From the NCBI RefSeq assembly GCF_038049935.1, contig NZ_CP145886.1, positions 2,302,501 to 2,366,500 on the forward strand: a stretch of DNA of 64,000 bases, given 5' to 3'. Positions 1-64,000 of the stretch are shown here, in pieces; the first letter of the stretch is position 1; each line of letters starts with the position of its first letter. Below the pieces are notes generated by a model that did not search any database, was not told the DNA's origin, and saw nothing but the letters and a program-made list of their open reading frames with translations. Source of the stretch: Rossellomorea sp. y25 (GTDB lineage Bacteria; Bacillota; Bacilli; Bacillales; Bacillaceae_B). A program made the translations under genes and the position numbers.

Positions 1-1
1 T

Positions 2-193
2 TCTGAATCACTAAAAGCACTTGATCCTTTCATAAATCAACACTTCCTTAACAAAAAAGAAATAATATTAGCTGTCAATCATCAGAATGTTCAGGCTCAG
101 CATGTATATAAAAAAGCAGGATTTCATGATACAGGGATAAGAGTGATAGGCAGGAATGGGGAGATGTTTATTATGCATAAGATACTGGAATAG
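2..193 (+). CDS. GNAT acetyltransferase, C-terminal end (5' truncated by window)
   Basis: An open frame enters from the left edge and stops with TAG, giving 63 residues. It contains the pattern NxxVQAQHVYKKAGF followed by a short hydrophobic strand, which is typical of the last two strands of GNAT-fold N-acetyltransferases, where the Asn and Tyr lie near the acetyl-CoA site. The acetyl-CoA loop itself is outside the window, so the substrate cannot be guessed. A degenerate repeat array follows the stop directly. Confidence 0.7.
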   Translation, partial: SESLKALDPFINQHFLNKKEIILAVNHQNVQAQHVYKKAGFHDTGIRVIGRNGEMFIMHKILE

Positions 194-199
194 TGTCAA

Positions 200-298
200 T
201 TCGCTGATATATTTGAATTTCCGCTGATAAAATCGGGATTTCGCAAATATATTGAAAATATCGCTGATAAAAATCGATTTTCGCTGATAAATGAACAG
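200..298. repeat. Degenerate ~20-bp tandem repeat array (CGCTGATAAA type)
   Basis: Five units spaced about 20 bp apart begin with TCGCTGATAT, CCGCTGATAAAA, TCGCAAATATA, TCGCTGATAAAA and TCGCTGATAAA. The array fills the space between the GNAT stop and the promoter region of the HAD gene. A related array is at 9399-9498 (CGCCGTTATA/CGCCGATAAA) and a short inverted one at 12601-12651. The function is unknown. Confidence 0.65.
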
Positions 299-468
299 GT
301 AAGCCTAAAATATATAGTTTAAGGAAGGAATCGGCGCCACGAAATCATTAATTACCAAAAAAATAGCTGAGATGACGTAATAACCCCTTTCTTTGGACGA
401 ATCTGCTACCTCTTTGAGGAAATATAACCTATATTGAATAAGACGATAGGAATGGAGGATACCCCATC

Positions 469-1146
469 ATGATCCAAGCGGCCATCTTCGATCTGGACGG
501 AACCCTGCTGAACAGAGACGCCTCTGTATATGAATTCATCAGTAACCAATATGAACGCCTGGATAAATGGCTAAGACATATCCCGAAAGAATCGTACATA
601 ACCAGATTCATTGAATTAGACAAGCGCGGATACGTCTGGAAAGATGAGGTGTACAAGCGGCTTATCGAGGAATTCACCATCCCTGAATTAACCTGGGAAG
701 GACTGCTTGAGGATTACATCAGTGAATTTAAGCATAGCTGTGTACCTTTTCCACATTTACATAATATGTTGGATGAATTAAAAAAGAAAAATATCAAACT
801 CGGAATGATCACAAATGGCTTTGGTCAGTTTCAAATGGACAACATCCTAGCTCTTGAAATAAAAGCTTACTTTGACGAAATTCTTGTTTCAGAATGGGAA
901 GGCTTGAAAAAGCCTGACCCAAAAATTTTTAAGCGGGCATTAGTAAGGTTGAATTTAAAACCTCATGAATGCATCTTTATCGGGGATCACCCTGAATATG
1001 ATGTGTATGGTGCTCAAAAGGTGGGGATGAAAGGTATCTGGAAGAAAGACCCTCACTTAAGCCATGCGGAATCAGCAGATGGGGTGATTGATGATTTGAT
1101 GGAGTTGCCGGAATATATTGATCATCTAAATAACAATAGAAGGTGA
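469..1146 (+). CDS. HAD-family hydrolase (phosphatase-like)
   Basis: The 225-residue protein opens with IFDLDGTL, the HAD motif I with nucleophile Asp8 and acid/base Asp10. Motif II is the ITNG segment near residue 116, motif III Lys is in KKPDPKIF near 148, and motif IV is GDHPEYD near 172. The helical stretch between motif I and about residue 95 is a C1-type cap, so a small phosphorylated metabolite is the likely substrate. ATG 469 follows GGAGGATACCCC. The gene stands alone; the methyltransferase downstream converges on it. It resembles YfnB/YjjG-type house-cleaning phosphatases, but the substrate cannot be assigned. Confidence 0.88.
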   Translation: MIQAAIFDLDGTLLNRDASVYEFISNQYERLDKWLRHIPKESYITRFIELDKRGYVWKDEVYKRLIEEFTIPELTWEGLLEDYISEFKHSCVPFPHLHNMLDELKKKNIKLGMITNGFGQFQMDNILALEIKAYFDEILVSEWEGLKKPDPKIFKRALVRLNLKPHECIFIGDHPEYDVYGAQKVGMKGIWKKDPHLSHAESADGVIDDLMELPEYIDHLNNNRR

Positions 1147-1228
1147 AATCATCCGTCCAATTAACTCCATACAACCCAAATTGGAAAACCTTATATATAC
1201 AAGAAGAAGCGAAAATCATCCATGCAAT

Positions 1229-1240
1229 AGGTCCGTCCCT
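1229..1240 (-). repeat. Dodecamer AGGGACGGACCT, copy 1
   Basis: Exact copy on the minus strand, in the space between the convergent HAD and methyltransferase genes. Identical copies occur at 32405, 32462, 33521, 36035, 58596 and 62501. Confidence 0.7.
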
Positions 1241-1278
1241 CATAGGAATAGACGTCATTTTGGTAAATGGTTTCTAAA

Positions 1279-1902
1279 TTAAATTTGTTTATTCGCCACA
1301 ATTGCAACGGTATTATACCCTCTGGAAAGGGGTCCTTCTAATAAATCAATATTTTTAAATCCCCTGACTTTCATAATAGGGATAAGTTCTTCTAATATCA
1401 TTCTTTGAATATTCGTCCAAGGTATACCGTTTTTACCGTCACTTAAAGTAATGATCAAGGAACCTCCTGGTTTCAACACTCGATATATTTCATTGATTGA
1501 GTCTTGGAAAGAGTCCCAAAAGTAAACTGATTGAATGCTATAGACCTTGGAATACATCAAGTCTTGAAAAGGAAGACTTTTAACATTTCCAAACACAAAT
1601 TCTGCACGACTATTGTTTATGTTTACTCTATTTCGAAATCTTGCGGATGCAAGTGCGGTCTGGGATAAATCAAAACCGACTACTTTGTTAACGTTTGAAT
1701 CCCTTAATGCCTTATTCACGGCATATCCAGCACCACAGCCAAGTTCCAATACACAATCGTTATCCTTCAATTTAAGCAATTCCAACGTCCACAATGTCTC
1801 AATTCTATGTTGATGAACCATTTTTTCACCAAAATAAACTCCGAGTAAACCCTTCGGTGTTCTATATTGTTCATCAACCAGAGCAATTAGTCGTTTTTTC
1901 AT
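1279..1902 (-). CDS. Class I SAM-dependent methyltransferase
   Basis: The product has 207 residues. Motif I (VLELGCGAGYAV, residues 51-62) is the glycine-rich SAM loop. An acidic end of strand 2 (VVGFDLS), a motif II-like FGNVKSLPF and the late motif IYRVLKPGGSLIIT follow in the order of the Methyltransf_11/25 families. The substrate is not predictable. AAAGGAGGAACACATTTG precedes ATG 1902; an in-frame TTG at 1905 is an alternative start. It is transcribed divergently from the broken LysR gene at 2016, the usual arrangement of a LysR regulator and its target. Confidence 0.88.
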   Translation of the reverse strand: MKKRLIALVDEQYRTPKGLLGVYFGEKMVHQHRIETLWTLELLKLKDNDCVLELGCGAGYAVNKALRDSNVNKVVGFDLSQTALASARFRNRVNINNSRAEFVFGNVKSLPFQDLMYSKVYSIQSVYFWDSFQDSINEIYRVLKPGGSLIITLSDGKNGIPWTNIQRMILEELIPIMKVRGFKNIDLLEGPLSRGYNTVAIVANKQI

Positions 1903-2015
1903 CAAATGTGTTCCTCCTTTTATATGAGTAACTAAATTATAATGTCCGATTCATTTATTACACAATACAATATAAGTTATATTTAGTATTAGTAATTCTT
2001 ATATGAGGTGAAAAG

Positions 2016-2927
2016 ATGGACCTTAATCAATTACAGGCATTCGATCATGTGGTAAGGCTCGGAAGTATCAGCAAGGCTGCGCGGTATCTCGATCTTTCTC
2101 AACCGACTATCACACTAAGAATACAGGGCTTAGAGAAGAAAGTAGGGGGCCCGCTTTTCACTCGAGTTGGAAGAACGGTTGAATTAAGTGAATTAGGAAA
2201 AGGATTTCTACCTTATGCTAGACAAGCGTTAGAATCTCTTCAAAAAGGGGTGGAAAGAGTACAGTCTATTCGAGATGGAAAGGTAGGGCACGTAATGATA
2301 GGGACTCTTCCAACCTTCACGACAGGTATATTTTCTTCATTTATACAGAAAGCACATGCATAATTTCCTGATATTTCAGTTGAAATCCACACTGGACATA
2401 ACCAACAAATCATTGAAATGCTTTATGACGGTTCCGTTAAGATGGGATTTATAACACATCCATACTTTAATACAGACTTGAATAAATATTGGATTTGGCG
2501 GGCACCTCTAAAACTTGCAGCTCATTACGCTCATCCGCTAGTTAATATGATGAAGAATAAAACTCTCTCTATTATAGATGTATTCCTGGGTAGTAAGCCT
2601 TTTATTGTGGTTGATTGGAATCACGAAAGCATTCATTGGCCAAAAGCACAGTTGCAACCTGGAACAGACTATATCGAACTACCGCCTTTAACCGCATTGG
2701 ATTTTTTGGAAAATGGAATAGGGGTTGCTTTATTAACAGAAGACATAATCTCAAAATCCGATACTATTGTTGAATTAGAAGTCGAAGAATTCCCAGGAGT
2801 AAGCAGGGAAATAGCAGTCGTCGGTTTAGTCTCAGCAGAATCATTACCAACTTCATATAATACTTTCTTAAAACTTTTAACAAAATACGTATCCAAGGAA
2901 GAATATCAATTTTTTGAAGAAGGATAA
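2016..2927 (+). pseudogene. LysR-family transcriptional regulator interrupted by an in-frame stop
   Basis: The N-terminal 115 residues are a standard LysR winged helix (MDLNQLQAFDHVVRLGSISK, then AARYLDLSQPTITLRIQGLE). The frame meets TAA at 2361-2363 just after the domain linker. The same frame then continues without a break through FPDISVEIHTGHNQQI and a full substrate-binding domain to TAA at 2925. One substitution (TAA for TAT or TAC, Tyr) explains this, so it is a recent nonsense mutation or a sequence error. As it stands only a DNA-binding fragment would be made. The start has GAGGTGAAAAG upstream. Presumed target: the divergent methyltransferase. Confidence 0.85.
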
Positions 2928-3042
2928 TATCAATTTTTCTATTAAGATTCACGATAATATGCTATGTACAAGTTATGGATATAAGCAATTGAATTTCGGT
3001 TAGCTGGCATTAATTTCATAAAAGATATTAAAATGGGAGAAT

Positions 3043-3156
3043 GAGGCTGGGACAAAAGTGTTTTAGTCTAAGTAAAACCCGAACAACCATGCCTGCTATC
3101 TAGCAGGCATGGTTGTTCGTCTTTACATCGTGGGATTTTAGTTTTATCCCAGGCTC
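3043..3156. repeat. MITE-like hairpin element, intact copy
   Basis: A 114-bp unit has imperfect terminal inverted repeats GAGGCTGGGACAAAA and TTTTATCCCAGGCTC (13 of 15 match). Inside are perfect 19-bp arms at 3080-3098 and 3101-3119 separated by only 2 nt, which would form a very stable hairpin. The second copy at 46806-47112 shares the left flank (GTGTTTTAGTCTAAGTAA.ACCCGAACAA) and the right terminus but is interrupted by another repeat. It fills most of the gene-free stretch 2928-3382; nothing else was recognised there. Confidence 0.75.
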
Positions 3157-3382
3157 ATTTTCCCTTCTATTTTTTTTAATACGTATATATTCTTCTCTGT
3201 AACTCAATAATACTCACCTCATCCAAAAGTCGTACTTGACTTTCAACCGATCTTACCATGAAGACTTTCCGATATAACCGTATATTGAAAATAAGAAAAG
3301 TATACGATTTCCCTTGAAAATATGTAGAAATTTCTTTATATTTAGTAAATATAATTTTACCAAATGTTGGAGGGTTCAACTT

Positions 3383-3658
3383 ATGAAGGACATAAAGAAA
3401 CTGTGTAACTCCATAAATAATTGTTTTGTAAGAGATGACTCTCATACTGGCAAATTACATATGGGTGAAATCGTTCACATTCTGCGTGTGAAATCTCAAT
3501 TAACACAAGAAGAATTAGCTCAGAAAGCAAACGTGTGTGCTCAAACGATTAAAAGACTTGAAGGAGGAAAGGGAAAAGTAAGTGACATCACTTGTCGATC
3601 CATATTTGAAGCACTTGGAGTGAAAATTACTTTATTAACAGAGCTTTTAGATAAATAA
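3383..3658 (+). CDS. Small XRE-family HTH regulator
   Basis: A 91-residue protein has a Cro/C1-type helix-turn-helix at about residues 28-85: MGEIVHILRVKSQLTQEELA, then KANVCAQTIKRLE and a closing helix. ATG 3383 is chosen because GGAGGG lies 8 nt upstream; the frame is open further upstream but without a ribosome binding site. There is no effector domain. The MFS transporter starts 38 nt downstream on the same strand, so the regulator may control it (inference). Confidence 0.8.
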   Translation: MKDIKKLCNSINNCFVRDDSHTGKLHMGEIVHILRVKSQLTQEELAQKANVCAQTIKRLEGGKGKVSDITCRSIFEALGVKITLLTELLDK

Positions 3659-3696
3659 AGTAACTAGATGTGTAATAGACAGAGAGAAGGAATAGT

Positions 3697-4971
3697 ATGA
3701 GATTTAGAGATTTCCATAAAAATATAAAAATACGCATAATTGAAACATTTATGAGCCGTTTTATTGGGAGTATGATTTTCCCGTTTATGTCCATCTACTT
3801 AGCTGTTCACTTTGGAGCGAAGGTGGCCGGGCTTCTACTTCTGATCAACGTGTTTGTTGGAATAGGAATCAATTTTCTTGGAGGGTACTTTGCAGATCAA
3901 TTTGGTCGGAAGAAGATCATGTTATTTGCAGAGACACTCAGGTTTCTAGCCTTTCTAACCATGATGGTTTGTAATTCTCCATGGTTTGAATCTGCACCGA
4001 TCACCTTTAGCATGATGACGATTAACAGCATTTGTTGGGGACTCGCTGGACCAGCTAATCAGGCAATGATGATTGATGTAAGTACACCCCCTCAACGAAA
4101 GCTGATGTATTCGATTACGTATTGGGCAAATAACCTGTCCATCGCGATCGGTGGAATCATTGGTGCCTTCTTATTTAAAGATTACCTGTTCGAGCTGTTC
4201 CTTGCCCTAAGTGTAGCATCTGCTGCCATAACCGCTTCATTGGTTGCCTTCTTTATTAGTGAAAGCTATGCACCAGTGAATTCTGAGCTGACACCTTCCC
4301 AACACGTTAAGCAATTAATATCAAACTACGGGAAAGTAATGCATGACAAGCTATTTGTCCTCTTTACGATCGCAGGCATTCTTATTCTATCAATGGAGTT
4401 CCAGCTAACCAATTATATCGGAATTCGATTAACCGAAGAAATGCCCTCTCAACAATTCCTTTTATGGCAAATTGACGGAGTACAGACGATGGGAATTCTC
4501 AGAAGTGAAAATACGATTCTAGTCGTAATTCTCATGTTGTTTGTGACAAGGATCCCACACTCGTTACAAGACAAAACTGTTTTAGTTTGGAGCTGCTTCC
4601 TATTCACGGTTGGGTATGCTTCTCTCGCTTATTCCAATAATTTATTTATCCTGTTCCTGATGATGAGCATTCTAACGATTGGAGAAGTATTCCGAGTGCC
4701 TGTCGAACAATCTTATATGGCTGCCATTCCACCTGACGATGCCCGTAGTTCTTATATGGCCTTCAATGGATTGAAGTTTAACTTATCCATGCTGATTGCC
4801 TCTGTGACGGTCACGCTTGGTGCAATACTACCATCAAGCATCATGGCGGGAATCATCCTTGCAATCGGTCTTGTCGGGACACTCATATTAAAGATCATTT
4901 CACCTGAATTGGATAGAAGAAAAGAAGGTGTGGAGTTGAAACAACAGGCTGATGCTGCGAAAGTAGGTTAA
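3697..4971 (+). CDS. Major facilitator superfamily transporter
   Basis: 424 residues with roughly twelve hydrophobic segments and the MFS signature between TM2 and TM3, GGYFADQFGRKKIM. The protein begins near SRFIGSMIFPFMSIYLAV, typical of DHA1-type drug or metabolite exporters. A hydrophilic central loop near residues 190-215 separates the two halves. GAGAGAAGGAATAGT gives a usable ribosome binding site. It probably follows the small XRE gene in one transcript. The substrate is unknown. Confidence 0.88.
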   Translation: MRFRDFHKNIKIRIIETFMSRFIGSMIFPFMSIYLAVHFGAKVAGLLLLINVFVGIGINFLGGYFADQFGRKKIMLFAETLRFLAFLTMMVCNSPWFESAPITFSMMTINSICWGLAGPANQAMMIDVSTPPQRKLMYSITYWANNLSIAIGGIIGAFLFKDYLFELFLALSVASAAITASLVAFFISESYAPVNSELTPSQHVKQLISNYGKVMHDKLFVLFTIAGILILSMEFQLTNYIGIRLTEEMPSQQFLLWQIDGVQTMGILRSENTILVVILMLFVTRIPHSLQDKTVLVWSCFLFTVGYASLAYSNNLFILFLMMSILTIGEVFRVPVEQSYMAAIPPDDARSSYMAFNGLKFNLSMLIASVTVTLGAILPSSIMAGIILAIGLVGTLILKIISPELDRRKEGVELKQQADAAKVG

Positions 4972-5191
4972 TGTAATGTATGGGAGGCGTGATTTTGGCC
5001 ACCTACAAGCTTCTAACAAAAGTTAACTGTAATGATGAATCTCTGTCATTACATACAGCTGTCTAAAATTTCTAGCAAATTATGAAGGTGCAAAATTGAT
5101 ATCATGGCTTAGTAGGTGCTATATTATTCTGAATAAGGTATCGATTCCAATCATACCTTTAATAGAGTTCAACTTAACGAAGGGAGAACAT

Positions 5192-5872
5192 ATGGATAAT
5201 ATATGGGAAGCAGCCATACCATCTCTATCTCAAGTTACCGTATCTTCCAATCTTAATAATGAACCTGTCACGATCCACGGTGGCGATGATAGTCTAAGAT
5301 GCATCGGTGTCGGGACGGATGCAGCGGTCTTTCAATCCATCTATGCTCCAGATTATGCATTTAAACTGTACGCCGAGGATAAAGGATCGAAAATTAAAAT
5401 AGAAGAAAAAGTGTATAATGCAATTGGAGGTTCCCCATACTTCTCAACATGCTATGCAGCTTATGACAAGTTTCTCGTTCTAAGTTACGAACAAGGGCCA
5501 ACTTTATTCGATTGTCTGCTCCAAGGAATTCATATTCCAGAACAAGCAGTTCAAGACGTGGAGGATGCTAGAAAATATGTTCGTGATCAAGGTTTGAATC
5601 CCCGTGATATCCATTTAAAGAATATATTGCTTCAAAATGGAAGAGCGAAAATTATAGATGTGTCAGAGTACGTCCTCCCTGGAAATGATTTCAGATGGGA
5701 GCATCTAAAGAAAGCATATGAGGATCATTACAACCTCATAGACGGAAAAGCCGTTCCATTTTGGTTACTTGAAACGATTCGAAAATGGTATAACTCCTGG
5801 AACAAGCATTTCACCTCCTATGAGGAATTCATGAAAATTGTGTTAAAGTTTACTTCATTTAAAAAAGACTAA
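5192..5872 (+). CDS. Protein kinase-like protein (YrzF-like)
   Basis: A 226-residue protein with a compact kinase-fold core. There is a Gly-containing N-lobe loop (GVGTDAAVFQ), a VAIK-type Lys (AFKLYA), a catalytic loop NPRDIHLKNILL with Asp and Asn in the right places, and an IIDVSEY segment where kinases carry DFG. This matches the small Bacillus Ser/Thr kinase-like family (YrzF) and RIO/Bud32-type minimal kinases. ATG 5192 has GAAGGGAGAACAT upstream; an upstream in-frame extension lacks a binding site. The substrate is unknown. A relic of a transporter follows directly. Confidence 0.72.
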   Translation: MDNIWEAAIPSLSQVTVSSNLNNEPVTIHGGDDSLRCIGVGTDAAVFQSIYAPDYAFKLYAEDKGSKIKIEEKVYNAIGGSPYFSTCYAAYDKFLVLSYEQGPTLFDCLLQGIHIPEQAVQDVEDARKYVRDQGLNPRDIHLKNILLQNGRAKIIDVSEYVLPGNDFRWEHLKKAYEDHYNLIDGKAVPFWLLETIRKWYNSWNKHFTSYEEFMKIVLKFTSFKKD

Positions 5873-5873
5873 A

Positions 5874-6014
5874 AAGCGCTCAGAGCTATTCGTGGGTGGA
5901 ATTATTGTAGACGGGATCGGGCTCATCCACACTCCATGGATCGGAAGCATCATGGTTTTAGGAGCCGTGCTGCTAACTGCTTGTTTGCATGGGTTAGAAA
6001 GAAGATCTGCTTAA
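5874..6014 (+). pseudogene. C-terminal relic of an MFS transporter
   Basis: A frame opens immediately after the kinase-like stop and ends with TAA at 6012. Its translation (start of the readable part: ELFVGGIIVDGIGLIHTPWI, then a hydrophobic helix and ERRSA) looks like the last transmembrane helix pair of DHA1-type sugar/purine exporters such as PbuE-like proteins. There is no start codon with a binding site and no N-terminal part nearby. It appears to be the tail of a gene whose body was deleted or replaced. Confidence 0.55.
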
Positions 6015-6039
6015 TGAAAAAACATCACTATTTATTGTA

Positions 6040-6066
6040 AGGCGGCATTCATTGCCGCCTCTTTCT
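6040..6066 (+). terminator. Rho-independent terminator
   Basis: AGGCGGCA-TTCAT-TGCCGCCT hairpin followed by a pyrimidine-rich tail (CTTTCT). It ends the unit holding the kinase-like gene and the MFS relic. Confidence 0.75.
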
Positions 6067-6169
6067 ATAGAAGAAAGAAAGAGAGAAATCAATTGTACAT
6101 GAAGGATCAATTTGACATAATTTATTTATGCTTCAATTTTATGTATTACAAGAATAAGGAGGGGAAACC

Positions 6170-7243
6170 ATGTGGAATCAAAACAGCGTTTCTAAAATTC
6201 TGGGCACTCACTATCCCATCATCCAAGCAGGAATGGCTGGTGGAGTCACTACTACAAATCTGGTATCTGCCGTCTCAAACTCGGGAGGATTAGGAACCTT
6301 GGGAGCAGGATATATGTCCGCTGATGATATGAGACTAGCGATCAAAGAAATAAAAGATCATACGAATCAGCCTTTTGGGGTGAACTTATTCATACCTGAA
6401 TCACCAATAGTCAATGATGAACAAATTACCAACGCCCAAAGATTAATAGAGCCTTTTAAAAAGGAATTACACCTAACGGACAACAGCTCATTTTCAGAGA
6501 TGCAAATCGATTTTGAAAAGCAGCTAGAAGTCATCTTCAATGAAAAGGTACCTGTTTGCAGCTTCACGTTCGGCGCCCCATCTAAAGAACTTGTGTTAGA
6601 GTTAAAAAAGGAAGGAACCATCGTGATCGGCACCGCGACGACTGTTGAAGAGGCAGTGATCAATGAAGAGAGCGGAGTAGACATCGTTGTCGCTCAAGGG
6701 AGTGAAGCTGGTGGGCATCGAGGCACGTTTCTAGGCTCATGTGAACACTCAATGATCGGTACCTTTTCTCTTGTTCCCCAAGTTGTGGATGCCGCAAGCA
6801 TACCTGTGATAGCTGCAGGAGGGATTATGGATGGAAGAGGCGTTATTGCAGCACTTGCTTTAGGGGCAAAAGGAGTCCAAATGGGAACTGCTTTTCTTAC
6901 ATGTAAAGAGAGTGGGGCTGGGGCTATTCATAAAAGGGTTGTTTTAGAATCATCAGAAACCCATACGGTCATCACAGCTGCCTTTAGCGGGAAACCTGCT
7001 CGAGGGATTGAAAATAGATTTACTAGGGAAATGCAGGAATTCGAGAGCCTATTACCTCCGTACCCCATACAAAATGCGTTAACGAAAAAAATGAGAAAGG
7101 AAGCTGGGAAACAAGGAAATCCAGAATTCATGTCCTTGTGGTCTGGACAAAGCCCAAGGCTTAGCAGGGATATATCTACTAAAGATCTGCTTGAATCCAT
7201 CGTAAGTCAAGTAGGAAAAACAATTGGAGAATTAAAAAAATAA
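6170..7243 (+). CDS. Nitronate monooxygenase (FMN-dependent)
   Basis: A 357-residue TIM-barrel flavoprotein of the 2-nitropropane dioxygenase/NMO family, which oxidises alkyl nitronates such as propionate-3-nitronate. Visible features are the N-terminal YPIIQAGMAGGVTTTNLVSA, the GSEAGGHRG segment carrying the conserved His, and the phosphate-binding AAGGIMDGRGV and GAKGVQMGTAFL near residues 220-245. AAGGAGGGGAAACC precedes ATG 6170. It stands alone. Some family members are annotated as FabK-like enoyl-ACP reductases, but the GGHRG motif favours NMO. Confidence 0.9.
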   Translation: MWNQNSVSKILGTHYPIIQAGMAGGVTTTNLVSAVSNSGGLGTLGAGYMSADDMRLAIKEIKDHTNQPFGVNLFIPESPIVNDEQITNAQRLIEPFKKELHLTDNSSFSEMQIDFEKQLEVIFNEKVPVCSFTFGAPSKELVLELKKEGTIVIGTATTVEEAVINEESGVDIVVAQGSEAGGHRGTFLGSCEHSMIGTFSLVPQVVDAASIPVIAAGGIMDGRGVIAALALGAKGVQMGTAFLTCKESGAGAIHKRVVLESSETHTVITAAFSGKPARGIENRFTREMQEFESLLPPYPIQNALTKKMRKEAGKQGNPEFMSLWSGQSPRLSRDISTKDLLESIVSQVGKTIGELKK

Positions 7244-7434
7244 ACATTTTCCATTTCTGTTACTACTTATAAACTCTCCATAGTCCCAATTTCACAAATC
7301 CTATTTTCCAAATATTAAACCTTGTAATCATTTCTAGCAAAGGTATAATTTTGATATAAGGAAAGCGTTTTTATATTTATCTTAAATTTTCCGAATAGTT
7401 AAAATGCATAAGGCGCGTTTTTTAGGAGGTTCAA

Positions 7435-8124
7435 ATGAGAGAAATATTACCAGGTTCTGTACTGTCTCATATTCAGTATGGTTACCAAAAAGTTCCTAAG
7501 AAAGTCAAAAGTCAATGTCCAAGCTGTTCTAAGACAAGTGAATTTCTTCTGAAGGCCAATTTTTATCAAGTGAACAAAACAGGATTGTTTGCAGATGCAA
7601 ATTGTTCAGAATGTAAGAAACCTGCTCTATTCGTTATTATGCTTAATGATGACTCGCTCAATCGGAGAGAGGAAGCTGGCCTTTATATTTATGATCCCCT
7701 GGCAACGAACGGACCGTTGGATCAGATTCAAGGAAACAAACGCATTCCACAAGACCTCGTCCGATCATTTCGATCCGCATTAAATGTCAGCCAGTCGAAG
7801 GATAACTCTGCTACAGCCGTCATGTCTAAGCGTGTCCTCGAGAGTGTTCTGAAGAATTTTAATGGGGACAAAGTAAACGGGCAATCCTTATCGGAACAAT
7901 TCGATCAGTTACCCAAAAATGTCGACCTTACAAAGCCAATCCAGGCGCTGAGTCACCTTGTTCATCCAAACTCTCCCTTTTATGAAATGCTTGAATTGGA
8001 GAGAGAAATTGACGATGAAACAGCCGTCTTATTGATGGAATTATTAGAAGGCCTCATTGAATACTTATTTGTTCTTCCAGAAAAAATCGAAACATTACAA
8101 GAAAAAATCGAAAAGAAATATTAG
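7435..8124 (+). CDS. Zinc-ribbon protein with DUF4145-like C-terminal domain
   Basis: 229 residues. An N-terminal zinc ribbon is built from CPSC (near 29-32) and CSEC (near 59-62). The C-terminal half has the pattern of DUF4145: RSFRSAL near residue 115, SKRVLESVLK near 140, QALSHLVHPNS near 175 and a final amphipathic helix rich in Glu and Lys. DUF4145 occurs alone and in restriction or defence-associated proteins, but its function is unknown. TTTTTAGGAGGTTCAA gives a strong ribosome binding site. It stands alone and ends at a hairpin terminator. Confidence 0.7.
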   Translation: MREILPGSVLSHIQYGYQKVPKKVKSQCPSCSKTSEFLLKANFYQVNKTGLFADANCSECKKPALFVIMLNDDSLNRREEAGLYIYDPLATNGPLDQIQGNKRIPQDLVRSFRSALNVSQSKDNSATAVMSKRVLESVLKNFNGDKVNGQSLSEQFDQLPKNVDLTKPIQALSHLVHPNSPFYEMLELEREIDDETAVLLMELLEGLIEYLFVLPEKIETLQEKIEKKY

Positions 8125-8129
8125 TAGAA

Positions 8130-8161
8130 GTAGAGTGCCTTTTCTAGCACTCTACTTTTTT
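8130..8161 (+). terminator. Terminator (probably bidirectional)
   Basis: GTAGAGTGC-CTTTTCTA-GCACTCTAC hairpin with a T6 tail on the plus strand, between the convergent DUF4145-like gene and the minus-strand HTH-like gene. Confidence 0.85.
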
Positions 8162-8639
8162 ATAGTGGTTTTAACTTAAGGGAATACAGTGCCTGATTCA
8201 CGTCATCGATGTCATAGATTTTCTTCTCTAAACAAAACTGAATCACGAGATCGAATCGGTCGCTGTCTGAAAGGGGGAAACCGGCGGCACTCAACATATC
8301 AAATGTTTCTTCCTCCGACAGTTCAAGAGAGAGACACAGGGCTACCACTGTCCGTTTACTCGGCTTGTAATCAGGGATCGATCTGATTTTCGAAAAGTGC
8401 TTGCGGTCGACTCCTGCTTTTTTGTAGATGGAAGCATCTGTCTGACCCTTGCCATCGATGTGCTGAAACAACCTCTCTGAAAAAGACGTTGATTGATGCA
8501 GCTCAATAAAATCTTCCAGCTCACTGGAATAAATCTTATCACTTAAGAAGTGTTCTTCTTTTTGTATATCATATATCCGTATTTTTCTATTTGTTTCCAC
8601 GAAATCATGAAGTTCCTGCAAAATCTTTTCATTAAGCAT
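8160..8639 (-). CDS. HTH-like protein divergent from a vWA gene
   Basis: 159 residues with no signal or membrane segment. The central part (FSERLFQHIDGKGQTDASIY, then VDRKHFSKIRS, YKPSKRTVVALCLSLEL and MLSAAGFPLS) is the pattern of a lambda-repressor-like fold often annotated XRE-family. The tail DRFDLVIQFCLE...YDIDDVNQAL completes the family. I recall this family next to vWA/TerY-like or macro-domain genes, and here a vWA gene is divergent 94 bp away. GGAGGTGAACGG precedes the ATG. A regulatory or nucleic-acid-binding partner of the vWA protein is inferred. Confidence 0.65.
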   Translation of the reverse strand: MLNEKILQELHDFVETNRKIRIYDIQKEEHFLSDKIYSSELEDFIELHQSTSFSERLFQHIDGKGQTDASIYKKAGVDRKHFSKIRSIPDYKPSKRTVVALCLSLELSEEETFDMLSAAGFPLSDSDRFDLVIQFCLEKKIYDIDDVNQALYSLKLKPL

Positions 8640-8733
8640 CCGTTCACCTCCAAAATGTCGCTTACGAGGCGACCCATTTCTTACTATTCGTGTTTATGAT
8701 TATATCAGAAACAATAAGAGAGGATGGAAAAAA

Positions 8734-9321
8734 ATGAATACTGACTCTACTGAAATTATATTCCTGTTAGACAGAAGCGGATCAATGAGTGGCCTTGAAA
8801 GTGATACGATTGGAGGATATAACTCTTTTATTGAAAAGCAGAGTCAATTACCGGGTCAAACCCTCGTTACTACCGTTCTTTTTGATGATAAGGTTGAGCA
8901 ATTATGGAGTGGAATGGAGGGTGATAAGGTAAGGCTCACACAAGAGGAATATTATGTTAGGGGGAGCACTGCTCTGATGGATGCTATCGGAAAAACGATT
9001 CTCGAAGTAGGTCATCGCTTATCCAATCTTGAAGAAGTTGATCGACCGGGTAAAGTCATTTTCGTTATCACAACCGATGGTATGGAAAATGCGAGCGTTG
9101 AGTTTTCGGCCAATACGGTGAAGGACCTCATTAATCATCAACAGGAACGATACAATTGGGAGTTCATTTTTCTTGGAGCCACCATCGATGCTACGGAAGA
9201 AGCCTTGAATATTGGGATTGACATTGAAAACTCCTATCAATTTGAAGCTTCTGCTAAAGGTGTTGAAAAAATGTATGATATTGTGAGTGAGGCTGTGTTT
9301 GAGAAAAGGAGTGGGTATTGA
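8734..9321 (+). CDS. vWA-domain protein (TerY-like)
   Basis: A 195-residue single von Willebrand A domain without signal peptide. The MIDAS metal site is complete: DRSGS (residues 13-17), the Thr of GSTALMDAI near 77 and the Asp of TTDG near 113. Cytosolic single-domain vWA proteins of this size resemble TerY and act as Mg-dependent protein-binding modules. The partner is unknown; the divergent HTH-like protein is the obvious candidate. A purine stretch GAGAGGATGGAAAAAA precedes ATG 8734. Confidence 0.82.
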   Translation: MNTDSTEIIFLLDRSGSMSGLESDTIGGYNSFIEKQSQLPGQTLVTTVLFDDKVEQLWSGMEGDKVRLTQEEYYVRGSTALMDAIGKTILEVGHRLSNLEEVDRPGKVIFVITTDGMENASVEFSANTVKDLINHQQERYNWEFIFLGATIDATEEALNIGIDIENSYQFEASAKGVEKMYDIVSEAVFEKRSGY

Positions 9322-9332
9322 TATTAAATTAG

Positions 9333-9366
9333 GGATCTCATCTATCTATTAGATGGGATTTTTTCA
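9333..9366 (+). terminator. Rho-independent terminator after the vWA gene
   Basis: ATCTCATCTA-TCTAT-TAGATGGGAT stem (with a G-T pair) followed by T6. Confidence 0.75.
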
Positions 9367-9398
9367 TAATAGAAACATTTGAAGTCCTTTATAATGAA

Positions 9399-9498
9399 TT
9401 CGCCGTTATATCTTATATTTCGCCGATAAAACAAGGATTTCGCCGTTATATTTGAGATTTCGCCGATAAAATTGAAATAGCGCCGTTAAATCGAACGA
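9399..9498. repeat. Degenerate 20-bp tandem repeat array (CGCCGTTATA/CGCCGATAAA)
   Basis: Five units of 20 bp alternate between TTCGCCGTTATAT and TTCGCCGATAAAA, giving a 40-bp higher-order period; the last unit is AGCGCCGTTAAAT. It sits in the gene-free stretch between the vWA terminator and the TraB gene, with nothing else recognisable there except AT-rich promoter-like DNA at 9540-9650. It is related to the arrays at 200-298 and 12601-12651. Confidence 0.7.
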
Positions 9499-9678
9499 AT
9501 AAATATCAACACACCAAATTTCCAGCTTTAATCCATACAAATGGTATAAAAATACCTCAACAATCAATAACTTTCTCGAATCTAAATAGAATTTATTTAA
9601 ATTTTGCCAAAACTAGTTTATCATAATGAGGTATATTCAATTTATACGCAAGTCAACGGAATTAAAGGAAGGTATCCT

Positions 9679-10854
9679 ATGTCGACAGAAAACGAAAAGA
9701 ATATTACGAGAATACATATGGATGGGAAAGAATATATTCTCATCGGAACGGCTCACGTATCGCGTTTGAGCGCAGAACAGGTAAAAGAAGTAATTGAATC
9801 AGAGCAGCCCGACACGGTTTGTGTAGAACTGGATGAACCGAGGTATCAGTCAATCGTTGAGGGAGACAAATGGAAAGACACAGACATCTTTCAAGTCATT
9901 AAAGACAAAAAAGCAACTTTGCTTCTTATGAACCTTGCAATCGGATCATTTCAGAGACGGATGGCCAAGCAATTCGGGATCAAGCCCGGTCAGGAAATGA
10001 TTCAGGGAATCGAATCAGCGAAAGAAACCGGCGCCGAGCTTGTATTAGCTGACCGAAATATTCAAATCACATTTTCCCGTATATGGAATAGCGTAGGATT
10101 CAGTGGCAAGGCTAAGCTTATGACCCAAATCATATACAGCATCTTCAGTAACGATACCATTACAGAAGAAGAACTCGAGAAAATCAAATCTCAAGATATG
10201 CTTGATTCGATGCTAAATGAATTTACCCAGGTGTTTCCTAAATTGAAAACGCCATTAATCGATGAGCGTGATCAATACCTTGCTCAGAAAATAAAAGATG
10301 CTCCTGGAGAAAAAGTTGTTGCCGTGTTAGGGGCAGCTCATGTTCCTGGTATCACAAAGGAAATCTATAAAGAACATGATTTAGACAAACTGAACGAACG
10401 ACCTGCTAAATCAAAATGGCCAAAGATTATCGGCTGGGCTATTCCCATCATGATTCTTGCTGTGATTGCTTATACCTTCATTTCCAATCCGGATGCAGGG
10501 ATACAACAGGGAATCAGTTGGATATTGTGGAACGGTGGTTTTTCTGCACTTGGTGTAGCCATCGGATTAGGACATCCATTAGCGATATTAACGGCTTTCG
10601 TTGCAGCCCCAATCACTTCATTAAATCCACTCCTTGCAGCTGGATGGTTCGCCGGATTCGTACAAGCATATTTCCGCAGACCGAATGTCGGTGACTTTGA
10701 CTCACTATCTGAAGATGTTCTAAGTGTAAAAGGATTCTGGAGAAACAAAGTAACCCGCATCTTACTTATTATTGTACTTGCTAATCTCGGGAGTACATTA
10801 GGAACAGTCATAGGTGGTGCAGATGTTGTTCGTCTGTTTCTTGAAAATTTATAG
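9679..10854 (+). CDS. TraB/PrgY-like membrane protein
   Basis: A 391-residue protein of the TraB family. The N-terminal half has the Tiki/TraB motifs IGTAHVS (near residue 27), CVELDEPRY and the closing VVAVLGAAHVPGI, whose two His and acidic residues form a putative metal-protease-like site. The C-terminal third has several membrane helices, with RRPNVGDF between them. Enterococcal TraB/PrgY reduce peptide pheromone activity; the role in Bacillus is unknown. The start MSTENEKN at 9679 follows AAAGGAAGGTATCCT; upstream in-frame codons lack a binding site. It ends at a terminator and is monocistronic. Confidence 0.87.
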   Translation: MSTENEKNITRIHMDGKEYILIGTAHVSRLSAEQVKEVIESEQPDTVCVELDEPRYQSIVEGDKWKDTDIFQVIKDKKATLLLMNLAIGSFQRRMAKQFGIKPGQEMIQGIESAKETGAELVLADRNIQITFSRIWNSVGFSGKAKLMTQIIYSIFSNDTITEEELEKIKSQDMLDSMLNEFTQVFPKLKTPLIDERDQYLAQKIKDAPGEKVVAVLGAAHVPGITKEIYKEHDLDKLNERPAKSKWPKIIGWAIPIMILAVIAYTFISNPDAGIQQGISWILWNGGFSALGVAIGLGHPLAILTAFVAAPITSLNPLLAAGWFAGFVQAYFRRPNVGDFDSLSEDVLSVKGFWRNKVTRILLIIVLANLGSTLGTVIGGADVVRLFLENL

Positions 10855-10860
10855 TAAGTG

Positions 10861-10895
10861 AAATAAGCTATCCTGTTGGGTAGCTTATTTTTTTT
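10861..10895 (+). terminator. Rho-independent terminator after the TraB gene
   Basis: AAATAAGCTA-TCCTGTTGGG-TAGCTTATTT with a long T tail. Confidence 0.88.
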
Positions 10896-10954
10896 GGGGG
10901 GGTTTGGAATATTATGTTAAAATGAATGTATTGATAAATGTTATGGAGGTTTTT

Positions 10955-11149
10955 ATGAACAATTTTATATCTAGATATGCACATTGGTTACTTCTCCTCT
11001 TTGTATGTTTAAGTTTTATCATGGGATTCACAATCTTCACAAATTCTTTTCAAGGGTTTATTGCGGGAGGGTTCGGGATTGTTGGAATCGTCGGAGTAGC
11101 TTTTCTTGTGCTTCAAATAGAGAGACAAAAGAGGGGGAAAGCTAAATAA
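10955..11149 (+). CDS. Small two-helix membrane protein
   Basis: 64 residues with two hydrophobic helices (about 10-28 and 35-54) separated by NSFQGF, and a basic tail ERQKRGKAK that should lie in the cytoplasm. TATGGAGGTTTTT places a good ribosome binding site before ATG 10955; in-frame codons further upstream are not supported. No family was recognised. It lies between two unrelated single genes. Confidence 0.65.
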   Translation: MNNFISRYAHWLLLLFVCLSFIMGFTIFTNSFQGFIAGGFGIVGIVGVAFLVLQIERQKRGKAK

Positions 11150-11218
11150 TTTTTATTTGATATAGATAATAATACAATATTACCCATTAAATACTCCACT
11201 CTAGAAAGGAACCGACAT

Positions 11219-11794
11219 ATGATCTATGTTATCAGACACGGCCAAACCAATCTAAACAATGAGGGCAGACTACAAGGAAGAAACGGTCTGCCCTTAAATG
11301 AAGAAGGTATAAGACAAGCTGAAAACCTAAAGCATATACTATCTCAAATTACTTTCGATTACGTCTTTTCTTCACCTCAAGAAAGAGCCATCCAAACCGC
11401 TGAAATTACCACCGGGATGAAAGCTACGGTTGATTTAAGATTGGATGTGTATGATCTGGGAGAAGCGGATGGACTGCAAAAAGGTGAAGTGAAAATGGCT
11501 GGGGTTCTCCCTGATCCTCGAATCTATAATGGTGTTGAACAAACGGATCAATACATGCAGAGAGTATTTTCATTTATGTCTGAACTACAGGTGAATCATG
11601 GAGAAAGTGAGAAGAATATCTTGATCTCTGGTCATCGTTGTACGACTGGGTGTATTGGGGCTTATTTTAAAGGAGTTCCAGAGGATCGCAATATTCTGAA
11701 GCTCTCATCTAATAATGGGGAGTATAAACAGTATGAATTCGCCGATAATCCTATATTAGGACAAACAGCAGATACCTCACTTAAAAACGTATAA
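11219..11794 (+). CDS. Histidine phosphatase family protein
   Basis: A 191-residue phosphoglycerate-mutase-like protein. VIRHGQTNLNNEGRLQG at the N-terminus holds the catalytic RHG with the phosphorylated His near residue 6. SSPQERAIQTAE and the second His in ISGHRCTTG (near 139) complete the pocket. The family includes alpha-ribazole phosphatase, broad-specificity phosphatases and mutases; nothing here narrows it. AGAAAGGAACCGACAT precedes ATG 11219. Confidence 0.88.
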   Translation: MIYVIRHGQTNLNNEGRLQGRNGLPLNEEGIRQAENLKHILSQITFDYVFSSPQERAIQTAEITTGMKATVDLRLDVYDLGEADGLQKGEVKMAGVLPDPRIYNGVEQTDQYMQRVFSFMSELQVNHGESEKNILISGHRCTTGCIGAYFKGVPEDRNILKLSSNNGEYKQYEFADNPILGQTADTSLKNV

Positions 11795-11999
11795 ATCTCC
11801 CATGAGCATTTCAATCCGGGAATAAGCCAACGGAGCAATCCGCAAATGATTACTTCTCAGGATACGTTTTTAAAAAAGATCTTTGGGTAAATAGTAAGTA
11901 GCCTTTACCCGCAACCTTGTGAGGAGAGAATAATAGGAGCTGTGACGATCGTTGCTCAATATACATGACAAATATTCCATTGTTTTGTATCAGACACAT

Positions 12000-12137
12000 A
12001 TGGCAAAAAAGCAAGCTTCTCGTAAATCTCAGAAAATTACGATCCAAATACTTTCTCAGTATACAGGTTTCTCTGAGGAGATCATTCTCGAAGCACTTGA
12101 GTTTGGAAAGTTATCACCTGATTTATCTTATAGATAA
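12000..12137 (+). pseudogene. Possible relic of a SigB/SigF/SigG-type sigma factor (region 3)
   Basis: The frame MAKKQASRKSQKITIQILSQ, then YTGFSEEIILEALEFGKLS, resembles region 3 of SigB-family sigma factors (the stretch of type RSPKVEEIAEFL, SEEEVLE, MEMGKSYQALS). It has no binding site, no region 2 before it and no region 4 after it: TAA follows at once. The match is by eye and short. A chance match or an unrelated small protein remains possible. The rest of the gene-free stretch 11795-12309 shows nothing recognisable. Confidence 0.35.
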
Positions 12138-12309
12138 TCACATACGTGTAAAGGTCTAAGAAAATTATTTTCTCCTCCAAGGTTTACCATTAGTAACCCT
12201 GTAAAATAATTGAATCATTTTTGTTACATAATTAATTTTTGAAGAATATATTGAAAAAACTAGCCTATATTTATTATAATAACAGAAAGGATTTATAGAG
12301 GAGGATCTA

Positions 12310-12489
12310 ATGGACACCCACAGGAGTAAAAGAATCTCAAAGTTATACAGAAAGTTAATTACTTCTGATGCAACGCAAGCTTTCCTTATTTATAAAGGCC
12401 TAGATGAGACAACGAAAGCAGAATTACTGGATTTAGTGGCAGAGATGGGCTCTCAGCACTCAGAAAAACTTTTGAATAAAATAAGCTAA
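12310..12489 (+). CDS. Small uncharacterised protein (59 aa)
   Basis: A short open frame with a strong binding site (TAGAGGAGGATCTA before ATG 12310) and a hairpin terminator 18 nt after its stop, so it is probably a real single-gene unit. The product is a soluble, helical, mixed-charge protein beginning MDTHRSKRISKLYRKL and ending in SEKLLNKIS. No family was recognised; the size and charge recall small spore or stress proteins, but that is not evidence of function. TATAATAAC at about 12275 could be its -10 box. Confidence 0.6.
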   Translation: MDTHRSKRISKLYRKLITSDATQAFLIYKGLDETTKAELLDLVAEMGSQHSEKLLNKIS

Positions 12490-12506
12490 TATACATTAAC
12501 AGTGAT

Positions 12507-12543
12507 AAAGACCTGGAGAAATGATTCCTCCAGGTCTTTTTCT
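12507..12543 (+). terminator. Rho-independent terminator
   Basis: AAAGACCTGGAG-AAATGATT-CCTCCAGGTCTTTT hairpin and T-run after the 59-residue gene. Confidence 0.9.
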
Positions 12544-12600
12544 TATGAAAGGTTAAAGAGGGATGAACATGGTGAATTTGAGAGGAGAGATAATTCGTTT

Positions 12601-12651
12601 ATTATCGAAATAGTAAATATATCAGCGGAATTTCATTTCATCAGCGAACCG
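12601..12651 (-). repeat. Short inverted copy of the CGCTGATAAA repeat family
   Basis: Read on the minus strand, units TTCGCTGATGAAA, TCCGCTGATATATT and TTTCGATAATAAA follow each other at about 20-bp spacing, like the arrays at 200-298 and 9399-9498. It lies in the gene-free stretch 12544-13035, which otherwise shows only AT-rich DNA without a convincing gene. Confidence 0.55.
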
Positions 12652-13038
12652 TAATTAGAACCTCGCTATCATCAATCAGAGGAAAACAATGTATCTACAA
12701 AAGAACATACCAAACATACAAAAAATCATAACGAGACTTTCATTTTCCTAAAATCGACTAAGCCATTGGAAATATATTTATATAATGATCATGGGTCATT
12801 TATCCTTCTCCTTACTCTCAAACCCAATGATTTATGACATGTACATAAACTAAAGAGTGCGGTGTGATTTCGATTATAAAATCCATCGCATTTTTGGTTT
12901 CTGATAAGATTTGATGATTCTAAATAACTATTTCTTGATTGGAAATGGTGGAAAATTCTTTTGAGCGAAAATAAACATAGTCCTATCTCCCTTATTTTTA
13001 TTAAAATAGGAATAAATTCCTTTTTATTCAAAAAATTG

Positions 13039-13079
13039 TTGTAATTAGCCGAATTAATAATTATAATATTAAGAAAATT
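13039..13079 (+). promoter_or_regulatory. dpp promoter with a CodY-like box
   Basis: TTGTAA (13039-13044), a 17-bp spacer and TATAAT (13062-13067) make a good sigma-A promoter. AATATTAAGAAAATT at 13065-13079 matches the CodY consensus AATTTTCNGAAAATT with two mismatches and overlaps the -10 box and the expected start point. CodY is known to repress dpp in B. subtilis, so nutrient repression is likely conserved. Confidence 0.55.
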
Positions 13080-13113
13080 TAATAAATATTTCCTAGGAAA
13101 GGGGGGACACTAT

Positions 13114-13938
13114 ATGAATTTATATATATCGGTGGATATGGAAGGGATTACAGGCTTAGTTGATCATACTCATGTAGATTCAAGCAAGCATAATTATGAG
13201 CGCGGGAGAATCATTATGACGGATGAGGCGAATACGGTAGTATCTGCTGCCTTTGAGGCAGGCTGCGCCGAAGTACTGGTTAATGATAGCCATTCACAAA
13301 TGAACAATCTGTTAATTGAAAAGCTGCACCCTGAAACAAAGTTGATATCCGGCGGTGTGAAACCATATTCAATGGTTCAAGGACTGGATTCTACGTATGA
13401 TGGGGCTTTTTTTGTGGGTTATCATGCGCGGGCGTCCATGAAAGGGGTGATGTCTCATTCGATGATCTTTGGAGTTCGCAATATGTATATTAATGATATT
13501 GCTGTGGGAGAACTGGGCTTTAATGCCTATGTTGCAGGGTTTCATGGGGTCCCGGTGTTAATGGTTGCCGGAGATGATCAGGCAGCACTTGAGGCAGAAG
13601 CATTGATACCTAATGTTACGACCGCCGTTGTAAAGGAAACGATTTCCCGTTCTGTGGCGAAAAGCCTTACTCCCATGAAATCGTCTCGACTATTAAAAAA
13701 GAAAACCGAAGAAGCTATACATAATAAAAAAAATGTAAAACCTCTCACTCCTCCTGAACATCCAACTTTGCGCATTGAATTTGCGAACTATGGACAAGCG
13801 GAGTGGGCAAGCCTCATGCCAGGGACAGAACTAGAAGCAGGCACAACGACTGTACGATTTGAGGCGAAAGATATTCTGGAAGCCTATAGAGCCATGCTTG
13901 TAATGACTGAACTGGCGATGCGAACAACATTCTGTTAG
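13114..13938 (+). CDS. dppA: D-aminopeptidase DppA
   Basis: A 274-residue zinc D-aminopeptidase of peptidase family M55, which removes N-terminal D-amino acids such as D-Ala from short peptides. The sequence agrees closely with B. subtilis DppA as I recall it: MNLYISVDMEGITGL with metal-binding Asp8 and Glu10, VNDSHSQMNNL, GYHARA with the active-site His and the C-terminal VMTELAMRT. Length equals the family norm. AGGAAAGGGGGGACACTAT is a strong binding site. First gene of the dpp-ykf operon. Confidence 0.96.
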   Translation: MNLYISVDMEGITGLVDHTHVDSSKHNYERGRIIMTDEANTVVSAAFEAGCAEVLVNDSHSQMNNLLIEKLHPETKLISGGVKPYSMVQGLDSTYDGAFFVGYHARASMKGVMSHSMIFGVRNMYINDIAVGELGFNAYVAGFHGVPVLMVAGDDQAALEAEALIPNVTTAVVKETISRSVAKSLTPMKSSRLLKKKTEEAIHNKKNVKPLTPPEHPTLRIEFANYGQAEWASLMPGTELEAGTTTVRFEAKDILEAYRAMLVMTELAMRTTFC

Positions 13939-13952
13939 AAAGTGTGAGATCA

Positions 13953-14885
13953 ATGGGTACATATTTGTTAAAAAGGCTACTGGCCATGGTAATTACGTTA
14001 TGGCTGATTGTGACATTAACATTTTTCTTAATGCATGCCATACCAGGGTCACCGTTTAATGAAGAGCGAAATACAAGTGAGATAGTCCAGCAGAATTTAG
14101 AAGCTCATTATCATTTGAATGAACCGTTAATGGTCCAATATCTTCTCTATTTAAAGTCTCTTGTTTCTTTAGACTTTGGTCCATCTATTACACAGCCATC
14201 TCAAACCGTGAATGATTTGTTGGGCAGGGGATTTCCGATTTCCTTTGAATTAGGGATGATTACTCTCATAATCGCTGTGGTTTCCGGGGTCATTCTGGGG
14301 ATATTGGCTGCCCTTAGACATAACGGAATGATCGATTATATGGCTATGACGTTTGCCGTACTTGGGATTTCCATTCCAAACTTTGTGATGGCCACGTTGC
14401 TTATTCAACAAGTGGCTGTAAACTGGGGAATACTTCCAGTAGCAACGTGGACGAGCTGGCATCACATGGTTCTTCCGACCTTGGCATTAGCAACAGGGCC
14501 AATGGCGATCATTGCCCGTCTGACTCGTTCAAGCATGCTGGAAGTGTTAACCCAGGATTATATTCGAACAGCCCGTGCCAAAGGGTTGTCACCAATCAAG
14601 ATTGTGTTTAAGCATGCATTGAGAAATGCCTTACTGCCGGTTGTAACCGTACTGGGTACTCTGGCAGCAGGAATATTAACTGGTACATTCGTGATTGAAC
14701 AAATATTTGCGATTCCGGGAATGGGAAAGTATTTCGTGGAGAGCATTAATCAGCGTGATTATCCTGTCATTATGGGGACCACTGTATTTTATAGTGCATT
14801 TCTCATACTCATGCTGTTTTTAGTAGATTTAGCTTATGGGTTCCTTGATCCCCGTATTAAGTTACATAAGAAGGAGGCGAAATAA
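13953..14885 (+). CDS. dppB: Dipeptide ABC transporter permease DppB
   Basis: A 310-residue membrane permease with six predicted helices. The binding-protein-dependent permease signature (EAA loop) is the segment DYIRTARAKGLSPIKIVFKH. The N-terminal motif MGTYLLKRLLAMVITLWLIV and the periplasmic PGSPFNEER fit DppB. ATG 13953 is chosen by alignment to that N-terminus; a GTG at 13944 is also in frame. It starts 14 nt after dppA and overlaps the dppC start by one base, implying translational coupling. Confidence 0.94.
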   Translation: MGTYLLKRLLAMVITLWLIVTLTFFLMHAIPGSPFNEERNTSEIVQQNLEAHYHLNEPLMVQYLLYLKSLVSLDFGPSITQPSQTVNDLLGRGFPISFELGMITLIIAVVSGVILGILAALRHNGMIDYMAMTFAVLGISIPNFVMATLLIQQVAVNWGILPVATWTSWHHMVLPTLALATGPMAIIARLTRSSMLEVLTQDYIRTARAKGLSPIKIVFKHALRNALLPVVTVLGTLAAGILTGTFVIEQIFAIPGMGKYFVESINQRDYPVIMGTTVFYSAFLILMLFLVDLAYGFLDPRIKLHKKEAK

Positions 14886-15838
14886 TGGGAGTTCCAAATC
14901 ACCAAGAGCCAAACGTGACTCCAGACGTGCTGGATGAGTGGTTTACACCGAAGAAGAGAAATAAAGATGATGCGGAAGCGGTGGTCAGACCTAGTCTTTC
15001 CTATTGGCAGGATGCGTGGAAGCGTCTTGTGAAAAATAAGCTGGCAATGCTTGGCTTTGTTTTTTTAATAGGATTAATTGTGATGGCCGTCATTGGCCCC
15101 ATTATTTCACCCCATGACGTAACGAAGCAAACACTTTCGAACCAAAACCTGCCGCCTTCCGGTGATCACTGGTTTGGTACTGACGATATGGGAAGAGATG
15201 TATTTACCCGTACGTGGTACGGTGCACGCATATCGTTGTTTGTAGGCTTTATGGCAGCACTCATTGATTTTGTTATCGGGATTGTATATGGGGGCATAGC
15301 AGGTTACAAGGGTGGTAAAACCGATAACGTTATGATGCGTATTGTAGAAATTCTATATGGATTACCTTACCTTTTAGTTGTGATTTTATTAATGGTTGTG
15401 ATGGGGCCTGGCCTGCTCACTATTATCGTTGCATTAACCGTAACGGGCTGGATTGGTATGGCCCGGATTGTAAGGGGCCAGGTGCTCCAAATCAAAAACT
15501 ATGAATTTATTCTTGCTTCTAAAACGTTTGGAACAAAGACGGCACGGATCATTCGTAAGAATCTACTGCCTAATACGATGGGACCTATTATCGTTCAGAT
15601 GACACTGACTGTACCGAGTGCTATTTTTGCGGAAGCATTCCTAAGCTTCCTGGGATTGGGAATTCAAGCTCCGTATGCCAGTTGGGGAGTCATGGCTAAT
15701 GACGGTTTATCTACGATTCTATCAGGCTATTGGTGGCGTTTATTCTTCCCGGCTTTATTTATTTCACTAACTATGTTTTCATTCAACGTTTTAGGTGACG
15801 GTCTACAAGATGCGCTTGATCCGAAGCTAAGGAGGTAA
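14885..15838 (+). CDS. dppC: Dipeptide ABC transporter permease DppC
   Basis: 317 residues with an N-terminal cytoplasmic stretch of about 50 residues, an OppC_N helix (KLAMLGFVFLIGLIVMAVIG) and five further membrane segments. The extracytoplasmic loop has HWFGTDDMGRDVFTRTWYG, and the EAA-type loop is near residues 205-225 (ILASKTFGTKTARIIRKN). It pairs with DppB to form the pore. AAGAAGGAGGCGAAATA supplies the binding site inside the end of dppB. Confidence 0.94.
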   Translation: MGVPNHQEPNVTPDVLDEWFTPKKRNKDDAEAVVRPSLSYWQDAWKRLVKNKLAMLGFVFLIGLIVMAVIGPIISPHDVTKQTLSNQNLPPSGDHWFGTDDMGRDVFTRTWYGARISLFVGFMAALIDFVIGIVYGGIAGYKGGKTDNVMMRIVEILYGLPYLLVVILLMVVMGPGLLTIIVALTVTGWIGMARIVRGQVLQIKNYEFILASKTFGTKTARIIRKNLLPNTMGPIIVQMTLTVPSAIFAEAFLSFLGLGIQAPYASWGVMANDGLSTILSGYWWRLFFPALFISLTMFSFNVLGDGLQDALDPKLRR

Positions 15839-15843
15839 TCATC

Positions 15844-16857
15844 ATGAATCAAGTATTATCCGTACAAGATCTCCATGTACATTTCTCGACATATGGGGGA
15901 GAAGTCAAAGCGGTTCGGGGAGTGAGCTTTGATTTACATAAGGGGGAAACGCTTGCCATTGTCGGCGAATCCGGATGCGGAAAGAGTGTAACGTCTCAAA
16001 GCATTATGCGATTGATTCCTAACCCTCCAGGAAAGGTGACGAACGGAAAGATTCTATTCAAAGGAACAGACCTTTTGAACCTGACTGAGCCACAAATGAG
16101 AAAAATACGGGGCGCTGACATTTCCATGATCTTCCAGGACCCCATGACGGCTCTGAACCCGACCCTTACAATCGGGGAGCAAATTATAGAAGGAATCCTG
16201 CAGCATAACGATGTTTCCAAGAAACAGGCCAAACAAAGAGCGATTGAGATGCTGACACTAGTTAGTATTCCAAACCCGGAAGAACGATTAAAGCAATATC
16301 CCCATCAATTTAGTGGTGGGATGAGGCAGCGAATCGTTATTGCCATGTCACTCGTATGCGAACCAGACGTGTTAATAGCCGATGAGCCAACCACCGCTCT
16401 CGATGTTACCATTCAGGCGCAGATTTTGGAATTATTCAAAGAAATCCAGCAGAAAACAGGAGTCTCGATTATTTTGATTACCCATGACTTGGGTGTAGTA
16501 GCTCAAGTTGCTGATCGGATCGCCGTTATGTATGCCGGGAAAATTGTTGAGGAAGGAAGCAGAAGAGAGATTTTCTATCACCCTCAGCATCCGTATACAC
16601 AAGGGTTGCTGAAATCAGTTCCAAGGCTTGACCTTGATGGGGAAGATCTGATTCCGATACCCGGTTCACCTCCTGATTTATTTTCACCGCCAACTGGATG
16701 TCCTTTCGTTCCAAGGTGTGAAAAAGCGATGGAAGTGTGCGACCGTGTGTATCCCATGAAAACGCAGCTATCAAACAGTCACCATGTCGACTGCTGGCTT
16801 CAGGATAAACGAGCCAAAAAAGCGATGCTTTCATCGATTAGCTTAACCATCAGCTAG
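15844..16857 (+). CDS. dppD: Dipeptide ABC transporter ATPase DppD
   Basis: A 337-residue ATPase with Walker A GESGCGKS near residue 39, Q-loop FQDPMTALNP, signature FSGGMRQRI, Walker B VLIADEPTTALD and the H-loop LITHDLGVVA. The C-terminal oligopeptide/dipeptide domain carries the Cys-rich GCPFVPRCEKAMEVC typical of Opp/Dpp ATPases. It starts 5 nt after dppC with AAGGAGGTAATCATC. Its heterodimer partner is probably the YkfD ATPase at the operon end. Confidence 0.94.
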   Translation: MNQVLSVQDLHVHFSTYGGEVKAVRGVSFDLHKGETLAIVGESGCGKSVTSQSIMRLIPNPPGKVTNGKILFKGTDLLNLTEPQMRKIRGADISMIFQDPMTALNPTLTIGEQIIEGILQHNDVSKKQAKQRAIEMLTLVSIPNPEERLKQYPHQFSGGMRQRIVIAMSLVCEPDVLIADEPTTALDVTIQAQILELFKEIQQKTGVSIILITHDLGVVAQVADRIAVMYAGKIVEEGSRREIFYHPQHPYTQGLLKSVPRLDLDGEDLIPIPGSPPDLFSPPTGCPFVPRCEKAMEVCDRVYPMKTQLSNSHHVDCWLQDKRAKKAMLSSISLTIS

Positions 16858-16899
16858 GCTAATTGTTTGATAGATAAATAAAATAAGAGGGGGAAGATC

Positions 16900-18525
16900 A
16901 TGAAAAAGTTATTATCAATTTTTTTAGTGGGAATGCTCTTGTTTGTATTGGCAGCTTGTACAGCAACGAAGGATGCAGGCAGTGAGTCAAGCAATGGAGA
17001 CAGCAAGAAAGAAAAGGCAGGAAAGGTGCTGAACCTTAACAATGGTGCTGAACCAACATCCTTTGATCCGCCAATAGGGTTTGATTCCTATTCATGGACA
17101 GCATTAAACAACTTGATGGAAGGGATGACGCGCTTAAACGCTAATCATGAACCCGAAGCGGCAATGGCAGAAAAATGGGACGTGTCTGAAGACGGAAAGG
17201 TATATACATTCCACATTCGTGATAATGCTAAATGGTCAAACGGGGATGATGTAACAGCTGGAGACTTCGTTTTTGCTTGGAAACGTCTGTTGAATCCGGA
17301 AACGGGATCACCGGCTGCCTTCTTGGGTTATTTCATTGAAGGTGGAGAAGCCTTCAATACAGGTACAGGTTCAGCAGATGAAGTGAAGGTAGCAGCGAAG
17401 GACGAGAAAACATTTGAGGTCACTCTAACTAGTCCACAAGCGTATTTCTTAAGCGTCATTGCGAATCCAGCGTTCTTCCCAATCAATGAGAAGGTTGCTA
17501 CTGAAAATCCTGAGTGGTTTGCAGAAGCTGATACATTCGTTGCAAATGGCCCTTTTAAATTAACTGAATGGGAGCATGACAGCCACTTTGTTATGGAGAA
17601 GAACGATCAATATTGGGATAAAGATTCAGTGAAATTGGATAAAGTACACTGGGCAATGGTGAACGATACAAACACTGATTATCAATTATTCAAAACGGGT
17701 GAGCTGGATACTGCAGACGTACCGGCTGATTTAAGTAAACAGTTATTCGAAGAAGGGAAAGTGAATGTAGAGGATCAAGCAGGAACCTACTTCTACCGTT
17801 TCAATTTAGAAAAAGAACCTTTCCAAAATCAAAATATCCGTAAAGCATTTGCCATGGCGGTAGATCAACAGCAGATGGTCGACTTTGTAACAAAGAATAA
17901 GGAAAAAGCAGCTTACGGCTTCGTATCAAAAGGGTTCAAAGATCCTTCTGGAAAAGACTTCCGGGAAGCAAATGGAGATTTAGTGAAAACAGATATCGAA
18001 GAAGCGAAAGCCCTTCTGAAAAAAGGAATGGAAGAAGAAGGATACGATAAGCTTCCTGAAGTAACCTTAACGTACAGCACTAGTGATACACATCAGAAAA
18101 TCGCTGAAGCCCTTCAACAAATGTTCAAGGAAAACTTGGAGGTTGACGTGAAATTAGCCAATATGGAATGGAACGTATTCCAGGATGAGCAAAAAGCATT
18201 GAAGTTCCAATTATCACGAAGCTCATTCCTGGCAGATTACGCAGACCCGATCAACTTCCTGGAGAACTTCCAAACTGGCCACTCTATGAACCGAACAGGC
18301 TGGAGTAACGAAAAGTTTGACAGCTTAATAAAAGAAGCCATGAATGAAGCGGATGAAGCGAAGCGCTTCGAATTAATGTATGAAGCAGAGAAAATCCTAA
18401 TGGATGAAATGCCGATCATTCCAATTCACTTCTACAACCACGTGTACTTACAAAATGAAGATGTATCCGGTATCGTTCGTCATCCAGTTGGATACATGGA
18501 ATTAAAATGGGCAGACAAGAAATAA
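16900..18525 (+). CDS. dppE: Dipeptide-binding lipoprotein DppE
   Basis: A 541-residue substrate-binding lipoprotein (SBP_bac_5). The signal peptide ends in the lipobox LAAC with the lipidated Cys at residue 20, followed by a Ser/Gly/Lys-rich linker. Conserved elements include NNGAEPTSFDPP, the AEKWDVSEDGKVYTFHIR stretch and KIAEALQQMFKENL. In B. subtilis DppE binds dipeptides and murein tripeptides. AGAGGGGGAAGATC precedes the ATG. A hairpin after the stop may lower expression of the following ykf genes. Confidence 0.94.
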   Translation: MKKLLSIFLVGMLLFVLAACTATKDAGSESSNGDSKKEKAGKVLNLNNGAEPTSFDPPIGFDSYSWTALNNLMEGMTRLNANHEPEAAMAEKWDVSEDGKVYTFHIRDNAKWSNGDDVTAGDFVFAWKRLLNPETGSPAAFLGYFIEGGEAFNTGTGSADEVKVAAKDEKTFEVTLTSPQAYFLSVIANPAFFPINEKVATENPEWFAEADTFVANGPFKLTEWEHDSHFVMEKNDQYWDKDSVKLDKVHWAMVNDTNTDYQLFKTGELDTADVPADLSKQLFEEGKVNVEDQAGTYFYRFNLEKEPFQNQNIRKAFAMAVDQQQMVDFVTKNKEKAAYGFVSKGFKDPSGKDFREANGDLVKTDIEEAKALLKKGMEEEGYDKLPEVTLTYSTSDTHQKIAEALQQMFKENLEVDVKLANMEWNVFQDEQKALKFQLSRSSFLADYADPINFLENFQTGHSMNRTGWSNEKFDSLIKEAMNEADEAKRFELMYEAEKILMDEMPIIPIHFYNHVYLQNEDVSGIVRHPVGYMELKWADKK

Positions 18526-18553
18526 GTGCTTGAACTACTAGTGAGTGGAGAAG

Positions 18554-18597
18554 ACGCAAGGCTATTTGAAGCCTTGCGTTTGCTCCCTCTTTTTCTA
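18554..18597 (+). terminator. Intercistronic hairpin (partial terminator or mRNA stabiliser)
   Basis: Perfect 10-bp stem ACGCAAGGCT-ATTTGA-AGCCTTGCGT between dppE and ykfA, followed by a broken T tract. Such structures often leave the binding-protein mRNA more abundant than downstream genes. Confidence 0.6.
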
Positions 18598-18612
18598 CGA
18601 AAGGGGTAATGT

Positions 18613-19551
18613 ATGGTGATAAAAGCTTCAAAACTCAAAGTAGGAGATACAATAGGAGTCATTGCTCCTGCAAGCCCTCCGAAACCTGAACCATTAAAAA
18701 AAGCCTTATCATTTCTTGAAGAATTAGGTTTGAAAATAAAACTGGGGAAATCTGTCCATAAGAAATATGGGTACCTGGCAGGTTATGATCAAGAGCGGTT
18801 AGAAGATATACATATGATGTTCAAAGACAGTGACGTTAAAGCTGTCATTTGTGCATGTGGCGGTTTCGGTACAGGACGGATCGCATCCCGATTGGATTAC
18901 AACTTGATAGGGAAAAACCCCAAGATCTTTTGGGGATATAGTGATATCACTTTTTTACATACAGCTATTCATCAACAAACTGGAATCGTGACATTTCATG
19001 GGCCCATGTTAAGTTCTGATATTGGCCTTTCGGATGTTCATAACTTAACGAAGAAGTCTTTTGAACAGTTGTTTCATGCGAAAGACATCGAGTATACAAA
19101 CAAGCTATCCCCTTTAGAAACAGTTGTAGAAGGCATAGCAAGCGGTCCTGTAATCGGTGGGAACCTTACCTTATTAGTAAGCACATTAGGAACTCCTTTT
19201 GAAGTGGATACAAAAGGTAAGATTCTATTTATCGAGGATATTGATGAAGAACCTTATAAAGTGGACAGGATGATGAATCAGCTAAAGATGGCGGGGAAAT
19301 TCCATGATGCATCTGGTATCATCATCGGGGATTTCAAAAACTGTGTGCCGGAAAAACGCGAACAATCCCTGACTCTCGATGAGGTGCTCAAAGAACATAT
19401 TTCAGATGCAGGTAAGCCCGTACTAAAAGGATTTAAGATCGGACATTCCTCTCCAAGTATAGCCATCCCTATTGGGAGCGTAGGAAGAATGAACACGTAT
19501 GACCAAACATTCATAGTCGAAACGGGAATAAGGGAGGATGAGAATAAATGA
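18613..19551 (+). CDS. ykfA: LD-carboxypeptidase (YkfA / LdcA family)
   Basis: A 312-residue cytosolic serine peptidase of family S66, which removes the terminal D-residue from murein tetrapeptides. The start LKVGDTIGVIAPASPPKPEP and the nucleophile region YSDITFLH (catalytic Ser near 116), plus the Glu of IFIEDIDEEPYKVDRM and the late His in KIGHSSP, give the Ser-Glu-His triad order. TACGAAAGGGGTAATGT precedes the start. Its stop overlaps the ykfB start as ATGA. Confidence 0.93.
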   Translation: MVIKASKLKVGDTIGVIAPASPPKPEPLKKALSFLEELGLKIKLGKSVHKKYGYLAGYDQERLEDIHMMFKDSDVKAVICACGGFGTGRIASRLDYNLIGKNPKIFWGYSDITFLHTAIHQQTGIVTFHGPMLSSDIGLSDVHNLTKKSFEQLFHAKDIEYTNKLSPLETVVEGIASGPVIGGNLTLLVSTLGTPFEVDTKGKILFIEDIDEEPYKVDRMMNQLKMAGKFHDASGIIIGDFKNCVPEKREQSLTLDEVLKEHISDAGKPVLKGFKIGHSSPSIAIPIGSVGRMNTYDQTFIVETGIREDENK

Positions 19552-20627
19552 AGATAAATCGAGTGGAAACATTCAGAACGGCCGTCCCTTTACATACCCC
19601 TTTTAAAACTGCTTTACGAACCGTTGAAGTGGCAGAAGCCATCGTCGTGAAAATAACGTGTGACGACGGGACAGTTGGATGGGGAGAAGCACCCCCGACA
19701 GTCGTGATTACAGGGGACAGCTTATCAAGCATTGAATGGGCCATACAACAAGTGATCAAGCCGGCCATCATAGGTAAGAGTCTCTTAAATTATGAACAGC
19801 TTTTTCAACAATTACATTCATTACTTGTCCGGAATTCAAGCGCAAAGGCTGCTGTGGATATGGCCTTATATGATTGCCTTTCACAGTACTGCAATCTTCC
19901 ACTCTATCAATTTCTTGGCGGGTACCGTCAAGAGCTGGAGACCGATTATACTGTGAGCGTTAATAGCCCAAAGGAAATGGGTGAGGATGCTGAAGCATAT
20001 GTGAAGCAAGGATTTAACGTACTGAAGGTAAAAGTGGGAAAAGATGATATAGAGACAGATATTAAAAGAATTCATGAAATCCGTCAACGAATCGGGTACG
20101 ATATCAAAATTCGACTGGATGCTAATCAAGGATGGGAATCGAAAGCTGCTGTCAAAGCGATTCGTAAAATGGAAGACCTAGATCTCAATATTGAATTAGT
20201 CGAACAGCCTGTACCTGCTCATGACATTGAAGGGCTGAAGAGAGTCACTGATGGAGTGGATACACTGATTATGGCAGATGAGAGTGTTTTTACTCCATAT
20301 CAAGCATTTGAGGTGTTAAAAACCCGCAGTGCAGACCTGATCAATATCAAACTCATGAAAGCCGGGGGCATTTATTACGCTCAGAAAATTAACGATCTCG
20401 CGGAGGTTTGTGGTGTCGAATGTATGGTAGGGAGCATGATTGAAACGCGCCTCGGGATTACGGCCGCAGCTCATTTTGCAGCAAGCAAGAAAAACGTGAC
20501 CCGATTTGATTTCGACGCCCCTCTTATGTTGGCAAAAGATATTGTCACGGGTGGCATTGAATATAACGGTCGGATGATCACGTTGCCCACCCAACCCGGA
20601 TTAGGGATAGAGAGAGTACTAGTTTAA
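19548..20627 (+). CDS. ykfB: L-Ala-D/L-Glu epimerase YkfB
   Basis: A 359-residue member of the mandelate racemase/enolase superfamily that epimerises L-Ala-D-Glu released from murein peptides to L-Ala-L-Glu. Active-site features are the KVKVGKD Lys pair near residue 162, the metal ligands in RLDANQGW, VEQPVPAHD and MADESVF, and the Lys of NIKLMKAGG near 268. Length matches the family. It overlaps ykfA by 4 nt and is followed by ykfC after 22 nt. Confidence 0.95.
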   Translation: MKINRVETFRTAVPLHTPFKTALRTVEVAEAIVVKITCDDGTVGWGEAPPTVVITGDSLSSIEWAIQQVIKPAIIGKSLLNYEQLFQQLHSLLVRNSSAKAAVDMALYDCLSQYCNLPLYQFLGGYRQELETDYTVSVNSPKEMGEDAEAYVKQGFNVLKVKVGKDDIETDIKRIHEIRQRIGYDIKIRLDANQGWESKAAVKAIRKMEDLDLNIELVEQPVPAHDIEGLKRVTDGVDTLIMADESVFTPYQAFEVLKTRSADLINIKLMKAGGIYYAQKINDLAEVCGVECMVGSMIETRLGITAAAHFAASKKNVTRFDFDAPLMLAKDIVTGGIEYNGRMITLPTQPGLGIERVLV

Positions 20628-20649
20628 ATGAATACCAGGGGGAATTAAT

Positions 20650-21573
20650 ATGACGACAAAAGCACTAATAGCAGTACCCGTATCAACCGTATGGACATCT
20701 AAGGATTCAGCCCGTGATTTGGATTCACCAGCCATTTCCAATCCTGTTCAAATCAACGAATGGTTAGATTCCTTAACACATGAAACCCGGTTGGCTCTGT
20801 GCGATGAAAACCGTATACAATCTCAAGCATTATTCGGCCAAGAAGTATTGGTGATGGAAGAGAGTAACGGTTGGTCCCATGTGATCATTCCAGACCAAGC
20901 CTCATCAAAAGACAGTCGAGGATACCCCGGTTGGGTTCCAAGTGTTCAACTTTCACAAGGAGAGCTGCCTCAAACGGATACATATGCCATCGTCAAAAGC
21001 AAATTTACGGATTTAATCAATGGAAAGAACGAGATCGAGATGGAACTCAGTTTTCAAACGGTTTTACCCGTTGTGAAAGAGCATGATCACGTTATTGAAG
21101 TGGCCACTCCGATAGGCACACGCTTCGTAAAGCAGAAAGATGTATTCATCTCATCCACGAAGCTAAACGATCAAAAGGGGAGCGGCCAAGACATCGTCAC
21201 TTCAGGAGAAGCCTTTCTTCATCTTCCTTATTTATGGGGAGGGATGACGAGCTATGGGTTTGATTGCTCAGGGTTCAGCTATACCATGTGCAAGGCAAAT
21301 GGTTATCTGATTCCCCGTGATGCAAATGACCAGGCAAAAGAGGGAAAAGAAGTAAAACTGGATCGATTAGAGCCTGGTGATCTCTTATTTTTTGCATATG
21401 AAGAAGGTATGGGAAGCATTCATCACGTTGGGATCTATCATGGTGACGGACAAATGATCCACTCTCCCAATACTGGGAAAACCATTGAAATTCTCTCACT
21501 GAAAGGAACCTACTACGAGAAAGAATTATGTATTGCAAGACGCTACTGGGGGGAAACGGAGGAATCATCATGA
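20650..21573 (+). CDS. ykfC: Gamma-D-Glu-L-diamino acid endopeptidase YkfC (NlpC/P60)
   Basis: A 307-residue cysteine peptidase that cuts L-Ala-gamma-D-Glu from meso-diaminopimelate in murein peptides. Bacterial SH3-type regions fill about residues 1-170. The NlpC/P60 domain follows: YLWGGMTSYGFDCSGFSY with catalytic Cys near 206, and the His in SIHHVGIYHGDGQMIHSP near 258. There is no signal peptide, fitting a cytosolic recycling enzyme. AGGGGGAATTAAT precedes ATG 20650, and the stop overlaps ykfD by ATGA. Confidence 0.94.
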   Translation: MTTKALIAVPVSTVWTSKDSARDLDSPAISNPVQINEWLDSLTHETRLALCDENRIQSQALFGQEVLVMEESNGWSHVIIPDQASSKDSRGYPGWVPSVQLSQGELPQTDTYAIVKSKFTDLINGKNEIEMELSFQTVLPVVKEHDHVIEVATPIGTRFVKQKDVFISSTKLNDQKGSGQDIVTSGEAFLHLPYLWGGMTSYGFDCSGFSYTMCKANGYLIPRDANDQAKEGKEVKLDRLEPGDLLFFAYEEGMGSIHHVGIYHGDGQMIHSPNTGKTIEILSLKGTYYEKELCIARRYWGETEESS

Positions 21574-22574
21574 CGAATCACAAACTATTAGAAGTAAAGG
21601 AATTGAAAAAATACTTTCAGCTTGAAAAAGGTAAAACCTTAAAGGCAGTAGACCGTATTTCATTTGATATTTATAAAGGTGAGACATTCGGATTAGTAGG
21701 GGAATCTGGTTGTGGGAAGTCGACTACAGGCCGTACAATCATCGGATTGTATGACAGGACAGAAGGAGAAGTCCTGTATGACGGGAAGAACGTTCATACA
21801 CTCTCTGAAAAGGAAAAGCTATCCTTTTATCGAAACATGCAGATGATTTTTCAGGATCCATACGCTTCTCTTAACCCCCGTTCAACGGTGCGTGAAATTA
21901 TTGCAGAACCGATGGAGGCACACAATTTATACCGGGATAAAAAAGAACAGATGGAACGTATTTATCAGTTGCTGGAAGATGTCGGACTGAATAGGGATCA
22001 TGCTAATCGCTATCCACATGAATTCAGTGGCGGACAGCGCCAGCGTATTGGCATAGCTCGGGCACTGGCCCTTAATCCAGACTTCATAATCGCCGATGAA
22101 CCGATTTCTGCACTGGATGTTTCCGTACAAGCTCAGATCGTAAATCTATTGAAAAAACTTCAAAAAGAAAAGGGTCTGACATTTTTATTCATTGCTCATG
22201 ATCTTTCCATGGTAAAGCATATTAGTAACCGTATCGGAGTGATGTATCTGGGACATATGGTTGAATTAACAGAGAGTAAAGAGCTTTATAAAAAGCCTCT
22301 TCACCCTTATACCCAAGCCTTACTTTCAGCTATCCCCATTCCTGATCCCGATGTAGAGGACGAGCGTGAACGAATGATCATTCAAGGGGAGATCCCCAGT
22401 CCGATCAATCCACCAAGTGGCTGTGTATTCAGGACCCGTTGTCCTGTAGCCATGGAAGCGTGCGCCAGCTATAAACCTCAATGGAAGGAAGTAGAAGAAA
22501 AGCACTATGTAGCTTGTCATCTGTATGACAATGAAATCACCAAGGATCATGACGAAGTAGCGGTCACAAAGTAA
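21570..22574 (+). CDS. ykfD: Dipeptide/oligopeptide ABC transporter ATPase YkfD
   Basis: A 334-residue DppF/OppF-type ATPase. Walker A is GESGCGKS, the Q-loop IFQDPYASLNP, signature FSGGQRQRIG, Walker B FIIADEPISALD and H-loop FIAHDLSMV. The C-terminal domain has GCVFRTRCPVAMEAC. ATG 21570 overlaps the ykfC stop and follows CGGAGGAATCATC; in-frame codons upstream lie inside ykfC. It most likely pairs with DppD in one transporter, since no other DppF is present. Confidence 0.94.
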   Translation: MTNHKLLEVKELKKYFQLEKGKTLKAVDRISFDIYKGETFGLVGESGCGKSTTGRTIIGLYDRTEGEVLYDGKNVHTLSEKEKLSFYRNMQMIFQDPYASLNPRSTVREIIAEPMEAHNLYRDKKEQMERIYQLLEDVGLNRDHANRYPHEFSGGQRQRIGIARALALNPDFIIADEPISALDVSVQAQIVNLLKKLQKEKGLTFLFIAHDLSMVKHISNRIGVMYLGHMVELTESKELYKKPLHPYTQALLSAIPIPDPDVEDERERMIIQGEIPSPINPPSGCVFRTRCPVAMEACASYKPQWKEVEEKHYVACHLYDNEITKDHDEVAVTK

Positions 22575-22588
22575 AGGATGAATAGTGG

Positions 22589-23386
22589 ATGAATGAGAAA
22601 TTATTAGAGGAAAGAATTCTGTGCGCTATAGATAAAAAAATAGGCAGGGGCAGGGTCAGCGTAGTCATTGACCTGCCATCATACTCCATCCAAATCAATA
22701 ATGAAACTCCTTATTCTGCTGCAAGCTTAATCAAGGTTCCGATTTTACTTGAAGGCTTTCGGCAGGCAGAGCAAGGTAAAATCGATTTAAATGATACGGT
22801 AATGGTCCCTAAAGAGGAGAGAGTGGGAGGGGCAGGAGTGTTGAAAACACTCTCCGAAAATATTTCATTGACGGTAGAAGATCTCCTCACGCTCATGATC
22901 ATTGTGTCGGATAACACCGCGACGAATCTCATTATCGACCGTCTTGGGTCAGATGCAATAAATAGCCTTTGTAATTCTATAGCATTAAAACACACTAAGC
23001 TTAGTCGGAAACTGATGGATTTTCAAGCAATGAAACAAGGCTATGACAACGTCACCTCTGCTTCTGATATCATCACTTGCTTACGTATACTGGATCAGGG
23101 GCAAATATTCAGTGAGCAAAGCAGGGAAAAAATGCTATATATATTGCATCAGCAGCAACTTGATACCAAGCTCCCTGCGAAAATGGATAAGGATAAAGTC
23201 TATATAGCAAACAAAACAGGTGAGTTACCTGGTGTTGAACATGATTGTGCCATTGTTCGGTGTGAAGAAAAAACTGCCTACATAGCTGTATTAATTGACG
23301 AACTTGGAGAAAACGAATCTGCTCGGGACACAATTGCGGAAATCGGGAAGCTTCTATATGATTATTTAACTAAACCTGATTTGTAA
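22589..23386 (+). CDS. Class A beta-lactamase-like serine hydrolase (no signal peptide)
   Basis: 265 residues with all penicillin-recognising motifs: SxxK as SLIK near residues 46-49, SDN near 107-109 and KTG near 209-211. The RVGGAGVLK and LTVEDLLTLMI segments fit class A. There is no N-terminal signal peptide, so it should be cytosolic and act on imported peptides rather than antibiotics. It starts 14 nt after ykfD with AAAGGATG at the right distance and ends at the operon terminator, so it is probably part of the murein-peptide pathway. A resistance role is unlikely but not excluded. Confidence 0.85.
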   Translation: MNEKLLEERILCAIDKKIGRGRVSVVIDLPSYSIQINNETPYSAASLIKVPILLEGFRQAEQGKIDLNDTVMVPKEERVGGAGVLKTLSENISLTVEDLLTLMIIVSDNTATNLIIDRLGSDAINSLCNSIALKHTKLSRKLMDFQAMKQGYDNVTSASDIITCLRILDQGQIFSEQSREKMLYILHQQQLDTKLPAKMDKDKVYIANKTGELPGVEHDCAIVRCEEKTAYIAVLIDELGENESARDTIAEIGKLLYDYLTKPDL

Positions 23387-23470
23387 AAAAAGCAATGTCA
23401 GGCCAAATACGTTATCCTTTTTGTTATTAAATGTCATCTCGTTCCATCTCGAAAAAAACATTATCCATAA

Positions 23471-23503
23471 TAAAAGCATCCTAAATCCAAAGGATGCTTT
23501 TTG
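23471..23503. terminator. Bidirectional terminator
   Basis: AAAAGCATCC-TAAATCCAA-AGGATGCTTTT with T-runs on both strands. It ends the dpp-ykf operon and overlaps the 3' end of the convergent RsbR-like gene. Confidence 0.88.
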
Positions 23504-24305
23504 TCTTTTGTAAATGTATAAGCGCCGTATGAAGACTGGCGAACGTCGGAATATGCTTAATGACGATACCCAGGTTGACCATTGTTTGAGCAATTTCAGG
23601 TCTGATGCCTGTTAAGATGGCTTGAATTCCTGCTAATTTGAGTGCCGCTACCACTTTGAAGAGTTGGTCTGCAACCATTGTATCCACAACCGATACCCCT
23701 GATAAATCAATAATTAGATAGCTCAGCCCCAATGCCGATCCTTGTGAAAGAGATCTTTCCATTAAATCCTTAGCACGGTCTGAGTTGATATCTCCTATAA
23801 GCGGCAAAATGGCAATCGTATCAGTCATCTTCACAATCGGGATCGATAGCTCGGAACTAATTGTTTCAGAAAGGGGGTGAGAATAGGCAGTCGTAAGGCG
23901 GTATATGGCTCGATCTACACCAGAATGAAAAACAGAAAGAAGTTCATAAAAGGATTCAATTGACAGCTCGCTCTTAATGGCGTCTGTTTTAATCATTTTC
24001 CCGATCTCATCCCGAAAATGGTGAAGATCTTCTATCGCTACCTCAAGGGATAGATCTAACTGCTTAAATAATGTACCAGATGAACATGCCCAGCTCTCAA
24101 TTGATCTTTGAGTATCATGAGAACGCAGAGACTGGGCCAAGAGCTCAATCATTTCTCCTCTCCATTTCCGCAAAGATACATTTACAATATTCGGGTAAGA
24201 AGTGTCTTCGTTCGTTCTTTCTTGAATCAACTTCGCCTTTTCATCCACTATGTTGTTAATGATTTCAAGATACTTGTTTTCGTCATGAATTGCGTTCATC
24301 GACAT
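23481..24305 (-). CDS. RsbR-family stressosome protein (STAS domain)
   Basis: A 274-residue protein. The N-terminal half (about 1-145) is all-helical, as in RsbR non-haem globin-like sensor domains. The C-terminal STAS domain starts near PIVKMTDTIAILPLIGDINS. Its LIIDLSGVSVVDTMVADQLF holds the Thr equivalent to the RsbT-phosphorylated site, and a second Thr lies in LTGIRPEIAQT. Such paralogues enter stressosomes that control SigB. It is a solo gene with AGGAGGTTATTAT before the ATG; no rsbS, rsbT or sigB is nearby. Confidence 0.88.
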   Translation of the reverse strand: MSMNAIHDENKYLEIINNIVDEKAKLIQERTNEDTSYPNIVNVSLRKWRGEMIELLAQSLRSHDTQRSIESWACSSGTLFKQLDLSLEVAIEDLHHFRDEIGKMIKTDAIKSELSIESFYELLSVFHSGVDRAIYRLTTAYSHPLSETISSELSIPIVKMTDTIAILPLIGDINSDRAKDLMERSLSQGSALGLSYLIIDLSGVSVVDTMVADQLFKVVAALKLAGIQAILTGIRPEIAQTMVNLGIVIKHIPTFASLHTALIHLQKTKSILWI

Positions 24306-24646
24306 ATAATAACCTCCTACTAATGATCAAACCTGCGAGTTTCACGATTATGTAAATATATTTGGAAAATGATAGAGGAAACGCTGGATATTATGTTATG
24401 CTTTTTAATAAGGAGTACATAGGCAATGATACTAAATGAGGACGTATAGATTTCTTATGAAGAGGTCACTTTACGAATAAGAAGATTCACAACATGATGA
24501 AGATAAAAGCGTAGGTCATTTTATTACTTTCCTACCATTCTATTATATCGAATAAAACCATTTGGGAATGTTTCTGTTTAGCCACCCTCTTATAGAGTTT
24601 AACCATTGCTTTTCTGCCATTAAGGTTCAGAAAGGGGTATTGAGGA
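24306..24646. other. Intergenic stretch without a recognised gene
   Basis: This AT-rich region lies between the divergent RsbR-like and XRE-PAS genes and must hold both promoters. GTTTAA at 24597 and GGGGTAT at 24634 resemble SigB elements, but they are too far apart. No open frame with a good binding site, no hairpin and no repeat was seen. Confidence 0.5.
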
Positions 24647-25204
24647 TTGAATAAAAGAACTTGGCTTATTAAGTTAAGAAAAAGGAAGAAGATGACCCAA
24701 CAGGAAGTGGCTTCGAAAGCTTTTATTGAAAGATCCTACTATGCTCAAATCGAGAACGGGATCCGTAAACCGAGCAGTGAGGTCACCGTCAAACTGGGAG
24801 AAGTGTTGGACTTTCACGCATCCAGCTTTAATCTTGAGGAAAATCCGTTCTCGATTGCCTTAAAGAATGCCCCTGTCGTGCTCGCTCATTGTGATACTCA
24901 ATTACGCTATACCTGGATCTTCAATACTCCTGATTTAATTCCAGATGAACATATAGGAAAAACAGACGTTGAGCTAAATGATAATGAAGGAAATCGGTCA
25001 TTAATGAGGTTGAAACAGGAGGTTCTGGACAAGAACTCTCCCATCAATCGAGTAATCTCGATTTCGTTAACTACAGGAACAGTATCCTATCAGGTGTATG
25101 CCCACCCCTTATTAAACGAAGAGGGCACCATTATTGGTGTCGCAACAGCTTCTACGGAAATAAATACCTACACCCCAACAGATGAGATCAACAAACATTT
25201 ATAA
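24647..25204 (+). CDS. XRE-family regulator with C-terminal PAS domain
   Basis: 185 residues. A Cro/C1 helix-turn-helix fills about residues 4-60 (LRKRKKMTQQEVASKAFIER, then YYAQIENGIRKPS). A PAS-like domain follows (ALKNAPVVLAHCDTQLRYTW, then IGKTDVEL and a closing GTIIGVATASTEI). The pair suggests a one-component sensor of a small molecule or redox state. The start is TTG 24647, placed 8 nt after AGAAAGGGGT. It does not overlap the copper operon, 300 bp downstream. The target is unknown. Confidence 0.82.
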   Translation: MNKRTWLIKLRKRKKMTQQEVASKAFIERSYYAQIENGIRKPSSEVTVKLGEVLDFHASSFNLEENPFSIALKNAPVVLAHCDTQLRYTWIFNTPDLIPDEHIGKTDVELNDNEGNRSLMRLKQEVLDKNSPINRVISISLTTGTVSYQVYAHPLLNEEGTIIGVATASTEINTYTPTDEINKHL

Positions 25205-25458
25205 TATTTAGATACGAAAGGCGTCGATTCCATTGAGGATACGCGCTTTTTTATTTGGTGAAAATTCTTGGCTCTCTCTCTTCAGACTGGAATTCTCCAA
25301 CTTTAACCTATAAGCTAAAGCGCATTCAACATCGGGAGGTTTTCTATAGTTATGAGCATATATACGTCATGGTGTAGAAGAATTTTCAGTGTTATGAAGG
25401 ATTCCGATAGGGTGTTGCCTCTAGAATAAATCAATAATAAAGTATCAAATCATATTCC

Positions 25459-25488
25459 TTTACATACCATAATGGGGTATAGTATATT
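25459..25488 (+). promoter_or_regulatory. csoR-copZ-copA promoter with CsoR-type operator
   Basis: TTTACA (25459-25464) and TATATT (25483-25488) are 18 bp apart. Between them sits the pseudo-palindrome ATACCATAATGGGGTAT (25464-25480), the kind of GC-cored site bound by CsoR. Binding of apo-CsoR would block the promoter and Cu(I) would release it. The other part of the 304-bp gap 25205-25508 holds nothing clear beyond a 25-codon frame at 25352 with a poorly placed binding site. Confidence 0.7.
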
Positions 25489-25508
25489 GTGGGTAAGGAG
25501 GTGGGAAG

Positions 25509-25889
25509 ATGACCGCTGAAAAGAATGAAAAAGATTCTGAAATTAACCCATCCGTGATTCAAGAAGAAGAGCGTGTGATGGAGCATGCTACATGCTCATA
25601 CGAAGGATTTCGGAAGAGTCATCACTCTGATAATGTTAAGAAAAACCTTGTGACGCGATTAAATCGTATTGAAGGTCAAATAAGAGGAATTAAAGGCTTG
25701 ATTGAGCGCGATACGTATTGTGATGACGTTATTACGCAAATCTCCGCCACTCAATCTGCCCTTAACAGCGTAGCCAAAATCCTATTAGAAGGTCATATAA
25801 AGACATGTGTTCTCGACCGAATTCAAGAAGGTGACACAGAAGTATTAGATGAATTTATGATTACAATCCAAAAACTTATGAAAAAATAA
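25509..25889 (+). CDS. csoR: Copper-sensing repressor CsoR
   Basis: A 126-residue DUF156 repressor. The all-helical core (LVTRLNRIEGQIRGIKGLIE) carries the Cu(I) ligands Cys in DTYCDD, and His and Cys in LEGHIKTCV, the canonical Cys-His-Cys set. The N-terminal 40 residues are longer than in many CsoRs and contain an extra EHATCS...KSHHSD cluster. ATG 25509 is supported by AAGGAGGTGGGAAG. It heads the copper operon 15 nt before copZ. Confidence 0.93.
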   Translation: MTAEKNEKDSEINPSVIQEEERVMEHATCSYEGFRKSHHSDNVKKNLVTRLNRIEGQIRGIKGLIERDTYCDDVITQISATQSALNSVAKILLEGHIKTCVLDRIQEGDTEVLDEFMITIQKLMKK

Positions 25890-25903
25890 AGGAGAGGTTA
25901 CAG

Positions 25904-26110
25904 ATGCAAAAAGAAACGTTAACAGTGGAAGGTATGTCTTGCGGACATTGCGTTAAAGCAATTGAAGGAAGTGTTGCTAAATTAGACGGTGTGAAATCGG
26001 TGCAAGTAAGTTTGGAAGAAAAGAAAGTAGAAGTTGAATTCGATGATTCACAAGTAAAACTTAATGAAATTAAAGAAACAATCGATGATCAGGGATATGA
26101 TGTAGTGTAA
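25904..26110 (+). CDS. copZ: Copper chaperone CopZ
   Basis: A 68-residue single HMA domain. The Cu(I)-binding loop is GMSCGHC at residues 10-16, followed by the ferredoxin-like strands VKSVQVSLEEKKVEVEF and the C-terminal IDDQGYDVV. It delivers Cu(I) to CopA and CsoR. AAAGGAGAGGTTACAG precedes the ATG. Confidence 0.95.
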   Translation: MQKETLTVEGMSCGHCVKAIEGSVAKLDGVKSVQVSLEEKKVEVEFDDSQVKLNEIKETIDDQGYDVV

Positions 26111-26183
26111 AAATACTGTGCTTTCTCAGCACGGTTTTCTTTTACAGAAAAGCATACCCCGTATAGGTATGGAGGGTTGATAA
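26111..26183 (+). promoter_or_regulatory. copZ-copA spacer with a second CsoR-like palindrome
   Basis: GTGCT-TTCTC-AGCAC (a small hairpin near 26118-26133) is followed by TTTACA (26141) and by ATACCCCGTATAGGTAT at 26154-26170. This is close to the reverse complement of the csoR operator (ATACCCCATTATGGTAT). The palindrome abuts the copA binding site GGAGGG. It could be an internal operator that gives copA its own copper control. Confidence 0.5.
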
Positions 26184-28601
26184 ATGGCTCAGCATAAAGA
26201 AACCAGTATAGATATAACAGGAATGACTTGCGCTGCTTGTGCGAATCGAATCGAAAAAGGATTAAATAAAATGGACGGTGTAGAAAACGCATCGGTTAAC
26301 TTCGCGATGGAGAGAGCAGCGGTAAAATACAATCCAGAAGAAGTGAAACCAAGTGACCTTCAAAAAAGAATTCGGGATTTAGGTTATGACATACAACTTG
26401 AAAAAACCGAGTTTGATATTACCGGGATGACCTGCGCTGCTTGTTCTGCAAGAATCGAGAAAGTATTGAATAAACAAGAAGGAATACAACATGCAACGGT
26501 TAATTTAGCCTTAGAAAAAGCAACCATTGAGTATGCCCCCGGGACTATCACTACAGATCAAATCATTAAAAAGGTTGATTCAATTGGCTACGGTGCAACA
26601 GTGAAAAATGATGAAAATCAAGAAGAACAAACCGATCATAAACTTCAAGAGATTCAGAAGCAAAAACGTAAGTTCATATGGTCACTATTGTTATCTTTGC
26701 CCCTATTATGGTCAATGGTCAGTCATTTTGAATTTACATCTTTCATCCCATTACCGGATATCTTAATGAACCCTTGGATGCAAATGGCTTTAGCAACACC
26801 TGTACAATTTATTATCGGGAAACAGTTTTATACAGGGGCTTATAAAGCATTAAAGAACAATAGTGCCAATATGGATGTATTGGTTGCACTTGGTACATCT
26901 GCTGCTTACTTTTACAGTGTGTTCCTTGCTTATCAGTCCATTGGATCCGGAATGCATATGGTTGAGTTATATTTTGAAACAAGTGCCATTTTAATCACAC
27001 TCATTATTCTCGGAAAATTGTTTGAAGCCAAGGCGAAAGGTCGTTCTTCTGAAGCCATAAAGAAGCTTATGGGCCTTCAAGCGAAAACAGCAACGGTGGA
27101 AAGAGGCGGGAATGAAGTCGAAATTCCTTTAGAAGACGTTGTAGTTGGAGATATTGTATTCATCAAACCAGGTGAAAAAGTTCCTGTAGATGGAGAAGTC
27201 ATCGAAGGTCGTTCAGCACTTGATGAATCGATGATTACAGGAGAAAGCGTTCCGGTGGATAAATCTATAGGTGATACATTAATCGGTGCCACAATGAATA
27301 AAAACGGATTCCTTAAAATGAAAGCTACAAAGGTAGGTAGAGATACAGCTCTGGCACAAATTATCAAAGTGGTGGAGGATGCTCAAGGTTCCAAGGCTCC
27401 TATTCAACGGTTAGCGGATACAATATCGGGAATATTTGTCCCTATTGTTGTAGGGATTGCAGTCCTTACATTTCTTGTCTGGTACATTTGGGTTGAACCA
27501 GGTAATTTTGCAGAAGCACTTGAAAAACTTATTGCCGTACTTGTGATTGCCTGTCCATGTGCCCTTGGATTAGCGACCCCGACTTCGATAATGGCAGGTT
27601 CCGGGCGTTCAGCTGAATTCGGGATTCTCTTTAAAGGCGGAGAACATTTGGAATCCACTCATGGAATTACAACCGTTATACTCGACAAAACGGGTACTGT
27701 TACAAATGGTGAACCGGTTTTAACAGATGTAAAAGTGGAGACTGGTTTTAATGAAGAGGATTTTCTAGCTTTGGTTGGAGCGGTGGAACGGTCTTCTGAG
27801 CATCCACTTGCTGTTTCAATTGTTAAAGGCATTAAAGAAAAAGGGATTACTTTATTAGGTAGTGAAGATTTTGATGCCATACCAGGCTATGGTGTAAAAG
27901 CTAAAGTAGAAGGTACAGAGGTGGTCATCGGTACCACAAAATTGATGGAACAAGCGGGTGTTCACACCGATTACGTATTAGAAACAAAACAAGCTCTTGA
28001 AACAGAAGGGAAGACGGTTATGCTCGTTGCTATTAATGGGAACTATGCGGGCCTTGTCGCGGTAGCGGACACTATAAAAGATACTTCGAAACTAGCCATT
28101 CAACGGTTAAAGGATATGGAGTTAGAAGTCATAATGATTACTGGTGACAATCAGCGAACCGCTGAAGCAATTGCAAAGGAAGCTGGAATTCACCATGTAA
28201 TTGCGGAAGTATTACCTGAAGGAAAAGCAAGGGAAGTTCAAAAACTGCAGAAGGAAGGAAAGAAAGTCGCGATGGTCGGGGATGGAATTAATGATGCTCC
28301 TGCACTTGCCATGGCGGATATCGGAATGGCGATCGGTACAGGTACAGACGTTGCCATGGAAGCTGCCGATATTACACTTATCCGTGGCGACTTGCACAGT
28401 ATTGCCGATGCTATCTTCATGAGTAAGAAAACCATTCGTAATATTAAACAAAACTTGTTCTGGGCCTTGGCTTATAACTCACTGGGCATCCCCATTGCCG
28501 CAATGGGATTCTTAGCACCATGGCTTGCCGGAGCTGCAATGGCATTTAGTTCAGTGTCGGTTGTATTGAATGCCCTGAGATTGCAGAGAGTGAAGCTGTA
28601 A
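26184..28601 (+). CDS. copA: Copper-exporting P1B-type ATPase CopA
   Basis: 805 residues, the size of B. subtilis CopA. Two N-terminal HMA domains each carry GMTCAAC (near residues 12 and 80). The transmembrane metal site CPCALG is near 455, the phosphorylated Asp in DKTGT near 500, followed by HP (SSEHPLA), GDGINDAPAL and the late Asn of YNSLGIPIAA. It pumps Cu(I) out of the cell. Gene order csoR-copZ-copA is the classic Firmicutes operon, and it ends at a strong terminator. Confidence 0.97.
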   Translation: MAQHKETSIDITGMTCAACANRIEKGLNKMDGVENASVNFAMERAAVKYNPEEVKPSDLQKRIRDLGYDIQLEKTEFDITGMTCAACSARIEKVLNKQEGIQHATVNLALEKATIEYAPGTITTDQIIKKVDSIGYGATVKNDENQEEQTDHKLQEIQKQKRKFIWSLLLSLPLLWSMVSHFEFTSFIPLPDILMNPWMQMALATPVQFIIGKQFYTGAYKALKNNSANMDVLVALGTSAAYFYSVFLAYQSIGSGMHMVELYFETSAILITLIILGKLFEAKAKGRSSEAIKKLMGLQAKTATVERGGNEVEIPLEDVVVGDIVFIKPGEKVPVDGEVIEGRSALDESMITGESVPVDKSIGDTLIGATMNKNGFLKMKATKVGRDTALAQIIKVVEDAQGSKAPIQRLADTISGIFVPIVVGIAVLTFLVWYIWVEPGNFAEALEKLIAVLVIACPCALGLATPTSIMAGSGRSAEFGILFKGGEHLESTHGITTVILDKTGTVTNGEPVLTDVKVETGFNEEDFLALVGAVERSSEHPLAVSIVKGIKEKGITLLGSEDFDAIPGYGVKAKVEGTEVVIGTTKLMEQAGVHTDYVLETKQALETEGKTVMLVAINGNYAGLVAVADTIKDTSKLAIQRLKDMELEVIMITGDNQRTAEAIAKEAGIHHVIAEVLPEGKAREVQKLQKEGKKVAMVGDGINDAPALAMADIGMAIGTGTDVAMEAADITLIRGDLHSIADAIFMSKKTIRNIKQNLFWALAYNSLGIPIAAMGFLAPWLAGAAMAFSSVSVVLNALRLQRVKL

Positions 28602-28604
28602 ACT

Positions 28605-28645
28605 TAAAAGAGATCAAAGGATTGAATCCTTTGATCTCTTTTAAT
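28605..28645 (+). terminator. Terminator of the copper operon
   Basis: AAAAGAGATCAAAGGATT and its near-perfect complement form a long stem followed by TTTTAAT; it may also serve the convergent minus-strand gene. Confidence 0.9.
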
Positions 28646-28661
28646 GTTCAGAACCTATTAT

Positions 28662-28997
28662 TTATCGATCAGTTTCCCTAAACTTGATATCAATCAGTTT
28701 CTCGGTATCCGTTTCAAACTGAATGTCCACAAACACACCAAATTCTTTACCGCCACGTTTTAACCATAGCTTAAACTTCTCGGTTGATACCTTTGATCCG
28801 TTTTCCTTCCCAATATGAAGATAGTCGACGATCGCAGCATCAGGATATTTCTCTTTCGTCTTTTTCACTGCCAGACTTCCCCATTTAGCATAGGAGGGAA
28901 TCTCTTGTTGAGCGTGTACGGGTTTCACGTCAAGTATTGCCGTGTTGGCAATAAAATTCATGCAAAGCACGATTGACACATACAGTTTCATTTTCAA
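28662..28997 (-). CDS. Secreted DUF3889-like protein
   Basis: 111 residues with an N-terminal signal peptide (MKMKLYVSIVLCMNFIANTA, cleavage likely after VHA near residue 29). The mature part has the DUF3889 pattern YAKWGSLAVKKTKEKYPDA, IVDYLHIGKE and a C-terminal KLWLKRGGKEFGVFV. It is probably exported; the function is unknown. The gene converges on copA. A weak purine stretch (AAGAAGGTTATTGTATTGAAA) precedes the ATG. Confidence 0.75.
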   Translation of the reverse strand: MKMKLYVSIVLCMNFIANTAILDVKPVHAQQEIPSYAKWGSLAVKKTKEKYPDAAIVDYLHIGKENGSKVSTEKFKLWLKRGGKEFGVFVDIQFETDTEKLIDIKFRETDR

Positions 28998-29192
28998 TAC
29001 AATAACCTTCTTTTTATCTTATAGGTTGTCTAGTCTAGCTGAAATTATTCTGCATTCTGCATTTTCCATTTAACTTACAATTACATAAGAAATGAAATTT
29101 TTCTTTTAGTTAGAATATTCTTTACTTACTCAGCATAAAATCTTAAACTGTGGATGAGGAAGAAAATCTTTCCATCTAAATGAAAGGGGGCG

Positions 29193-29264
29193 ATGACGAT
29201 GATTAAAATCGTCGATGCAATGCAAAAAATCACTGAGGATGAGGTTAAATATATTAAAACCTAG
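29193..29264 (+). CDS. Putative 23-codon leader ORF
   Basis: A short frame (MTMIKIVDAMQKITEDEV plus five residues) has AAAGGGGG 6 to 12 nt before its two ATG codons. It stops 15 nt before the large GNAT-fusion gene, whose own binding site GTAGGAGG follows at once. It could be a translated leader, a tiny protein or chance. It is given because the binding site is strong. Confidence 0.3.
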   Translation: MTMIKIVDAMQKITEDEVKYIKT

Positions 29265-29278
29265 CGTAGGAGGACATT

Positions 29279-32200
29279 ATGAAGACGACGCTTGAGCAAG
29301 TGAAAATCGTAGAATATCATGAAGGTTTAGCAAAAGGGATCGCAAAAATGTGGAATGAAAGCCGTGAAAACTGGGGTGGGGATTCCGTTGTCACAACGGA
29401 ACAAGACGTGAAAGACAAAGAAGCTAACTCCACGAATCTCCATTTATTTATAGCGATGGTGGGAGATGAGGTGGCCGGTTACTGCGGATTATCTGAATAT
29501 CGAGAGGATGAAGGTGCCCTTTACATCCCTCTTCTGAACGTGCACCCCAATTATCAAGGCTTGAAGATCGGTAAACAACTCGTATTGAAAGCAGTAGAAA
29601 AAACTGTTGAATTAAAATGGCCAAGACTTGATCTATTTACGTGGGCGGGTAATACAAAAGCCGTACCCCTATATAAAAAATGCGGATTCTTCTGGGAAGA
29701 TCGCGATGACACTGTTCATCTAATGAATTTTATCCCGATGGTGCTCCAAATTGACTGGCTGAAGTCGTTTTTTGAGAAGCATGATTGGTATACAACCAGT
29801 CAGCGCCTGATTGAAATCAAACCAGACGGCCTGAAAGATAAAGACCATACGTATTATGAATACAGATGGGAAGCGGGTGATGAGTTCGTCCGTATTCAAT
29901 TTGAACGAACCGGGCGAGGCATTCGTTTAATCGAAACGCAGGATTTATTATTAGAAATGAAGCTTCCTGACTTCAAGATGCTCGAGAAAAAAGAACACTA
30001 TGTGACGTATCATATAGAAAATCGCAAAGAGAACCCAGTTGAAATCTCCCTAAGAGGAGTATCATCTTCACATGTACAGCATGAATTCCATAAGAGCGTT
30101 TTAGTGAAAAAGAATTGGTTGGGGCAATTCCCTATAATGCTCACTATGCCAACCAGGCAACCAAGTCCTTGGAAGAAGCACCCGACTGTTGGGGTGACAG
30201 TTGAATTTGACGGTCAATCAGTCCCTCTTACCCTAGGGATATTTCCTAAACAAGCGGGGAAGCTTCAGTTAAGAACGGTAAAGAAGAATTGGAAACCCCA
30301 TGGAAAAGGAATGCTCTATCTCGACTTAGAAAGCCAATTAAAAGAAGAAACTACCTGGACGATCAAACTGCCTGTAAATAAGGTATTGGATTGGGAAACA
30401 TCAAAAGTGATGGCAAAAATCGAAGGGAATAAGAGAGTTTCGATACCAATTCCGGTCCAGCTTTTGAAGAATGGCTTTTTGTCAGAAGAAATAAATGTAG
30501 AGGTTGAACAGAAAAACGGGGAAGTGACTGCTTTTGCCACTCGGCTGTCATTGGCTCTACCAGGTTTTGGGGCGAAATTTGGTGGAGAAACAGACGAGCA
30601 TTGGTCAGGGTTCAATGGCCCACATTATGTTGAGATTGAAAAACGGAACCATATCGTTAAAATTGGGTCTATGAGTTCAACCCAAGATCCGATAACGTTC
30701 TTCACACCTAAATTTGGAAAACCATACAGTGAAGAATTTTCCAAGAAAGAAGCATCCTCTGTGGAGTATATTGAGCTTCCTGAAGCATTTGTGATCAAAA
30801 CGACTTTAGAATCCGATGCCTTTTCGTCTATGCTTCTGAATACGTATTTTACTATTTACGGTGATGGCTTAGTGGAAATCAAGCATGAAGTGGTGAATAC
30901 CGGAGGAGAAGAAAGGAAGCATCTTTCCCTCATTCAGCCTGTTTTTATAAGCTTTGAAGGAATGGCTATCCCACAAAGGAATGGAGTCTTAGTCGGGAAT
31001 GAGTCACTTGTTCCATTTATGGAATACATTCGAGACAAGGATTTGACTGAACGATGGATTTTCACAAGTTCTTCCTTGGGAGATACAATCGGGCTTGCTT
31101 GGCCGAAAGCAGCCCTTGGAAGAAAAGATGATTGGCGAATGGCTCTGGAATATGAAATCGACCGGATTCAACCCCGGGAGGAAATGTGTTTAGGTCCGAT
31201 CCAGGTCGGAATCAACACGTCTAACCACTGGTCTAAGTGGCGGGAATTGGTGGGTGGATATGAAGAAGCAACGAAAGAGCTACCTTTGTATACTCTAGAA
31301 AAAGCCGGTGGGGAGGTTATTTCGTCTGTTGGTGAAAGGGTAGATTATTTTTTCAGTTCCATGCTGACCCCTTATATTCATGGTGAATTTACCATTCAAT
31401 CAGAAAATGAAACATTTGTGAAAGAAGTGAGTAAAGCAGAGTCAGTAACACGTTTGAATCTTGGGATTGAACATGCATCACCAGGAGTGAAATGGGTAGC
31501 TGGGGAATTCCATTCCCAAAGTCATTTCGGAAAAGTAGAATCTCTGCAACTCGTTAAGGGTAAGAGGGAGGTAAAGGTTGAGGGGAACGAGGATGTCTGG
31601 TCTGTAGATAATGGCGTCATTTCGTTTAAAGCGTCATCTGAATATTATCCTGGTATCTATTCATTATCGATTGATGGTAATGAAACCTTGGATCATCAAT
31701 ATCCAATCCCGGGTCCAAGGGCGTGGTGGAACCCATGGGGGGGAGGTATCAGATACTCTTTCCAAGCCGTTAGTTCCTATTCAATGTTGAAAGAGAAGAC
31801 CGCAATAGGATCTGTAACAAAGTTGGATCAACATGGCCATCAGTGGGCAGGGATTTGTTTGACAACAGAATTCAAGGAGCATGAAAAGATGAAGGGGATT
31901 GTTCTTCGTCAATATGCGTTAACACTTCCAGAAGTGCCGGTACTGGCTGTATACGCAGAGATTCAGCAGAATTCGGGAAGGACGTTTACTGAAGAGTTGC
32001 TGGATTTGGAGGCTTTCTTCAAGACCGGTGAGACATTAACATCCAGTTTCGTTAAACTTCCAACACAAGGAATTTTTCATAAATACTATGCAGGAGCAGA
32101 GGAATTCGTATTGAGAGATACACCTTTTGTTACGATTGGATCAGATGAACATCAAGAAACTGTAACGTTCGTTCATTCAAACACGAGAAAACTGTCAGAA

Positions 32201-32356
32201 GCTTATTTGAACCAAGATGTGCTCCTAGTTGCGTCAACAAACAAGTGGTCTGCAGCAACGGGTGAAACCATCGTTGTAGAACCGAGTATCCTATTTTACG
32301 GTGAAACACAGTCTACACAAGCCATCAAACCACTGCAACACATCAAATTCACTTAA
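29279..32356 (+). CDS. GNAT acetyltransferase fused to a large uncharacterised beta-rich region
   Basis: 1025 residues. The first ~150 form a complete GNAT domain with the acetyl-CoA loop VHPNYQGLKIGKQL near 94-107 and the late NTKAVPLYKKCGFFWEDRDD. The remaining ~870 residues are rich in beta-strand and aromatics (PGPRAWWNPWGGGIRYSF near 815, TEEHWSGFNGPHYVE-like segment near 440). They resemble a series of beta-sandwich or carbohydrate-active folds, but I recognise no family. There is no signal peptide or membrane segment. GTAGGAGGACATT precedes ATG 29279. It is a single-gene unit ending at a strong terminator. Substrate unknown. Confidence 0.75.
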   Translation: MKTTLEQVKIVEYHEGLAKGIAKMWNESRENWGGDSVVTTEQDVKDKEANSTNLHLFIAMVGDEVAGYCGLSEYREDEGALYIPLLNVHPNYQGLKIGKQLVLKAVEKTVELKWPRLDLFTWAGNTKAVPLYKKCGFFWEDRDDTVHLMNFIPMVLQIDWLKSFFEKHDWYTTSQRLIEIKPDGLKDKDHTYYEYRWEAGDEFVRIQFERTGRGIRLIETQDLLLEMKLPDFKMLEKKEHYVTYHIENRKENPVEISLRGVSSSHVQHEFHKSVLVKKNWLGQFPIMLTMPTRQPSPWKKHPTVGVTVEFDGQSVPLTLGIFPKQAGKLQLRTVKKNWKPHGKGMLYLDLESQLKEETTWTIKLPVNKVLDWETSKVMAKIEGNKRVSIPIPVQLLKNGFLSEEINVEVEQKNGEVTAFATRLSLALPGFGAKFGGETDEHWSGFNGPHYVEIEKRNHIVKIGSMSSTQDPITFFTPKFGKPYSEEFSKKEASSVEYIELPEAFVIKTTLESDAFSSMLLNTYFTIYGDGLVEIKHEVVNTGGEERKHLSLIQPVFISFEGMAIPQRNGVLVGNESLVPFMEYIRDKDLTERWIFTSSSLGDTIGLAWPKAALGRKDDWRMALEYEIDRIQPREEMCLGPIQVGINTSNHWSKWRELVGGYEEATKELPLYTLEKAGGEVISSVGERVDYFFSSMLTPYIHGEFTIQSENETFVKEVSKAESVTRLNLGIEHASPGVKWVAGEFHSQSHFGKVESLQLVKGKREVKVEGNEDVWSVDNGVISFKASSEYYPGIYSLSIDGNETLDHQYPIPGPRAWWNPWGGGIRYSFQAVSSYSMLKEKTAIGSVTKLDQHGHQWAGICLTTEFKEHEKMKGIVLRQYALTLPEVPVLAVYAEIQQNSGRTFTEELLDLEAFFKTGETLTSSFVKLPTQGIFHKYYAGAEEFVLRDTPFVTIGSDEHQETVTFVHSNTRKLSEAYLNQDVLLVASTNKWSAATGETIVVEPSILFYGETQSTQAIKPLQHIKFT

Positions 32357-32361
32357 CAACT

Positions 32362-32398
32362 GCGCGAACCTACTAAATAGTAGGTTCGCGTTTTTTTG
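32362..32398 (+). terminator. Terminator of the GNAT-fusion gene
   Basis: Perfect 13-bp stem CGCGAACCTACTA-AA-TAGTAGGTTCGCG followed by T7. Confidence 0.93.
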
Positions 32399-32404
32399 GG
32401 GATC

Positions 32405-32473
32405 AGGGACGGACCTTTAAAAGTTAAAAGACGCCGATGAATGGGGATTTTGGCTTTTTAGAGGTCCGTCCCT
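32405..32473. repeat. Inverted pair of the dodecamer AGGGACGGACCT
   Basis: AGGGACGGACCT at 32405-32416 and its exact complement AGGTCCGTCCCT at 32462-32473 face each other 45 bp apart, so the transcript could fold into a 12-bp stem. The pair lies between the GNAT-fusion terminator and tatA. Confidence 0.75.
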
Positions 32474-32482
32474 ATATACTAA

Positions 32483-32674
32483 TTATTTATCTTGAGTAAT
32501 ATTCTTCTCACCTTGATCTTTGTCTTTGTCGTCCTCCATCAATCCACTTACCGCCTGTTTAAATTCTCTCAAAGACATACCGGCAGCTTTTCCGAGCTGT
32601 GGAAGTTTGCTTGGTCCAAAGAACAGGAGTGCAACGAACAAGATTATCGCTATTTCACCGAAGCCTAGGTTCAT
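32483..32674 (-). CDS. tatA: Sec-independent translocase protein TatA
   Basis: A 63-residue protein with the TatA layout: one N-terminal helix (FGEIAIILFVALLFFGPSKL), the FGP hinge, an amphipathic helix with LGKAAGMSLREFK, and a charged tail. It oligomerises with TatC to export folded proteins carrying twin-Arg signals. No tatC is adjacent; it must be elsewhere or this is an additional TatA. GTGAGGAAATCAAA precedes the ATG. Confidence 0.92.
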   Translation of the reverse strand: MNLGFGEIAIILFVALLFFGPSKLPQLGKAAGMSLREFKQAVSGLMEDDKDKDQGEKNITQDK

Positions 32675-32730
32675 TTTGATTTCCTCACTTTATTATAGAA
32701 GTAGTATTTGAAAGGCAACATTGCTTTAGC

Positions 32731-32925
32731 TTACTTTAAGTCGAATATTTCAACAATGTCTTTCCACTTAATCATCATATCCCAAGAGAATCGAGGGACG
32801 GATGAGATGATGCTATTTCCGCTCATTTCTGCAGATACCAATATGGTACCGACAAAACTAAGTATGAAAAGGGAACAGAAGATGTAACAAGCAATGGATT
32901 CCTTACGATATTCATAATTTCTCAT
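32731..32925 (-). CDS. Small single-helix membrane protein (64 aa)
   Basis: MRNYEYRKESIACYIFCSLF starts a protein with one membrane helix (about 10-32) and a C-terminal part ending in WKDIVEIFDLK. The ATG at 32925 follows GAGGTGTATTCAA; the in-frame ATG five codons upstream has no such site. No family recognised. It lies upstream of tatA on the same strand, 56 nt apart, so the two could share a transcript. An AGGGACGGAT-like stretch is inside the gene (about 32794). Confidence 0.55.
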   Translation of the reverse strand: MRNYEYRKESIACYIFCSLFILSFVGTILVSAEMSGNSIISSVPRFSWDMMIKWKDIVEIFDLK

Positions 32926-33052
32926 TTGAATACACCTCATTTTTATTTAGTTTTCAATGATCAATATTTTTTTATAATTGGGCAATACAAATAGACCCTT
33001 AACTATAATGAAAAAAAAGTTTATGACCAAATGTTATTTATGAATGTAAGAA

Positions 33053-33379
33053 TCAGAGGTAATTTGAGTGGTACATGACAACTTCAAGAAAGCCCAATGA
33101 ATCTGGGAAGATAGCAGCATTAGACACACTTCCTGATAAAGGGATCAACCTGAATTGTAATGTAGGAAGGATTGTAGCTTTGTTAGAAGTCATACCATCT
33201 TGTTTCTGGCCCAGGGAAGGGACCACGTCGAGGATCATATCTGCATCGGTTAAATGCACATGGTCAGAAATAGTAGCCACATCATCAATACTTGTCAAAG
33301 TCGGGCTTTGATTCTGTTGTTGAACGGGAACTGTCCCAAACATCATGCACAACACCATCAATAATAAAAATCTCACCAC
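33053..33379 (-). CDS. Putative exported protein of unknown function (108 aa)
   Basis: A hydrophobic N-terminus (RFLLLMVLCMMFGTVPV) looks like a signal peptide or anchor. It is followed by a Gln/Ser/Thr-rich stretch and a mixed beta-type region ending in LEVVMYHSNYL. The start is uncertain: GGGAGGTGA favours a GTG near 33379, but an ATG at 33397 is in frame. No family recognised and no close neighbour in the same direction. The frame could be non-coding. Confidence 0.4.
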   Translation of the reverse strand: MVRFLLLMVLCMMFGTVPVQQQNQSPTLTSIDDVATISDHVHLTDADMILDVVPSLGQKQDGMTSNKATILPTLQFRLIPLSGSVSNAAIFPDSLGFLEVVMYHSNYL

Positions 33380-33467
33380 AGTCACCTCACCTCCCAAGAT
33401 AATATTAAAACTAATTATATCTTATATTCCCCCGGTGTCTATAACTTCTTAAATGAATGTAAGAAGC

Positions 33468-33532
33468 ACGGACCTCCAATTGACAAAAACTTGGATAATC
33501 CGGATAGTATAGAGATATAGAGGTCCGTCCCT
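33468..33532. repeat. Second inverted pair of the dodecamer (one arm decayed)
   Basis: AGGTCCGTCCCT at 33521-33532 is an exact inverted copy. A partial partner, ACGGACCT, lies at 33468-33475, about 45 bp away as in the pair at 32405-32473. It lies in the gap downstream of guaC. Confidence 0.65.
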
Positions 33533-33535
33533 AAT

Positions 33536-33566
33536 AAAAAGAGCCGGATACGAATGTATCCGGCCC
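33536..33566 (-). terminator. Terminator after guaC (minus strand)
   Basis: GGGCCGGATACATTCGTATCCGGCTC forms a stem (GCCGGATAC/GTATCCGGC) on the minus strand followed by TTTTTATTAG. Confidence 0.85.
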
Positions 33567-33586
33567 AAGTCATGTTTAATAAGAGA

Positions 33587-34570
33587 TTAATATACTTTGT
33601 CTCCGTTGAAAATTGAATTTTTCACTACTACATAATCTACTGTCCGGATTGCTTCAAGCTTTGTACCGCCAGCATAGGAGATAGAGGATTGAAGATCTTG
33701 TTCCATTTCGACCAATGTATGTTCCAGCGATCCTTTATGTTCAACAAACATTTTTTTACCTTCAACATTTTTCTTTTCGCCTTTTTGGAACTCTGAAGCT
33801 GATCCAAAGTATTCTTTGAATAGCTTGCCATCTTTTTCGATTGTATCTCCTGGAGACTCTTCATGACCTGCGAATAGGGAGCCGATCATCACCATGGACG
33901 CACCGAAACGAATGGATTTTGCAATATCACCGTGGGTACGGATACCCCCATCAGCGATGATTGGTTTTGTAGCGGCTTTTGCGCACCAACGAAGGGCAGC
34001 CAGCTGCCAGCCGCCTGTACCAAAGCCTGTTTTGATTTTCGTGATACATACTTTCCCTGGTCCGATTCCCACTTTTGTGGCGTCGGCACCAGCATGTTCC
34101 AATTCTCTGACAGCTTCAGGAGTACCTACGTTCCCAGCAATCACAAAGCTTTCTGGTACGTGCTTTTTAATGTGTTGAATCATGCTGATTACAGCATTGG
34201 AGTGACCATGTGCAATATCGATTGTAATAAACTCCGGTGTCAGCTTTTCTTCCGCTAACTGCTTTACAAATGCATATTCTTCTTCTTTTACTCCTACAGA
34301 GATAGAAGAAATCAATCCGCGAGCTTTCATATCTTTAATAAATGAAATTCGTTTTTCAGGCTCAAAGCGATGCATGATATAGAAATAATTATTTTCAGCT
34401 AAGTATACAGCGATTTTTTCATCAATAATGGTTTGCATATTGGCAGGAACAACCGGTAATTTGAACGTATGTCCACCCAGTGTCACACTTGTATCACATT
34501 CAGAGCGGCTATTCACCACGCATTTTGCAGGAATTAATTGAATATCTTCGTAATCAAACACATTTTCCAT
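33587..34570 (-). CDS. guaC: GMP reductase GuaC
   Basis: A 327-residue TIM-barrel enzyme of the IMPDH/GMPR family that converts GMP to IMP with NADPH. The catalytic Cys is in [17 protein letters not shown]. The N-terminal [13 protein letters not shown] and the [20 protein letters not shown] phosphate loop fit GuaC. Length matches the 326 residues I recall for B. subtilis. ATG 34570 follows AGGGGTGTAATA. Upstream on the minus strand, GGACGAACATT (34612-34622) resembles one PurR half-site, but the partner is not at the usual distance. Confidence 0.95.
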
Positions 34571-34836
34571 TATTACACCCCTAAACACGAATATTAAAGT
34601 TTGGTTGTTTTATAAATGTTCGTCCATAAGGTAATTTACATCATTTTCTTATCAATGTCAAAGATTTTTATCATTTTAAGTGAAAAGGCTTTGGATTTTG
34701 GCACAGGTATTGATTCAACAAGTATTTAAGCGTTTGCAAATAAGAGTTTAAAAACACACTGAAAGAGAGACTATGTTACAGTATAAAGAAGAAGGGCTTA
34801 TGAACAAATCTGTATAACAGTAAAGGTGGTTAAGCT

Positions 34837-35388
34837 ATGTACTGGGTAATCGCTCTATTCGATGAAAAGACTGAAGAGTTGATACAAGAAATATGGAAGG
34901 AACTGACCGTTAAAAATATTTCTTACTATGAGGAAGAAATCAACGATGCACGGCCCCACATTACGATAGGGAGTTATAAAGAATTAGATAAACAAACATA
35001 CATAAACGCATTAGAGGAGTATTATGAGCATAAAAAACCAATCGATATCACCCTCAACACCGTAGGGTCATTCCTAAACTTCGGAACTCTATTTTTCTCC
35101 CCGACCATCACAAGAGAACTACTTAACTTTCATACGGATCATCATGATTTCTTTCACCAATTCAATGAAACCGCTAATCCACTCTATCTTCCTGACAACT
35201 GGATCCCACACTGCACTTTAGCCAATAAGCTTTCACCGGAAAAATTATCTCAGGGCTTCAAGCATTGTTTAGAAAGAGGAGACTCCATTGAAGGGAAAAT
35301 AACAGGAATTGCCTTAATTGAACTCATCGATGATTCCAAGGATTGCATAGAGGCTCCGATTGTTTATTCAAAGTCACTACTGGAATAA
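34837..35388 (+). CDS. 2'-5' RNA ligase family (2H phosphoesterase) protein
   Basis: A 183-residue protein with two HxT-type motifs, RPHITIG near residue 47 and PHCTLA near 127, which form the active site of 2H phosphoesterases. The family includes LigT/ThpR cyclic phosphodiesterases; the Bacillus members have no firm substrate. AAAGGTGGTTAAGCT precedes ATG 34837. Single gene. Confidence 0.85.
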   Translation: MYWVIALFDEKTEELIQEIWKELTVKNISYYEEEINDARPHITIGSYKELDKQTYINALEEYYEHKKPIDITLNTVGSFLNFGTLFFSPTITRELLNFHTDHHDFFHQFNETANPLYLPDNWIPHCTLANKLSPEKLSQGFKHCLERGDSIEGKITGIALIELIDDSKDCIEAPIVYSKSLLE

Positions 35389-35468
35389 AATGAATCATTA
35401 TTTGCAGTGGCGTTTTTTGGTTGATTATGGTAACCTGGCGGAGAACGATTCTTCCAGGAGGAACACCA

Positions 35469-35621
35469 ATGATGGAACTTATCAATATTATTTTTTTCCT
35501 TTTATTCATCGCATGTAGCATAGAGATCTTCACAATCGGAAAACAACAGAAACAAATGAATGCGACTATCCAAGAGCTGAGAGATGTTCTTAAGAAATTA
35601 GTAGATCAAGACAAGTTGTAG
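35469..35621 (+). CDS. Small membrane-anchored coiled-coil protein (50 aa)
   Basis: One N-terminal membrane helix (ELINIIFFLLFIACSIEIF) is followed by an amphipathic, charged segment (KQQKQMNATIQELRDVLKKL) likely to form a short coiled coil. CCAGGAGGAACACCA gives a strong binding site before ATG 35469. The layout is like that of the 43-residue protein at 51271. Function unknown; it may assist a membrane complex. Confidence 0.6.
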   Translation: MMELINIIFFLLFIACSIEIFTIGKQQKQMNATIQELRDVLKKLVDQDKL

Positions 35622-35685
35622 AATGTGCGGGGCTTGCTTTGGAATAAGCACCCTCCTTGAATCAAATAACAACAAAATAAACAAT

Positions 35686-35724
35686 TAAAAACGCAAAGGA
35701 GAGGCCTTTCCTTTGCGTTTTATA
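35686..35724. terminator. Bidirectional terminator
   Basis: AAAACGCAAAGGA-GAGGCC-TTTCCTTTGCGTTTT stem with A/T runs on both sides, between the 50-residue gene and the convergent XRE-TPR gene. Confidence 0.85.
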
Positions 35725-35729
35725 TGGGA

Positions 35730-36974
35730 TTATACAAATTGATTATTCTTTCGGAACTTCTCCATCAGGCCCTTGGCATAGAAGTTTGCTTTCCCCTCAT
35801 CTCCCTTTTCCATATAATAATCAAACAGTAATACGCCGTAATGCTCCATAGGGAGGACGTAGCCCATTTCCTGAAAGTGGGGATAGGCTTTTTCTTCCAA
35901 ATATTTATAATACCCTTTTATGTCTTCATTAACATTCAATTTGTGTAAAGTAAAGAAGTGATAGAACGTATTGTTGTTACCTTTTCGGGCCAAAGCTAAA
36001 CCTTCTTCTATGTATTGCAGTAACTCATCTTTCGAGGTCCGTCCCTCTTTGGTAAGGGCATTAATGTATCCTTCAAGTGAGCCAAGGTAGTTGGGGTCTT
36101 GGGGTTTACGGGTGTTGACGGATTTTTTGTAGTATTCGCCGGCTGACTTGAAATCGCCTTTTCTGAGCTGGTGATAGGCGTAGTTATGATGAAGAAGGGC
36201 CCTCTGGTGTTCGAGTTCGTAGTCTTCAGCCATGTCGATTAATCGTTGGTATTCTTTGTTTTCCACGTTGGAATCATCGGATTGTTCAAGTTGAAGCAGC
36301 ATCAGCATCTCTGACTCGATCATCCTGGAGAAACTGCGCTTCTCTACAAAGAATTGCAATGCCTTATTTGCATAAAAGTACGCTAGTACATTTGAATGAA
36401 TGGAATGATAGGCAACCGCTAAATCGTAAAAGCATTCGCGGTTAGAATAGTCATCCAGGCGAATTTCCTTAAGCACTGAAATGGCTTTGAAGAAATCGTG
36501 GTTTACCCTCATTAGATAAATGCCTTTTATATGCAGCAACATATTATGTTCATATGGACTAAGTCCTGACCACGTCTCCATTTCCTCAACGAGACGTTTG
36601 GCAAGCTGATTTTCCCCGGAAAATAAATGATACCGAGCGAGAATCAAGGTATACGTCCGATAGAAATCCTGGATTTGCAATAAATGAATCCCATCGAGTC
36701 GTGTCTTTATGGAATCTGCTTTTGTCTGCAGCTTCTTAATGATCGATTCGTGCCATTCTTTCAGGAGGGAATCGATACTCTTATAATTCTCTAATTCCTT
36801 TTCCATATCAATACCTAATCGTTCACTTAATAATTGGATTGTTTCCTTTGAGACCTCAGTAAGTCCTCGTTCTATTTTACTGATATGGGTAGTAGAGCAA
36901 ATCCCTTCTCCCAAATCCTTCTGTTTGACCTGTTGATGTTCGCGATAGAACTTGATAATTTTACCTTCAAGCAT
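35730..36974 (-). CDS. XRE-TPR transcriptional regulator (RRNPP-like)
   Basis: A 414-residue protein. A Cro/C1 HTH fills the first ~60 residues (IIKFYREHQQVKQKDLGEGI, STTHISKIERG). The rest is about 350 residues of helical repeats with TPR spacing (e.g. ALLHHNYAYHQLRKGDFKSA, AGEYYKKSV). This architecture belongs to the PlcR/Rap/NprR type regulators that sense secreted peptides. ATG 36974 follows GGGGATGAGATC. It is divergent from the S8 protease, its likely target. The dodecamer AGGGACGGACCT lies inside the gene (36035-36046) and encodes GRT within EGRTS. Confidence 0.85.
   Translation of the reverse strand: MLEGKIIKFYREHQQVKQKDLGEGICSTTHISKIERGLTEVSKETIQLLSERLGIDMEKELENYKSIDSLLKEWHESIIKKLQTKADSIKTRLDGIHLLQIQDFYRTYTLILARYHLFSGENQLAKRLVEEMETWSGLSPYEHNMLLHIKGIYLMRVNHDFFKAISVLKEIRLDDYSNRECFYDLAVAYHSIHSNVLAYFYANKALQFFVEKRSFSRMIESEMLMLLQLEQSDDSNVENKEYQRLIDMAEDYELEHQRALLHHNYAYHQLRKGDFKSAGEYYKKSVNTRKPQDPNYLGSLEGYINALTKEGRTSKDELLQYIEEGLALARKGNNNTFYHFFTLHKLNVNEDIKGYYKYLEEKAYPHFQEMGYVLPMEHYGVLLFDYYMEKGDEGKANFYAKGLMEKFRKNNQFV
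36035..36046 (-). repeat. Dodecamer AGGGACGGACCT inside the XRE-TPR gene
   Basis: Exact copy on the sense (minus) strand of the regulator gene, in frame as GAG GGA CGG ACC TC (Glu-Gly-Arg-Thr-Ser). Confidence 0.75.
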
Positions 36975-37232
36975 GATCTCATCCCCTTTTTGCAATCGTT
37001 CCAATTCACCCAATATTATCATAACCCCAATTAAAAATTATGTATTTACCACTTTTTCTTTAAAATAACGACGATAAATAGATCTTTATAATTATATATT
37101 GTGATTATTATTAGTTAAAAAGACTCACACAAAACCCCAATAGCTTCCGAACTGAAAGAATACTAAAATGGAATTGTACTACTATTTCGAATACTACTAA
37201 AAATCAACAGAGAAAAGAAAGAGGTAGGAATA

Positions 37233-40200
37233 ATGAATGCAAACTCAATTGCTAAACGCTCTGCAGTAATTGCCCTTTCCACTGGATTACTTTTATCCCC
37301 GGTCAACACCCTCTCAACACCAATCGTAAATGCAACGGACTGGAAATCAGAAGACATGTTATCTTCCTTAACAGAAGAACAAAGACGCGCTTTGAAACAA
37401 TTGGAATTAAATAACTTAGAGGGTCTTCAAGGATTCAATGAAACCGAACTGACTTCTGAAGAAGAGATTGCAGTCATCGTTGAATTCCGTTCAAAACCTG
37501 TTAATGTAGCGGTATTAGAAGCTGCAATAAAAGGAAAGACCTTAAAGAAAGAAGATGCTAAAGCAAAAGTAGATCAAGAGCACAAAGTGTTTAAAGAAGA
37601 CGTAGAAAAACACCTATCAAGCTCAAATAAAAAAGAAAAAAAGCCATTACCAAAAATCACACAAACCTATAAAACGGCTTATAACGGAGTTGCTATCAAA
37701 CTACCAGCCAATCAGGTAGAACAGCTCCTTCACTCAAAATCCGTTAAAGCCGTATATAAAAACCAAACGTTTACAGTAGATCCAGTTAAAGAAGTCCTAC
37801 CAGCTGATGTTGATCAAAACATCACCACATCTGTGGAAAGCATTAACTATTTAAATGTAGACAAACTGCACAAAGAAGGAATCACAGGTGAAGGAATAAA
37901 AGTTGGGGTTCTTGATACAGGTGTGGACTACAATCACCCTGATTTGAAGGACGTTTATAAAGGTGGATATGACTTTGTCGATAATGATAGCGATCCAATG
38001 GAGGCAACTTATGAGGATTGGAAGAAATCCAATCAACCAGAATTTAGTCAAGTAGGTACTCCTTATTACACTTCACACGGTACACATGTATCAGGGACTA
38101 TTGTAGGGCAAAATGAGAATGATAGTGAAGTGTCTGTAGAGGGAGTTGCTCCAGATGCTGATTTATATGCTTATCGTGTACTTGGTCCATACGGAAGTGG
38201 ATCGTCAGAAGGAGTTATCGCCGGTATTGAAAAGTCAGTAGAAGATGGCATGGATGTTATCAATCTATCTCTTGGAGCAAGCATAAACGATCCATATTAT
38301 CCGACTAGTACGGCATTAAATTATGCAGTTCTTAATGGTGTAACCGCTGTTGTGTCTGCAGGGAATTCAGGATCCAATGATTTCACGCTTGGATCACCTG
38401 GTACAGCAGCACTGGCATTAACCGTTGGGGCAAGTGATGTACCGGTTTCACAAACCACTTTTACAGGAGAACTATCAGATGGTTGGTCCACGGATATCAT
38501 CAGCATGGCAAGAGGATTTGCTCACCAATTTGCCAGTTTAGAAGATAAGTCTCTTGAATTAGTCGATGTAGGCTTGGGTAATGTGCAAGACTATGAAAAT
38601 AAAGATGTCGACGGAAAGGTAGCATTCGTACAACGGGGAGATTTTGCTTTAATTGACAAAGTGAAGTTTGCCAAAGAAAATGGGGCAGAAGCGGTCATCA
38701 TGTACAACAATGTGGAAGGTCACGTCGGCTATAATCTAGGCGAATCTACTCACTTTATTCCTGCTTTCTCCATGACCAAGAAAGCCGGGGAAGAGCTGAA
38801 GGAAGCAATCTTGAATGGAGCAACCACTTTCACATTTAGCAACTTAGAAGAATCTTTCTCAGAAGGGGACAAGTTAGCTGATTTCAGTTCAAGAGGTCCT
38901 GTTAATAAAAACTATGATATGAAACCGGAAATCGTAGCACCGGGCGTAAGTGTTCTATCTACCTTCCCTTCCTATATGGTGAATCCAGAGAATCCGGAAG
39001 ACTATAAATATGCTTATGCAAGATTGAATGGAACTTCAATGGCGTCCCCTTTTGCCGCTGGTGTGGCTGCATTACTTCTGGGAGAGAATCCTGACCTTGA
39101 ACCGTCAGATATCAAAACAATTCTTATGAATACCGCTGATCCATTAAACGAAGATTACAGTGTGTTTGAAGTCGGGGCGGGTAGAATAGATCCTTATCAA
39201 GCACTTCGCAGTCAAACGAAAATCCAAGTAAATGATGAAACATTGCTTCCAAATGGAGAAAACCTCATCACAATCAAGGAACAAACCGGCGGCTTAAGCT
39301 TTGATAACCAGATCGTATCAGAGGGATCTCACATTCGGGTAAAAAAGGCACTCGAATTTACAAACGAAAGTAGTGAGAAAAAAACATACAACGTAGAGAT
39401 TGTAGAAAATGTTCAAGAAGGAACCAATAGTCTGAAAGAAAACGGCGTACAGGTCAATGTTGACAAATCAATTAAGGTCAATGCCGGGAAGTCAAAGAAA
39501 TCAAATGTATTCCTTACAATGCCGAAGACAGCAAAAAAAGGTATTTATGAAGGATACTTAGTCATTTCCAACAGCAATGATTCTAGTGAAAGCTACCGGG
39601 TTCCTTTCAGCGTGAAAAAATCAGAGGAAGGATTCAACTCACTGGATTTACTTACACCAGCAATTACGCCATCACATTATAATCATGCATATGATCAATA
39701 CAGAACGACGACGGCATTGGTGTTATTCAATTTAAGCTCACCAGTTGACACGTTGGATGTCATCCTGCAAGATGGTAAATCTGGAGAGGACCTGGGCTTG
39801 ATCGGAACCCTGAATTTGAATGGAGCAGAAGACAACCGTGATTATTTCTTACAAGCCTTTAACGGTTACTACTACAAATTCACCGGAAATAAGAAGGATC
39901 CCGTTGCATCCGAAACGAGTATTGCCGAACCAGGTCATTACAAACTGAAATTCGTTTCAACCTTACCAACTGGAAAACAGAAGACTATCACCCATGATTT
40001 GTTCATTGATATTGAAGCACCTGAAGTGAAAAGTTCACTCGACAGTGAATCTCCTTTCATCGAATACAAGCCTGGACAAAAGACTGTGCCTTTTGAAATG
40101 GAAGTGACAGACTCTAACGTTGAGGCCATGCAATATGCAGGGATAGACATCGATCAATCGTCCAATTTCGCGGTTTACACCTATGGAGCCCCATTCCCTA

Positions 40201-41300
40201 ACGGTCCTATCTATATGGATGAGAATGGGAAATGGAATGAAGAAGTAGAGATGAACGAAAAAACCAAATCCCTTTCATTTAATCTGATTGGTTATGACGA
40301 CGCTGGGAATCAGGCGAAATGGAAGGAATACTTCTTCGTGAAAGAAGGTACTCCTGTTACGTATGCAAAACACAATGTAGAAACTGCGAGATCAGGAGAT
40401 ATTTTAACTGCTTCACTCGTGTTAGATAATCTTGATGGGGTGAAAGAAGCGACCTGGTCGTTTGATAATTCAGGAATACAACATGTATATCTTGTTGAAG
40501 CTGCCTTAACAAATGAAGTAGAGGCTTATGCATCTATTGAAGTGGATGGAAATCAAGTAAAAGTGAAATTCGATGAAAATAAAGCATTTGACCAAACAGA
40601 AGTGGTAGATGTAAAAGTGAAAGTCCAAGACGAATTATTCTATCCCATTGGATACATCAAACCTACAGCTAAGATCATTAATGCAAACAATGAAGAGCAG
40701 ACCTTACTCAGTGCCGGTAATCGCTACAATCTAAAACCTAGATTTAACCGTGTTCAAGGAAACTTGATACCAGAAGGGTATCTTGTTGAAAGTGGAGGTT
40801 TTGCTGGATACAGAGACTGGGCAAAAGTAGGGGCTTCAATTAAGGTAACAAATCCTTCTGGGTATGAACTTGATGCTTCCGACTTGTTTAATGGGAATGC
40901 ACGTTTTGAAATTGAGCCTCTACCGTTAAGTAATGATGCCTATACATTTGAAGTAAATGTTCCAGGACATTTTATTACAAAATTAGATAAAGCATTTGGG
41001 TTTGAATACAAAGGGACATTATACGGTAAATCAGAAACAATCGGCATAAGTTTAGTAGGCGGGGATGTAAACCAAGACCATGTAATCGACATCCATGACG
41101 CTATTGCGATCCAGGAAGCCTGGGGTACTGATGACCGTGCGGCAGATATCAATTTTGACACAGTAGTGAATGAAAAAGATTTGAGATTTGTGGAGAAGAA
41201 CTATTTGCAGCAAAACGAAGACGCAACGAATCCACCAGCACCTACCGATTCTTGGAATGGAAAGACATTGGAATCCATAAAAAAAGAATTAGGACTTTAA
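37233..41300 (+). CDS. Large secreted S8 serine protease with PA and dockerin-like domains
   Basis: 1355 residues. In order: a signal peptide (to about residue 34); an inhibitor I9-type propeptide (about 80-185, ending near KAVYKNQTF); subtilisin-type catalytic domain with Asp in VLDTGVDYNHPD (near 228), His in SHGTHVSG (near 281) and Ser in NGTSMASP (near 600); a PA insert at about 400-520; then fibronectin/beta-sandwich regions. Near 1275-1325 are two dockerin-like EF-hand loops (GDVNQDHVIDIHDA, ADINFDTVVNEKDL). It resembles Vpr-type minor extracellular proteases. It is divergent from the XRE-TPR gene. GAAAGAGGTAGGAATA precedes the ATG. Confidence 0.93.
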   Translation: MNANSIAKRSAVIALSTGLLLSPVNTLSTPIVNATDWKSEDMLSSLTEEQRRALKQLELNNLEGLQGFNETELTSEEEIAVIVEFRSKPVNVAVLEAAIKGKTLKKEDAKAKVDQEHKVFKEDVEKHLSSSNKKEKKPLPKITQTYKTAYNGVAIKLPANQVEQLLHSKSVKAVYKNQTFTVDPVKEVLPADVDQNITTSVESINYLNVDKLHKEGITGEGIKVGVLDTGVDYNHPDLKDVYKGGYDFVDNDSDPMEATYEDWKKSNQPEFSQVGTPYYTSHGTHVSGTIVGQNENDSEVSVEGVAPDADLYAYRVLGPYGSGSSEGVIAGIEKSVEDGMDVINLSLGASINDPYYPTSTALNYAVLNGVTAVVSAGNSGSNDFTLGSPGTAALALTVGASDVPVSQTTFTGELSDGWSTDIISMARGFAHQFASLEDKSLELVDVGLGNVQDYENKDVDGKVAFVQRGDFALIDKVKFAKENGAEAVIMYNNVEGHVGYNLGESTHFIPAFSMTKKAGEELKEAILNGATTFTFSNLEESFSEGDKLADFSSRGPVNKNYDMKPEIVAPGVSVLSTFPSYMVNPENPEDYKYAYARLNGTSMASPFAAGVAALLLGENPDLEPSDIKTILMNTADPLNEDYSVFEVGAGRIDPYQALRSQTKIQVNDETLLPNGENLITIKEQTGGLSFDNQIVSEGSHIRVKKALEFTNESSEKKTYNVEIVENVQEGTNSLKENGVQVNVDKSIKVNAGKSKKSNVFLTMPKTAKKGIYEGYLVISNSNDSSESYRVPFSVKKSEEGFNSLDLLTPAITPSHYNHAYDQYRTTTALVLFNLSSPVDTLDVILQDGKSGEDLGLIGTLNLNGAEDNRDYFLQAFNGYYYKFTGNKKDPVASETSIAEPGHYKLKFVSTLPTGKQKTITHDLFIDIEAPEVKSSLDSESPFIEYKPGQKTVPFEMEVTDSNVEAMQYAGIDIDQSSNFAVYTYGAPFPNGPIYMDENGKWNEEVEMNEKTKSLSFNLIGYDDAGNQAKWKEYFFVKEGTPVTYAKHNVETARSGDILTASLVLDNLDGVKEATWSFDNSGIQHVYLVEAALTNEVEAYASIEVDGNQVKVKFDENKAFDQTEVVDVKVKVQDELFYPIGYIKPTAKIINANNEEQTLLSAGNRYNLKPRFNRVQGNLIPEGYLVESGGFAGYRDWAKVGASIKVTNPSGYELDASDLFNGNARFEIEPLPLSNDAYTFEVNVPGHFITKLDKAFGFEYKGTLYGKSETIGISLVGGDVNQDHVIDIHDAIAIQEAWGTDDRAADINFDTVVNEKDLRFVEKNYLQQNEDATNPPAPTDSWNGKTLESIKKELGL

Positions 41301-41339
41301 TCCATTTACCTTATTGTAAGTTGGTAGGGGGTGTACGAA

Positions 41340-41381
41340 ATGAAGAAGTTATCATATGCACTGCCTGAAGTAAACACCTGA
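41340..41381 (+). CDS. Possible 13-residue peptide ORF
   Basis: MKKLSYALPEVNT is encoded behind a strong binding site (GGTAGGGGGTGTACGAA) 39 nt after the protease stop and before the shared terminator. It has no secretion signal, so it differs from known RRNPP pro-peptides. It may be the start of a decayed gene or chance. Confidence 0.25.
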   Translation: MKKLSYALPEVNT

Positions 41382-41389
41382 TAAATCCT

Positions 41390-41429
41390 AAAAGGAATGA
41401 CCTCTTTCTGAAGAGATCATTCCTTTTTT
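41390..41429. terminator. Bidirectional terminator
   Basis: AAAGGAATGACCTCTT-TCTG-AAGAGATCATTCCTTT hairpin followed by a T-run; between the protease and the convergent nucleoside hydrolase. Confidence 0.9.
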
Positions 41430-42373
41430 CTCTCAAATGATTCCCCGGTCATCACATTCATAAATCGTGCGAAGAACATCTCATACTCGAACGAAAAGGC
41501 AATCCGATGCTTTTTGGCTGTTTCTTCAAACTGAATATACGGTCTGATATCAGCAATGCTTTGTCCACGGTGGATGCCGGTGCTTGAAGTCACTACATGA
41601 ACGGGTAGATTTCGAAACGTGAACATGTCATCATTGACTGCCGACATGAGGGTGATAGCATCATGTACCGGGCTACCTTTAATCAATGGATTTCTCTTCT
41701 TATAAAAACCATAGTAATAGTCCAACAGGGGCTTAACAAGCTTCGATCGACCTTTATACTCGATGTAATCAACCATTTCAGGGGTTACAATGGCATGGTC
41801 AGTTACGTTTAAAGGGATGATGGTAAGATTTTTCGCATATGTCAAAACAATCTTAACTGCAATCGGATCGGAATGAAAGTTTGCTTCAGATACCGCCGTT
41901 ACATTTCCGGGTACCCAGAACGCTCCGCCCATAAGATAGATCTTTTTTACTTTGTTCATAAGAGTCTGGTATAAGATGAACATATTCGCAAGGGATGTCA
42001 ACCTTCCGACATTTACAATGATCAGTTCATCCCCATATTTCTCTATCAATCTTATAATCTCAAAGAAATTTTCAATAATTCCTTCATAAAGACCAGGCTT
42101 AATTGGTCCAAGTCCATATTCTCCATGTATTTCAGGATAGAATTTAGGCTGTTCTGCAGTCATCGGAACCTCTGCTCCGCCAATAATCGGAATCTGATCT
42201 ATAAGGTTCAACTGGTTCATAAGGTAGTGAACACTTGCCACAGCACGGGATCTTGGCACATTTCCATAATCAGCAACAACCCCGACCAGTTCAATCTCTT
42301 CGCTCAAATAAGAATAGATCAAGGCGATGGTATCGTCGATCCCTATATCCGCAAATAACAATACCTTCTGCAT
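41417..42373 (-). CDS. Nucleoside hydrolase (inosine-uridine type) family protein
   Basis: A 318-residue protein of the IUNH family, which splits ribonucleosides into base and ribose. The N-terminal Asp cluster reads FADIGIDDT instead of the usual DTDPGxDD: the first Asp is Phe and Pro is Ile, but the later Asp residues remain. LMGGAFWVPGNVTAVSEANF (sugar-binding Glu/Asn) and the calcium-ligand Asp in SPVHDAIT near 245 are kept. Activity or specificity may differ. Single gene, divergent from the MerR regulator. Confidence 0.82.
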   Translation of the reverse strand: MQKVLLFADIGIDDTIALIYSYLSEEIELVGVVADYGNVPRSRAVASVHYLMNQLNLIDQIPIIGGAEVPMTAEQPKFYPEIHGEYGLGPIKPGLYEGIIENFFEIIRLIEKYGDELIIVNVGRLTSLANMFILYQTLMNKVKKIYLMGGAFWVPGNVTAVSEANFHSDPIAVKIVLTYAKNLTIIPLNVTDHAIVTPEMVDYIEYKGRSKLVKPLLDYYYGFYKKRNPLIKGSPVHDAITLMSAVNDDMFTFRNLPVHVVTSSTGIHRGQSIADIRPYIQFEETAKKHRIAFSFEYEMFFARFMNVMTGESFERKKE

Positions 42374-42481
42374 GTCTCACTCACCACCTCTGCAATATTC
42401 ATTACTAGTATATGGAAAACAGTATTATGATTATGTATAAAGGTACCCCTCCCAAAGAACCAAAAACTTTTTTAAAACAGG

Positions 42482-42512
42482 TTGAACTTTACGTTAACGT
42501 CAATGGTAAACT
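42482..42512 (+). promoter_or_regulatory. MerR-type promoter with ACGTTAACGT palindrome
   Basis: TTTACGTTAACGTCAA (42488-42503) is a near-perfect 16-bp palindrome with a perfect 10-bp core. It sits between TTGAAC (42482) and TAAACT (42507), which are 19 bp apart, the long spacer typical of MerR-controlled promoters. The palindrome resembles, from memory, the LiuR-type sites of catabolic MerR regulators. Autoregulation of the merR-acyl-CoA dehydrogenase operon is inferred. Confidence 0.55.
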
Positions 42513-42549
42513 TGAAGTATCAAAATTTTCTAACAAAGAGATGATTACT

Positions 42550-42936
42550 ATGACATACACGATAACTCAGCTGGCAAAGGAATTTAACGTAACGACACGC
42601 ACGATAAGGTATTATGAGGAGCTAAATCTGTTGCAACCTTCAAGGAGCGAGTCAGGAAGGAGAATCTATTCGAAGAGTGATATCACGAAATTGAAATTGA
42701 TATTCAGGGGAAAACGATTCGGCTTCACATTGGATGAAATCAAAGAAATGATCCAATTATTTGATCAGGACCGAACCGGAAGGAAGCAGTTAGAACGCAC
42801 GATTGAATATGGAAACAAACGAATCGAGGAGGTGACAACGTTTATTGAAGAGCTTGAAGCCATGAGAACCGAGATGGAAGAACTTAGGGATGAGTTTGCC
42901 ATAAAATTAAATGCGACAGGGGAAACATCAGATTGA
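42550..42936 (+). CDS. MerR-family regulator (LiuR-like)
   Basis: A 128-residue protein. The MerR winged helix (YTITQLAKEFNVTTRTIRYY, EELNLLQPSRSESGRRIY) is followed by a helix with LIFRGKRFGFTLDEIKEMI and a C-terminal coiled coil with no metal-binding Cys. This is the pattern of regulators of acyl-CoA and branched-chain amino acid degradation. ATG 42550 is chosen because the palindromic promoter lies just upstream, although the binding site is weak. The acyl-CoA dehydrogenase follows after 82 nt. Confidence 0.8.
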   Translation: MTYTITQLAKEFNVTTRTIRYYEELNLLQPSRSESGRRIYSKSDITKLKLIFRGKRFGFTLDEIKEMIQLFDQDRTGRKQLERTIEYGNKRIEEVTTFIEELEAMRTEMEELRDEFAIKLNATGETSD

Positions 42937-43018
42937 ATTTTTCACGATTATTTTTACGAAATTCGACGGGGAAGGTTATGCTACAAGCATTGCGCGATGA
43001 AATACAGGAGGTGAAATC

Positions 43019-44704
43019 ATGAAAAAAATTGAAAACTTCTATCGGGAGGATCCTCATTTCAAGGAACTCATGAAGCATTATCTGAACAAAGATTTCCTCG
43101 AATGGGCTGATCCAGAGCTGGACGAATTCGGTGAATTATGTGCGGGGGAAATTGATGAACGGGCCATGCACACCGACCGTGAAGGGCAGCCAAGACTGAT
43201 CAAATACAATCGATTGGGAGAAGAAATTTCTGAAATCTGGGTGAATGAAGGATATAAGAAAACGGTGCAACAAACGTATAACAAGGGAATAGTAGGTTAT
43301 ATCCATAAGGACATTCCTGCACTCGGGCATAAAGGAAACTATGTATATTCTTATGCACAAGGCTATCTATTATCACAAACAGAGCCTGGTTTCTATTGTC
43401 CTGTGACCCTTTCCATGGCTACTGCCCTGCTCCTTGAAAAATACGCATCCGATCAGGTGAAAAAGAGATTCCTGCCTCATGTCCTTTCAACAGGTGAAGT
43501 TGAATTATACGAGGGGGCTACATTCTTAACCGAACGTCAAGGGGGTTCCGATGTCGGTGCCAACGATACAAAAGCCGTCAAACATGGTGGGGATACTTAT
43601 AAGCTTTTTGGTGAAAAATATTTTGCATCCAACTCTGGGATGTGCGGAGTGACCATGGTGCTTGCCCGTATCGATGGTGCTGGCGATGGAACGAAAGGAC
43701 TCAGTCTGTTTGCGGTTCCTTGGAGGAACGATGATGGTTCACTAAATGGCATTCACATTAGAAGGTTGAAAGATAAACTGGGTGTCCGGGCGGTCCCATC
43801 AGCAGAAGTGGAATTCGATGGAGCTGAAGCCTATCTTGTAGGAGAACCGAATCGCGGCATTTATTATATGATGGAGGCATTGAACCTTTCCCGCGTCTGC
43901 AATGCCGTTGCCTCGATTGGAATCATGAGAAGAGCCTATCTAGAAGCAAGAAATTATGCATTCTACCGTGAAGCATTCGGTCAGCCATTGACCCAATATC
44001 CGATGATCAAAGAATCATTGTCTCGTCTTGCAGCCAAGCAGGAGGTAGAAACGAGTGCAGTATTTCGTCTCGTTCATTTGTTTGATCGCGTTGTATCAGA
44101 AGATATCCCGACGACAGAAGAAGAGTCAGTCCTAAACAGATTACTTATTGCGATTTTGAAAAAGGAATCAGCTGAACAAGCGATTCATTTCTCCCACGAA
44201 GCCATTGAAATGCACGGAGGAAATGGCTACATCGAAGATTTTGTATTGCCTCGCTTACTTAGGGATGCCCAGGTATTGACGGTGTGGGAAGGAACAGCGA
44301 ATATTTTGGGACTTGAAGTATTAAGGTTAATGAATAAACATCGCGCTCATGAATACTTTTTGGTGAAAATGAAAGAAGAGTTATCCAATTTGCCGGAAGA
44401 GCTTCTGTTGTTTAGCACCCCAGTTACAGAAGGGATAGCAAAACTAGAACAATTATTGGAAAAAGTAGCAGTAGGGGACGTCGACATGCAAACGTATCAT
44501 TCAAAACGAATCGCTGAGTTAATGGCCAATATATTCGAAAGTGTCATCGCACTTAAGGATGCACATACTATGGGTGGAGATAGGAAGCGAATGGTAGCTG
44601 AAGTGTTTATCGAGCATACATGGAACCAAACCGAATGGATTGATGAAGAGATGAAATCAGTTCGATATTTTGACGATATTGTTAGTGTAAATATACGAGT
44701 GTAA
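43019..44704 (+). CDS. AidB-like acyl-CoA dehydrogenase
   Basis: A 561-residue flavoprotein, longer than standard acyl-CoA dehydrogenases (~380). The FAD/substrate segment TFLTERQGGSDVGANDTKAV is the AidB-type signature. The later EMHGGNGYIEDFVLPRLLRD (with ARG-like FAD contact) and the helical C-terminal extension also fit AidB and the FadE-like long family. It has the MerR regulator as upstream partner, which suggests a catabolic acyl-CoA substrate rather than alkylation repair. AATACAGGAGGTGAAATC precedes the ATG; a terminator follows. Confidence 0.88.
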   Translation: MKKIENFYREDPHFKELMKHYLNKDFLEWADPELDEFGELCAGEIDERAMHTDREGQPRLIKYNRLGEEISEIWVNEGYKKTVQQTYNKGIVGYIHKDIPALGHKGNYVYSYAQGYLLSQTEPGFYCPVTLSMATALLLEKYASDQVKKRFLPHVLSTGEVELYEGATFLTERQGGSDVGANDTKAVKHGGDTYKLFGEKYFASNSGMCGVTMVLARIDGAGDGTKGLSLFAVPWRNDDGSLNGIHIRRLKDKLGVRAVPSAEVEFDGAEAYLVGEPNRGIYYMMEALNLSRVCNAVASIGIMRRAYLEARNYAFYREAFGQPLTQYPMIKESLSRLAAKQEVETSAVFRLVHLFDRVVSEDIPTTEEESVLNRLLIAILKKESAEQAIHFSHEAIEMHGGNGYIEDFVLPRLLRDAQVLTVWEGTANILGLEVLRLMNKHRAHEYFLVKMKEELSNLPEELLLFSTPVTEGIAKLEQLLEKVAVGDVDMQTYHSKRIAELMANIFESVIALKDAHTMGGDRKRMVAEVFIEHTWNQTEWIDEEMKSVRYFDDIVSVNIRV

Positions 44705-44711
44705 AAATAAT

Positions 44712-44746
44712 TGGCCCCTAAGCTCGAAAGAGTTCAGGGGCTTGTA
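44712..44746 (+). terminator. Terminator of the merR-acyl-CoA dehydrogenase operon
   Basis: GGCCCCTAAGCTC-GAAA-GAGTTCAGGGGC stem followed by a T-rich stretch. The convergent Cys-rich gene ends next to it. Confidence 0.8.
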
Positions 44747-44827
44747 TTATTTTTCGCAACAGCAAGGACAATCACATTCTTTTTTCGTCTTACACTTACA
44801 GCGTTCACATGAACACTCTTTTTTCAC
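44747..44827 (-). CDS. Tiny Cys-rich protein (26 aa, 9 Cys), metallothionein-like
   Basis: On the minus strand GGGGGTG stands 9 nt before a GTG start. The product reads MKKECSCERCKCKTKKECDC, then PCCCEK and TAA. Nine of 26 residues are Cys, in CxC, CxxC and CCC arrangements, with no aromatic residues and seven Lys. Such composition suggests a thiolate metal-binding peptide, but no family is recognised. The gene converges with the acyl-CoA dehydrogenase and is too short for default gene callers. A longer start (upstream TTG) is possible. Confidence 0.6.
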   Translation of the reverse strand: MKKECSCERCKCKTKKECDCPCCCEK

Positions 44828-45088
44828 CAAGAAAAGCACCCCCGGTATGACTTTTGTTAATAATCATCGTAACCAAAACTTTAATTTTAATACATTGAGG
44901 TTGGGATTAGTGAATGTTCTTATATCATACTTTTTTAGAACATCTGTTAATCGCGATTTCTGATATTGACTGAATAACACGCAAAGAAAAAATTAACCAA
45001 AAATATTTTATTATAATAATGTTATGGTAACTAACCAATCCGACAGAAATTGAGTTATTAACAAATAATACAAAATAATATCCATTTG

Positions 45089-45117
45089 TTTACATATGAA
45101 ATAAAATAAGGTAATAT
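45089..45117 (+). promoter_or_regulatory. Sigma-A promoter of the lipoprotein gene
   Basis: TTTACA (45089-45094), 17-bp spacer, TAATAT (45112-45117), 40 bp before the lipoprotein start. Confidence 0.6.
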
Positions 45118-45157
45118 ATGTAATTGCAGGATCTCATTAAAAGGGGAGGAAATGATG

Positions 45158-45712
45158 ATGAAAAAATTATTGGTACCATTTTTCTTGTTATCTATGAGTT
45201 TATTTATTGCTGCCTGCAACAGTGAAGGCAGTACCGAAGAAAAAGACACAGAAACGAACACTGAAGCAACAGAGAAAGAAGCAAAGTCAGATGAGATGGA
45301 AATGAAAAGCGCTCTATTAGACTATCAAATGGAGATTATCAACACGGTAAATGCGAATGATTCGGCTATTTATGCATTTGAAGAAGCTAAAGCAAAGGAA
45401 GAAGATAAACCATCTGATGAAGAAATTGCAAAACTGAAAACTGATGCAGAAGCAGCCGCTAAATCTGTAGCAGAAGACGTTCATGCTCTTGAAGTTCCTG
45501 CCGCACTTGATTCTAAAAAAGAAGAAATCCAAGGAGCGTTAGATGACCTTGCTAAATCGTATGAAACCAGAGCAGCCAATCTTTCAGATGAAGCGAATGC
45601 CGAATACACAGAATCTGAGGAACAATTCGCTGCATTCGAAGAAAAAATGGCCGCTATCTATGAAGAAGCAGGCTTAACAAAACCTAGTTTTTCAGCTGAT
45701 ATTGTAGATTAA
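45158..45712 (+). CDS. Lipoprotein with helical acidic body
   Basis: A 184-residue protein. The signal peptide ends in the lipobox IAAC (Cys near residue 20), followed by an acidic Glu/Thr-rich linker (residues 22-45) and a helical domain. The body has long charged helices (EEAKAKEEDKPSDEEIAKLK, SEEQFAAFEEKMAAIYEEAG). Of three consecutive ATG codons the third (45158) has the best spacing to GGGGAGG. Family not recognised. Solo gene with its own promoter and terminator. Compare the smaller lipoprotein at 57616, which has a similar layout. Confidence 0.75.
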   Translation: MKKLLVPFFLLSMSLFIAACNSEGSTEEKDTETNTEATEKEAKSDEMEMKSALLDYQMEIINTVNANDSAIYAFEEAKAKEEDKPSDEEIAKLKTDAEAAAKSVAEDVHALEVPAALDSKKEEIQGALDDLAKSYETRAANLSDEANAEYTESEEQFAAFEEKMAAIYEEAGLTKPSFSADIVD

Positions 45713-45749
45713 AACCGAAAGATTCATAGGAATCAACAATTCCAAAACC

Positions 45750-45782
45750 AAATAGGACTGCACTCGCAGTCCTATTTTTTTA
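45750..45782 (+). terminator. Terminator of the lipoprotein gene
   Basis: AATAGGACTGC-ACTC-GCAGTCCTATT with a T-run. Confidence 0.92.
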
Positions 45783-45920
45783 TGTGTTCATAAAAGTTTA
45801 CTCAACAAAACATTTTTAACCTCTTCATAATAAGATAGCTGAACTAAAGAAGGTTGCTATAGACCCACATGAATACGGCTTGATATGATAAGCACAATTA
45901 AAGTGTGGAGGATTTAACTA

Positions 45921-46790
45921 GTGGATCAAGAAAAATATAAGCAGTTAAAATTGGGTGAACGCGGAGCTATCATCAGTATCCTTGCATACATCGTATTATC
46001 AATAATAAAATTCATCATTGGCACCACAGCCAATTCAGAAGCATTGCAGGCAGACGGCTTGAACAATGCGACAGATATTGTGGCTTCTGTTGCTGTTCTT
46101 ATTGGACTGAAATATTCAAGAAAGCCTGCAGATCAGGATCATCCATATGGTCATTGGAAAGCAGAGAGCGTTGCCTCTCTAATTGCTTCATTCATCATGA
46201 TGATTGTAGGGCTGCAAGTACTATATAATGCCATACAGTCTGTATTTGACGGGAAAACTCAATCGCCCGATCTTCTTTCGGCATGGACAGGGGTGGGTGC
46301 AGCTATCGTCATGTACCTGGTTTATCGCTATAACAAAAGATTGGCTGAAAAAATAAACAGCCAATCCCTTATGGCTGCTGCAAAGGATAATCTTTCAGAC
46401 GCATGGGTGAGTATCGGAACAGTAGTCGGAATTCTTGGAGCTCAATTCTACCTTCCTTGGTTAGACCCTCTGACGGCCGTTTTTGTAGGCCTTTTAATTT
46501 GTAAAACCGCATGGAATATTTTCCGGGAAGCTTCACACTATTTAACAGACGGGTTTGATGAACAATTGATTGAAACTTACGAAGTGACTATTCAAACCAT
46601 CCCAGGTGTAAAAGGGGTTAAGGATATACGGGCGAGAAACTACGGGAGCAATACTGTCGTGGATGTGGTTATTTTAGTAAGGTCAACACTTGATATTAAA
46701 CAGGCACATGATATTTCAAGTGTTGTAGAGAAAGAATTGATGCAGAAGCATGAAGTGTACGATGTGCATGTCCATGTAGAGCCTAATTAA
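45921..46790 (+). CDS. CDF-family cation efflux protein (MneP/MneS-like)
   Basis: 289 residues with about six membrane helices in the first 200 residues and a C-terminal cytoplasmic domain ending in HEVYDVHVHVEPN. Metal-site motifs are ADGLNNATDI in TM2 and ADQDHPYGHWKAES between TM2 and TM3. The DxxxD-type set with Asn is typical of the Mn(II)-exporting Bacillus proteins YdfM/YeaB. TM5 carries AKDNLSDAW. The start is GTG 45921 after GTGGAGGATTTAACTA. Manganese is likely but not proven; Fe or Zn export is possible. Confidence 0.88.
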   Translation: MDQEKYKQLKLGERGAIISILAYIVLSIIKFIIGTTANSEALQADGLNNATDIVASVAVLIGLKYSRKPADQDHPYGHWKAESVASLIASFIMMIVGLQVLYNAIQSVFDGKTQSPDLLSAWTGVGAAIVMYLVYRYNKRLAEKINSQSLMAAAKDNLSDAWVSIGTVVGILGAQFYLPWLDPLTAVFVGLLICKTAWNIFREASHYLTDGFDEQLIETYEVTIQTIPGVKGVKDIRARNYGSNTVVDVVILVRSTLDIKQAHDISSVVEKELMQKHEVYDVHVHVEPN

Positions 46791-46805
46791 AAGGTAGAAG
46801 GAATT

Positions 46806-47112
46806 GAGGCTCGGACAAAGTGTTTTAGTCTAAGTAAGACCCGAACAAATCTGCTTCCTACAGGACAGATTTATTCGGGTTTATTATTTATTTCGGTACA
46901 TTTGATTTTAGCTGTGTCCAGCGGTTGATTGGAGTGCAAGACGAAGACTCCTGCGGGAAAAGTAGCTTATGTGAGACCCCGCAGGCTTGCCGAGGAGGCT
47001 CACGGGCTACCCGCGGAAAGCGTAGTCTTGCACGGAAATCATTAGCGGTATTAAGACCCTACACTTCTATTGTTCGTTGTTATATCGTGGCATTTAGTTT
47101 TGTCCCAGCCTC
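46806..47112. repeat. MITE-like hairpin element, copy interrupted by a second repeat
   Basis: The left end GAGGCTCGGACAAAG...TTTTAGTCTAAGTAAGACCCGAACAA and the right end TTTTGTCCCAGCCTC match the intact element at 3043-3156. The left part keeps its own imperfect hairpin (AAATCTG-CTTCCTACAGGA-CAGATTT). The unit is 307 bp instead of 114 because a different repeat occupies 46919-47046. It fills the gene-free stretch between the CDF gene and the ArsR promoter. Confidence 0.7.
46919..47046. repeat. GACTCCTGCGGGA-type palindromic repeat nested in the hairpin element
   Basis: The unit runs from about GCGGTTGATTGGAGTGCAAG to CACGGAAATCATTAGC. TGCAAGAC and GTCTTGCA form its outer arms; CCTGCGGG and CCCGCAGG lie inside. 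It is GC-rich against an AT-rich background. Similar units are, from memory, widespread in Bacillaceae genomes. Confidence 0.7.
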
Positions 47113-47244
47113 TGGAAATAAAAACTCCTGAATGAATTAGTAATCACGAACCAGCACTAAAAAAATAGTTGAGTCTGTCCGGCTAAAAATACATTTCCCA
47201 AACAGAAAAAATCCAATTAATTTGAAAATTAGGTAAAACACCTA

Positions 47245-47310
47245 TTGCATAAAATAACCAATTGGTGTTAAAATTCATTCACACGGTAAAAATAATTTTA
47301 CCGTGTGAAT
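47245..47310 (+). promoter_or_regulatory. arsR-mfs promoter and perfect 34-bp palindrome
   Basis: TTGCAT (47245) and TAAAAT (47269) form a promoter. A perfect inverted repeat with 15-bp arms ATTCACACGGTAAAA and TTTTACCGTGTGAAT around ATAA spans 47277-47310, covering the expected start point and leader. Related sites are at 47972-47995 and 48014-48040. Confidence 0.75.
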
Positions 47311-47331
47311 CCATATAACAGGTGATACAAA

Positions 47332-47955
47332 ATGAAACCAATGTTCATCATTAAAGAATATGATCAACTCAAAGCACTCAGCGATCCGTTTCGGGTCAAA
47401 CTTATGATTCGATTAGTTGAAAAACCCTATACCGGTCAACAGTTATCTGAAATATTCGATCTCTCAAGAGCTCGCATTCATTATCATTTAAAAGAATTAG
47501 AGAAACTCGGTTTGATCGAAATTGTTAAAACTGAAGAAAAGAATGGCATCGTCCAAAAATTTTATCAATCTGTTGCAAGTGGTTTTTATCCGGATTCAAG
47601 CATGCTTCCACATAAAGAAGAAATTACCGAGACGAAGAGGCATATGATGTATGGAATGCTTGACAGGACAATGGCAAGAGTATTATCAGCACCACCAGAA
47701 GCCTTTGATCAAGCAGGTCCCGAAGATCCGACTGAATGGAATATTCTTGCCACTTCCTTAGAATTAAAAGTGACAGAAGAACAATTTAAGTCGTTTATTG
47801 ATGGATATTTCAAGCTTATAAAAGAATATCAAGACATAGCAAAAGTTAATCAATCGAATCCAGAAGCCAACCATTACTATCTTACAGCTTATGGTTTCCA
47901 AGTTAATGAATCTGAGTTTGAAAATAGAGTAATGAAAGAAGAAAAAGACCGTTAA
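47332..47955 (+). CDS. ArsR-type winged-helix regulator
   Basis: A 207-residue protein. The N-terminal ArsR-like winged helix (about 10-75) shows LKALSDPFRVKLMIRLVEKP, then YTGQQLSEIFDLSRARIHYH and LKELEKLGLIE. The C-terminal 120 residues form a helical ligand or dimer domain and there are no metal-binding Cys pairs, so a metal sensor is unlikely. AACAGGTGATACAA precedes the ATG. The MFS gene follows after 99 nt that hold two more palindromes, so the pair is probably an efflux cassette under self-control. Confidence 0.82.
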   Translation: MKPMFIIKEYDQLKALSDPFRVKLMIRLVEKPYTGQQLSEIFDLSRARIHYHLKELEKLGLIEIVKTEEKNGIVQKFYQSVASGFYPDSSMLPHKEEITETKRHMMYGMLDRTMARVLSAPPEAFDQAGPEDPTEWNILATSLELKVTEEQFKSFIDGYFKLIKEYQDIAKVNQSNPEANHYYLTAYGFQVNESEFENRVMKEEKDR

Positions 47956-47971
47956 TGGTTTTTTTTAGACA

Positions 47972-48040
47972 AACGGTAAAATTTATTTTACTGTTCAGGA
48001 ATATTTTTTGGATAGACGGTTAAAAAAAATTTACAGTCTG
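47972..48040 (+). promoter_or_regulatory. Two further ArsR-cassette palindromes before the MFS gene
   Basis: AACGGTAAAAT-TT-ATTTTACTGTT (47972-47995, one mismatch) and AGACGGTTAAA-AAAAA-TTTACAGTCT (48014-48040, imperfect) share the CGGTAAAA core of the large palindrome at 47277. They suggest a second regulated promoter or cooperative binding. Confidence 0.6.
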
Positions 48041-48054
48041 AAGGAGAAATTAGA

Positions 48055-49323
48055 ATGAAAGAATTATTAATGAAAAACCGTAATTTTGCCTCATTGTTCT
48101 TTGGGAGATTGGTGACGAATATGGGGGATAGTATCTATTACGTGGCTGCCATGTGGCTAGTTTATGAGCTGGGAGGAAGTGCCTTTTACACAGGGTTAGC
48201 CGGATTCCTTACATTATTACCAGGAACATTACAGTTTCTCGTGGGTCCCCTGGTTGATAAATGGCCGATTCAGAAAATGCTGATCAGAACCCAAATCATT
48301 CAAGCAATCCTGGTTATGTTTATCCCATTGGCACATTTTATGGGGTTCTTAACTGTTTCATTCATCCTCATCCTCATGCCGATCATTTCTGCTCTTAATC
48401 AATTCACCTACCCTGGTCAGGCGGCCATCCTACCAAGAATCGTCAGAAAAGATCAACTTGTCAAAAGTAATTCCCTGTTTTCCTTTGCCTTTCAGGGGGT
48501 CGACCTTGCCTTCAATGCCCTTGCCGGAATCCTTATCACCTTGGTTGGTGCCATCACCCTTTATATGGTCGACGTTGTCACATTTATTGCAGCAGCCATT
48601 TTGTTCAGTCTTCTCAAAATGAAATCCGTAACAAAATCAAAAGAAAAACAAACTGTAGGCGTAGCCTTTGCGGAATACAAGAAAGATCTAATTGAAGGTT
48701 TTACAATCGTATTCAAATCCCATCTTGCAAAATTTTTATTGGGATCAATCGTAGCAAACTTTGCCATAGGGTCCGTCTATGCCATTTTGCCGGCATTTGC
48801 CGATGACAGAGGTGGGTCTGAACTATATGGTCTTTATTTAGCAGCCATTTCAGGAGGTGCCTTAATCGGAGCAATTGGGGCATCCTGGTTTGAGCGCTAT
48901 CCGTTAGGAAAGCTTACGATTGTATTGTTTTTCTTGGGTGGAACTACTTGGATGATTTCAGGTTTTATTCCTATGAATAGCTTAAGCATTATATTATTCG
49001 GATTATCATGGATTCCAATCGGGGCCACCAATGTCATCATGGGGGCCGCTCTTCAATCAATCGTTCCACAGCATCTGCTCGGTAGAATTTTCTCTGTCAC
49101 ATCATCCCTGGGGGCTATGGCGATGCCGTTCGGATCCCTTATTGGCGGCTACCTTGCTGAAATATTCAGTAGCACGTCTGTATACATCGGTAGTGCTGGT
49201 GGGATTTTATTTATCTCCCTCGTATGGATCTTAAACAAAACCTTACGTTCCCTTCCACACACCTCAAAGCTTAATCCAGAGGAAGTAGGCTTGGCAGATG
49301 AGAGTGCAACGGTTCCATCTTAA
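48055..49323 (+). CDS. MFS transporter (MFS_3-type efflux)
   Basis: 422 residues with about twelve membrane helices. The N-terminus NRNFASLFFGRLVTNMGDSI and the loop GPLVDKWPIQKMLIRTQ are typical of the EntS/macrolide-efflux branch (MFS_3). The conserved QFTYPGQAAILPRIVRKDQL lies between TM4 and TM5. AAGGAGAAATTAGA precedes ATG 48055. It ends at a terminator. It is probably induced when the ArsR-type repressor binds its ligand; the substrate is unknown. Confidence 0.88.
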   Translation: MKELLMKNRNFASLFFGRLVTNMGDSIYYVAAMWLVYELGGSAFYTGLAGFLTLLPGTLQFLVGPLVDKWPIQKMLIRTQIIQAILVMFIPLAHFMGFLTVSFILILMPIISALNQFTYPGQAAILPRIVRKDQLVKSNSLFSFAFQGVDLAFNALAGILITLVGAITLYMVDVVTFIAAAILFSLLKMKSVTKSKEKQTVGVAFAEYKKDLIEGFTIVFKSHLAKFLLGSIVANFAIGSVYAILPAFADDRGGSELYGLYLAAISGGALIGAIGASWFERYPLGKLTIVLFFLGGTTWMISGFIPMNSLSIILFGLSWIPIGATNVIMGAALQSIVPQHLLGRIFSVTSSLGAMAMPFGSLIGGYLAEIFSSTSVYIGSAGGILFISLVWILNKTLRSLPHTSKLNPEEVGLADESATVPS

Positions 49324-49328
49324 TAAAA

Positions 49329-49374
49329 GAAACATCCCTCCACAAAGAATTCCTATGGGGAGGGATGTTTTTAT
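49329..49374 (+). terminator. Terminator of the arsR-mfs cassette
   Basis: AAACATCCCTCC and GGAGGGATGTTT arms with a loop of about 17 nt, then T-rich. The remaining gene-free DNA to 49650 shows no gene or repeat. Confidence 0.85.
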
Positions 49375-49662
49375 ATGATAAAATACTTTCCTGTCACGTG
49401 AATGTAATGGATGATAATGGTAAACTAGAAGAATAGTATATTCAATGTTTATTCACATTGCATTCAGAGATGCCCTTGAAATCTTTTAACAAATGGGGTT
49501 TTGGGGGAGTGTTAAGATTTCACCTCTGGACAAGGACCTTTTTTATCTGAGTTGGAAAAACGCTGTTTCCATATGATCATTCAAAGTTCACCTGAAATAA
49601 TTCTAAATAATCCGAAACTTAATCCGGCTGAAAATCGTATACAATAGCAAGAGGTGATGAAC

Positions 49663-49866
49663 ATGGCAGGAATATTATTCATTGTTCTAATCCCGATCGT
49701 CTCCATATTGATTGCTTTAAATCTTACCCGTTCATCAAGAAGAGGTGACAGAAGTGGGGATGGGGGCTATTATGGTCCTTATGATGGAGGCCATGATTCA
49801 GCAGGCAGCTGCGACACCGGATTTGGCGGTGGGGATTGTGGAGGCGGTGGTGGAGGAGGCGATTAA
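49663..49866 (+). CDS. Small membrane protein with Gly-rich tail (67 aa)
   Basis: One N-terminal membrane helix (AGILFIVLIPIVSILIALNL), a basic turn (TRSSRRGDRS) and a Gly/Tyr/Asp-rich tail ending CDTGFGGGDCGGGGGGGD with two Cys. GAGGTGATGAAC precedes ATG 49663; in-frame GTG and ATG a few codons upstream overlap that site. Tails like this occur in small Bacillus proteins of unknown role. It could also be a leader for surface display, but there is no sorting signal. Confidence 0.6.
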   Translation: MAGILFIVLIPIVSILIALNLTRSSRRGDRSGDGGYYGPYDGGHDSAGSCDTGFGGGDCGGGGGGGD

Positions 49867-50006
49867 ATTGCTTCCTTCTGTTTTTTGCTCCTAACGACAA
49901 ATGCAATACTTAGGAGATGACCACCAATGATGAAGCAGAGGATATCTATTACAAACTAGACGATTCCATTCGATTATTAAACCCTTCCCCAAAGCATGGA
50001 GGAAAA

Positions 50007-50142
50007 TCGTAATAGCGCTGGGGCCATTTTCAAGAAGCAAACCAGGGGTGAGGTAAAGTCGATCCCCGAAACCACTCCTCTACTGCATTGGGACCGTCCT
50101 GAGACTGTAGTAAGGGAAATCAGGAACCGCTGGAAATAGTTT
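50007..50142 (+). pseudogene. Possible C-terminal gene relic
   Basis: A frame without start codon ends in a plausible protein tail: NRNSAGAIFKKQTRGEVKSI, then PETTPLLHWDRPETVVREIR and NRWK before TAG. Upstream, 49918-50010 holds another short frame (MTTNDEAEDIYYKLDDSIRL...) that stops at a double stop. Together they look like pieces of a decayed gene, but I recognise no family. Confidence 0.25.
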
Positions 50143-50164
50143 AAAAAGGGGAGGCACTCATTCA

Positions 50165-50629
50165 ATGATTCTATTACAACCAATGAAAGACCATGAATAT
50201 ACTCTTTGGATTCAAGATTCTATTAAAGAATACGCAGAAGAAAAGACGAAAGCCGGTAACTTCCAGAAGGAAACTTCATTGGAACAGGCTGAAAACGAAT
50301 TTAATCAATTACTGCCGGATGGACTGGAGTCTAAGGATCATTATTTGTTTACTTTAATTGATGGTGACAATCAGGAAGACGTAGGGACTTTATGGATTAA
50401 CGTACAGGAGGACGGTAAAGAAGCATTCATTTATGATATTAAGATTCATGAAAGCAAAAGAGGAAGGGGATATGGTAAAGAAGCCTTAAAGTCCCTGGAC
50501 TCACTTGCAAGGGAAAAAGGTATTTTGAAAATAGCGCTCCATGTATTTGGTCATAATAAAGTAGCTCTTTCCTTGTACCAGAATTCAGGGTTCAAAGTGA
50601 CCAATGTCTTGATGTCAAAGTCTCTTTAA
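50165..50629 (+). CDS. GNAT acetyltransferase
   Basis: A 154-residue GNAT protein with KIHESKRGRGYGKEALKSLD (acetyl-CoA loop RGRGYG near residue 101) and HNKVALSLYQNSGFKV near the end. It resembles Acetyltransf_1 members acting on small molecules or protein termini; the substrate is unknown. AAAGGGGAGGCACTCATTCA precedes the ATG. A run of small membrane and GNAT genes on the same strand follows. Confidence 0.87.
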   Translation: MILLQPMKDHEYTLWIQDSIKEYAEEKTKAGNFQKETSLEQAENEFNQLLPDGLESKDHYLFTLIDGDNQEDVGTLWINVQEDGKEAFIYDIKIHESKRGRGYGKEALKSLDSLAREKGILKIALHVFGHNKVALSLYQNSGFKVTNVLMSKSL

Positions 50630-50691
50630 GTTTGAACAAAGGGCACCACTCCAATCCGGTGTCTTTTTCTATGTAAAGGAGGCCATGCAAC

Positions 50692-50829
50692 TTGACTGCA
50701 TCAAGTGAAACATTCAGTTATGAAGACAGTTATTTTTTTATTGGAAATACCGGAATACTAATCATTGGAATGGTTGTACTAATCCTGGTAATCGTATTCA
50801 TTTCCTTATTCTTAATGAAAAGAAAGTAG
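50692..50829 (+). CDS. Small single-helix membrane protein (45 aa)
   Basis: A TTG start lies 9 nt after AAAGGAGG. The product begins TASSETFSYEDSYFFIGNTG and continues into one strongly hydrophobic helix ending in LFLMKRK. The basic end predicts N-out, C-in. The GNAT gene follows 7 nt later, so they are probably co-transcribed. Function unknown. Confidence 0.55.
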   Translation: MTASSETFSYEDSYFFIGNTGILIIGMVVLILVIVFISLFLMKRK

Positions 50830-50836
50830 GAGCGTC

Positions 50837-51259
50837 ATGAGAAACGTAGCATATGCGCATATAGACGATTTAGCATCTCTTATACAAATTGATTGTCAAG
50901 TGATCGGAAGCGAAAGCAGACAGGAGCAAATCCAGGAAGCAATACTGGAAAAGAGATGTTTAGTTGTTAGAAATGGAAAGACTGCTGCCGGGTTTCTTAT
51001 ATTTAACACCCACTTTTTCGATAACACTTTCGTCTCTCTCATCATTGTTTCACCGGAGGAAAGAAGAAAGGGGAATGCCTCTTTACTATTGAAGCATGTT
51101 GAAAAAATTGCGCGGACAGATAAAATTTTCTCGTCTACTAATCAATCAAACCGGCAGATGCAGAGAATATTTGAAGTTAACGGCTATTCACAAAGTGGGA
51201 TGATTGAAAACCTGGACCCTGGGGACCCGGAGATTGTTTATTATAAACAAAGGAAATAG
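50837..51259 (+). CDS. GNAT acetyltransferase
   Basis: A 140-residue GNAT protein. The acetyl-CoA loop is VSPEERRKGNASLLLKHVEK near residues 74-93, and SNRQMQRIFEVNGY near 120 is the late motif. RNVAYAHIDDLASLIQID is the usual N-terminal strand-helix. AAAGTAGGAGCGTC precedes the ATG. It shows no special similarity to the GNAT at 50165. Substrate unknown. Confidence 0.85.
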   Translation: MRNVAYAHIDDLASLIQIDCQVIGSESRQEQIQEAILEKRCLVVRNGKTAAGFLIFNTHFFDNTFVSLIIVSPEERRKGNASLLLKHVEKIARTDKIFSSTNQSNRQMQRIFEVNGYSQSGMIENLDPGDPEIVYYKQRK

Positions 51260-51270
51260 GAGGTCATGGA

Positions 51271-51402
51271 GTGGTTATCATTTTAGCCATTTTTCTATTA
51301 ATCTATTCATTTGATTTCACGAAATTCAGAAAGCAAAATCAAACCATGATTGAGCAGAATGAAAGAATTATTGAACTTCTCGAGGAAATTAAAGAGAAAT
51401 GA
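51271..51402 (+). CDS. Small membrane-anchored protein with charged tail (43 aa)
   Basis: A GTG start 7 nt after ATAGGAGGT gives one membrane helix (VIILAIFLLIYSFDF) and a helical tail (KQNQTMIEQNERIIELLEEI). The layout matches the 50-residue protein at 35469. It starts 12 nt after the GNAT stop. Function unknown; coiled-coil pairing is suggested by the heptad-like tail. Confidence 0.55.
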   Translation: MVIILAIFLLIYSFDFTKFRKQNQTMIEQNERIIELLEEIKEK

Positions 51403-51410
51403 TACTTATT

Positions 51411-51442
51411 CGAAGAAGGCTCACCATTATGAGCCTTCTTCT
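51411..51442. terminator. Bidirectional terminator
   Basis: GAAGAAGGCTC-ACCATTAT-GAGCCTTCTTC perfect stem between the small membrane gene and the convergent Spo0M-like gene. Confidence 0.85.
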
Positions 51443-51838
51443 TCAGCTTTGGTCAATTGTAATATAGTCCTCATCCAAGCTTTCCACACCCTGATCGAAT
51501 GTCAGCTTGGTCTTGAAGAGGTAGCGAACGCCGTTTTCTACAGAGTAAGGGAGAGTTTCTGGAATTCGATACGTAAAGGAGAGTTTGTTACACTCCTCTG
51601 CTTGAATAATGTCTGATTTTAGTACAGTGGTAGAATCAATGATTTTCTCTTCTTTACCGTTATTATCAAGCATCACCAAATCACATTCGACCCGCCTCAG
51701 CTTTTGTTCGATGACTCCACCTTCCAGAAAGAAGTACCCATGCAGGAGTTCTCCTTGCTTAAAAGAGGTTTTCGGTAAAACGAGATCGATTTTTGCAGAG
51801 CCTATACCCAGTAACGACATATATTTACGTAGTATCAT
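51443..51838 (-). CDS. Half-length Spo0M-like (arrestin-fold) protein
   Basis: 131 residues that match the N-terminal arrestin-like domain of Spo0M: GIGSAKIDLVLPKTSFKQGE, then LEGGVIEQKLRRVECDL and SLDEDYITI. B. subtilis Spo0M is about twice as long; here TGA ends the protein after the first domain. The start overlaps the stop of the FbpB-like gene (TAATG), which implies translational coupling. A paralogue of the same length is at 59014. Role in sporulation control is inferred from the family only. Confidence 0.82.
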   Translation of the reverse strand: MILRKYMSLLGIGSAKIDLVLPKTSFKQGELLHGYFFLEGGVIEQKLRRVECDLVMLDNNGKEEKIIDSTTVLKSDIIQAEECNKLSFTYRIPETLPYSVENGVRYLFKTKLTFDQGVESLDEDYITIDQS

Positions 51839-51975
51839 TATGCATTCTCCTTTTCTGTAGAGGTATATCTTTGATCTATTTTTTCTTCGATTTTTTTCAT
51901 CTCATTTTTATCATTCAGAATTTCAGTTTTATTTTGTTCAATTAATAGGGAAAGGTTATTTTTCAATTTTTTCAT
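51838..51975 (-). CDS. FbpB-like small basic protein (45 aa)
   Basis: MKKLKNNLSLLIEQNKTEIL, then NDKNEMKKIEEKIDQRY, follows the pattern of the Fur-regulated basic protein family (NKREILKDKEALEKIEERI). In B. subtilis FbpA/B/C help the FsrA small RNA in the iron-sparing response. No Fur box is visible upstream, so regulation may differ. AAAGGAAGTAATGGACA precedes the ATG. The stop overlaps the Spo0M-like start. Confidence 0.6.
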   Translation of the reverse strand: MKKLKNNLSLLIEQNKTEILNDKNEMKKIEEKIDQRYTSTEKENA

Positions 51976-52008
51976 TGTCCATTACTTCCTTTCAAAGTGA
52001 AGTGATAT

Positions 52009-52083
52009 AGAAAAAGACCGTTACCGAAATTGGTAAAGGTCTTTTTTGGACATATATAAACCTTCACCAACTGGTAAAGGTCT
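52009..52083 (-). promoter_or_regulatory. Leader with two tandem related hairpins
   Basis: On the minus strand the leader has GACCTTTACCAGTTGGTGAA-type stem (plus-strand 52060-52081) and then GACCTTTACCAATTTCGGTA with closing GGTC and T5 (plus-strand 52011-52047). Both start with the same GACCTTTACCA, so they could compete for pairing, as in attenuators. The distal one reads as a terminator in both directions. Confidence 0.45.
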
Positions 52084-52104
52084 CGCTAACAACATGGTTG
52101 TCAA

Positions 52105-52147
52105 TAAAGCCGAGAGTGATACACTCTGTAATGACGACTTTATTGTT
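52105..52147. repeat. Nested inverted repeat upstream of the FbpB-like gene
   Basis: CAATAAAG...CTTTATTG arms enclose an inner hairpin GAGAGTG-ATA-CACTCTG. It lies between the leader hairpins and the convergent-side membrane gene. It could be an operator or a small structured RNA; no T-run follows. Confidence 0.4.
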
Positions 52148-52263
52148 ACAGCTACTCCCCTTTAGGAGAATATTAAATTATGAGACTATCATAATCGATG
52201 GATGGAGGGTTGTCAATGAATTTGGATATCGGGGTGAAGTGGAGGGATTTTATATCCCGTTAC

Positions 52264-52983
52264 CTAGTCAATGTTTTCATTCAATTCATCATACCACTTC
52301 TTGGTTTCTCCAGGGTTTTCACCATTCAAAAAGATATGTTGATCATTCACCCTTATATAAATATAAGGGGCTTCCTTGTGTATAAATAACAAGCTTCTCC
52401 CATAACCTTTCACTTTAAATTGTCCTTTAGCCATGGTGGAAAGACCGAATCCGTTGACTTTCCAGGTAACTTCAGGCATATCTTGTATAAACTCAACCGT
52501 TTCAACCTCTTCAAGCTGCCACGCTTCTCCATACAAACCAGTGACCTCAAATTCCTCATCCTTAACGATCAAATCATATTTTTCATACCCGAGATAAGTG
52601 AGAACACTCACAAATCCTAAAACAACCACAAACAAAGTAGAACTAATCCAGAAACTTCTCTTCCTTTTGCCTGAAACCTCAAATTTGGATAGATATACTA
52701 ACCCCCCCATTAAGAAGACAAGCATAAAACCAAATTGAACTTCTATTACAAATGGAAAAGAGGTGAAAGCAAGGGGAAGAAGGATAAGCATTCCGACCGC
52801 AGTATAAATCAATAAAGACCCGGTCTTTTTGGGATAGCCATTTTTAATCAACTCTTCTTGTTCTGTCCTACTCCGCGTCACAAAACCCGAAATCAACCAA
52901 TAATTTTTTTGGGCTCGGATCGCCCAACCTAATAATGAAAAAAGAATAATAACCATTAGTTGAATCCCAATCAGGATTCCCAT
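52264..52983 (-). CDS. Membrane protein with DUF3784-type helices and PH-like domain
   Basis: 239 residues. The N-terminal IGIQLMVIILFSLLGWAIRA with KNYWLISGF, EELIKNGYPKKTG fits DUF3784. Four membrane segments end near residue 130. The remaining ~105 residues form strands (VEFIQDMPEVTWKVNGFGLS, IYIRVNDQHIFLN) and a final helix KKWYDELNENI like bacterial PH domains. Function unknown. No clear ribosome binding site near the ATG beyond GGAGGAACGTGA, which is well placed. Confidence 0.7.
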   Translation of the reverse strand: MGILIGIQLMVIILFSLLGWAIRAQKNYWLISGFVTRSRTEQEELIKNGYPKKTGSLLIYTAVGMLILLPLAFTSFPFVIEVQFGFMLVFLMGGLVYLSKFEVSGKRKRSFWISSTLFVVVLGFVSVLTYLGYEKYDLIVKDEEFEVTGLYGEAWQLEEVETVEFIQDMPEVTWKVNGFGLSTMAKGQFKVKGYGRSLLFIHKEAPYIYIRVNDQHIFLNGENPGETKKWYDELNENID

Positions 52984-53217
52984 TCACGTTCCTCCACTCA
53001 GTTTATCGTTAGTATATTTACGATTTTATATTGATATGGTTTCAATTATTCGGTGTTATTCGGACGATAAATCAAGTATTGAAGAATAAACTCATTTTCG
53101 ATTAACCAATCCCGTGCATATTAAATGCTTAACTTAACGCTGGATGCAGGAATCGAGATGGAAAATAGAGAACTATGTGGTTAGAATAAAATGAGAGCAT
53201 CAGAAAGGGGCAGTCGA

Positions 53218-53640
53218 ATGTATGAATTGAAAACAAGACAAAATGACAGCAGTGTGATCGAATTTATCGAAGCAGTAGAGAACCCTAAAAAACGCGAGGA
53301 TGCCTATAATTTGCTGGATATTTTCACAGAGACGACGGGGTTTGAAGCAAAAATGTGGGGACCAAGCATTATCGGGTTCGGTTCTTATCATTACAAATAT
53401 AAAACAGGACACGAAGGGGATGCTCCGTTAGTCGGATTTTCACCGAGGAAAGCGAAAATAAGTCTATATTTCGCCCCTGGGGATCCAGAGAGGGAAAAGG
53501 TATTGAATTCATTCGGTAAACATACAACAGGTAAATCTTGCGTGTACATAAACAAAGTAGCAGACATCGACCAAGCAGTATTGAAACAATTGATTAACCA
53601 ATCGGTAAGCTTTCTACAAAAAACGTACCCAAATCCATAA
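53218..53640 (+). CDS. DUF1801 family protein
   Basis: 140 residues: EFIEAVENPKKREDAYNLLD, then MWGPSIIGFGSYHYKY, GFSPRKAKISLYF and a C-terminal NQSVSFLQKTYP. This is the DUF1801/YdhG-like fold found in small cytosolic proteins; the function is not established. ATG 53218 follows GAAAGGGGCAGTCGA; an ATG nine codons upstream lacks a site. Monocistronic with its own terminator. Confidence 0.85.
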   Translation: MYELKTRQNDSSVIEFIEAVENPKKREDAYNLLDIFTETTGFEAKMWGPSIIGFGSYHYKYKTGHEGDAPLVGFSPRKAKISLYFAPGDPEREKVLNSFGKHTTGKSCVYINKVADIDQAVLKQLINQSVSFLQKTYPNP

Positions 53641-53654
53641 ACAGGATAATCAGG

Positions 53655-53697
53655 AGGAATTAGTCTAAATACCATGACTAATTCCTTATTTTTTATA
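53655..53697 (+). terminator. Terminator of the DUF1801 gene
   Basis: AGGAATTAGTC-TAAATACCAT-GACTAATTCCT stem followed by TATTTTTTAT. Confidence 0.9.
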
Positions 53698-53734
53698 GGT
53701 TGAAGCTTTATATTTGATATTAAAGAAAATATCC

Positions 53735-53773
53735 TATAATATTAATCTCGAATTAAAACTATTTCAGTTCGAG
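53735..53773 (+). promoter_or_regulatory. azoR promoter region with CTCGAA/TTCGAG inverted repeat
   Basis: TATAAT (53735-53740) is followed by CTCGAA (53747) and TTCGAG (53768), arms of a spaced palindrome. ATCTCGAA equals a half of the MhqR-type site known upstream of azoR2 in B. subtilis, but there the halves are contiguous. Control by a quinone-sensing MarR protein is possible. Confidence 0.4.
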
Positions 53774-53835
53774 GCAATAACGGTAATGTCATTGAACTGG
53801 ATGATGAATTCACAATCAGAAAGGGACGATTCAAC

Positions 53836-54471
53836 ATGACAAAGGTTTTATACATTACAGCACATCCGCATGATGATACACAATCCTACAGCATGGCAGT
53901 AGGAAAAGCATTTATTGACACATATAAACAAGCAAATCCGACGCATGAAATTGTGAACGTGGACTTGTACAAAGAAAACATTCCTCAAATTGATGCTGAC
54001 GTGTTCAGTGGTTGGGGGAAACTGCAATCCGGTCAAGGATTTGAAGAGCTTTCTCAAGAAGAACAAGCCAAAGTAGGGCGTCTTGGAGAACTATCCGATC
54101 AATTTGTTGACGCAGACAAATATATCTTTGTAACTCCATTCTGGAATTTCTCTTTTCCTCCAGTAATGAAGGCATATATTGACTCTGTATCTGTTGCAGG
54201 GAAGGCATTTAAATATACAGAACAGGGACCTGTTGGGCTACTGACGGACAAAAAAGCTCTTCATATTCAAGCTCGTGGAGGTATCTACTCTGAAGGCCCA
54301 GCTGCAGCAATGGAAATGGGGCACCGCTACCTTGACGTGATGATGCAATTCTACGGAGTTCCTTCATTCGAAGGCTTATTCGTCGAAGGTCACGCAGCAA
54401 TGCCTGACAAAGCTGAAGAAATCAAAGCAAATGCGATTGCAAGAGCAAAGGATTTAGCACAAACTTTCTAA
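53836..54471 (+). CDS. azoR: FMN-dependent NADH-azoreductase
   Basis: A 211-residue flavodoxin-like enzyme that reduces azo dyes and quinones. [20 protein letters not shown] is the phosphate-binding N-terminus, [20 protein letters not shown] near residue 97 the FMN-contacting loop, and [12 protein letters not shown] near 150 the flavin strand. It matches Bacillus AzoR2-type proteins, which detoxify quinones. AGAAAGGGACGATTCAAC precedes the ATG. Confidence 0.94.
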
Positions 54472-54477
54472 TTGTAA

Positions 54478-54510
54478 GAAAGGGTCAACTACGGTTGGCT
54501 CTTTTTTAAT
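54478..54510 (+). terminator. Terminator after azoR
   Basis: GGGTCAAC-TAC-GGTTGGCTC imperfect stem with T6. Confidence 0.7.
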
Positions 54511-54594
54511 TACGTAAAAATGATACTATTTTCACTTTAAATTCGTATGAGAGCATACATAAGGGAGAATAGAGGTTCTTCTCAAAAGCTGAAA

Positions 54595-54631
54595 AAAGAG
54601 AGACCCTCCATAATGATAGAGGGTCTCTTAG
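54595..54631 (-). terminator. Terminator of the LysM-CAP gene
   Basis: AGAGACCCTC-TATCATTATG-GAGGGTCTCT on the minus strand, followed by T6. Confidence 0.88.
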
Positions 54632-54633
54632 CT

Positions 54634-55263
54634 TTATCTCTTTATAAACATTTGCGTCCAATAATGACCGTACGATCCACCCTTCACATAACCCACTCCG
54701 ATTTCTGTATAAGTTGGAGAAAGGATATTTTTTCTGTGTCCTTCGCTGTTCATCCATGCTTCAACTACTTCGGCAGGTGTTCTTTGCCCAGCGGCAATGT
54801 TTTCACCTGCTGCTTGATAGGAAATTCCGAAATCCTTCATCATTTGGAAAGGAGATCCGTATGTTGGGGATGTGTGGCTGAAATAGTTCTTCGCAATCAT
54901 GTCTTCTGACTTATAACGTGCCACACGTGATAATTCCCAATTTTCCTTCAGTGGTGGTAAACCGACTTTTGATCGTTCCTGGTTTACTAGTTTCACCACC
55001 TCGTATGTATAGCTTTCAGCGGTACGATTTGCTCCTGGAATGATAAGGCTTTGTCCTGGATAAATCATGTTTGGGTTGCTTACATTCGGGTTTGCCGAGA
55101 TTAACTCAGATACACCCACCTGATGCTTTACGGCAATCTTCCACATTGTGTCTCCATAGCTCACAGTATACGTACCTGCTGCGGAAACCTGAGAAGCTTG
55201 ACCAAAACCAATGACAAAAGTGACAGACAACAATAAGATAGATAAAAGTTTTAAAGTTTTCAT
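54634..55263 (-). CDS. Secreted LysM and CAP-domain protein (YkwD-like)
   Basis: 209 residues. A signal peptide ends near VSAA (residue 30). One LysM domain (YTVSYGDTMWKIAVKHQVGV to GQSLIIPG, about 32-76) binds peptidoglycan. A CAP/SCP domain follows (LVNQERSKVGLPPL, HTSPTYGSPFQMMKDFGISY, GENIAAG, WMNSEGHRKNILSP, HYWTQMF). Such proteins sit in the cell wall or spore coat; their activity is unknown. The binding site before the ATG is poor (CAATAGAACT). Confidence 0.9.
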   Translation of the reverse strand: MKTLKLLSILLLSVTFVIGFGQASQVSAAGTYTVSYGDTMWKIAVKHQVGVSELISANPNVSNPNMIYPGQSLIIPGANRTAESYTYEVVKLVNQERSKVGLPPLKENWELSRVARYKSEDMIAKNYFSHTSPTYGSPFQMMKDFGISYQAAGENIAAGQRTPAEVVEAWMNSEGHRKNILSPTYTEIGVGYVKGGSYGHYWTQMFIKR

Positions 55264-55496
55264 AGTTCTATTGAAATATAATTCTGTTAATTTTGAAACA
55301 GGTAGTTGTTACCACCCTTCTATAAAACCTAATAAATAAGCAAATAGTAAATTTTACTAGAATTTAAAGACGGTGACTATTTAATTAGTTTTTTGATATA
55401 CTGGAAAAAATTGAAACCTTTTCCTTTATATGATCGTAAAACAAGAATGGAAAGATAGTAACTCTTCCCACGTTCATTTCAAAGGGGGACTTCATT

Positions 55497-56135
55497 ATGT
55501 GGATCAATTTATTCTTCATCGTTATCTTCATCCTCGGAATCGTGTATCTTATTCGGTTTCGATTAAACCTAAAATATGCTGCAGAAAAAGCAGGCAATGC
55601 CCAATTTCCAACAAGCCAGGAAGATATGAACAGTATTGTTATACCGAGCGAGTTCAAGGTGATGCAGCCTTTAACAAAGGAAACAAAATCTTATCAGTGG
55701 GTGAAATGGGGAACGGTAGGTGTCATTAGCCTGTTAACTGTTTTATTAACGGTTGTATACTGGACCGATATGTTTCATCAATCTATTTTTAGTATCGTCC
55801 ATCTCTTTTTCATTTTGATCAGCTCCATTAAACACCGCGGGAATTTTTATTTGTTACATGAGGGACTTATACTCAATGGATACTATGTTCAATGGGCCAG
55901 GGTGAAAGGGTATAAAGTAGATAAGATCATTAAGTGGCACGAGCTTTACGGCCTCGATGACAAAATCAATCATGGCTATAAATTAGAGGTGAAGTTGAAA
56001 AAGAAATGGTTCCAGCCTCAATTTGTAGTGGTTAGAGATCAGGTACAATTGGATCGCATTCTAACATTATTAGAAAAGCATGGAGTGGAGAGCATAAGAG
56101 AAGCATCCCACACTCCAGTATCTAAGAATGTATAA
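55497..56135 (+). CDS. Membrane protein of unknown function (212 aa)
   Basis: One N-terminal membrane helix (INLFFIVIFILGIVYLIRF) and a pair near residues 70-110 (WGTVGVISLLTVLLTVVYW, SIFSIVHLFFILI). The C-terminal ~95 residues are soluble with mixed strands (GNFYLLHEGLILNGYYVQW, KLEVKLKKKWFQPQFVVVRD), a little like a bacterial PH domain. No family assigned. TTTCAAAGGGGGACTTCATT precedes the ATG. Solo gene. Confidence 0.72.
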   Translation: MWINLFFIVIFILGIVYLIRFRLNLKYAAEKAGNAQFPTSQEDMNSIVIPSEFKVMQPLTKETKSYQWVKWGTVGVISLLTVLLTVVYWTDMFHQSIFSIVHLFFILISSIKHRGNFYLLHEGLILNGYYVQWARVKGYKVDKIIKWHELYGLDDKINHGYKLEVKLKKKWFQPQFVVVRDQVQLDRILTLLEKHGVESIREASHTPVSKNV

Positions 56136-56290
56136 CGTTACTCATAAACAGAAAGAATACTGACATTTTCCAAGACATTTCCTCGGGTTCCTTCCATTTT
56201 CTTCAGCAACCAAAACGTCTCGATTTTCATTTGTGATCAACTTGGCCACTGTAGGAGAGAAATTGTGGATTGTAATCTACGAATAGCCTA

Positions 56291-56446
56291 ATGGCGGCAC
56301 TCTCTGCGAATAGAATCATATACATACTACTGGCACCGGGACTCATCACAGGACTAGGGTTGCTTCCTCTGATCGAAGACACAAATAGAGTGAACATTAG
56401 TAGTAAAGGTAAAACAAAATTAGTTCCTAAGGAGATGACAAGATGA
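56291..56446 (+). CDS. Possible small membrane protein (51 aa), doubtful
   Basis: A short frame with one hydrophobic segment (IIYILLAPGLITGLGLLPLI) ends inside the start of the next gene (ATGA overlap region). Its ATG has no convincing binding site, so it may be a relic of a longer gene. It is listed because it leads directly into a series of small membrane genes. Confidence 0.3.
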   Translation: MAALSANRIIYILLAPGLITGLGLLPLIEDTNRVNISSKGKTKLVPKEMTR

Positions 56447-56646
56447 CCTGGTTAAATTGGAATGATTTATTAGCACCTTCCAACCCGTATGCTGCAGTGT
56501 TCTTTGGAATAATGCTCACCCTCGTGGTTGCATTTAGTATTTGGTATGAAACAAAACAAAAACGAATAGTGTTCATTGCAATCGTAACAGGTGGTTTAAC
56601 AACCGTTCTTGGGGTAGGTTTGCTTACAATGGTTGGATTCTATTAA
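56443..56646 (+). CDS. Small two-helix membrane protein (67 aa)
   Basis: Two hydrophobic helices (about 17-35 and 43-64) separated by WYETKQKRIV, with the loop in the cytoplasm by the positive-inside rule. CTAAGGAGATGACAAG is a strong binding site before ATG 56443. The next small gene starts 18 nt later. Function unknown. Confidence 0.65.
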   Translation: MTWLNWNDLLAPSNPYAAVFFGIMLTLVVAFSIWYETKQKRIVFIAIVTGGLTTVLGVGLLTMVGFY

Positions 56647-56664
56647 AAAGGGTGGTCAATACAT

Positions 56665-56835
56665 ATGAAATCACTTTTTTTCGTAATTGTCGGTGCACTT
56701 TTAGGATGGGGGATCACAGGTTTTTTCACTAACGGATTTGAAACGGATTATCTTTTTATCCTAATTATTGGCTTGGTTATTGGGTACAGCATAGGTCGAA
56801 AAAAAGAAAAAGAAGAAATTAGTGAATCAATGTAA
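56665..56835 (+). CDS. Small two-helix membrane protein (56 aa)
   Basis: MKSLFFVIVGALLGWGITGF begins a first helix. A second (YLFILIIGLVIGYSIG) ends in a charged tail RKKEKEEISESM. AAAGGGTGGTCAATACAT precedes the ATG. It lies 18 nt after the 67-residue gene and 15 nt before the HAD gene, so the three are probably one operon. Function unknown. Confidence 0.6.
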   Translation: MKSLFFVIVGALLGWGITGFFTNGFETDYLFILIIGLVIGYSIGRKKEKEEISESM

Positions 56836-56850
56836 GGGAAGTGTAACTGT

Positions 56851-57576
56851 ATGGAACATCTAGATCTTGGACAATATGATTTATTATTGTTTGACCTCGA
56901 TGATACTTTGTTTGATCACTCAGAGGCTTTTGAAAATGGATTAGTAGATACGATCCAGCAATTTCATTACTTACAGGAAATCGGCCACTCTGAATTCATC
57001 CAAACCTTTACAAAGCATAATCATCTTTTATGGCCGAGGTTTTCATCCAACGAGTTAAATTTTCATGAATTTTCATTAATTAGAATTAAGAACACTCTTA
57101 AGGAATTGAACGTCTCAGCGGAGAAGGAAATCTCTCTAAAATTCGTGAAAATATTTCAATCCTCTTACCTTGATCGTATCAAACCTTATCAGGAGTTGAA
57201 CGAATTCTTGTTTGAATTGAGTTACAGTGTGGGGTTGGGAATTGTCACAAATGGAACCGTGTTTAATGCCTTTGAAAAGGTAGACCGTCTTGGGCTGTGC
57301 GGTATATTTCCAGGCTCTTCCGTTATTGTCTCGGAAAAATTAGGGTTCTCGAAGCCAAATATAGAAATTTTCCAATATGCCCTGAATGTTTTCGGGAGTA
57401 CTGCTGATAGAACCCTCTTTATAGGAGATAATTATTTCACGGATATCTTAGGGGCGAAATCGCTAGGCTTAGATACTTTATGGATAAACAAGTATGAGTA
57501 TGAGTGTCCACAAAAAGAACAGCCTGACTATATGTTAAGACATTTGATCGATTTAAAAAATTCAATAAAACAATAA
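56851..57576 (+). CDS. HAD-family phosphatase (YjjG-like)
   Basis: A 241-residue HAD protein. Motif I is LFDLDDTLFDH with two Asp near residues 14-16, motif II IVTNGTV near 128, motif III Lys in SEKLGFSKPNIEIF near 163, and motif IV IGDNYFTDILGA near 193. A C1 helical cap lies between. The DLDDTLFDH motif is like YjjG/YfnB-type noncanonical pyrimidine nucleotidases. GGGAAGTGTAACTGT precedes the ATG. It ends the small membrane gene operon. Confidence 0.88.
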   Translation: MEHLDLGQYDLLLFDLDDTLFDHSEAFENGLVDTIQQFHYLQEIGHSEFIQTFTKHNHLLWPRFSSNELNFHEFSLIRIKNTLKELNVSAEKEISLKFVKIFQSSYLDRIKPYQELNEFLFELSYSVGLGIVTNGTVFNAFEKVDRLGLCGIFPGSSVIVSEKLGFSKPNIEIFQYALNVFGSTADRTLFIGDNYFTDILGAKSLGLDTLWINKYEYECPQKEQPDYMLRHLIDLKNSIKQ

Positions 57577-57614
57577 GGAGTCGAATAAGCTTGCTCATTC
57601 GACTCCTCGATATT
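57573..57614. terminator. Bidirectional terminator
   Basis: GGAGTCGAAT-AAGCTTGCTC-ATTCGACTCC stem between the HAD gene and the convergent lipoprotein gene. Confidence 0.88.
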
Positions 57615-57615
57615 T

Positions 57616-58086
57616 TTATGACGTTTCGAGCTTCTCTTGAAATTTCATCATCTTACTCTTTGTTTCCTGTACCAATCCTTTTAAGGATTCAGTATCAGGT
57701 TCATCTTTTTTTGCTTCTGCAATTAAAGGATACAGGCTTTCTTCTATATTCTTATAATCCTCAGGATACTGTTCCTCGACCAACTTCTCGATTTCATCCC
57801 ATTTTTCTTCAACCATCATTCCTTGTTCATTCACCTTTTTTGCATCACTTGAAGCATTCGTAAGACTCATATTTAACTCCTCAACGGCTTGAAGAGTATC
57901 ACTCACACCTGACTTTAGGTCTTCAGCTGCAGTTTGTTCTGAAGCACCATCCCCGGATGTTGTCTCGGATTTAGGTTCATTTGCATCTTTCATTTTATCT
58001 GTCTCTTGATTGTCGTCAGAGGCTCCACAACCCGCAAACAGAAAGCTACTTACTAAGATGACAGATAATACATTTATTTTCTTCAC
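57616..58086 (-). CDS. Small lipoprotein with acidic helical body
   Basis: 156 residues with a signal peptide ending in the lipobox FAGC (Cys near residue 20). An acidic, Asp/Glu/Thr-rich linker follows (residues 22-50). Then come helices (LKSGVSDTLQAVEELNMSLT, QETKSKMMKFQEKLE). The layout recalls the lipoprotein at 45158, but I see no clear sequence match. AAAAGGAGGAATATCTTGTG precedes the ATG. Function unknown. Confidence 0.72.
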   Translation of the reverse strand: MKKINVLSVILVSSFLFAGCGASDDNQETDKMKDANEPKSETTSGDGASEQTAAEDLKSGVSDTLQAVEELNMSLTNASSDAKKVNEQGMMVEEKWDEIEKLVEEQYPEDYKNIEESLYPLIAEAKKDEPDTESLKGLVQETKSKMMKFQEKLETS

Positions 58087-58226
58087 AAGATATTCCTCCT
58101 TTTGAACTCATTATTCCCAAATAAGGAGTGGAGAAAACGAGGTAATTTGGATTAGATTTCCTATAAACCTGAGAAAAATAAAGTATACTATACTCATTAC
58201 CACTTAATCGGAGGGAGTTGTAAGTA

Positions 58227-58961
58227 ATGAATGTAAGAAAGCCAGAGGAAAGACTGCCTGCGAATGAAGCAGCTTTGAATTTTGTTCTAGAAAACTTTCC
58301 AACCTGTCAGGCAGCACTTCTTGGAGGCAGCGTTGTAAGGGGAGAGGAGACAAGCACATCCGATTTAGATATTGTCATCATTGACGATACTACTTCCTCA
58401 GAATTCCGGGAATCACTTATCGCACAGGGCTGGCCAATCGAAGCCTTTGTCCATAACTTAAAAACCATCCGAGACTATTTCCAATCAGACTGTCAACGAG
58501 CCCGCCCATCCCTGCCGAGAATGGTCTCAGAAGGAATTCCCATCGTCGATCATCGCATCATCCATACCCTCAAAGAAGAAGCAAATAAACTTTTGAGGGA
58601 CGGACCTCCAAAATGGACTATTCAGACGATCCATATGAAGAGATATTTCATTACAGATGCATTGGATGATTTTATTGGCTCAACAAATAGAGGGGAAGGT
58701 ATTTTTATTGCGGGAGCATTAGGGGAATCCCTGCATGAATTTGTACTCAGGACAAATGGTCGCTGGATAGGTGCATCGAAATGGGTTGTTCGATCCCTAA
58801 AGGAATATGATCAAGACTTTGCTGATGAATATGTAGAGGCGTTCGAACAGTTTTACCGTAATGGGAATAAACAAGAAATTGTTAGATTAGTAAATTCGGT
58901 ATTAGAACCACACGGCGGGAGATTATTTGATGGGTTTACATTAGGCAAGAATGAGGGATAA
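58227..58961 (+). CDS. Nucleotidyltransferase-domain protein
   Basis: A 244-residue protein of the DNA polymerase beta-like fold. The motif GGSVVRGEETSTSDLDIVII holds the catalytic Asp pair (near residues 46-48), the standard GG-x-DxD pattern. The rest is helical. It may transfer a nucleotide to a small molecule or protein, or be an antibiotic-type transferase. CGGAGGGAGTTGTAAGTA precedes the ATG. The dodecamer AGGGACGGACCT lies in the gene (58596-58607), encoding parts of LRDGPPK. Confidence 0.82.
   Translation: MNVRKPEERLPANEAALNFVLENFPTCQAALLGGSVVRGEETSTSDLDIVIIDDTTSSEFRESLIAQGWPIEAFVHNLKTIRDYFQSDCQRARPSLPRMVSEGIPIVDHRIIHTLKEEANKLLRDGPPKWTIQTIHMKRYFITDALDDFIGSTNRGEGIFIAGALGESLHEFVLRTNGRWIGASKWVVRSLKEYDQDFADEYVEAFEQFYRNGNKQEIVRLVNSVLEPHGGRLFDGFTLGKNEG
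58596..58607 (+). repeat. Dodecamer AGGGACGGACCT inside the nucleotidyltransferase gene
   Basis: Exact copy on the sense strand, read as TTG AGG GAC GGA CCT CCA (Leu-Arg-Asp-Gly-Pro-Pro), a different frame from the copies at 36035 and 62501. Confidence 0.75.
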
Positions 58962-58968
58962 GGATTCA

Positions 58969-59001
58969 ACTAAAAAGCCCTTCTGCTAAGAAGGGCTCAT
59001 G
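58969..59001 (-). terminator. Terminator of the second Spo0M-like gene
   Basis: AGCCCTTCT-TAGC-AGAAGGGCT on the minus strand followed by TTTTTAG; it may also serve the convergent nucleotidyltransferase gene. Confidence 0.82.
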
Positions 59002-59013
59002 ATTAAACTATCG

Positions 59014-59409
59014 TTATACTAAAATCTGAAACTCATCGTGATCGACACTGTTTACACCATCGTCAAAGACAAGTCGGGTGACGAACTTATAAGAGACTGT
59101 GTCACTACTTGGAGGAAATGAATCTGAAAGTCTGCACGAAAAGTGAATGGTGCGTTGTTCGTTTGCTTTCATCGTTGATGAGCTTAATATGGTATTGTGA
59201 TGAAGGACAGATGAGTGATCACGATTCTGATCATACTGCAAAAGGTCTGTTTCAATTCTTTTCAATTTCTGCTCAACACGTCCGCCAGTTAGTTCATATT
59301 CTCCTTTGATCACGTCCCCCGGGCGAAACTCTTTCTTATTTAATACCAAATCAATCTTTGTTGCACCTATACCGAACCTGCACATCAATTTACTGAACAT
59401 AACTGTCAT
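59014..59409 (-). CDS. Half-length Spo0M-like (arrestin-fold) protein, paralogue
   Basis: 131 residues: FGIGATKIDLVLNKKEFRPG, then YELTGGRVEQKLKRIETDLL and GVNSVDHDEF. The same single arrestin-like domain is present as in the protein at 51443, and the same truncation relative to full Spo0M. ATG 59409 lies close to GAGAGG; the ATG three codons on is possible. Solo gene with its own terminator. Confidence 0.8.
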   Translation of the reverse strand: MTVMFSKLMCRFGIGATKIDLVLNKKEFRPGDVIKGEYELTGGRVEQKLKRIETDLLQYDQNRDHSSVLHHNTILSSSTMKANEQRTIHFSCRLSDSFPPSSDTVSYKFVTRLVFDDGVNSVDHDEFQILV

Positions 59410-59744
59410 TCAACCTCTCATTCATCTAGTTACCAATTCTACGCAATTAGGAGAGCTTTGGTTTCACTTTTCTTCACCTTTTCTACGACTATATTCTAAA
59501 AGAAAAGAAGCCCTCTTGTCTATAATCCTTCTTCGACATATTTCGCGAATTTTTATAAGTATTATAGTATTTCCCAGCATCCATTCCCCACACTTTTCTC
59601 CAGAAAATGAATCATACCCCTAATGAGTATATAAATTGGAATTTGTTCCATAAAGAGGTAGAAATATAGTCTGAATTTCTATAAAATAGGACTAGAACAT
59701 TATCATATTTTGGTAAAATACTAGCTTAAGAAGGGGTCATTCAA
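59410..59744. other. Intergenic stretch without a recognised gene
   Basis: AT-rich DNA between the divergent Spo0M-like and PBP genes. TGGTAAAAT at 59711-59719 could be an extended -10 box of the PBP promoter. No repeat, hairpin or supported frame was seen. Confidence 0.45.
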
Positions 59745-61913
59745 TTGAAGGAAAAGAAGAAAAAGAAAAAAACCCATGTGCCATTGAGAATGAATCTACT
59801 GTTTATTTCGGTCTTTTTTCTATTTTCACTTCTGATTCTTCGTCTTGGGATTGTGCAAATCGTGCAGGGGAACCATTATGAAGCAGAAGTGGCGAGAACG
59901 GAAAATGTGAAATCCCATAATGGTACACCACCTAGGGGGAAAGTCTATGATCGGTATCGGAATGTAATCGTGGACAATGTACCTTTAAACGCAATCACCT
60001 ATACCAGAACACAAACGACGAAGCCCGAGGATATGCTGAAAGTAGCAAGAAATCTGGCAGAGTTAATCGAAATGAAAACAGACAAAATCACTGATCGGGA
60101 TCGGCAGGATTTCTGGCTTCTGAGTCATCCAGATAAAGCAGAAAAACTTGTTTCAGAAGATGAATTGAAGAAACTGGAAGACGATGAAGATCTTACAAAA
60201 GATGATGTGAATAAAAAGGTATACGAAATGCAGCTGGAACGGATCACCGAAAAGGATATCAAATCTTTCACCAAACAAGAAGAGGAAGTCCTGGCCATAT
60301 TCCGCGAGTTCAATACCGGCTATGCCCTCACGCCTCAAATCATCAAAAATAAAGATGTCTCCATGGAAGAAATGGCGAGAGTCAGTGAACGCCTGTCAGA
60401 ATTGCCTGGCGTGAATGTTACCACGGACTGGGAAAGAAAATATGTGAATGATAGCACGTTGAGAACGATTCTAGGAAGAGTCTCGACATCGCAACAGGGG
60501 TTGCCAAGTGAGCTTGTCAATGAATACAAAGCTCAGGGATATGCACTTAACGACCGTGTTGGAACCAGTTATTTCGAATCACAGTATGAAAACGTCCTAA
60601 AAGGTCAGAAGGAAGAAATCGAATATATCACGAAAAATGGAAGCGTCCTTGATACACAACTCGTCAGCGAAGGGCATAGTGGAAAAGACGTAGTATTAAC
60701 CATCGATCTTCAGTTGCAGAAAGAGATTGAAAAAATTGTTGAAGAAGAGCTAAGCAAACAGGCCTCCCAATACTGGGAGTCTCCATTCCTGGATCGTGCT
60801 TTTGTTGTCATGATGGATCCACACACGGGGGAAATTCTTTCCATGGTTGGAAAGAAATATGGCAAAAATGCTGATGGCAAGACGGAGATGCAGGATTATG
60901 CTCTAGGGACTTTCACTTCGGAATATGGGGTGGGCTCTGCTGTTAAGGGTGCTACCGTGTTGACGGGGTATATGACTGGAGCGTTGAATGTTGGGGAAGT
61001 ACTTTATGATGAGCCGATTAAAATAAAGGGAACGAAAGTCAAGAAATCGTGGTTTAGTGGTTCAAGATACTTGAGTGATATCGGTGCTCTAGAAATTTCA
61101 TCCAACGTTTATATGTTTAAGACGGCATTTAAAATAGCTGATGCCACTTATCGTCGTGATCAACCAATGAATATAAATCCAGAAGCATTTGATATTATGA
61201 GAAATTACTACAGCCAGTTTGGTTTGGGTGTTAAAACAGGAATTGACCTTCCAGGAGAAGTTGAAGGATTAAGAGGGACAGAGAGAATTCCAGGTAAACT
61301 CATGGACTTTGCCATTGGTCAGTACGATTTGTACACGCCCATGCAGCTGGTTCAATACGCTTCCACCATTGCAAATGGCGGCTACCGGATGCAGCCTCAT
61401 ATCATGAAGCAAATCCGCGAACCCAGTCAGGAAAGAGGGAAAGTAGGGCCTCTTCTCTATGAAAACCAATCTAAAGTTTTAAACAGGATAGATGCTACGG
61501 AAAGAGAGATACAGCAGGTCCAAAGAGGGTTTTATCAAGTCGCTCACGGAAGTAATGGTACCGCGACTAACTTTAGAAATGCAGCTTATGACGCTGCAGC
61601 AAAATCAGGAACGGCAGAAGCATTCTATTATAGCCCGGAAGAAAAAAGGCAATACGAAACATTCAATACCACATTAATCGGCTATGCCCCATACAACAAT
61701 CCGGAAGTAGCCTTTTCAGTCGTATTACCATATTCACACCAGAACAAAGATCCATACGTAAATAAAACCATCGCCAAACGGGCAATGGACAAATACTTCG
61801 AGCTGAAAAAGCAATACGAAAAAGACGGATACTTCGACTCATCAACAGAAGAAGAAGTCCGTAATGCTGATCAGCTTGAAGAAACGGAAGAACAAGAAAC
61901 ACAAGCGGAATAA
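59745..61913 (+). CDS. Class B penicillin-binding protein (PbpA/PbpH-like transpeptidase)
   Basis: A 722-residue membrane protein with one N-terminal helix (about 15-40) after a Lys-rich start. A dimerisation domain follows, with GKVYDRYRNVIVDNVPLN and a Glu/Asp/Lys-rich insert near 100-190. The transpeptidase domain has the active Ser of GSAVKGAT (SxxK near 398), SSN (near 450) and KSGT (near 621). It matches PbpA/PbpH-type elongation transpeptidases that cross-link peptidoglycan in rods. The start is TTG 59745, placed after AGAAGGGGTCATTCAA. The acidic C-tail (ETEEQETQAE) is typical. Confidence 0.9.
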   Translation: MKEKKKKKKTHVPLRMNLLFISVFFLFSLLILRLGIVQIVQGNHYEAEVARTENVKSHNGTPPRGKVYDRYRNVIVDNVPLNAITYTRTQTTKPEDMLKVARNLAELIEMKTDKITDRDRQDFWLLSHPDKAEKLVSEDELKKLEDDEDLTKDDVNKKVYEMQLERITEKDIKSFTKQEEEVLAIFREFNTGYALTPQIIKNKDVSMEEMARVSERLSELPGVNVTTDWERKYVNDSTLRTILGRVSTSQQGLPSELVNEYKAQGYALNDRVGTSYFESQYENVLKGQKEEIEYITKNGSVLDTQLVSEGHSGKDVVLTIDLQLQKEIEKIVEEELSKQASQYWESPFLDRAFVVMMDPHTGEILSMVGKKYGKNADGKTEMQDYALGTFTSEYGVGSAVKGATVLTGYMTGALNVGEVLYDEPIKIKGTKVKKSWFSGSRYLSDIGALEISSNVYMFKTAFKIADATYRRDQPMNINPEAFDIMRNYYSQFGLGVKTGIDLPGEVEGLRGTERIPGKLMDFAIGQYDLYTPMQLVQYASTIANGGYRMQPHIMKQIREPSQERGKVGPLLYENQSKVLNRIDATEREIQQVQRGFYQVAHGSNGTATNFRNAAYDAAAKSGTAEAFYYSPEEKRQYETFNTTLIGYAPYNNPEVAFSVVLPYSHQNKDPYVNKTIAKRAMDKYFELKKQYEKDGYFDSSTEEEVRNADQLEETEEQETQAE

Positions 61914-61954
61914 ATAAAAACGCAATCCTTTGCAGAAAAGGGTTGCGTTTTTAA
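61914..61954 (+). terminator. Terminator of the PBP gene
   Basis: AAAAACGCAATCCTTT-GCAG-AAAAGGGTTGCGTTTTT stem and T-run. Confidence 0.9.
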
Positions 61955-62094
61955 TTTATATCAAATGATAGTCCTCTCTAACCTACGTTCTAAAACTCCT
62001 CCAATCTGCATAACTTGAAGGGCGATTATGAAGCAATCACTCAAAAGGTCATTTCACGCTAAGGGACTATTTCCTTATTTCCGTATATTAGATT

Positions 62095-62146
62095 GACAAT
62101 GAGAATCATTTTCATTTAAACTTTGTAATTGAAAACGATTCTCACT
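62095..62146. promoter_or_regulatory. Double Fur box upstream of the siderophore gene
   Basis: GACAATGAGAATCATTTTC (62095-62113) matches the Fur consensus. A second site in the opposite orientation, TGAGAATCGTTTTCA (complement of 62130-62144), lies 15 bp further on. Two closely spaced sites predict tight iron-dependent repression. Confidence 0.85.
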
Positions 62147-62165
62147 AAAAAAAGGAGGAGCACAG

Positions 62166-64000
62166 ATGACCACTCTGTCCTCACATCAGCGAATTTTTAT
62201 AAAAGAGACCGATGTGCAAAAAATACTCAAAGAAAAGTTACCAATTTCTCAAAAACGCATTCTTCACAAACTGGTTCAAGCGATCGTTCGAGAAAAGGTA
62301 ATCGACTACACGGAGGAAACGTCAACCAATGACGTAAAATTACTATACATAAAACCCTCACACAACATAATAATCAAGGTTCCCATAAAGCATACCTATG
62401 CACTTGGACACATGGATATTGAAGATCCCATTACTATAGAAAAAGAAAACACTGTCCATTCAATCAATACTCCTTCTCAGTTAATAGAGGAATTGATCGA
62501 GGGACGGACCTCTGAATCTGGTAATCTGAAGCAACTTAAAATCGAACTGGAAAACAGTGTCACGAATGATGCTTTAGCTTTAACTGCTGAGAAGTTGAGA
62601 CGGGGAGGGAGCATAGCAGTGAGTACCCTTAGGTATTTACAGCAAGGACAATCTTCAAACGCATCATTCAGTCCATTGACGTTTTTAGAACAAATGGTCA
62701 TTGAGGGACATACCCTCCACCCTTGTTCAAAGACAAGACTTGGTTTATCGAAAAATGAAGTGATGATGTACGCTCCAGAATGGGGAAATAAGGTGGATAT
62801 CATTCCCCTTGCTATCCATAAAAGCATATCGTCATTCTCCAAAATAACCGATGGACCTTCCATGACAGACGTATTATTGAAAGATTATCCATACCTGGAA
62901 GAAGCATTCAAGGGGAATATAACCCGACTTCACCTGGTACCCGATGAATACGAGCTCATTCCCGTTCACCCATGGCAATTCGAACACACTGTAAAAAAAC
63001 ATTACAGAACAGAATTGAAACAGAAATTGCTGATCCCGATCGACACAGCGATTCCCTATCAGCCACTGATTTCGTTCCGATCATTAGCGCCAAATAATCG
63101 GACACATCATCACATTAAAACAGCACTCAATGTTCAAATGACGAGTGCCAAAAGAATCGTTTCACCGACATCCGTCAGGAACGGACCTGTTATATCAGAA
63201 ATGTTGGATACCATCTCCAAACACGACTTGGAGATAAGGAATAAAATTAACTTTCTATCTGAAAGCAGTGGAGGGCATTACCAATCCCTTCAAAAGGGAG
63301 CGTCGCTAAATTTAGAAAAAAACCTATCTGCTCTAATAAGAGAAAATCCAGAAAAGAATCTAACGAACGAGGAAATTGCTGTTCCAGGAGCCTCACTCAT
63401 AAACACCTCGCCAGTAACCGGGAAGGTGTTGGTTGTGGAACTTATTGAAGAATGGTCAAAGAGACAAAGGATTTCTACAGAGAATGCAGCTGCTCGCTTC
63501 ATTCAAAAATACGCAAGTACTTTGACCCCTGGTCTCATAAGCTTGATCGTAAAGTATGGAATCAGTCTGGAAGCACATCTCCAAAATGCACTCATTATTT
63601 TCGAAAATGGGACTCCGACGAAACTATCGATTCGTGACAATGGAGGCATTCGTATTTTAGAAGATCGGACTCGGACGTTTATCGAAAAAGGGAGAATCAG
63701 CAACGAAACCAACTTACTCACGACAGAACCATTAGATCTATATAAAATGTTCTCACATGCCGTCATTCATAATCACTTAGGAGAAATCATCGTGAGAATA
63801 ACCAAAGAGCTAAAGATTTCTGAAACTCTTCTATGGCAACAGGTTTCTGATGTCATTCAATTCACCATGGATGACTTAAAAAGCCAAGAGCTTCACAAAG
63901 AAAATGCAGCTCATTTTGAACAAGAATTATACAGTACAAGAACGTATTTAAAGTCACTGATAAAAATGAGATTATCCGATACGATCACAGAAAATATGTA
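62166..64000 (+). CDS. NIS siderophore synthetase, IucA/IucC family (3' end outside window)
   Basis: An open frame of 611 codons runs off the right edge. Family motifs are visible: EGHTLHPCSKTRLGL (ATP-loop region, near residue 180), VPDEYELIPVHPWQFEHT (near 260), KTALNVQMTSAKRIVSP (near 320) and RNGPVISEML. Towards the end, IRDNGGIRILEDR and AVIHNHLGEII resemble the C-terminal ferric-reductase-like domain. The enzyme makes amide or ester bonds between a carboxylate such as citrate and an amine. AAAGGAGGAGCACAG precedes the ATG. Two Fur boxes control it. The dodecamer is inside (62501-62512, IEGRTSE). Confidence 0.92.
   Translation, partial: MTTLSSHQRIFIKETDVQKILKEKLPISQKRILHKLVQAIVREKVIDYTEETSTNDVKLLYIKPSHNIIIKVPIKHTYALGHMDIEDPITIEKENTVHSINTPSQLIEELIEGRTSESGNLKQLKIELENSVTNDALALTAEKLRRGGSIAVSTLRYLQQGQSSNASFSPLTFLEQMVIEGHTLHPCSKTRLGLSKNEVMMYAPEWGNKVDIIPLAIHKSISSFSKITDGPSMTDVLLKDYPYLEEAFKGNITRLHLVPDEYELIPVHPWQFEHTVKKHYRTELKQKLLIPIDTAIPYQPLISFRSLAPNNRTHHHIKTALNVQMTSAKRIVSPTSVRNGPVISEMLDTISKHDLEIRNKINFLSESSGGHYQSLQKGASLNLEKNLSALIRENPEKNLTNEEIAVPGASLINTSPVTGKVLVVELIEEWSKRQRISTENAAARFIQKYASTLTPGLISLIVKYGISLEAHLQNALIIFENGTPTKLSIRDNGGIRILEDRTRTFIEKGRISNETNLLTTEPLDLYKMFSHAVIHNHLGEIIVRITKELKISETLLWQQVSDVIQFTMDDLKSQELHKENAAHFEQELYSTRTYLKSLIKMRLSDTITENM
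62501..62512 (+). repeat. Dodecamer AGGGACGGACCT inside the siderophore gene
   Basis: Exact copy on the sense strand, in the same frame as the copy in the XRE-TPR gene (GAG GGA CGG ACC TCT in effect: Glu-Gly-Arg-Thr-Ser). A near match (AGGAACGGACCT) lies at 63177. Confidence 0.75.

Follow-up and report, generated by a model that had tools for sequence, protein, structure and literature searches.

An amplified 12-letter word in Rossellomorea that accompanies a RAYT lineage and recurs within coding genes

Copies of the word in the window

The DNA considered here (the window) is a stretch of 64,000 nt from Rossellomorea sp. y25 in which AGGGACGGACCT occurs, both strands counted, as seven exact 12-letter copies; 100 dinucleotide shuffles of the window contained none. 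All seven had been listed in an earlier reading made from the letters alone (the sequence-only reading), which placed the start of the last at 62501 instead of 62500. The exact copies and the sites related to them are the following:

1229..1240 (-), single exact copy in the gap between the convergent ORFs 469-1146 (+) and 1279-1905 (-) of the mechanical ORF list
32405..32416 (+), exact left arm of inverted pair 1; exact in 5/6 relatives in the spanning alignments, G012 being off in the first letter
32462..32473 (-), exact right arm of inverted pair 1, separated from the left arm by a spacer of 45 bp
33464..33475 (+), decayed arm of inverted pair 2, with two mismatches, on the downstream side of the gene for GMP reductase (33587-34588, -)
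33521..33532 (-), exact right arm of inverted pair 2, 45 bp from the decayed arm
36035..36046 (-), exact genic copy in sense orientation, ORF 35730-37022 (-), 430 aa with an HTH_3 domain (Pfam); encodes part of EGRTS
58596..58607 (+), exact genic copy in sense orientation, ORF 58227-58961 (+) with an NTP_transf_2 domain (Pfam); encodes RDGP
62500..62511 (+), exact genic copy in sense orientation, ORF 62166-63998 (+, open at the window end) with IucA/IucC and FhuF domains (Pfam); encodes part of EGRTS
63177..63188 (+), copy with one mismatch, AGGAACGGACCT, within ORF 62166-63998

The two intergenic loci are as previously described, that is, inverted arms about 45 bp apart with one arm decayed. 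In the three relatives whose alignments cover the whole of pair 1 (G013, G010, and G014), both of its arms are exact and the spacer has diverged. In pair 2, the arm that is decayed here appears intact in G013 and G014, and the counterpart of this pair in G023 is a AGGGACGTACCT pair with a shorter spacer, directly downstream of the GMP reductase gene of that genome. Among the genic copies, that at 36035..36046 is exact in 5/5 relatives aligned and that at 58596..58607 at the corresponding place in both relatives checkable by listed coordinates (G014 and G029), and the copy at 62500..62511 is apparently inexact in the one relative checkable in this way (G014). The HTH, nucleotidyltransferase and IucA/IucC assignments of the host genes hold in Pfam; the TPR part proposed for the HTH_3 protein has no match at E 0.001. 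AGGAACGGACCT may be a chance occurrence, and a near match pointed out at 32794, the letters of which vary freely among relatives, likewise looks like chance. The window has no Rfam match at gathering scores, and a known RNA family is thereby ruled out.

Abundance and intergenic pairs

The genome of Rossellomorea sp. y25 (G000) holds 314 copies of AGGGACGGACCT in 4.63 Mb (165 + 149 by strand), far from a random count, and the word spelled backwards occurs 0 + 0 times. In a 1.2 Mb sample, 19 exact copies are genic vs a mean of 0.067 and a maximum of 2 for 60 letter-shuffled 12-mers. The window shuffles, the backwards control and the shuffled words rule out a chance word, in agreement with the sequence-only reading. 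A replication strand bias, for which it had proposed a test, is absent (49 copies on the G-rich vs 44 on the C-rich strand), and a replication-polar motif of the KOPS or chi type is thereby ruled out.

Copy number is bimodal among 36 Rossellomorea genomes, with 222-356 copies in 22 and 0-16 in 14, and falls to 0-1 in each of 25 genomes from other families. The motif-rich genomes belong mostly to one clade, so that the independent presence/absence events are few (the main clade, G030, G023, and G002/G018); the deep forks of the guaC species tree are weak.

The spread is patchy, since 30 of 60 sampled stretches of 20 kb lack an exact copy. Intergenic copies make up 67 of the 86 found in the 1.2 Mb sample and the genic share is about one quarter, these counts being approximate because the genes were called by a simple hexamer-scored ORF picker. 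A single unit folds weakly (-0.5 to -4.9 kcal/mol) and inverted pairs fold strongly (mean -34). In appearance the intergenic pairs are REP/REPIN-like; together with tandem alternating clusters at L075 and L118 they also resemble BIMEs, as such REP clusters are named. Unlike canonical REPs, AGGGACGGACCT has no GT[AG]G foot, and the unit is not a palindrome of 20-50 nt. Inverted pairs are enriched between convergent genes (12/24 vs 137/810 gaps, p = 0.0003), in line with what is described in the part of PMC3733652 consulted. The intergenic majority, the BIME-like pairs and the alternating clusters are what would be expected of an ordinary selfish REP/REPIN family, the genic copies of which would be chance occurrences or dead debris; the excess of genic copies over shuffled words speaks against it, as do the results of the following section.

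Copies within coding genes

In the 1.2 Mb sample and the window together, 16 of 22 genic copies are in sense orientation (two-sided binomial p = 0.052); the claim that the word always reads in sense within genes thus describes the three window copies and does not extend beyond them. Nine of these 22 sites have any orthologue, the other 13 having none among the sequences compared. Seven of the nine are widely exact between species while flanking bases change, and two are inexact in the one or two orthologues found. Among motif-rich genomes other than G000, the word is exact in 7/8 and 18/19 at two alkaline phosphatase sites, in 20/21 at a site in an SNF2 helicase (antisense), in 18/21 in homoserine dehydrogenase, in 9/9 in an aconitase-family gene (antisense) and in 14/15 at the gene-end site L073:17955. 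Equally kept 12-base windows number just 3-39 of 924-2814 in each such gene. A site with one mismatch, AGGGACGGACTT, is also kept (18/19).

In the aligned motif-poor genomes the genic sites are mismatched, which may reflect either loss or a word that was never gained. G023 shows its dialect in place at three of the six genic places compared (homoserine dehydrogenase, the helicase and the 6546 phosphatase, T dialect), the standard form at one and neither word at two. That part of the genic sites is not conserved suits a selfish family; the conservation of other sites amid diverged flanks and the G023 dialect in place do not, and this disfavoured reading is considered highly improbable.

Where genic sites could be aligned with motif-less congeners, a 12-base gap occurs in no row. 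Gaps are absent altogether at the site in homoserine dehydrogenase and at the first of the two in alkaline phosphatase, and at other sites some distant rows have gaps of 1-7 bases. Judged from these alignments, the alignable genic copies evidently arose by base substitution. Insertion of the 12-mer into codons, as formerly envisaged, is ruled out at alignable sites; gene conversion of longer tracts was not seen either, the 12-mer being shared and the adjoining bases differing between species. An RNA-level motif is ruled out as well, because the two mid-gene antisense sites tested are as conserved as the sense ones. The occurrence of the word in both orientations in genes, the inverted intergenic pairs and the lack of strand bias indicate a recognition site acting at the DNA level, and this behaviour supports the earlier suggestion of a protein-bound site. 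The sequence-only interpretation therefore stands as regards a non-chance, DNA-level site with REP/REPIN-like pairs and fails as regards codon insertion.

The associated RAYT gene and candidate explanations

The RAYT gene of the motif lineage lies beyond the window, at 4390410-4391048 of the Rossellomorea sp. y25 genome; its product matches PF01797 over the cut-off and has no PDB sequence match at E 0.01. HUH (NH-x-HL) and Y-I-H-x-NP motifs are present in all 23 aligned RAYT rows. AGGGACGGACCT is found within 900 bp of the lineage RAYT in 20/20 motif-rich genomes examined (including G030 and G035), a set that leaves out G017, which has a RAYT of the lineage, and G005, which has 273 copies and in which the Y1 match is just partial where the RAYT would be expected. 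Other non-IS Y1 genes of motif-rich genomes lack AGGGACGGACCT nearby in 18/18 cases examined, a subset of the Y1 genes found there. Each of 18 longer RAYT loci carries at least one copy near or within the called 5' end, and 17/18 a copy 414-649 bp downstream. Forks are weak in the RAYT trees, which were made quickly; support is 88 for the 20-row motif lineage and 82 for G023 with G002/G018. High copy number of AGGGACGGACCT accompanies this RAYT lineage.

Divergent RAYTs adjoin different words. The RAYT of G023 (57% identity to that of Rossellomorea sp. y25) has the dialect AGGGACGTACCT 97 bp upstream, with 186 copies in the genome; the related RAYTs of G002 and G018 each have two GGGACGGTTCTC words upstream (118 and 116 copies in the respective genomes); and those of G033 and G008 have GGGACTGTCCC-type words on both sides. 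In G023, G002 and G018 the word adjoining the RAYT is the amplified word of that genome. Word and RAYT thus co-vary, over few independent events.

On this basis AGGGACGGACCT is probably (roughly 0.7) a REP, the recognition unit of one RAYT, that is, of a domesticated Y1/HUH transposase related to IS200/IS605. The RAYT would bind the 12-mer as single-stranded DNA, by analogy with the E. coli RAYT, for which such binding to its word is described (PMC8266576, in part), and would have made the REPIN-like intergenic pairs by copying. Single 12-mers would be functional RAYT sites kept by selection or by RAYT-mediated drive; if single sites are functional and kept, the pair of RAYT and site would serve the cell, or spread itself, beyond moving hairpins. 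The REP papers, in the parts consulted, foresee no conserved substitution-derived genic sites.

That the word is bound by a different protein, one of nucleoid, segregation or regulation, which merely co-occurs with the RAYT, is decidedly unlikely. Constraint at the DNA level in both orientations suits any double-stranded site, and co-occurrence testing covered the Y1_Tnp and ComGC families; the word has no strand polarity, however, and its different forms beside different RAYTs would require a second partner co-varying in step.

The main rival to the RAYT reading is a DNA uptake signal like the DUS of Neisseriaceae or the USS, the uptake signal of Pasteurellaceae: competent cells would prefer word-bearing DNA, transformation would spread the word, and dialects would follow the receptor. 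Such a signal is not known from any Gram-positive genus, and this would be the first. The word resembles the 10-12-mer DUS, as presented in the consulted part of PMC3630211, in being abundant and exact, in lying within genes in either orientation, in forming inverted pairs and in having dialects that differ by a single base among related species, and the competence pilin ComGC was found in 36/36 genomes. ComGC is equally present in all 14 motif-poor genomes, however, so that its presence does not discriminate; copies are in the hundreds, patchy and RAYT-linked vs the thousands of DUS in the core genome (PMC3630211, same part); several different words adjoin RAYT genes; and the one-mismatch site AGGGACGGACTT is kept. 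An uptake signal is therefore regarded as unlikely.

A further and rather speculative proposal is that the RAYT reads hundreds of single sites, genic and intergenic, as a species watermark. The RAYT might, for example, process single-stranded DNA in transformation or recombination, alleles with the local word winning; the word would accumulate by substitution, stay letter-perfect and change dialect in place with a change of RAYT. If true, a transposase would here be driving a word through the genomes of a Gram-positive genus in the manner of an uptake signal.

Compared with REP/REPIN-RAYT systems (REPtrons), the Rossellomorea word shares amplification, inverted pairs, clusters, a place beside its own Y1 transposase gene, variation together with the RAYT and a copy number that tracks RAYT presence (as in the consulted part of PMC2817692). 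It differs in its Gram-positive host, REPtrons being described mainly in Proteobacteria, in the missing foot and weak hairpin per unit (atypical REPs without foot are mentioned for some subclasses in the part of PMC6006769 consulted), and in its genic quarter. What appears to be new here is that coding-gene copies, substitution-derived where alignable, are kept exact between species. In the open-access literature, AGGGACGGACCT, its complement and 10-mer cores retrieved no paper on bacterial repeats by title, nor did three related words among the matches listed.

RAYTs are viewed as domesticated, housekeeping-like transposases that are bound to be of some use to the host (PMC8266576 and PMC8049555, in part), with functions largely unknown (PMC6006769, in part). 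A word kept inside unrelated coding genes hints that the RAYT does a job for the host. Orthologous coding sites that are kept, mismatched without the RAYT lineage and in dialect beside a divergent RAYT would offer a direct handle on RAYT function, and environmental strains lend themselves to counts, alignments and tests of them. The findings also suggest that a genome signature resembling an uptake signal can have a partner other than a pilin.

The CGTC-tagged REPs of PMC3733652 are, in the part consulted, elements without an associated transposase, with 8-9 bp stems and a CGTC tail, the genic units of which are insertions; the AGGGACGGACCT unit has no 8-9 bp stem and is RAYT-associated, and thus falls outside that class, although its reverse complement, AGGTCCGTCCCT, does contain CGTC and genic units are reported there too.

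Copy number and spread of the 12-mer

The 12-mer AGGGACGGACCT (the word) occurs in seven exact copies in the window, as the sequence-only reading had reported with one position off by 1 base, and is absent from 100 shuffles of it. Counted genome-wide, as that reading had suggested, it reaches 165 + 149 copies in the complete genome (one contig of 4,633,006 bp, window at 2302501-2366500), with 0 for the backwards control. Across 36 genomes of the genus (G-numbers; G000 is the own genome) its count is bimodal, with 222-356 copies in 22 motif-rich and 0-16 in 14 motif-poor members, and outside the genus 25 genomes from other families of the order contain 0-1 copies each. Its inverted pair was found in at least 120 stretches of named genomes, and the 80 matches listed were all Rossellomorea or 'Bacillus sp.'.

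Other words predominate in certain genomes. G023 has 16 copies of AGGGACGGACCT versus 186 of AGGGACGTACCT, its T dialect, which ranks second among the 12-mers of a 140 kb G023 sample and occurs 0-7 times in the other 35 genomes, while GGGACGGTTCTC has 116 copies in G018, 118 in G002 and 0-46 in the other 34. The 25 commonest 12-mers of G026 and G027 (200 kb sample each) include no GGGAC word. A second repeat family, whose words include CTTATGCTTGTC and TCGAGGTCATAA, was seen in fetched stretches L067-L126 (own genome; up to 26 copies in a 1.2 Mb sample) and L137-L146 (G026).

In 60 stretches of 20 kb, divided into genic and intergenic parts by our own gene picker with approximate gene calls, there were 86 exact copies, of which 67 fell between genes and 19 within them (13 sense, 6 antisense), besides 31 one-mismatch and 59 two-mismatch copies; 60 letter-shuffled 12-mers averaged 0.067 genic (maximum 2) and 0.017 intergenic exact copies. 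The copies are clustered, with none in 30 of the 60 stretches. Together with the window the sample holds 93 exact copies, 22 of them genic, preceded by G in 71 and followed by C or T in 87, and shows no strand bias (G-rich strand 49 versus 44).

Association with RAYT genes

Y1_Tnp matches occur in 36/36 genomes at about 95 places, part of which were examined (53 loci and 8 more). A tree of 56 proteins, omitting one locus without an ORF and four IS200-like loci, groups the RAYTs (domesticated Y1/HUH transposases) of 20 motif-rich genomes, among them G030, in a single lineage (support 88) with a common gene neighbourhood as far as compared. The word lies within 900 bp of this RAYT in 20/20 of these genomes. 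Mostly, one or two copies sit no more than about 160 bp from the called start, or inside it where it was called over-long; a downstream copy, 414-649 bp from the gene, is also present in 17 of the 18 longer loci. No word was found near 18/18 other fetched Y1 genes of motif-rich genomes, IS200-like genes not counted. Outside the 20, a Y1 match is present in the equivalent stretch of motif-rich G017; G005 (273 copies) has only a partial one at the expected place (G005:C47:222460-222609). All 23 aligned RAYT rows retain intact HUH and Y...NP motifs.

Related RAYTs are accompanied by other words: the G023 gene (57% identical) by the T dialect, 97 bp upstream; the G002 and G018 genes (54 and 56% identical) by two upstream GGGACGGTTCTC words; and the G033 and G008 genes by GGGACTGTCCC-type words on either side.

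The hallmarks of REPtrons (a RAYT with its amplified unit, the REP), according to PMC2817692, are flanking of the RAYT by the word, copy number and co-variation. AGGGACGGACCT likewise flanks a RAYT, and copy number and word co-vary with it, in few independent phylogenetic events; it differs in having no GT[AG]G foot, and PMC6006769 reports atypical REPs in some subclasses. Neither main text mentions Firmicutes or Bacillus.

Some loci showed further peculiarities. In L048, L062 and L410 the upstream copy falls within an upstream-extended called reading frame, which makes the called start tentative. G032:C1:4156164-4178568 and G004:C5:181-36184, from genomes mainly using AGGGACGGACCT, hold GGGACGGTTCTC clusters around a second, longer RAYT type (~257 aa).

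Inverted pairs

Scoring a partner with at most 1 mismatch within 130 bp gave 29 inverted pairs and 45 single exact copies in sample and window. Twenty-four pairs are oriented + then -, with spacers of 4-95 bp, and five - then +. The former lie between convergent genes in 12/24 cases versus 137/810 such gaps overall (p = 0.0003). Since T runs of at least 4 within 12 bases are rare at + then - pairs (3/24 on each side), most pairs are not textbook terminators; such runs are commoner at - then + pairs (2/5 and 3/5 by side). By arrangement the pairs are putative REPINs (inverted REP pairs).

Both arms of window pair 32405/32462 are exact, and the spacer diverged, in the three relatives aligned across it (G013, G010, G014). 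The place of window pair 33464/33521, downstream of GMP reductase, is taken in G023 by a pair in the T dialect whose spacer is shorter. BIME-like rows of alternating arms occur at L075:12514-12751, L118:899-1080 and L122:18400-18699. At the gene-end site of G024 (L167) both arms bear the same change (AGGTGCGTCCCT / GGGGACGCACCT), so that their pairing is kept.

Single copies within genes

Orthologous stretches from up to 30 genomes were aligned at genic sites.

Retention of genic copies (motif-rich genomes other than G000, except window sites)
Homoserine dehydrogenase (word encodes part of EGRTF): exact in 18/21; not exact in G017, G035, G030
Aconitase-family gene, antisense: exact in 9/9
End of gene L073:17042-17977, presumably thrB from gene order: exact in 14/15
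Alkaline phosphatase, two sites: exact in 7/8 and 18/19
SNF2 helicase, antisense: exact in 20/21
Phosphatase gene, one-mismatch site AGGGACGGACTT: retained in 18/19
Window site 36035: exact in 5/5 orthologous stretches
Window site 58596: exact in G014 and G029, by coordinates alone
Window site 62500: apparently not exact in G014, by coordinates alone

The proposal that the word tolerates insertion into codons did not hold at homoserine dehydrogenase, where word-less congeners align without a gap and G001 and G020 encode identical residues with other codons. Equally well-kept 12-base windows in these genes number only 3 to 39 of 924 to 2814. Among the sequences compared, 9 of the 22 exact genic sites had an orthologue and 13 had none; the word was exact in 11/17, 24/37, 25/26, 0/2, 0/1, 7/12, 18/24, 20/29 and 5/5 stretches, motif-poor and repeated genomes included. 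Motif-poor genomes other than G023 (G001, G011, G016, G018, G020, G026, G027, G034) have 1-7 mismatches at aligned genic sites, which may reflect either decay or sites that never gained the word. At six places compared, G023 carries AGGGACGTACCT or its complement in homoserine dehydrogenase, the helicase and the 6546 phosphatase place, keeps the standard form at the gene end (left arm exact, right arm 1 letter off), and has neither word at phosphatase places 6071 and 7357.

At the sites aligned, genic single 12-mers arose by substitution, occur in both orientations, are mostly kept exact among changing neighbouring bases and in part follow the dialect. We conclude that the single 12-mer is probably a functional site, its most likely recogniser being the RAYT; selection or drive would keep the sites. 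PMC3733652 describes REPs within genes as insertions and argues that no functional constraint acts on them, whereas genic AGGGACGGACCT copies come by substitution and are mostly exact; this part of the pattern is not predicted by REP biology as described in the cited papers. Less probably, the word is an ordinary DUS (DNA uptake signal) read by a pilin. It has most formal features in common with DUS (PMC3630211), but its RAYT link, patchy spread and lower copy number speak against this.

The distant species G030 (L223:14010-14032, L427), whose homoserine dehydrogenase region shows 68% identity, shares AGGGACGGACCT and the RAYT lineage, and also an inverted pair where what looks like the same gene as at L073:17955 ends; G002 and G018 use another word.
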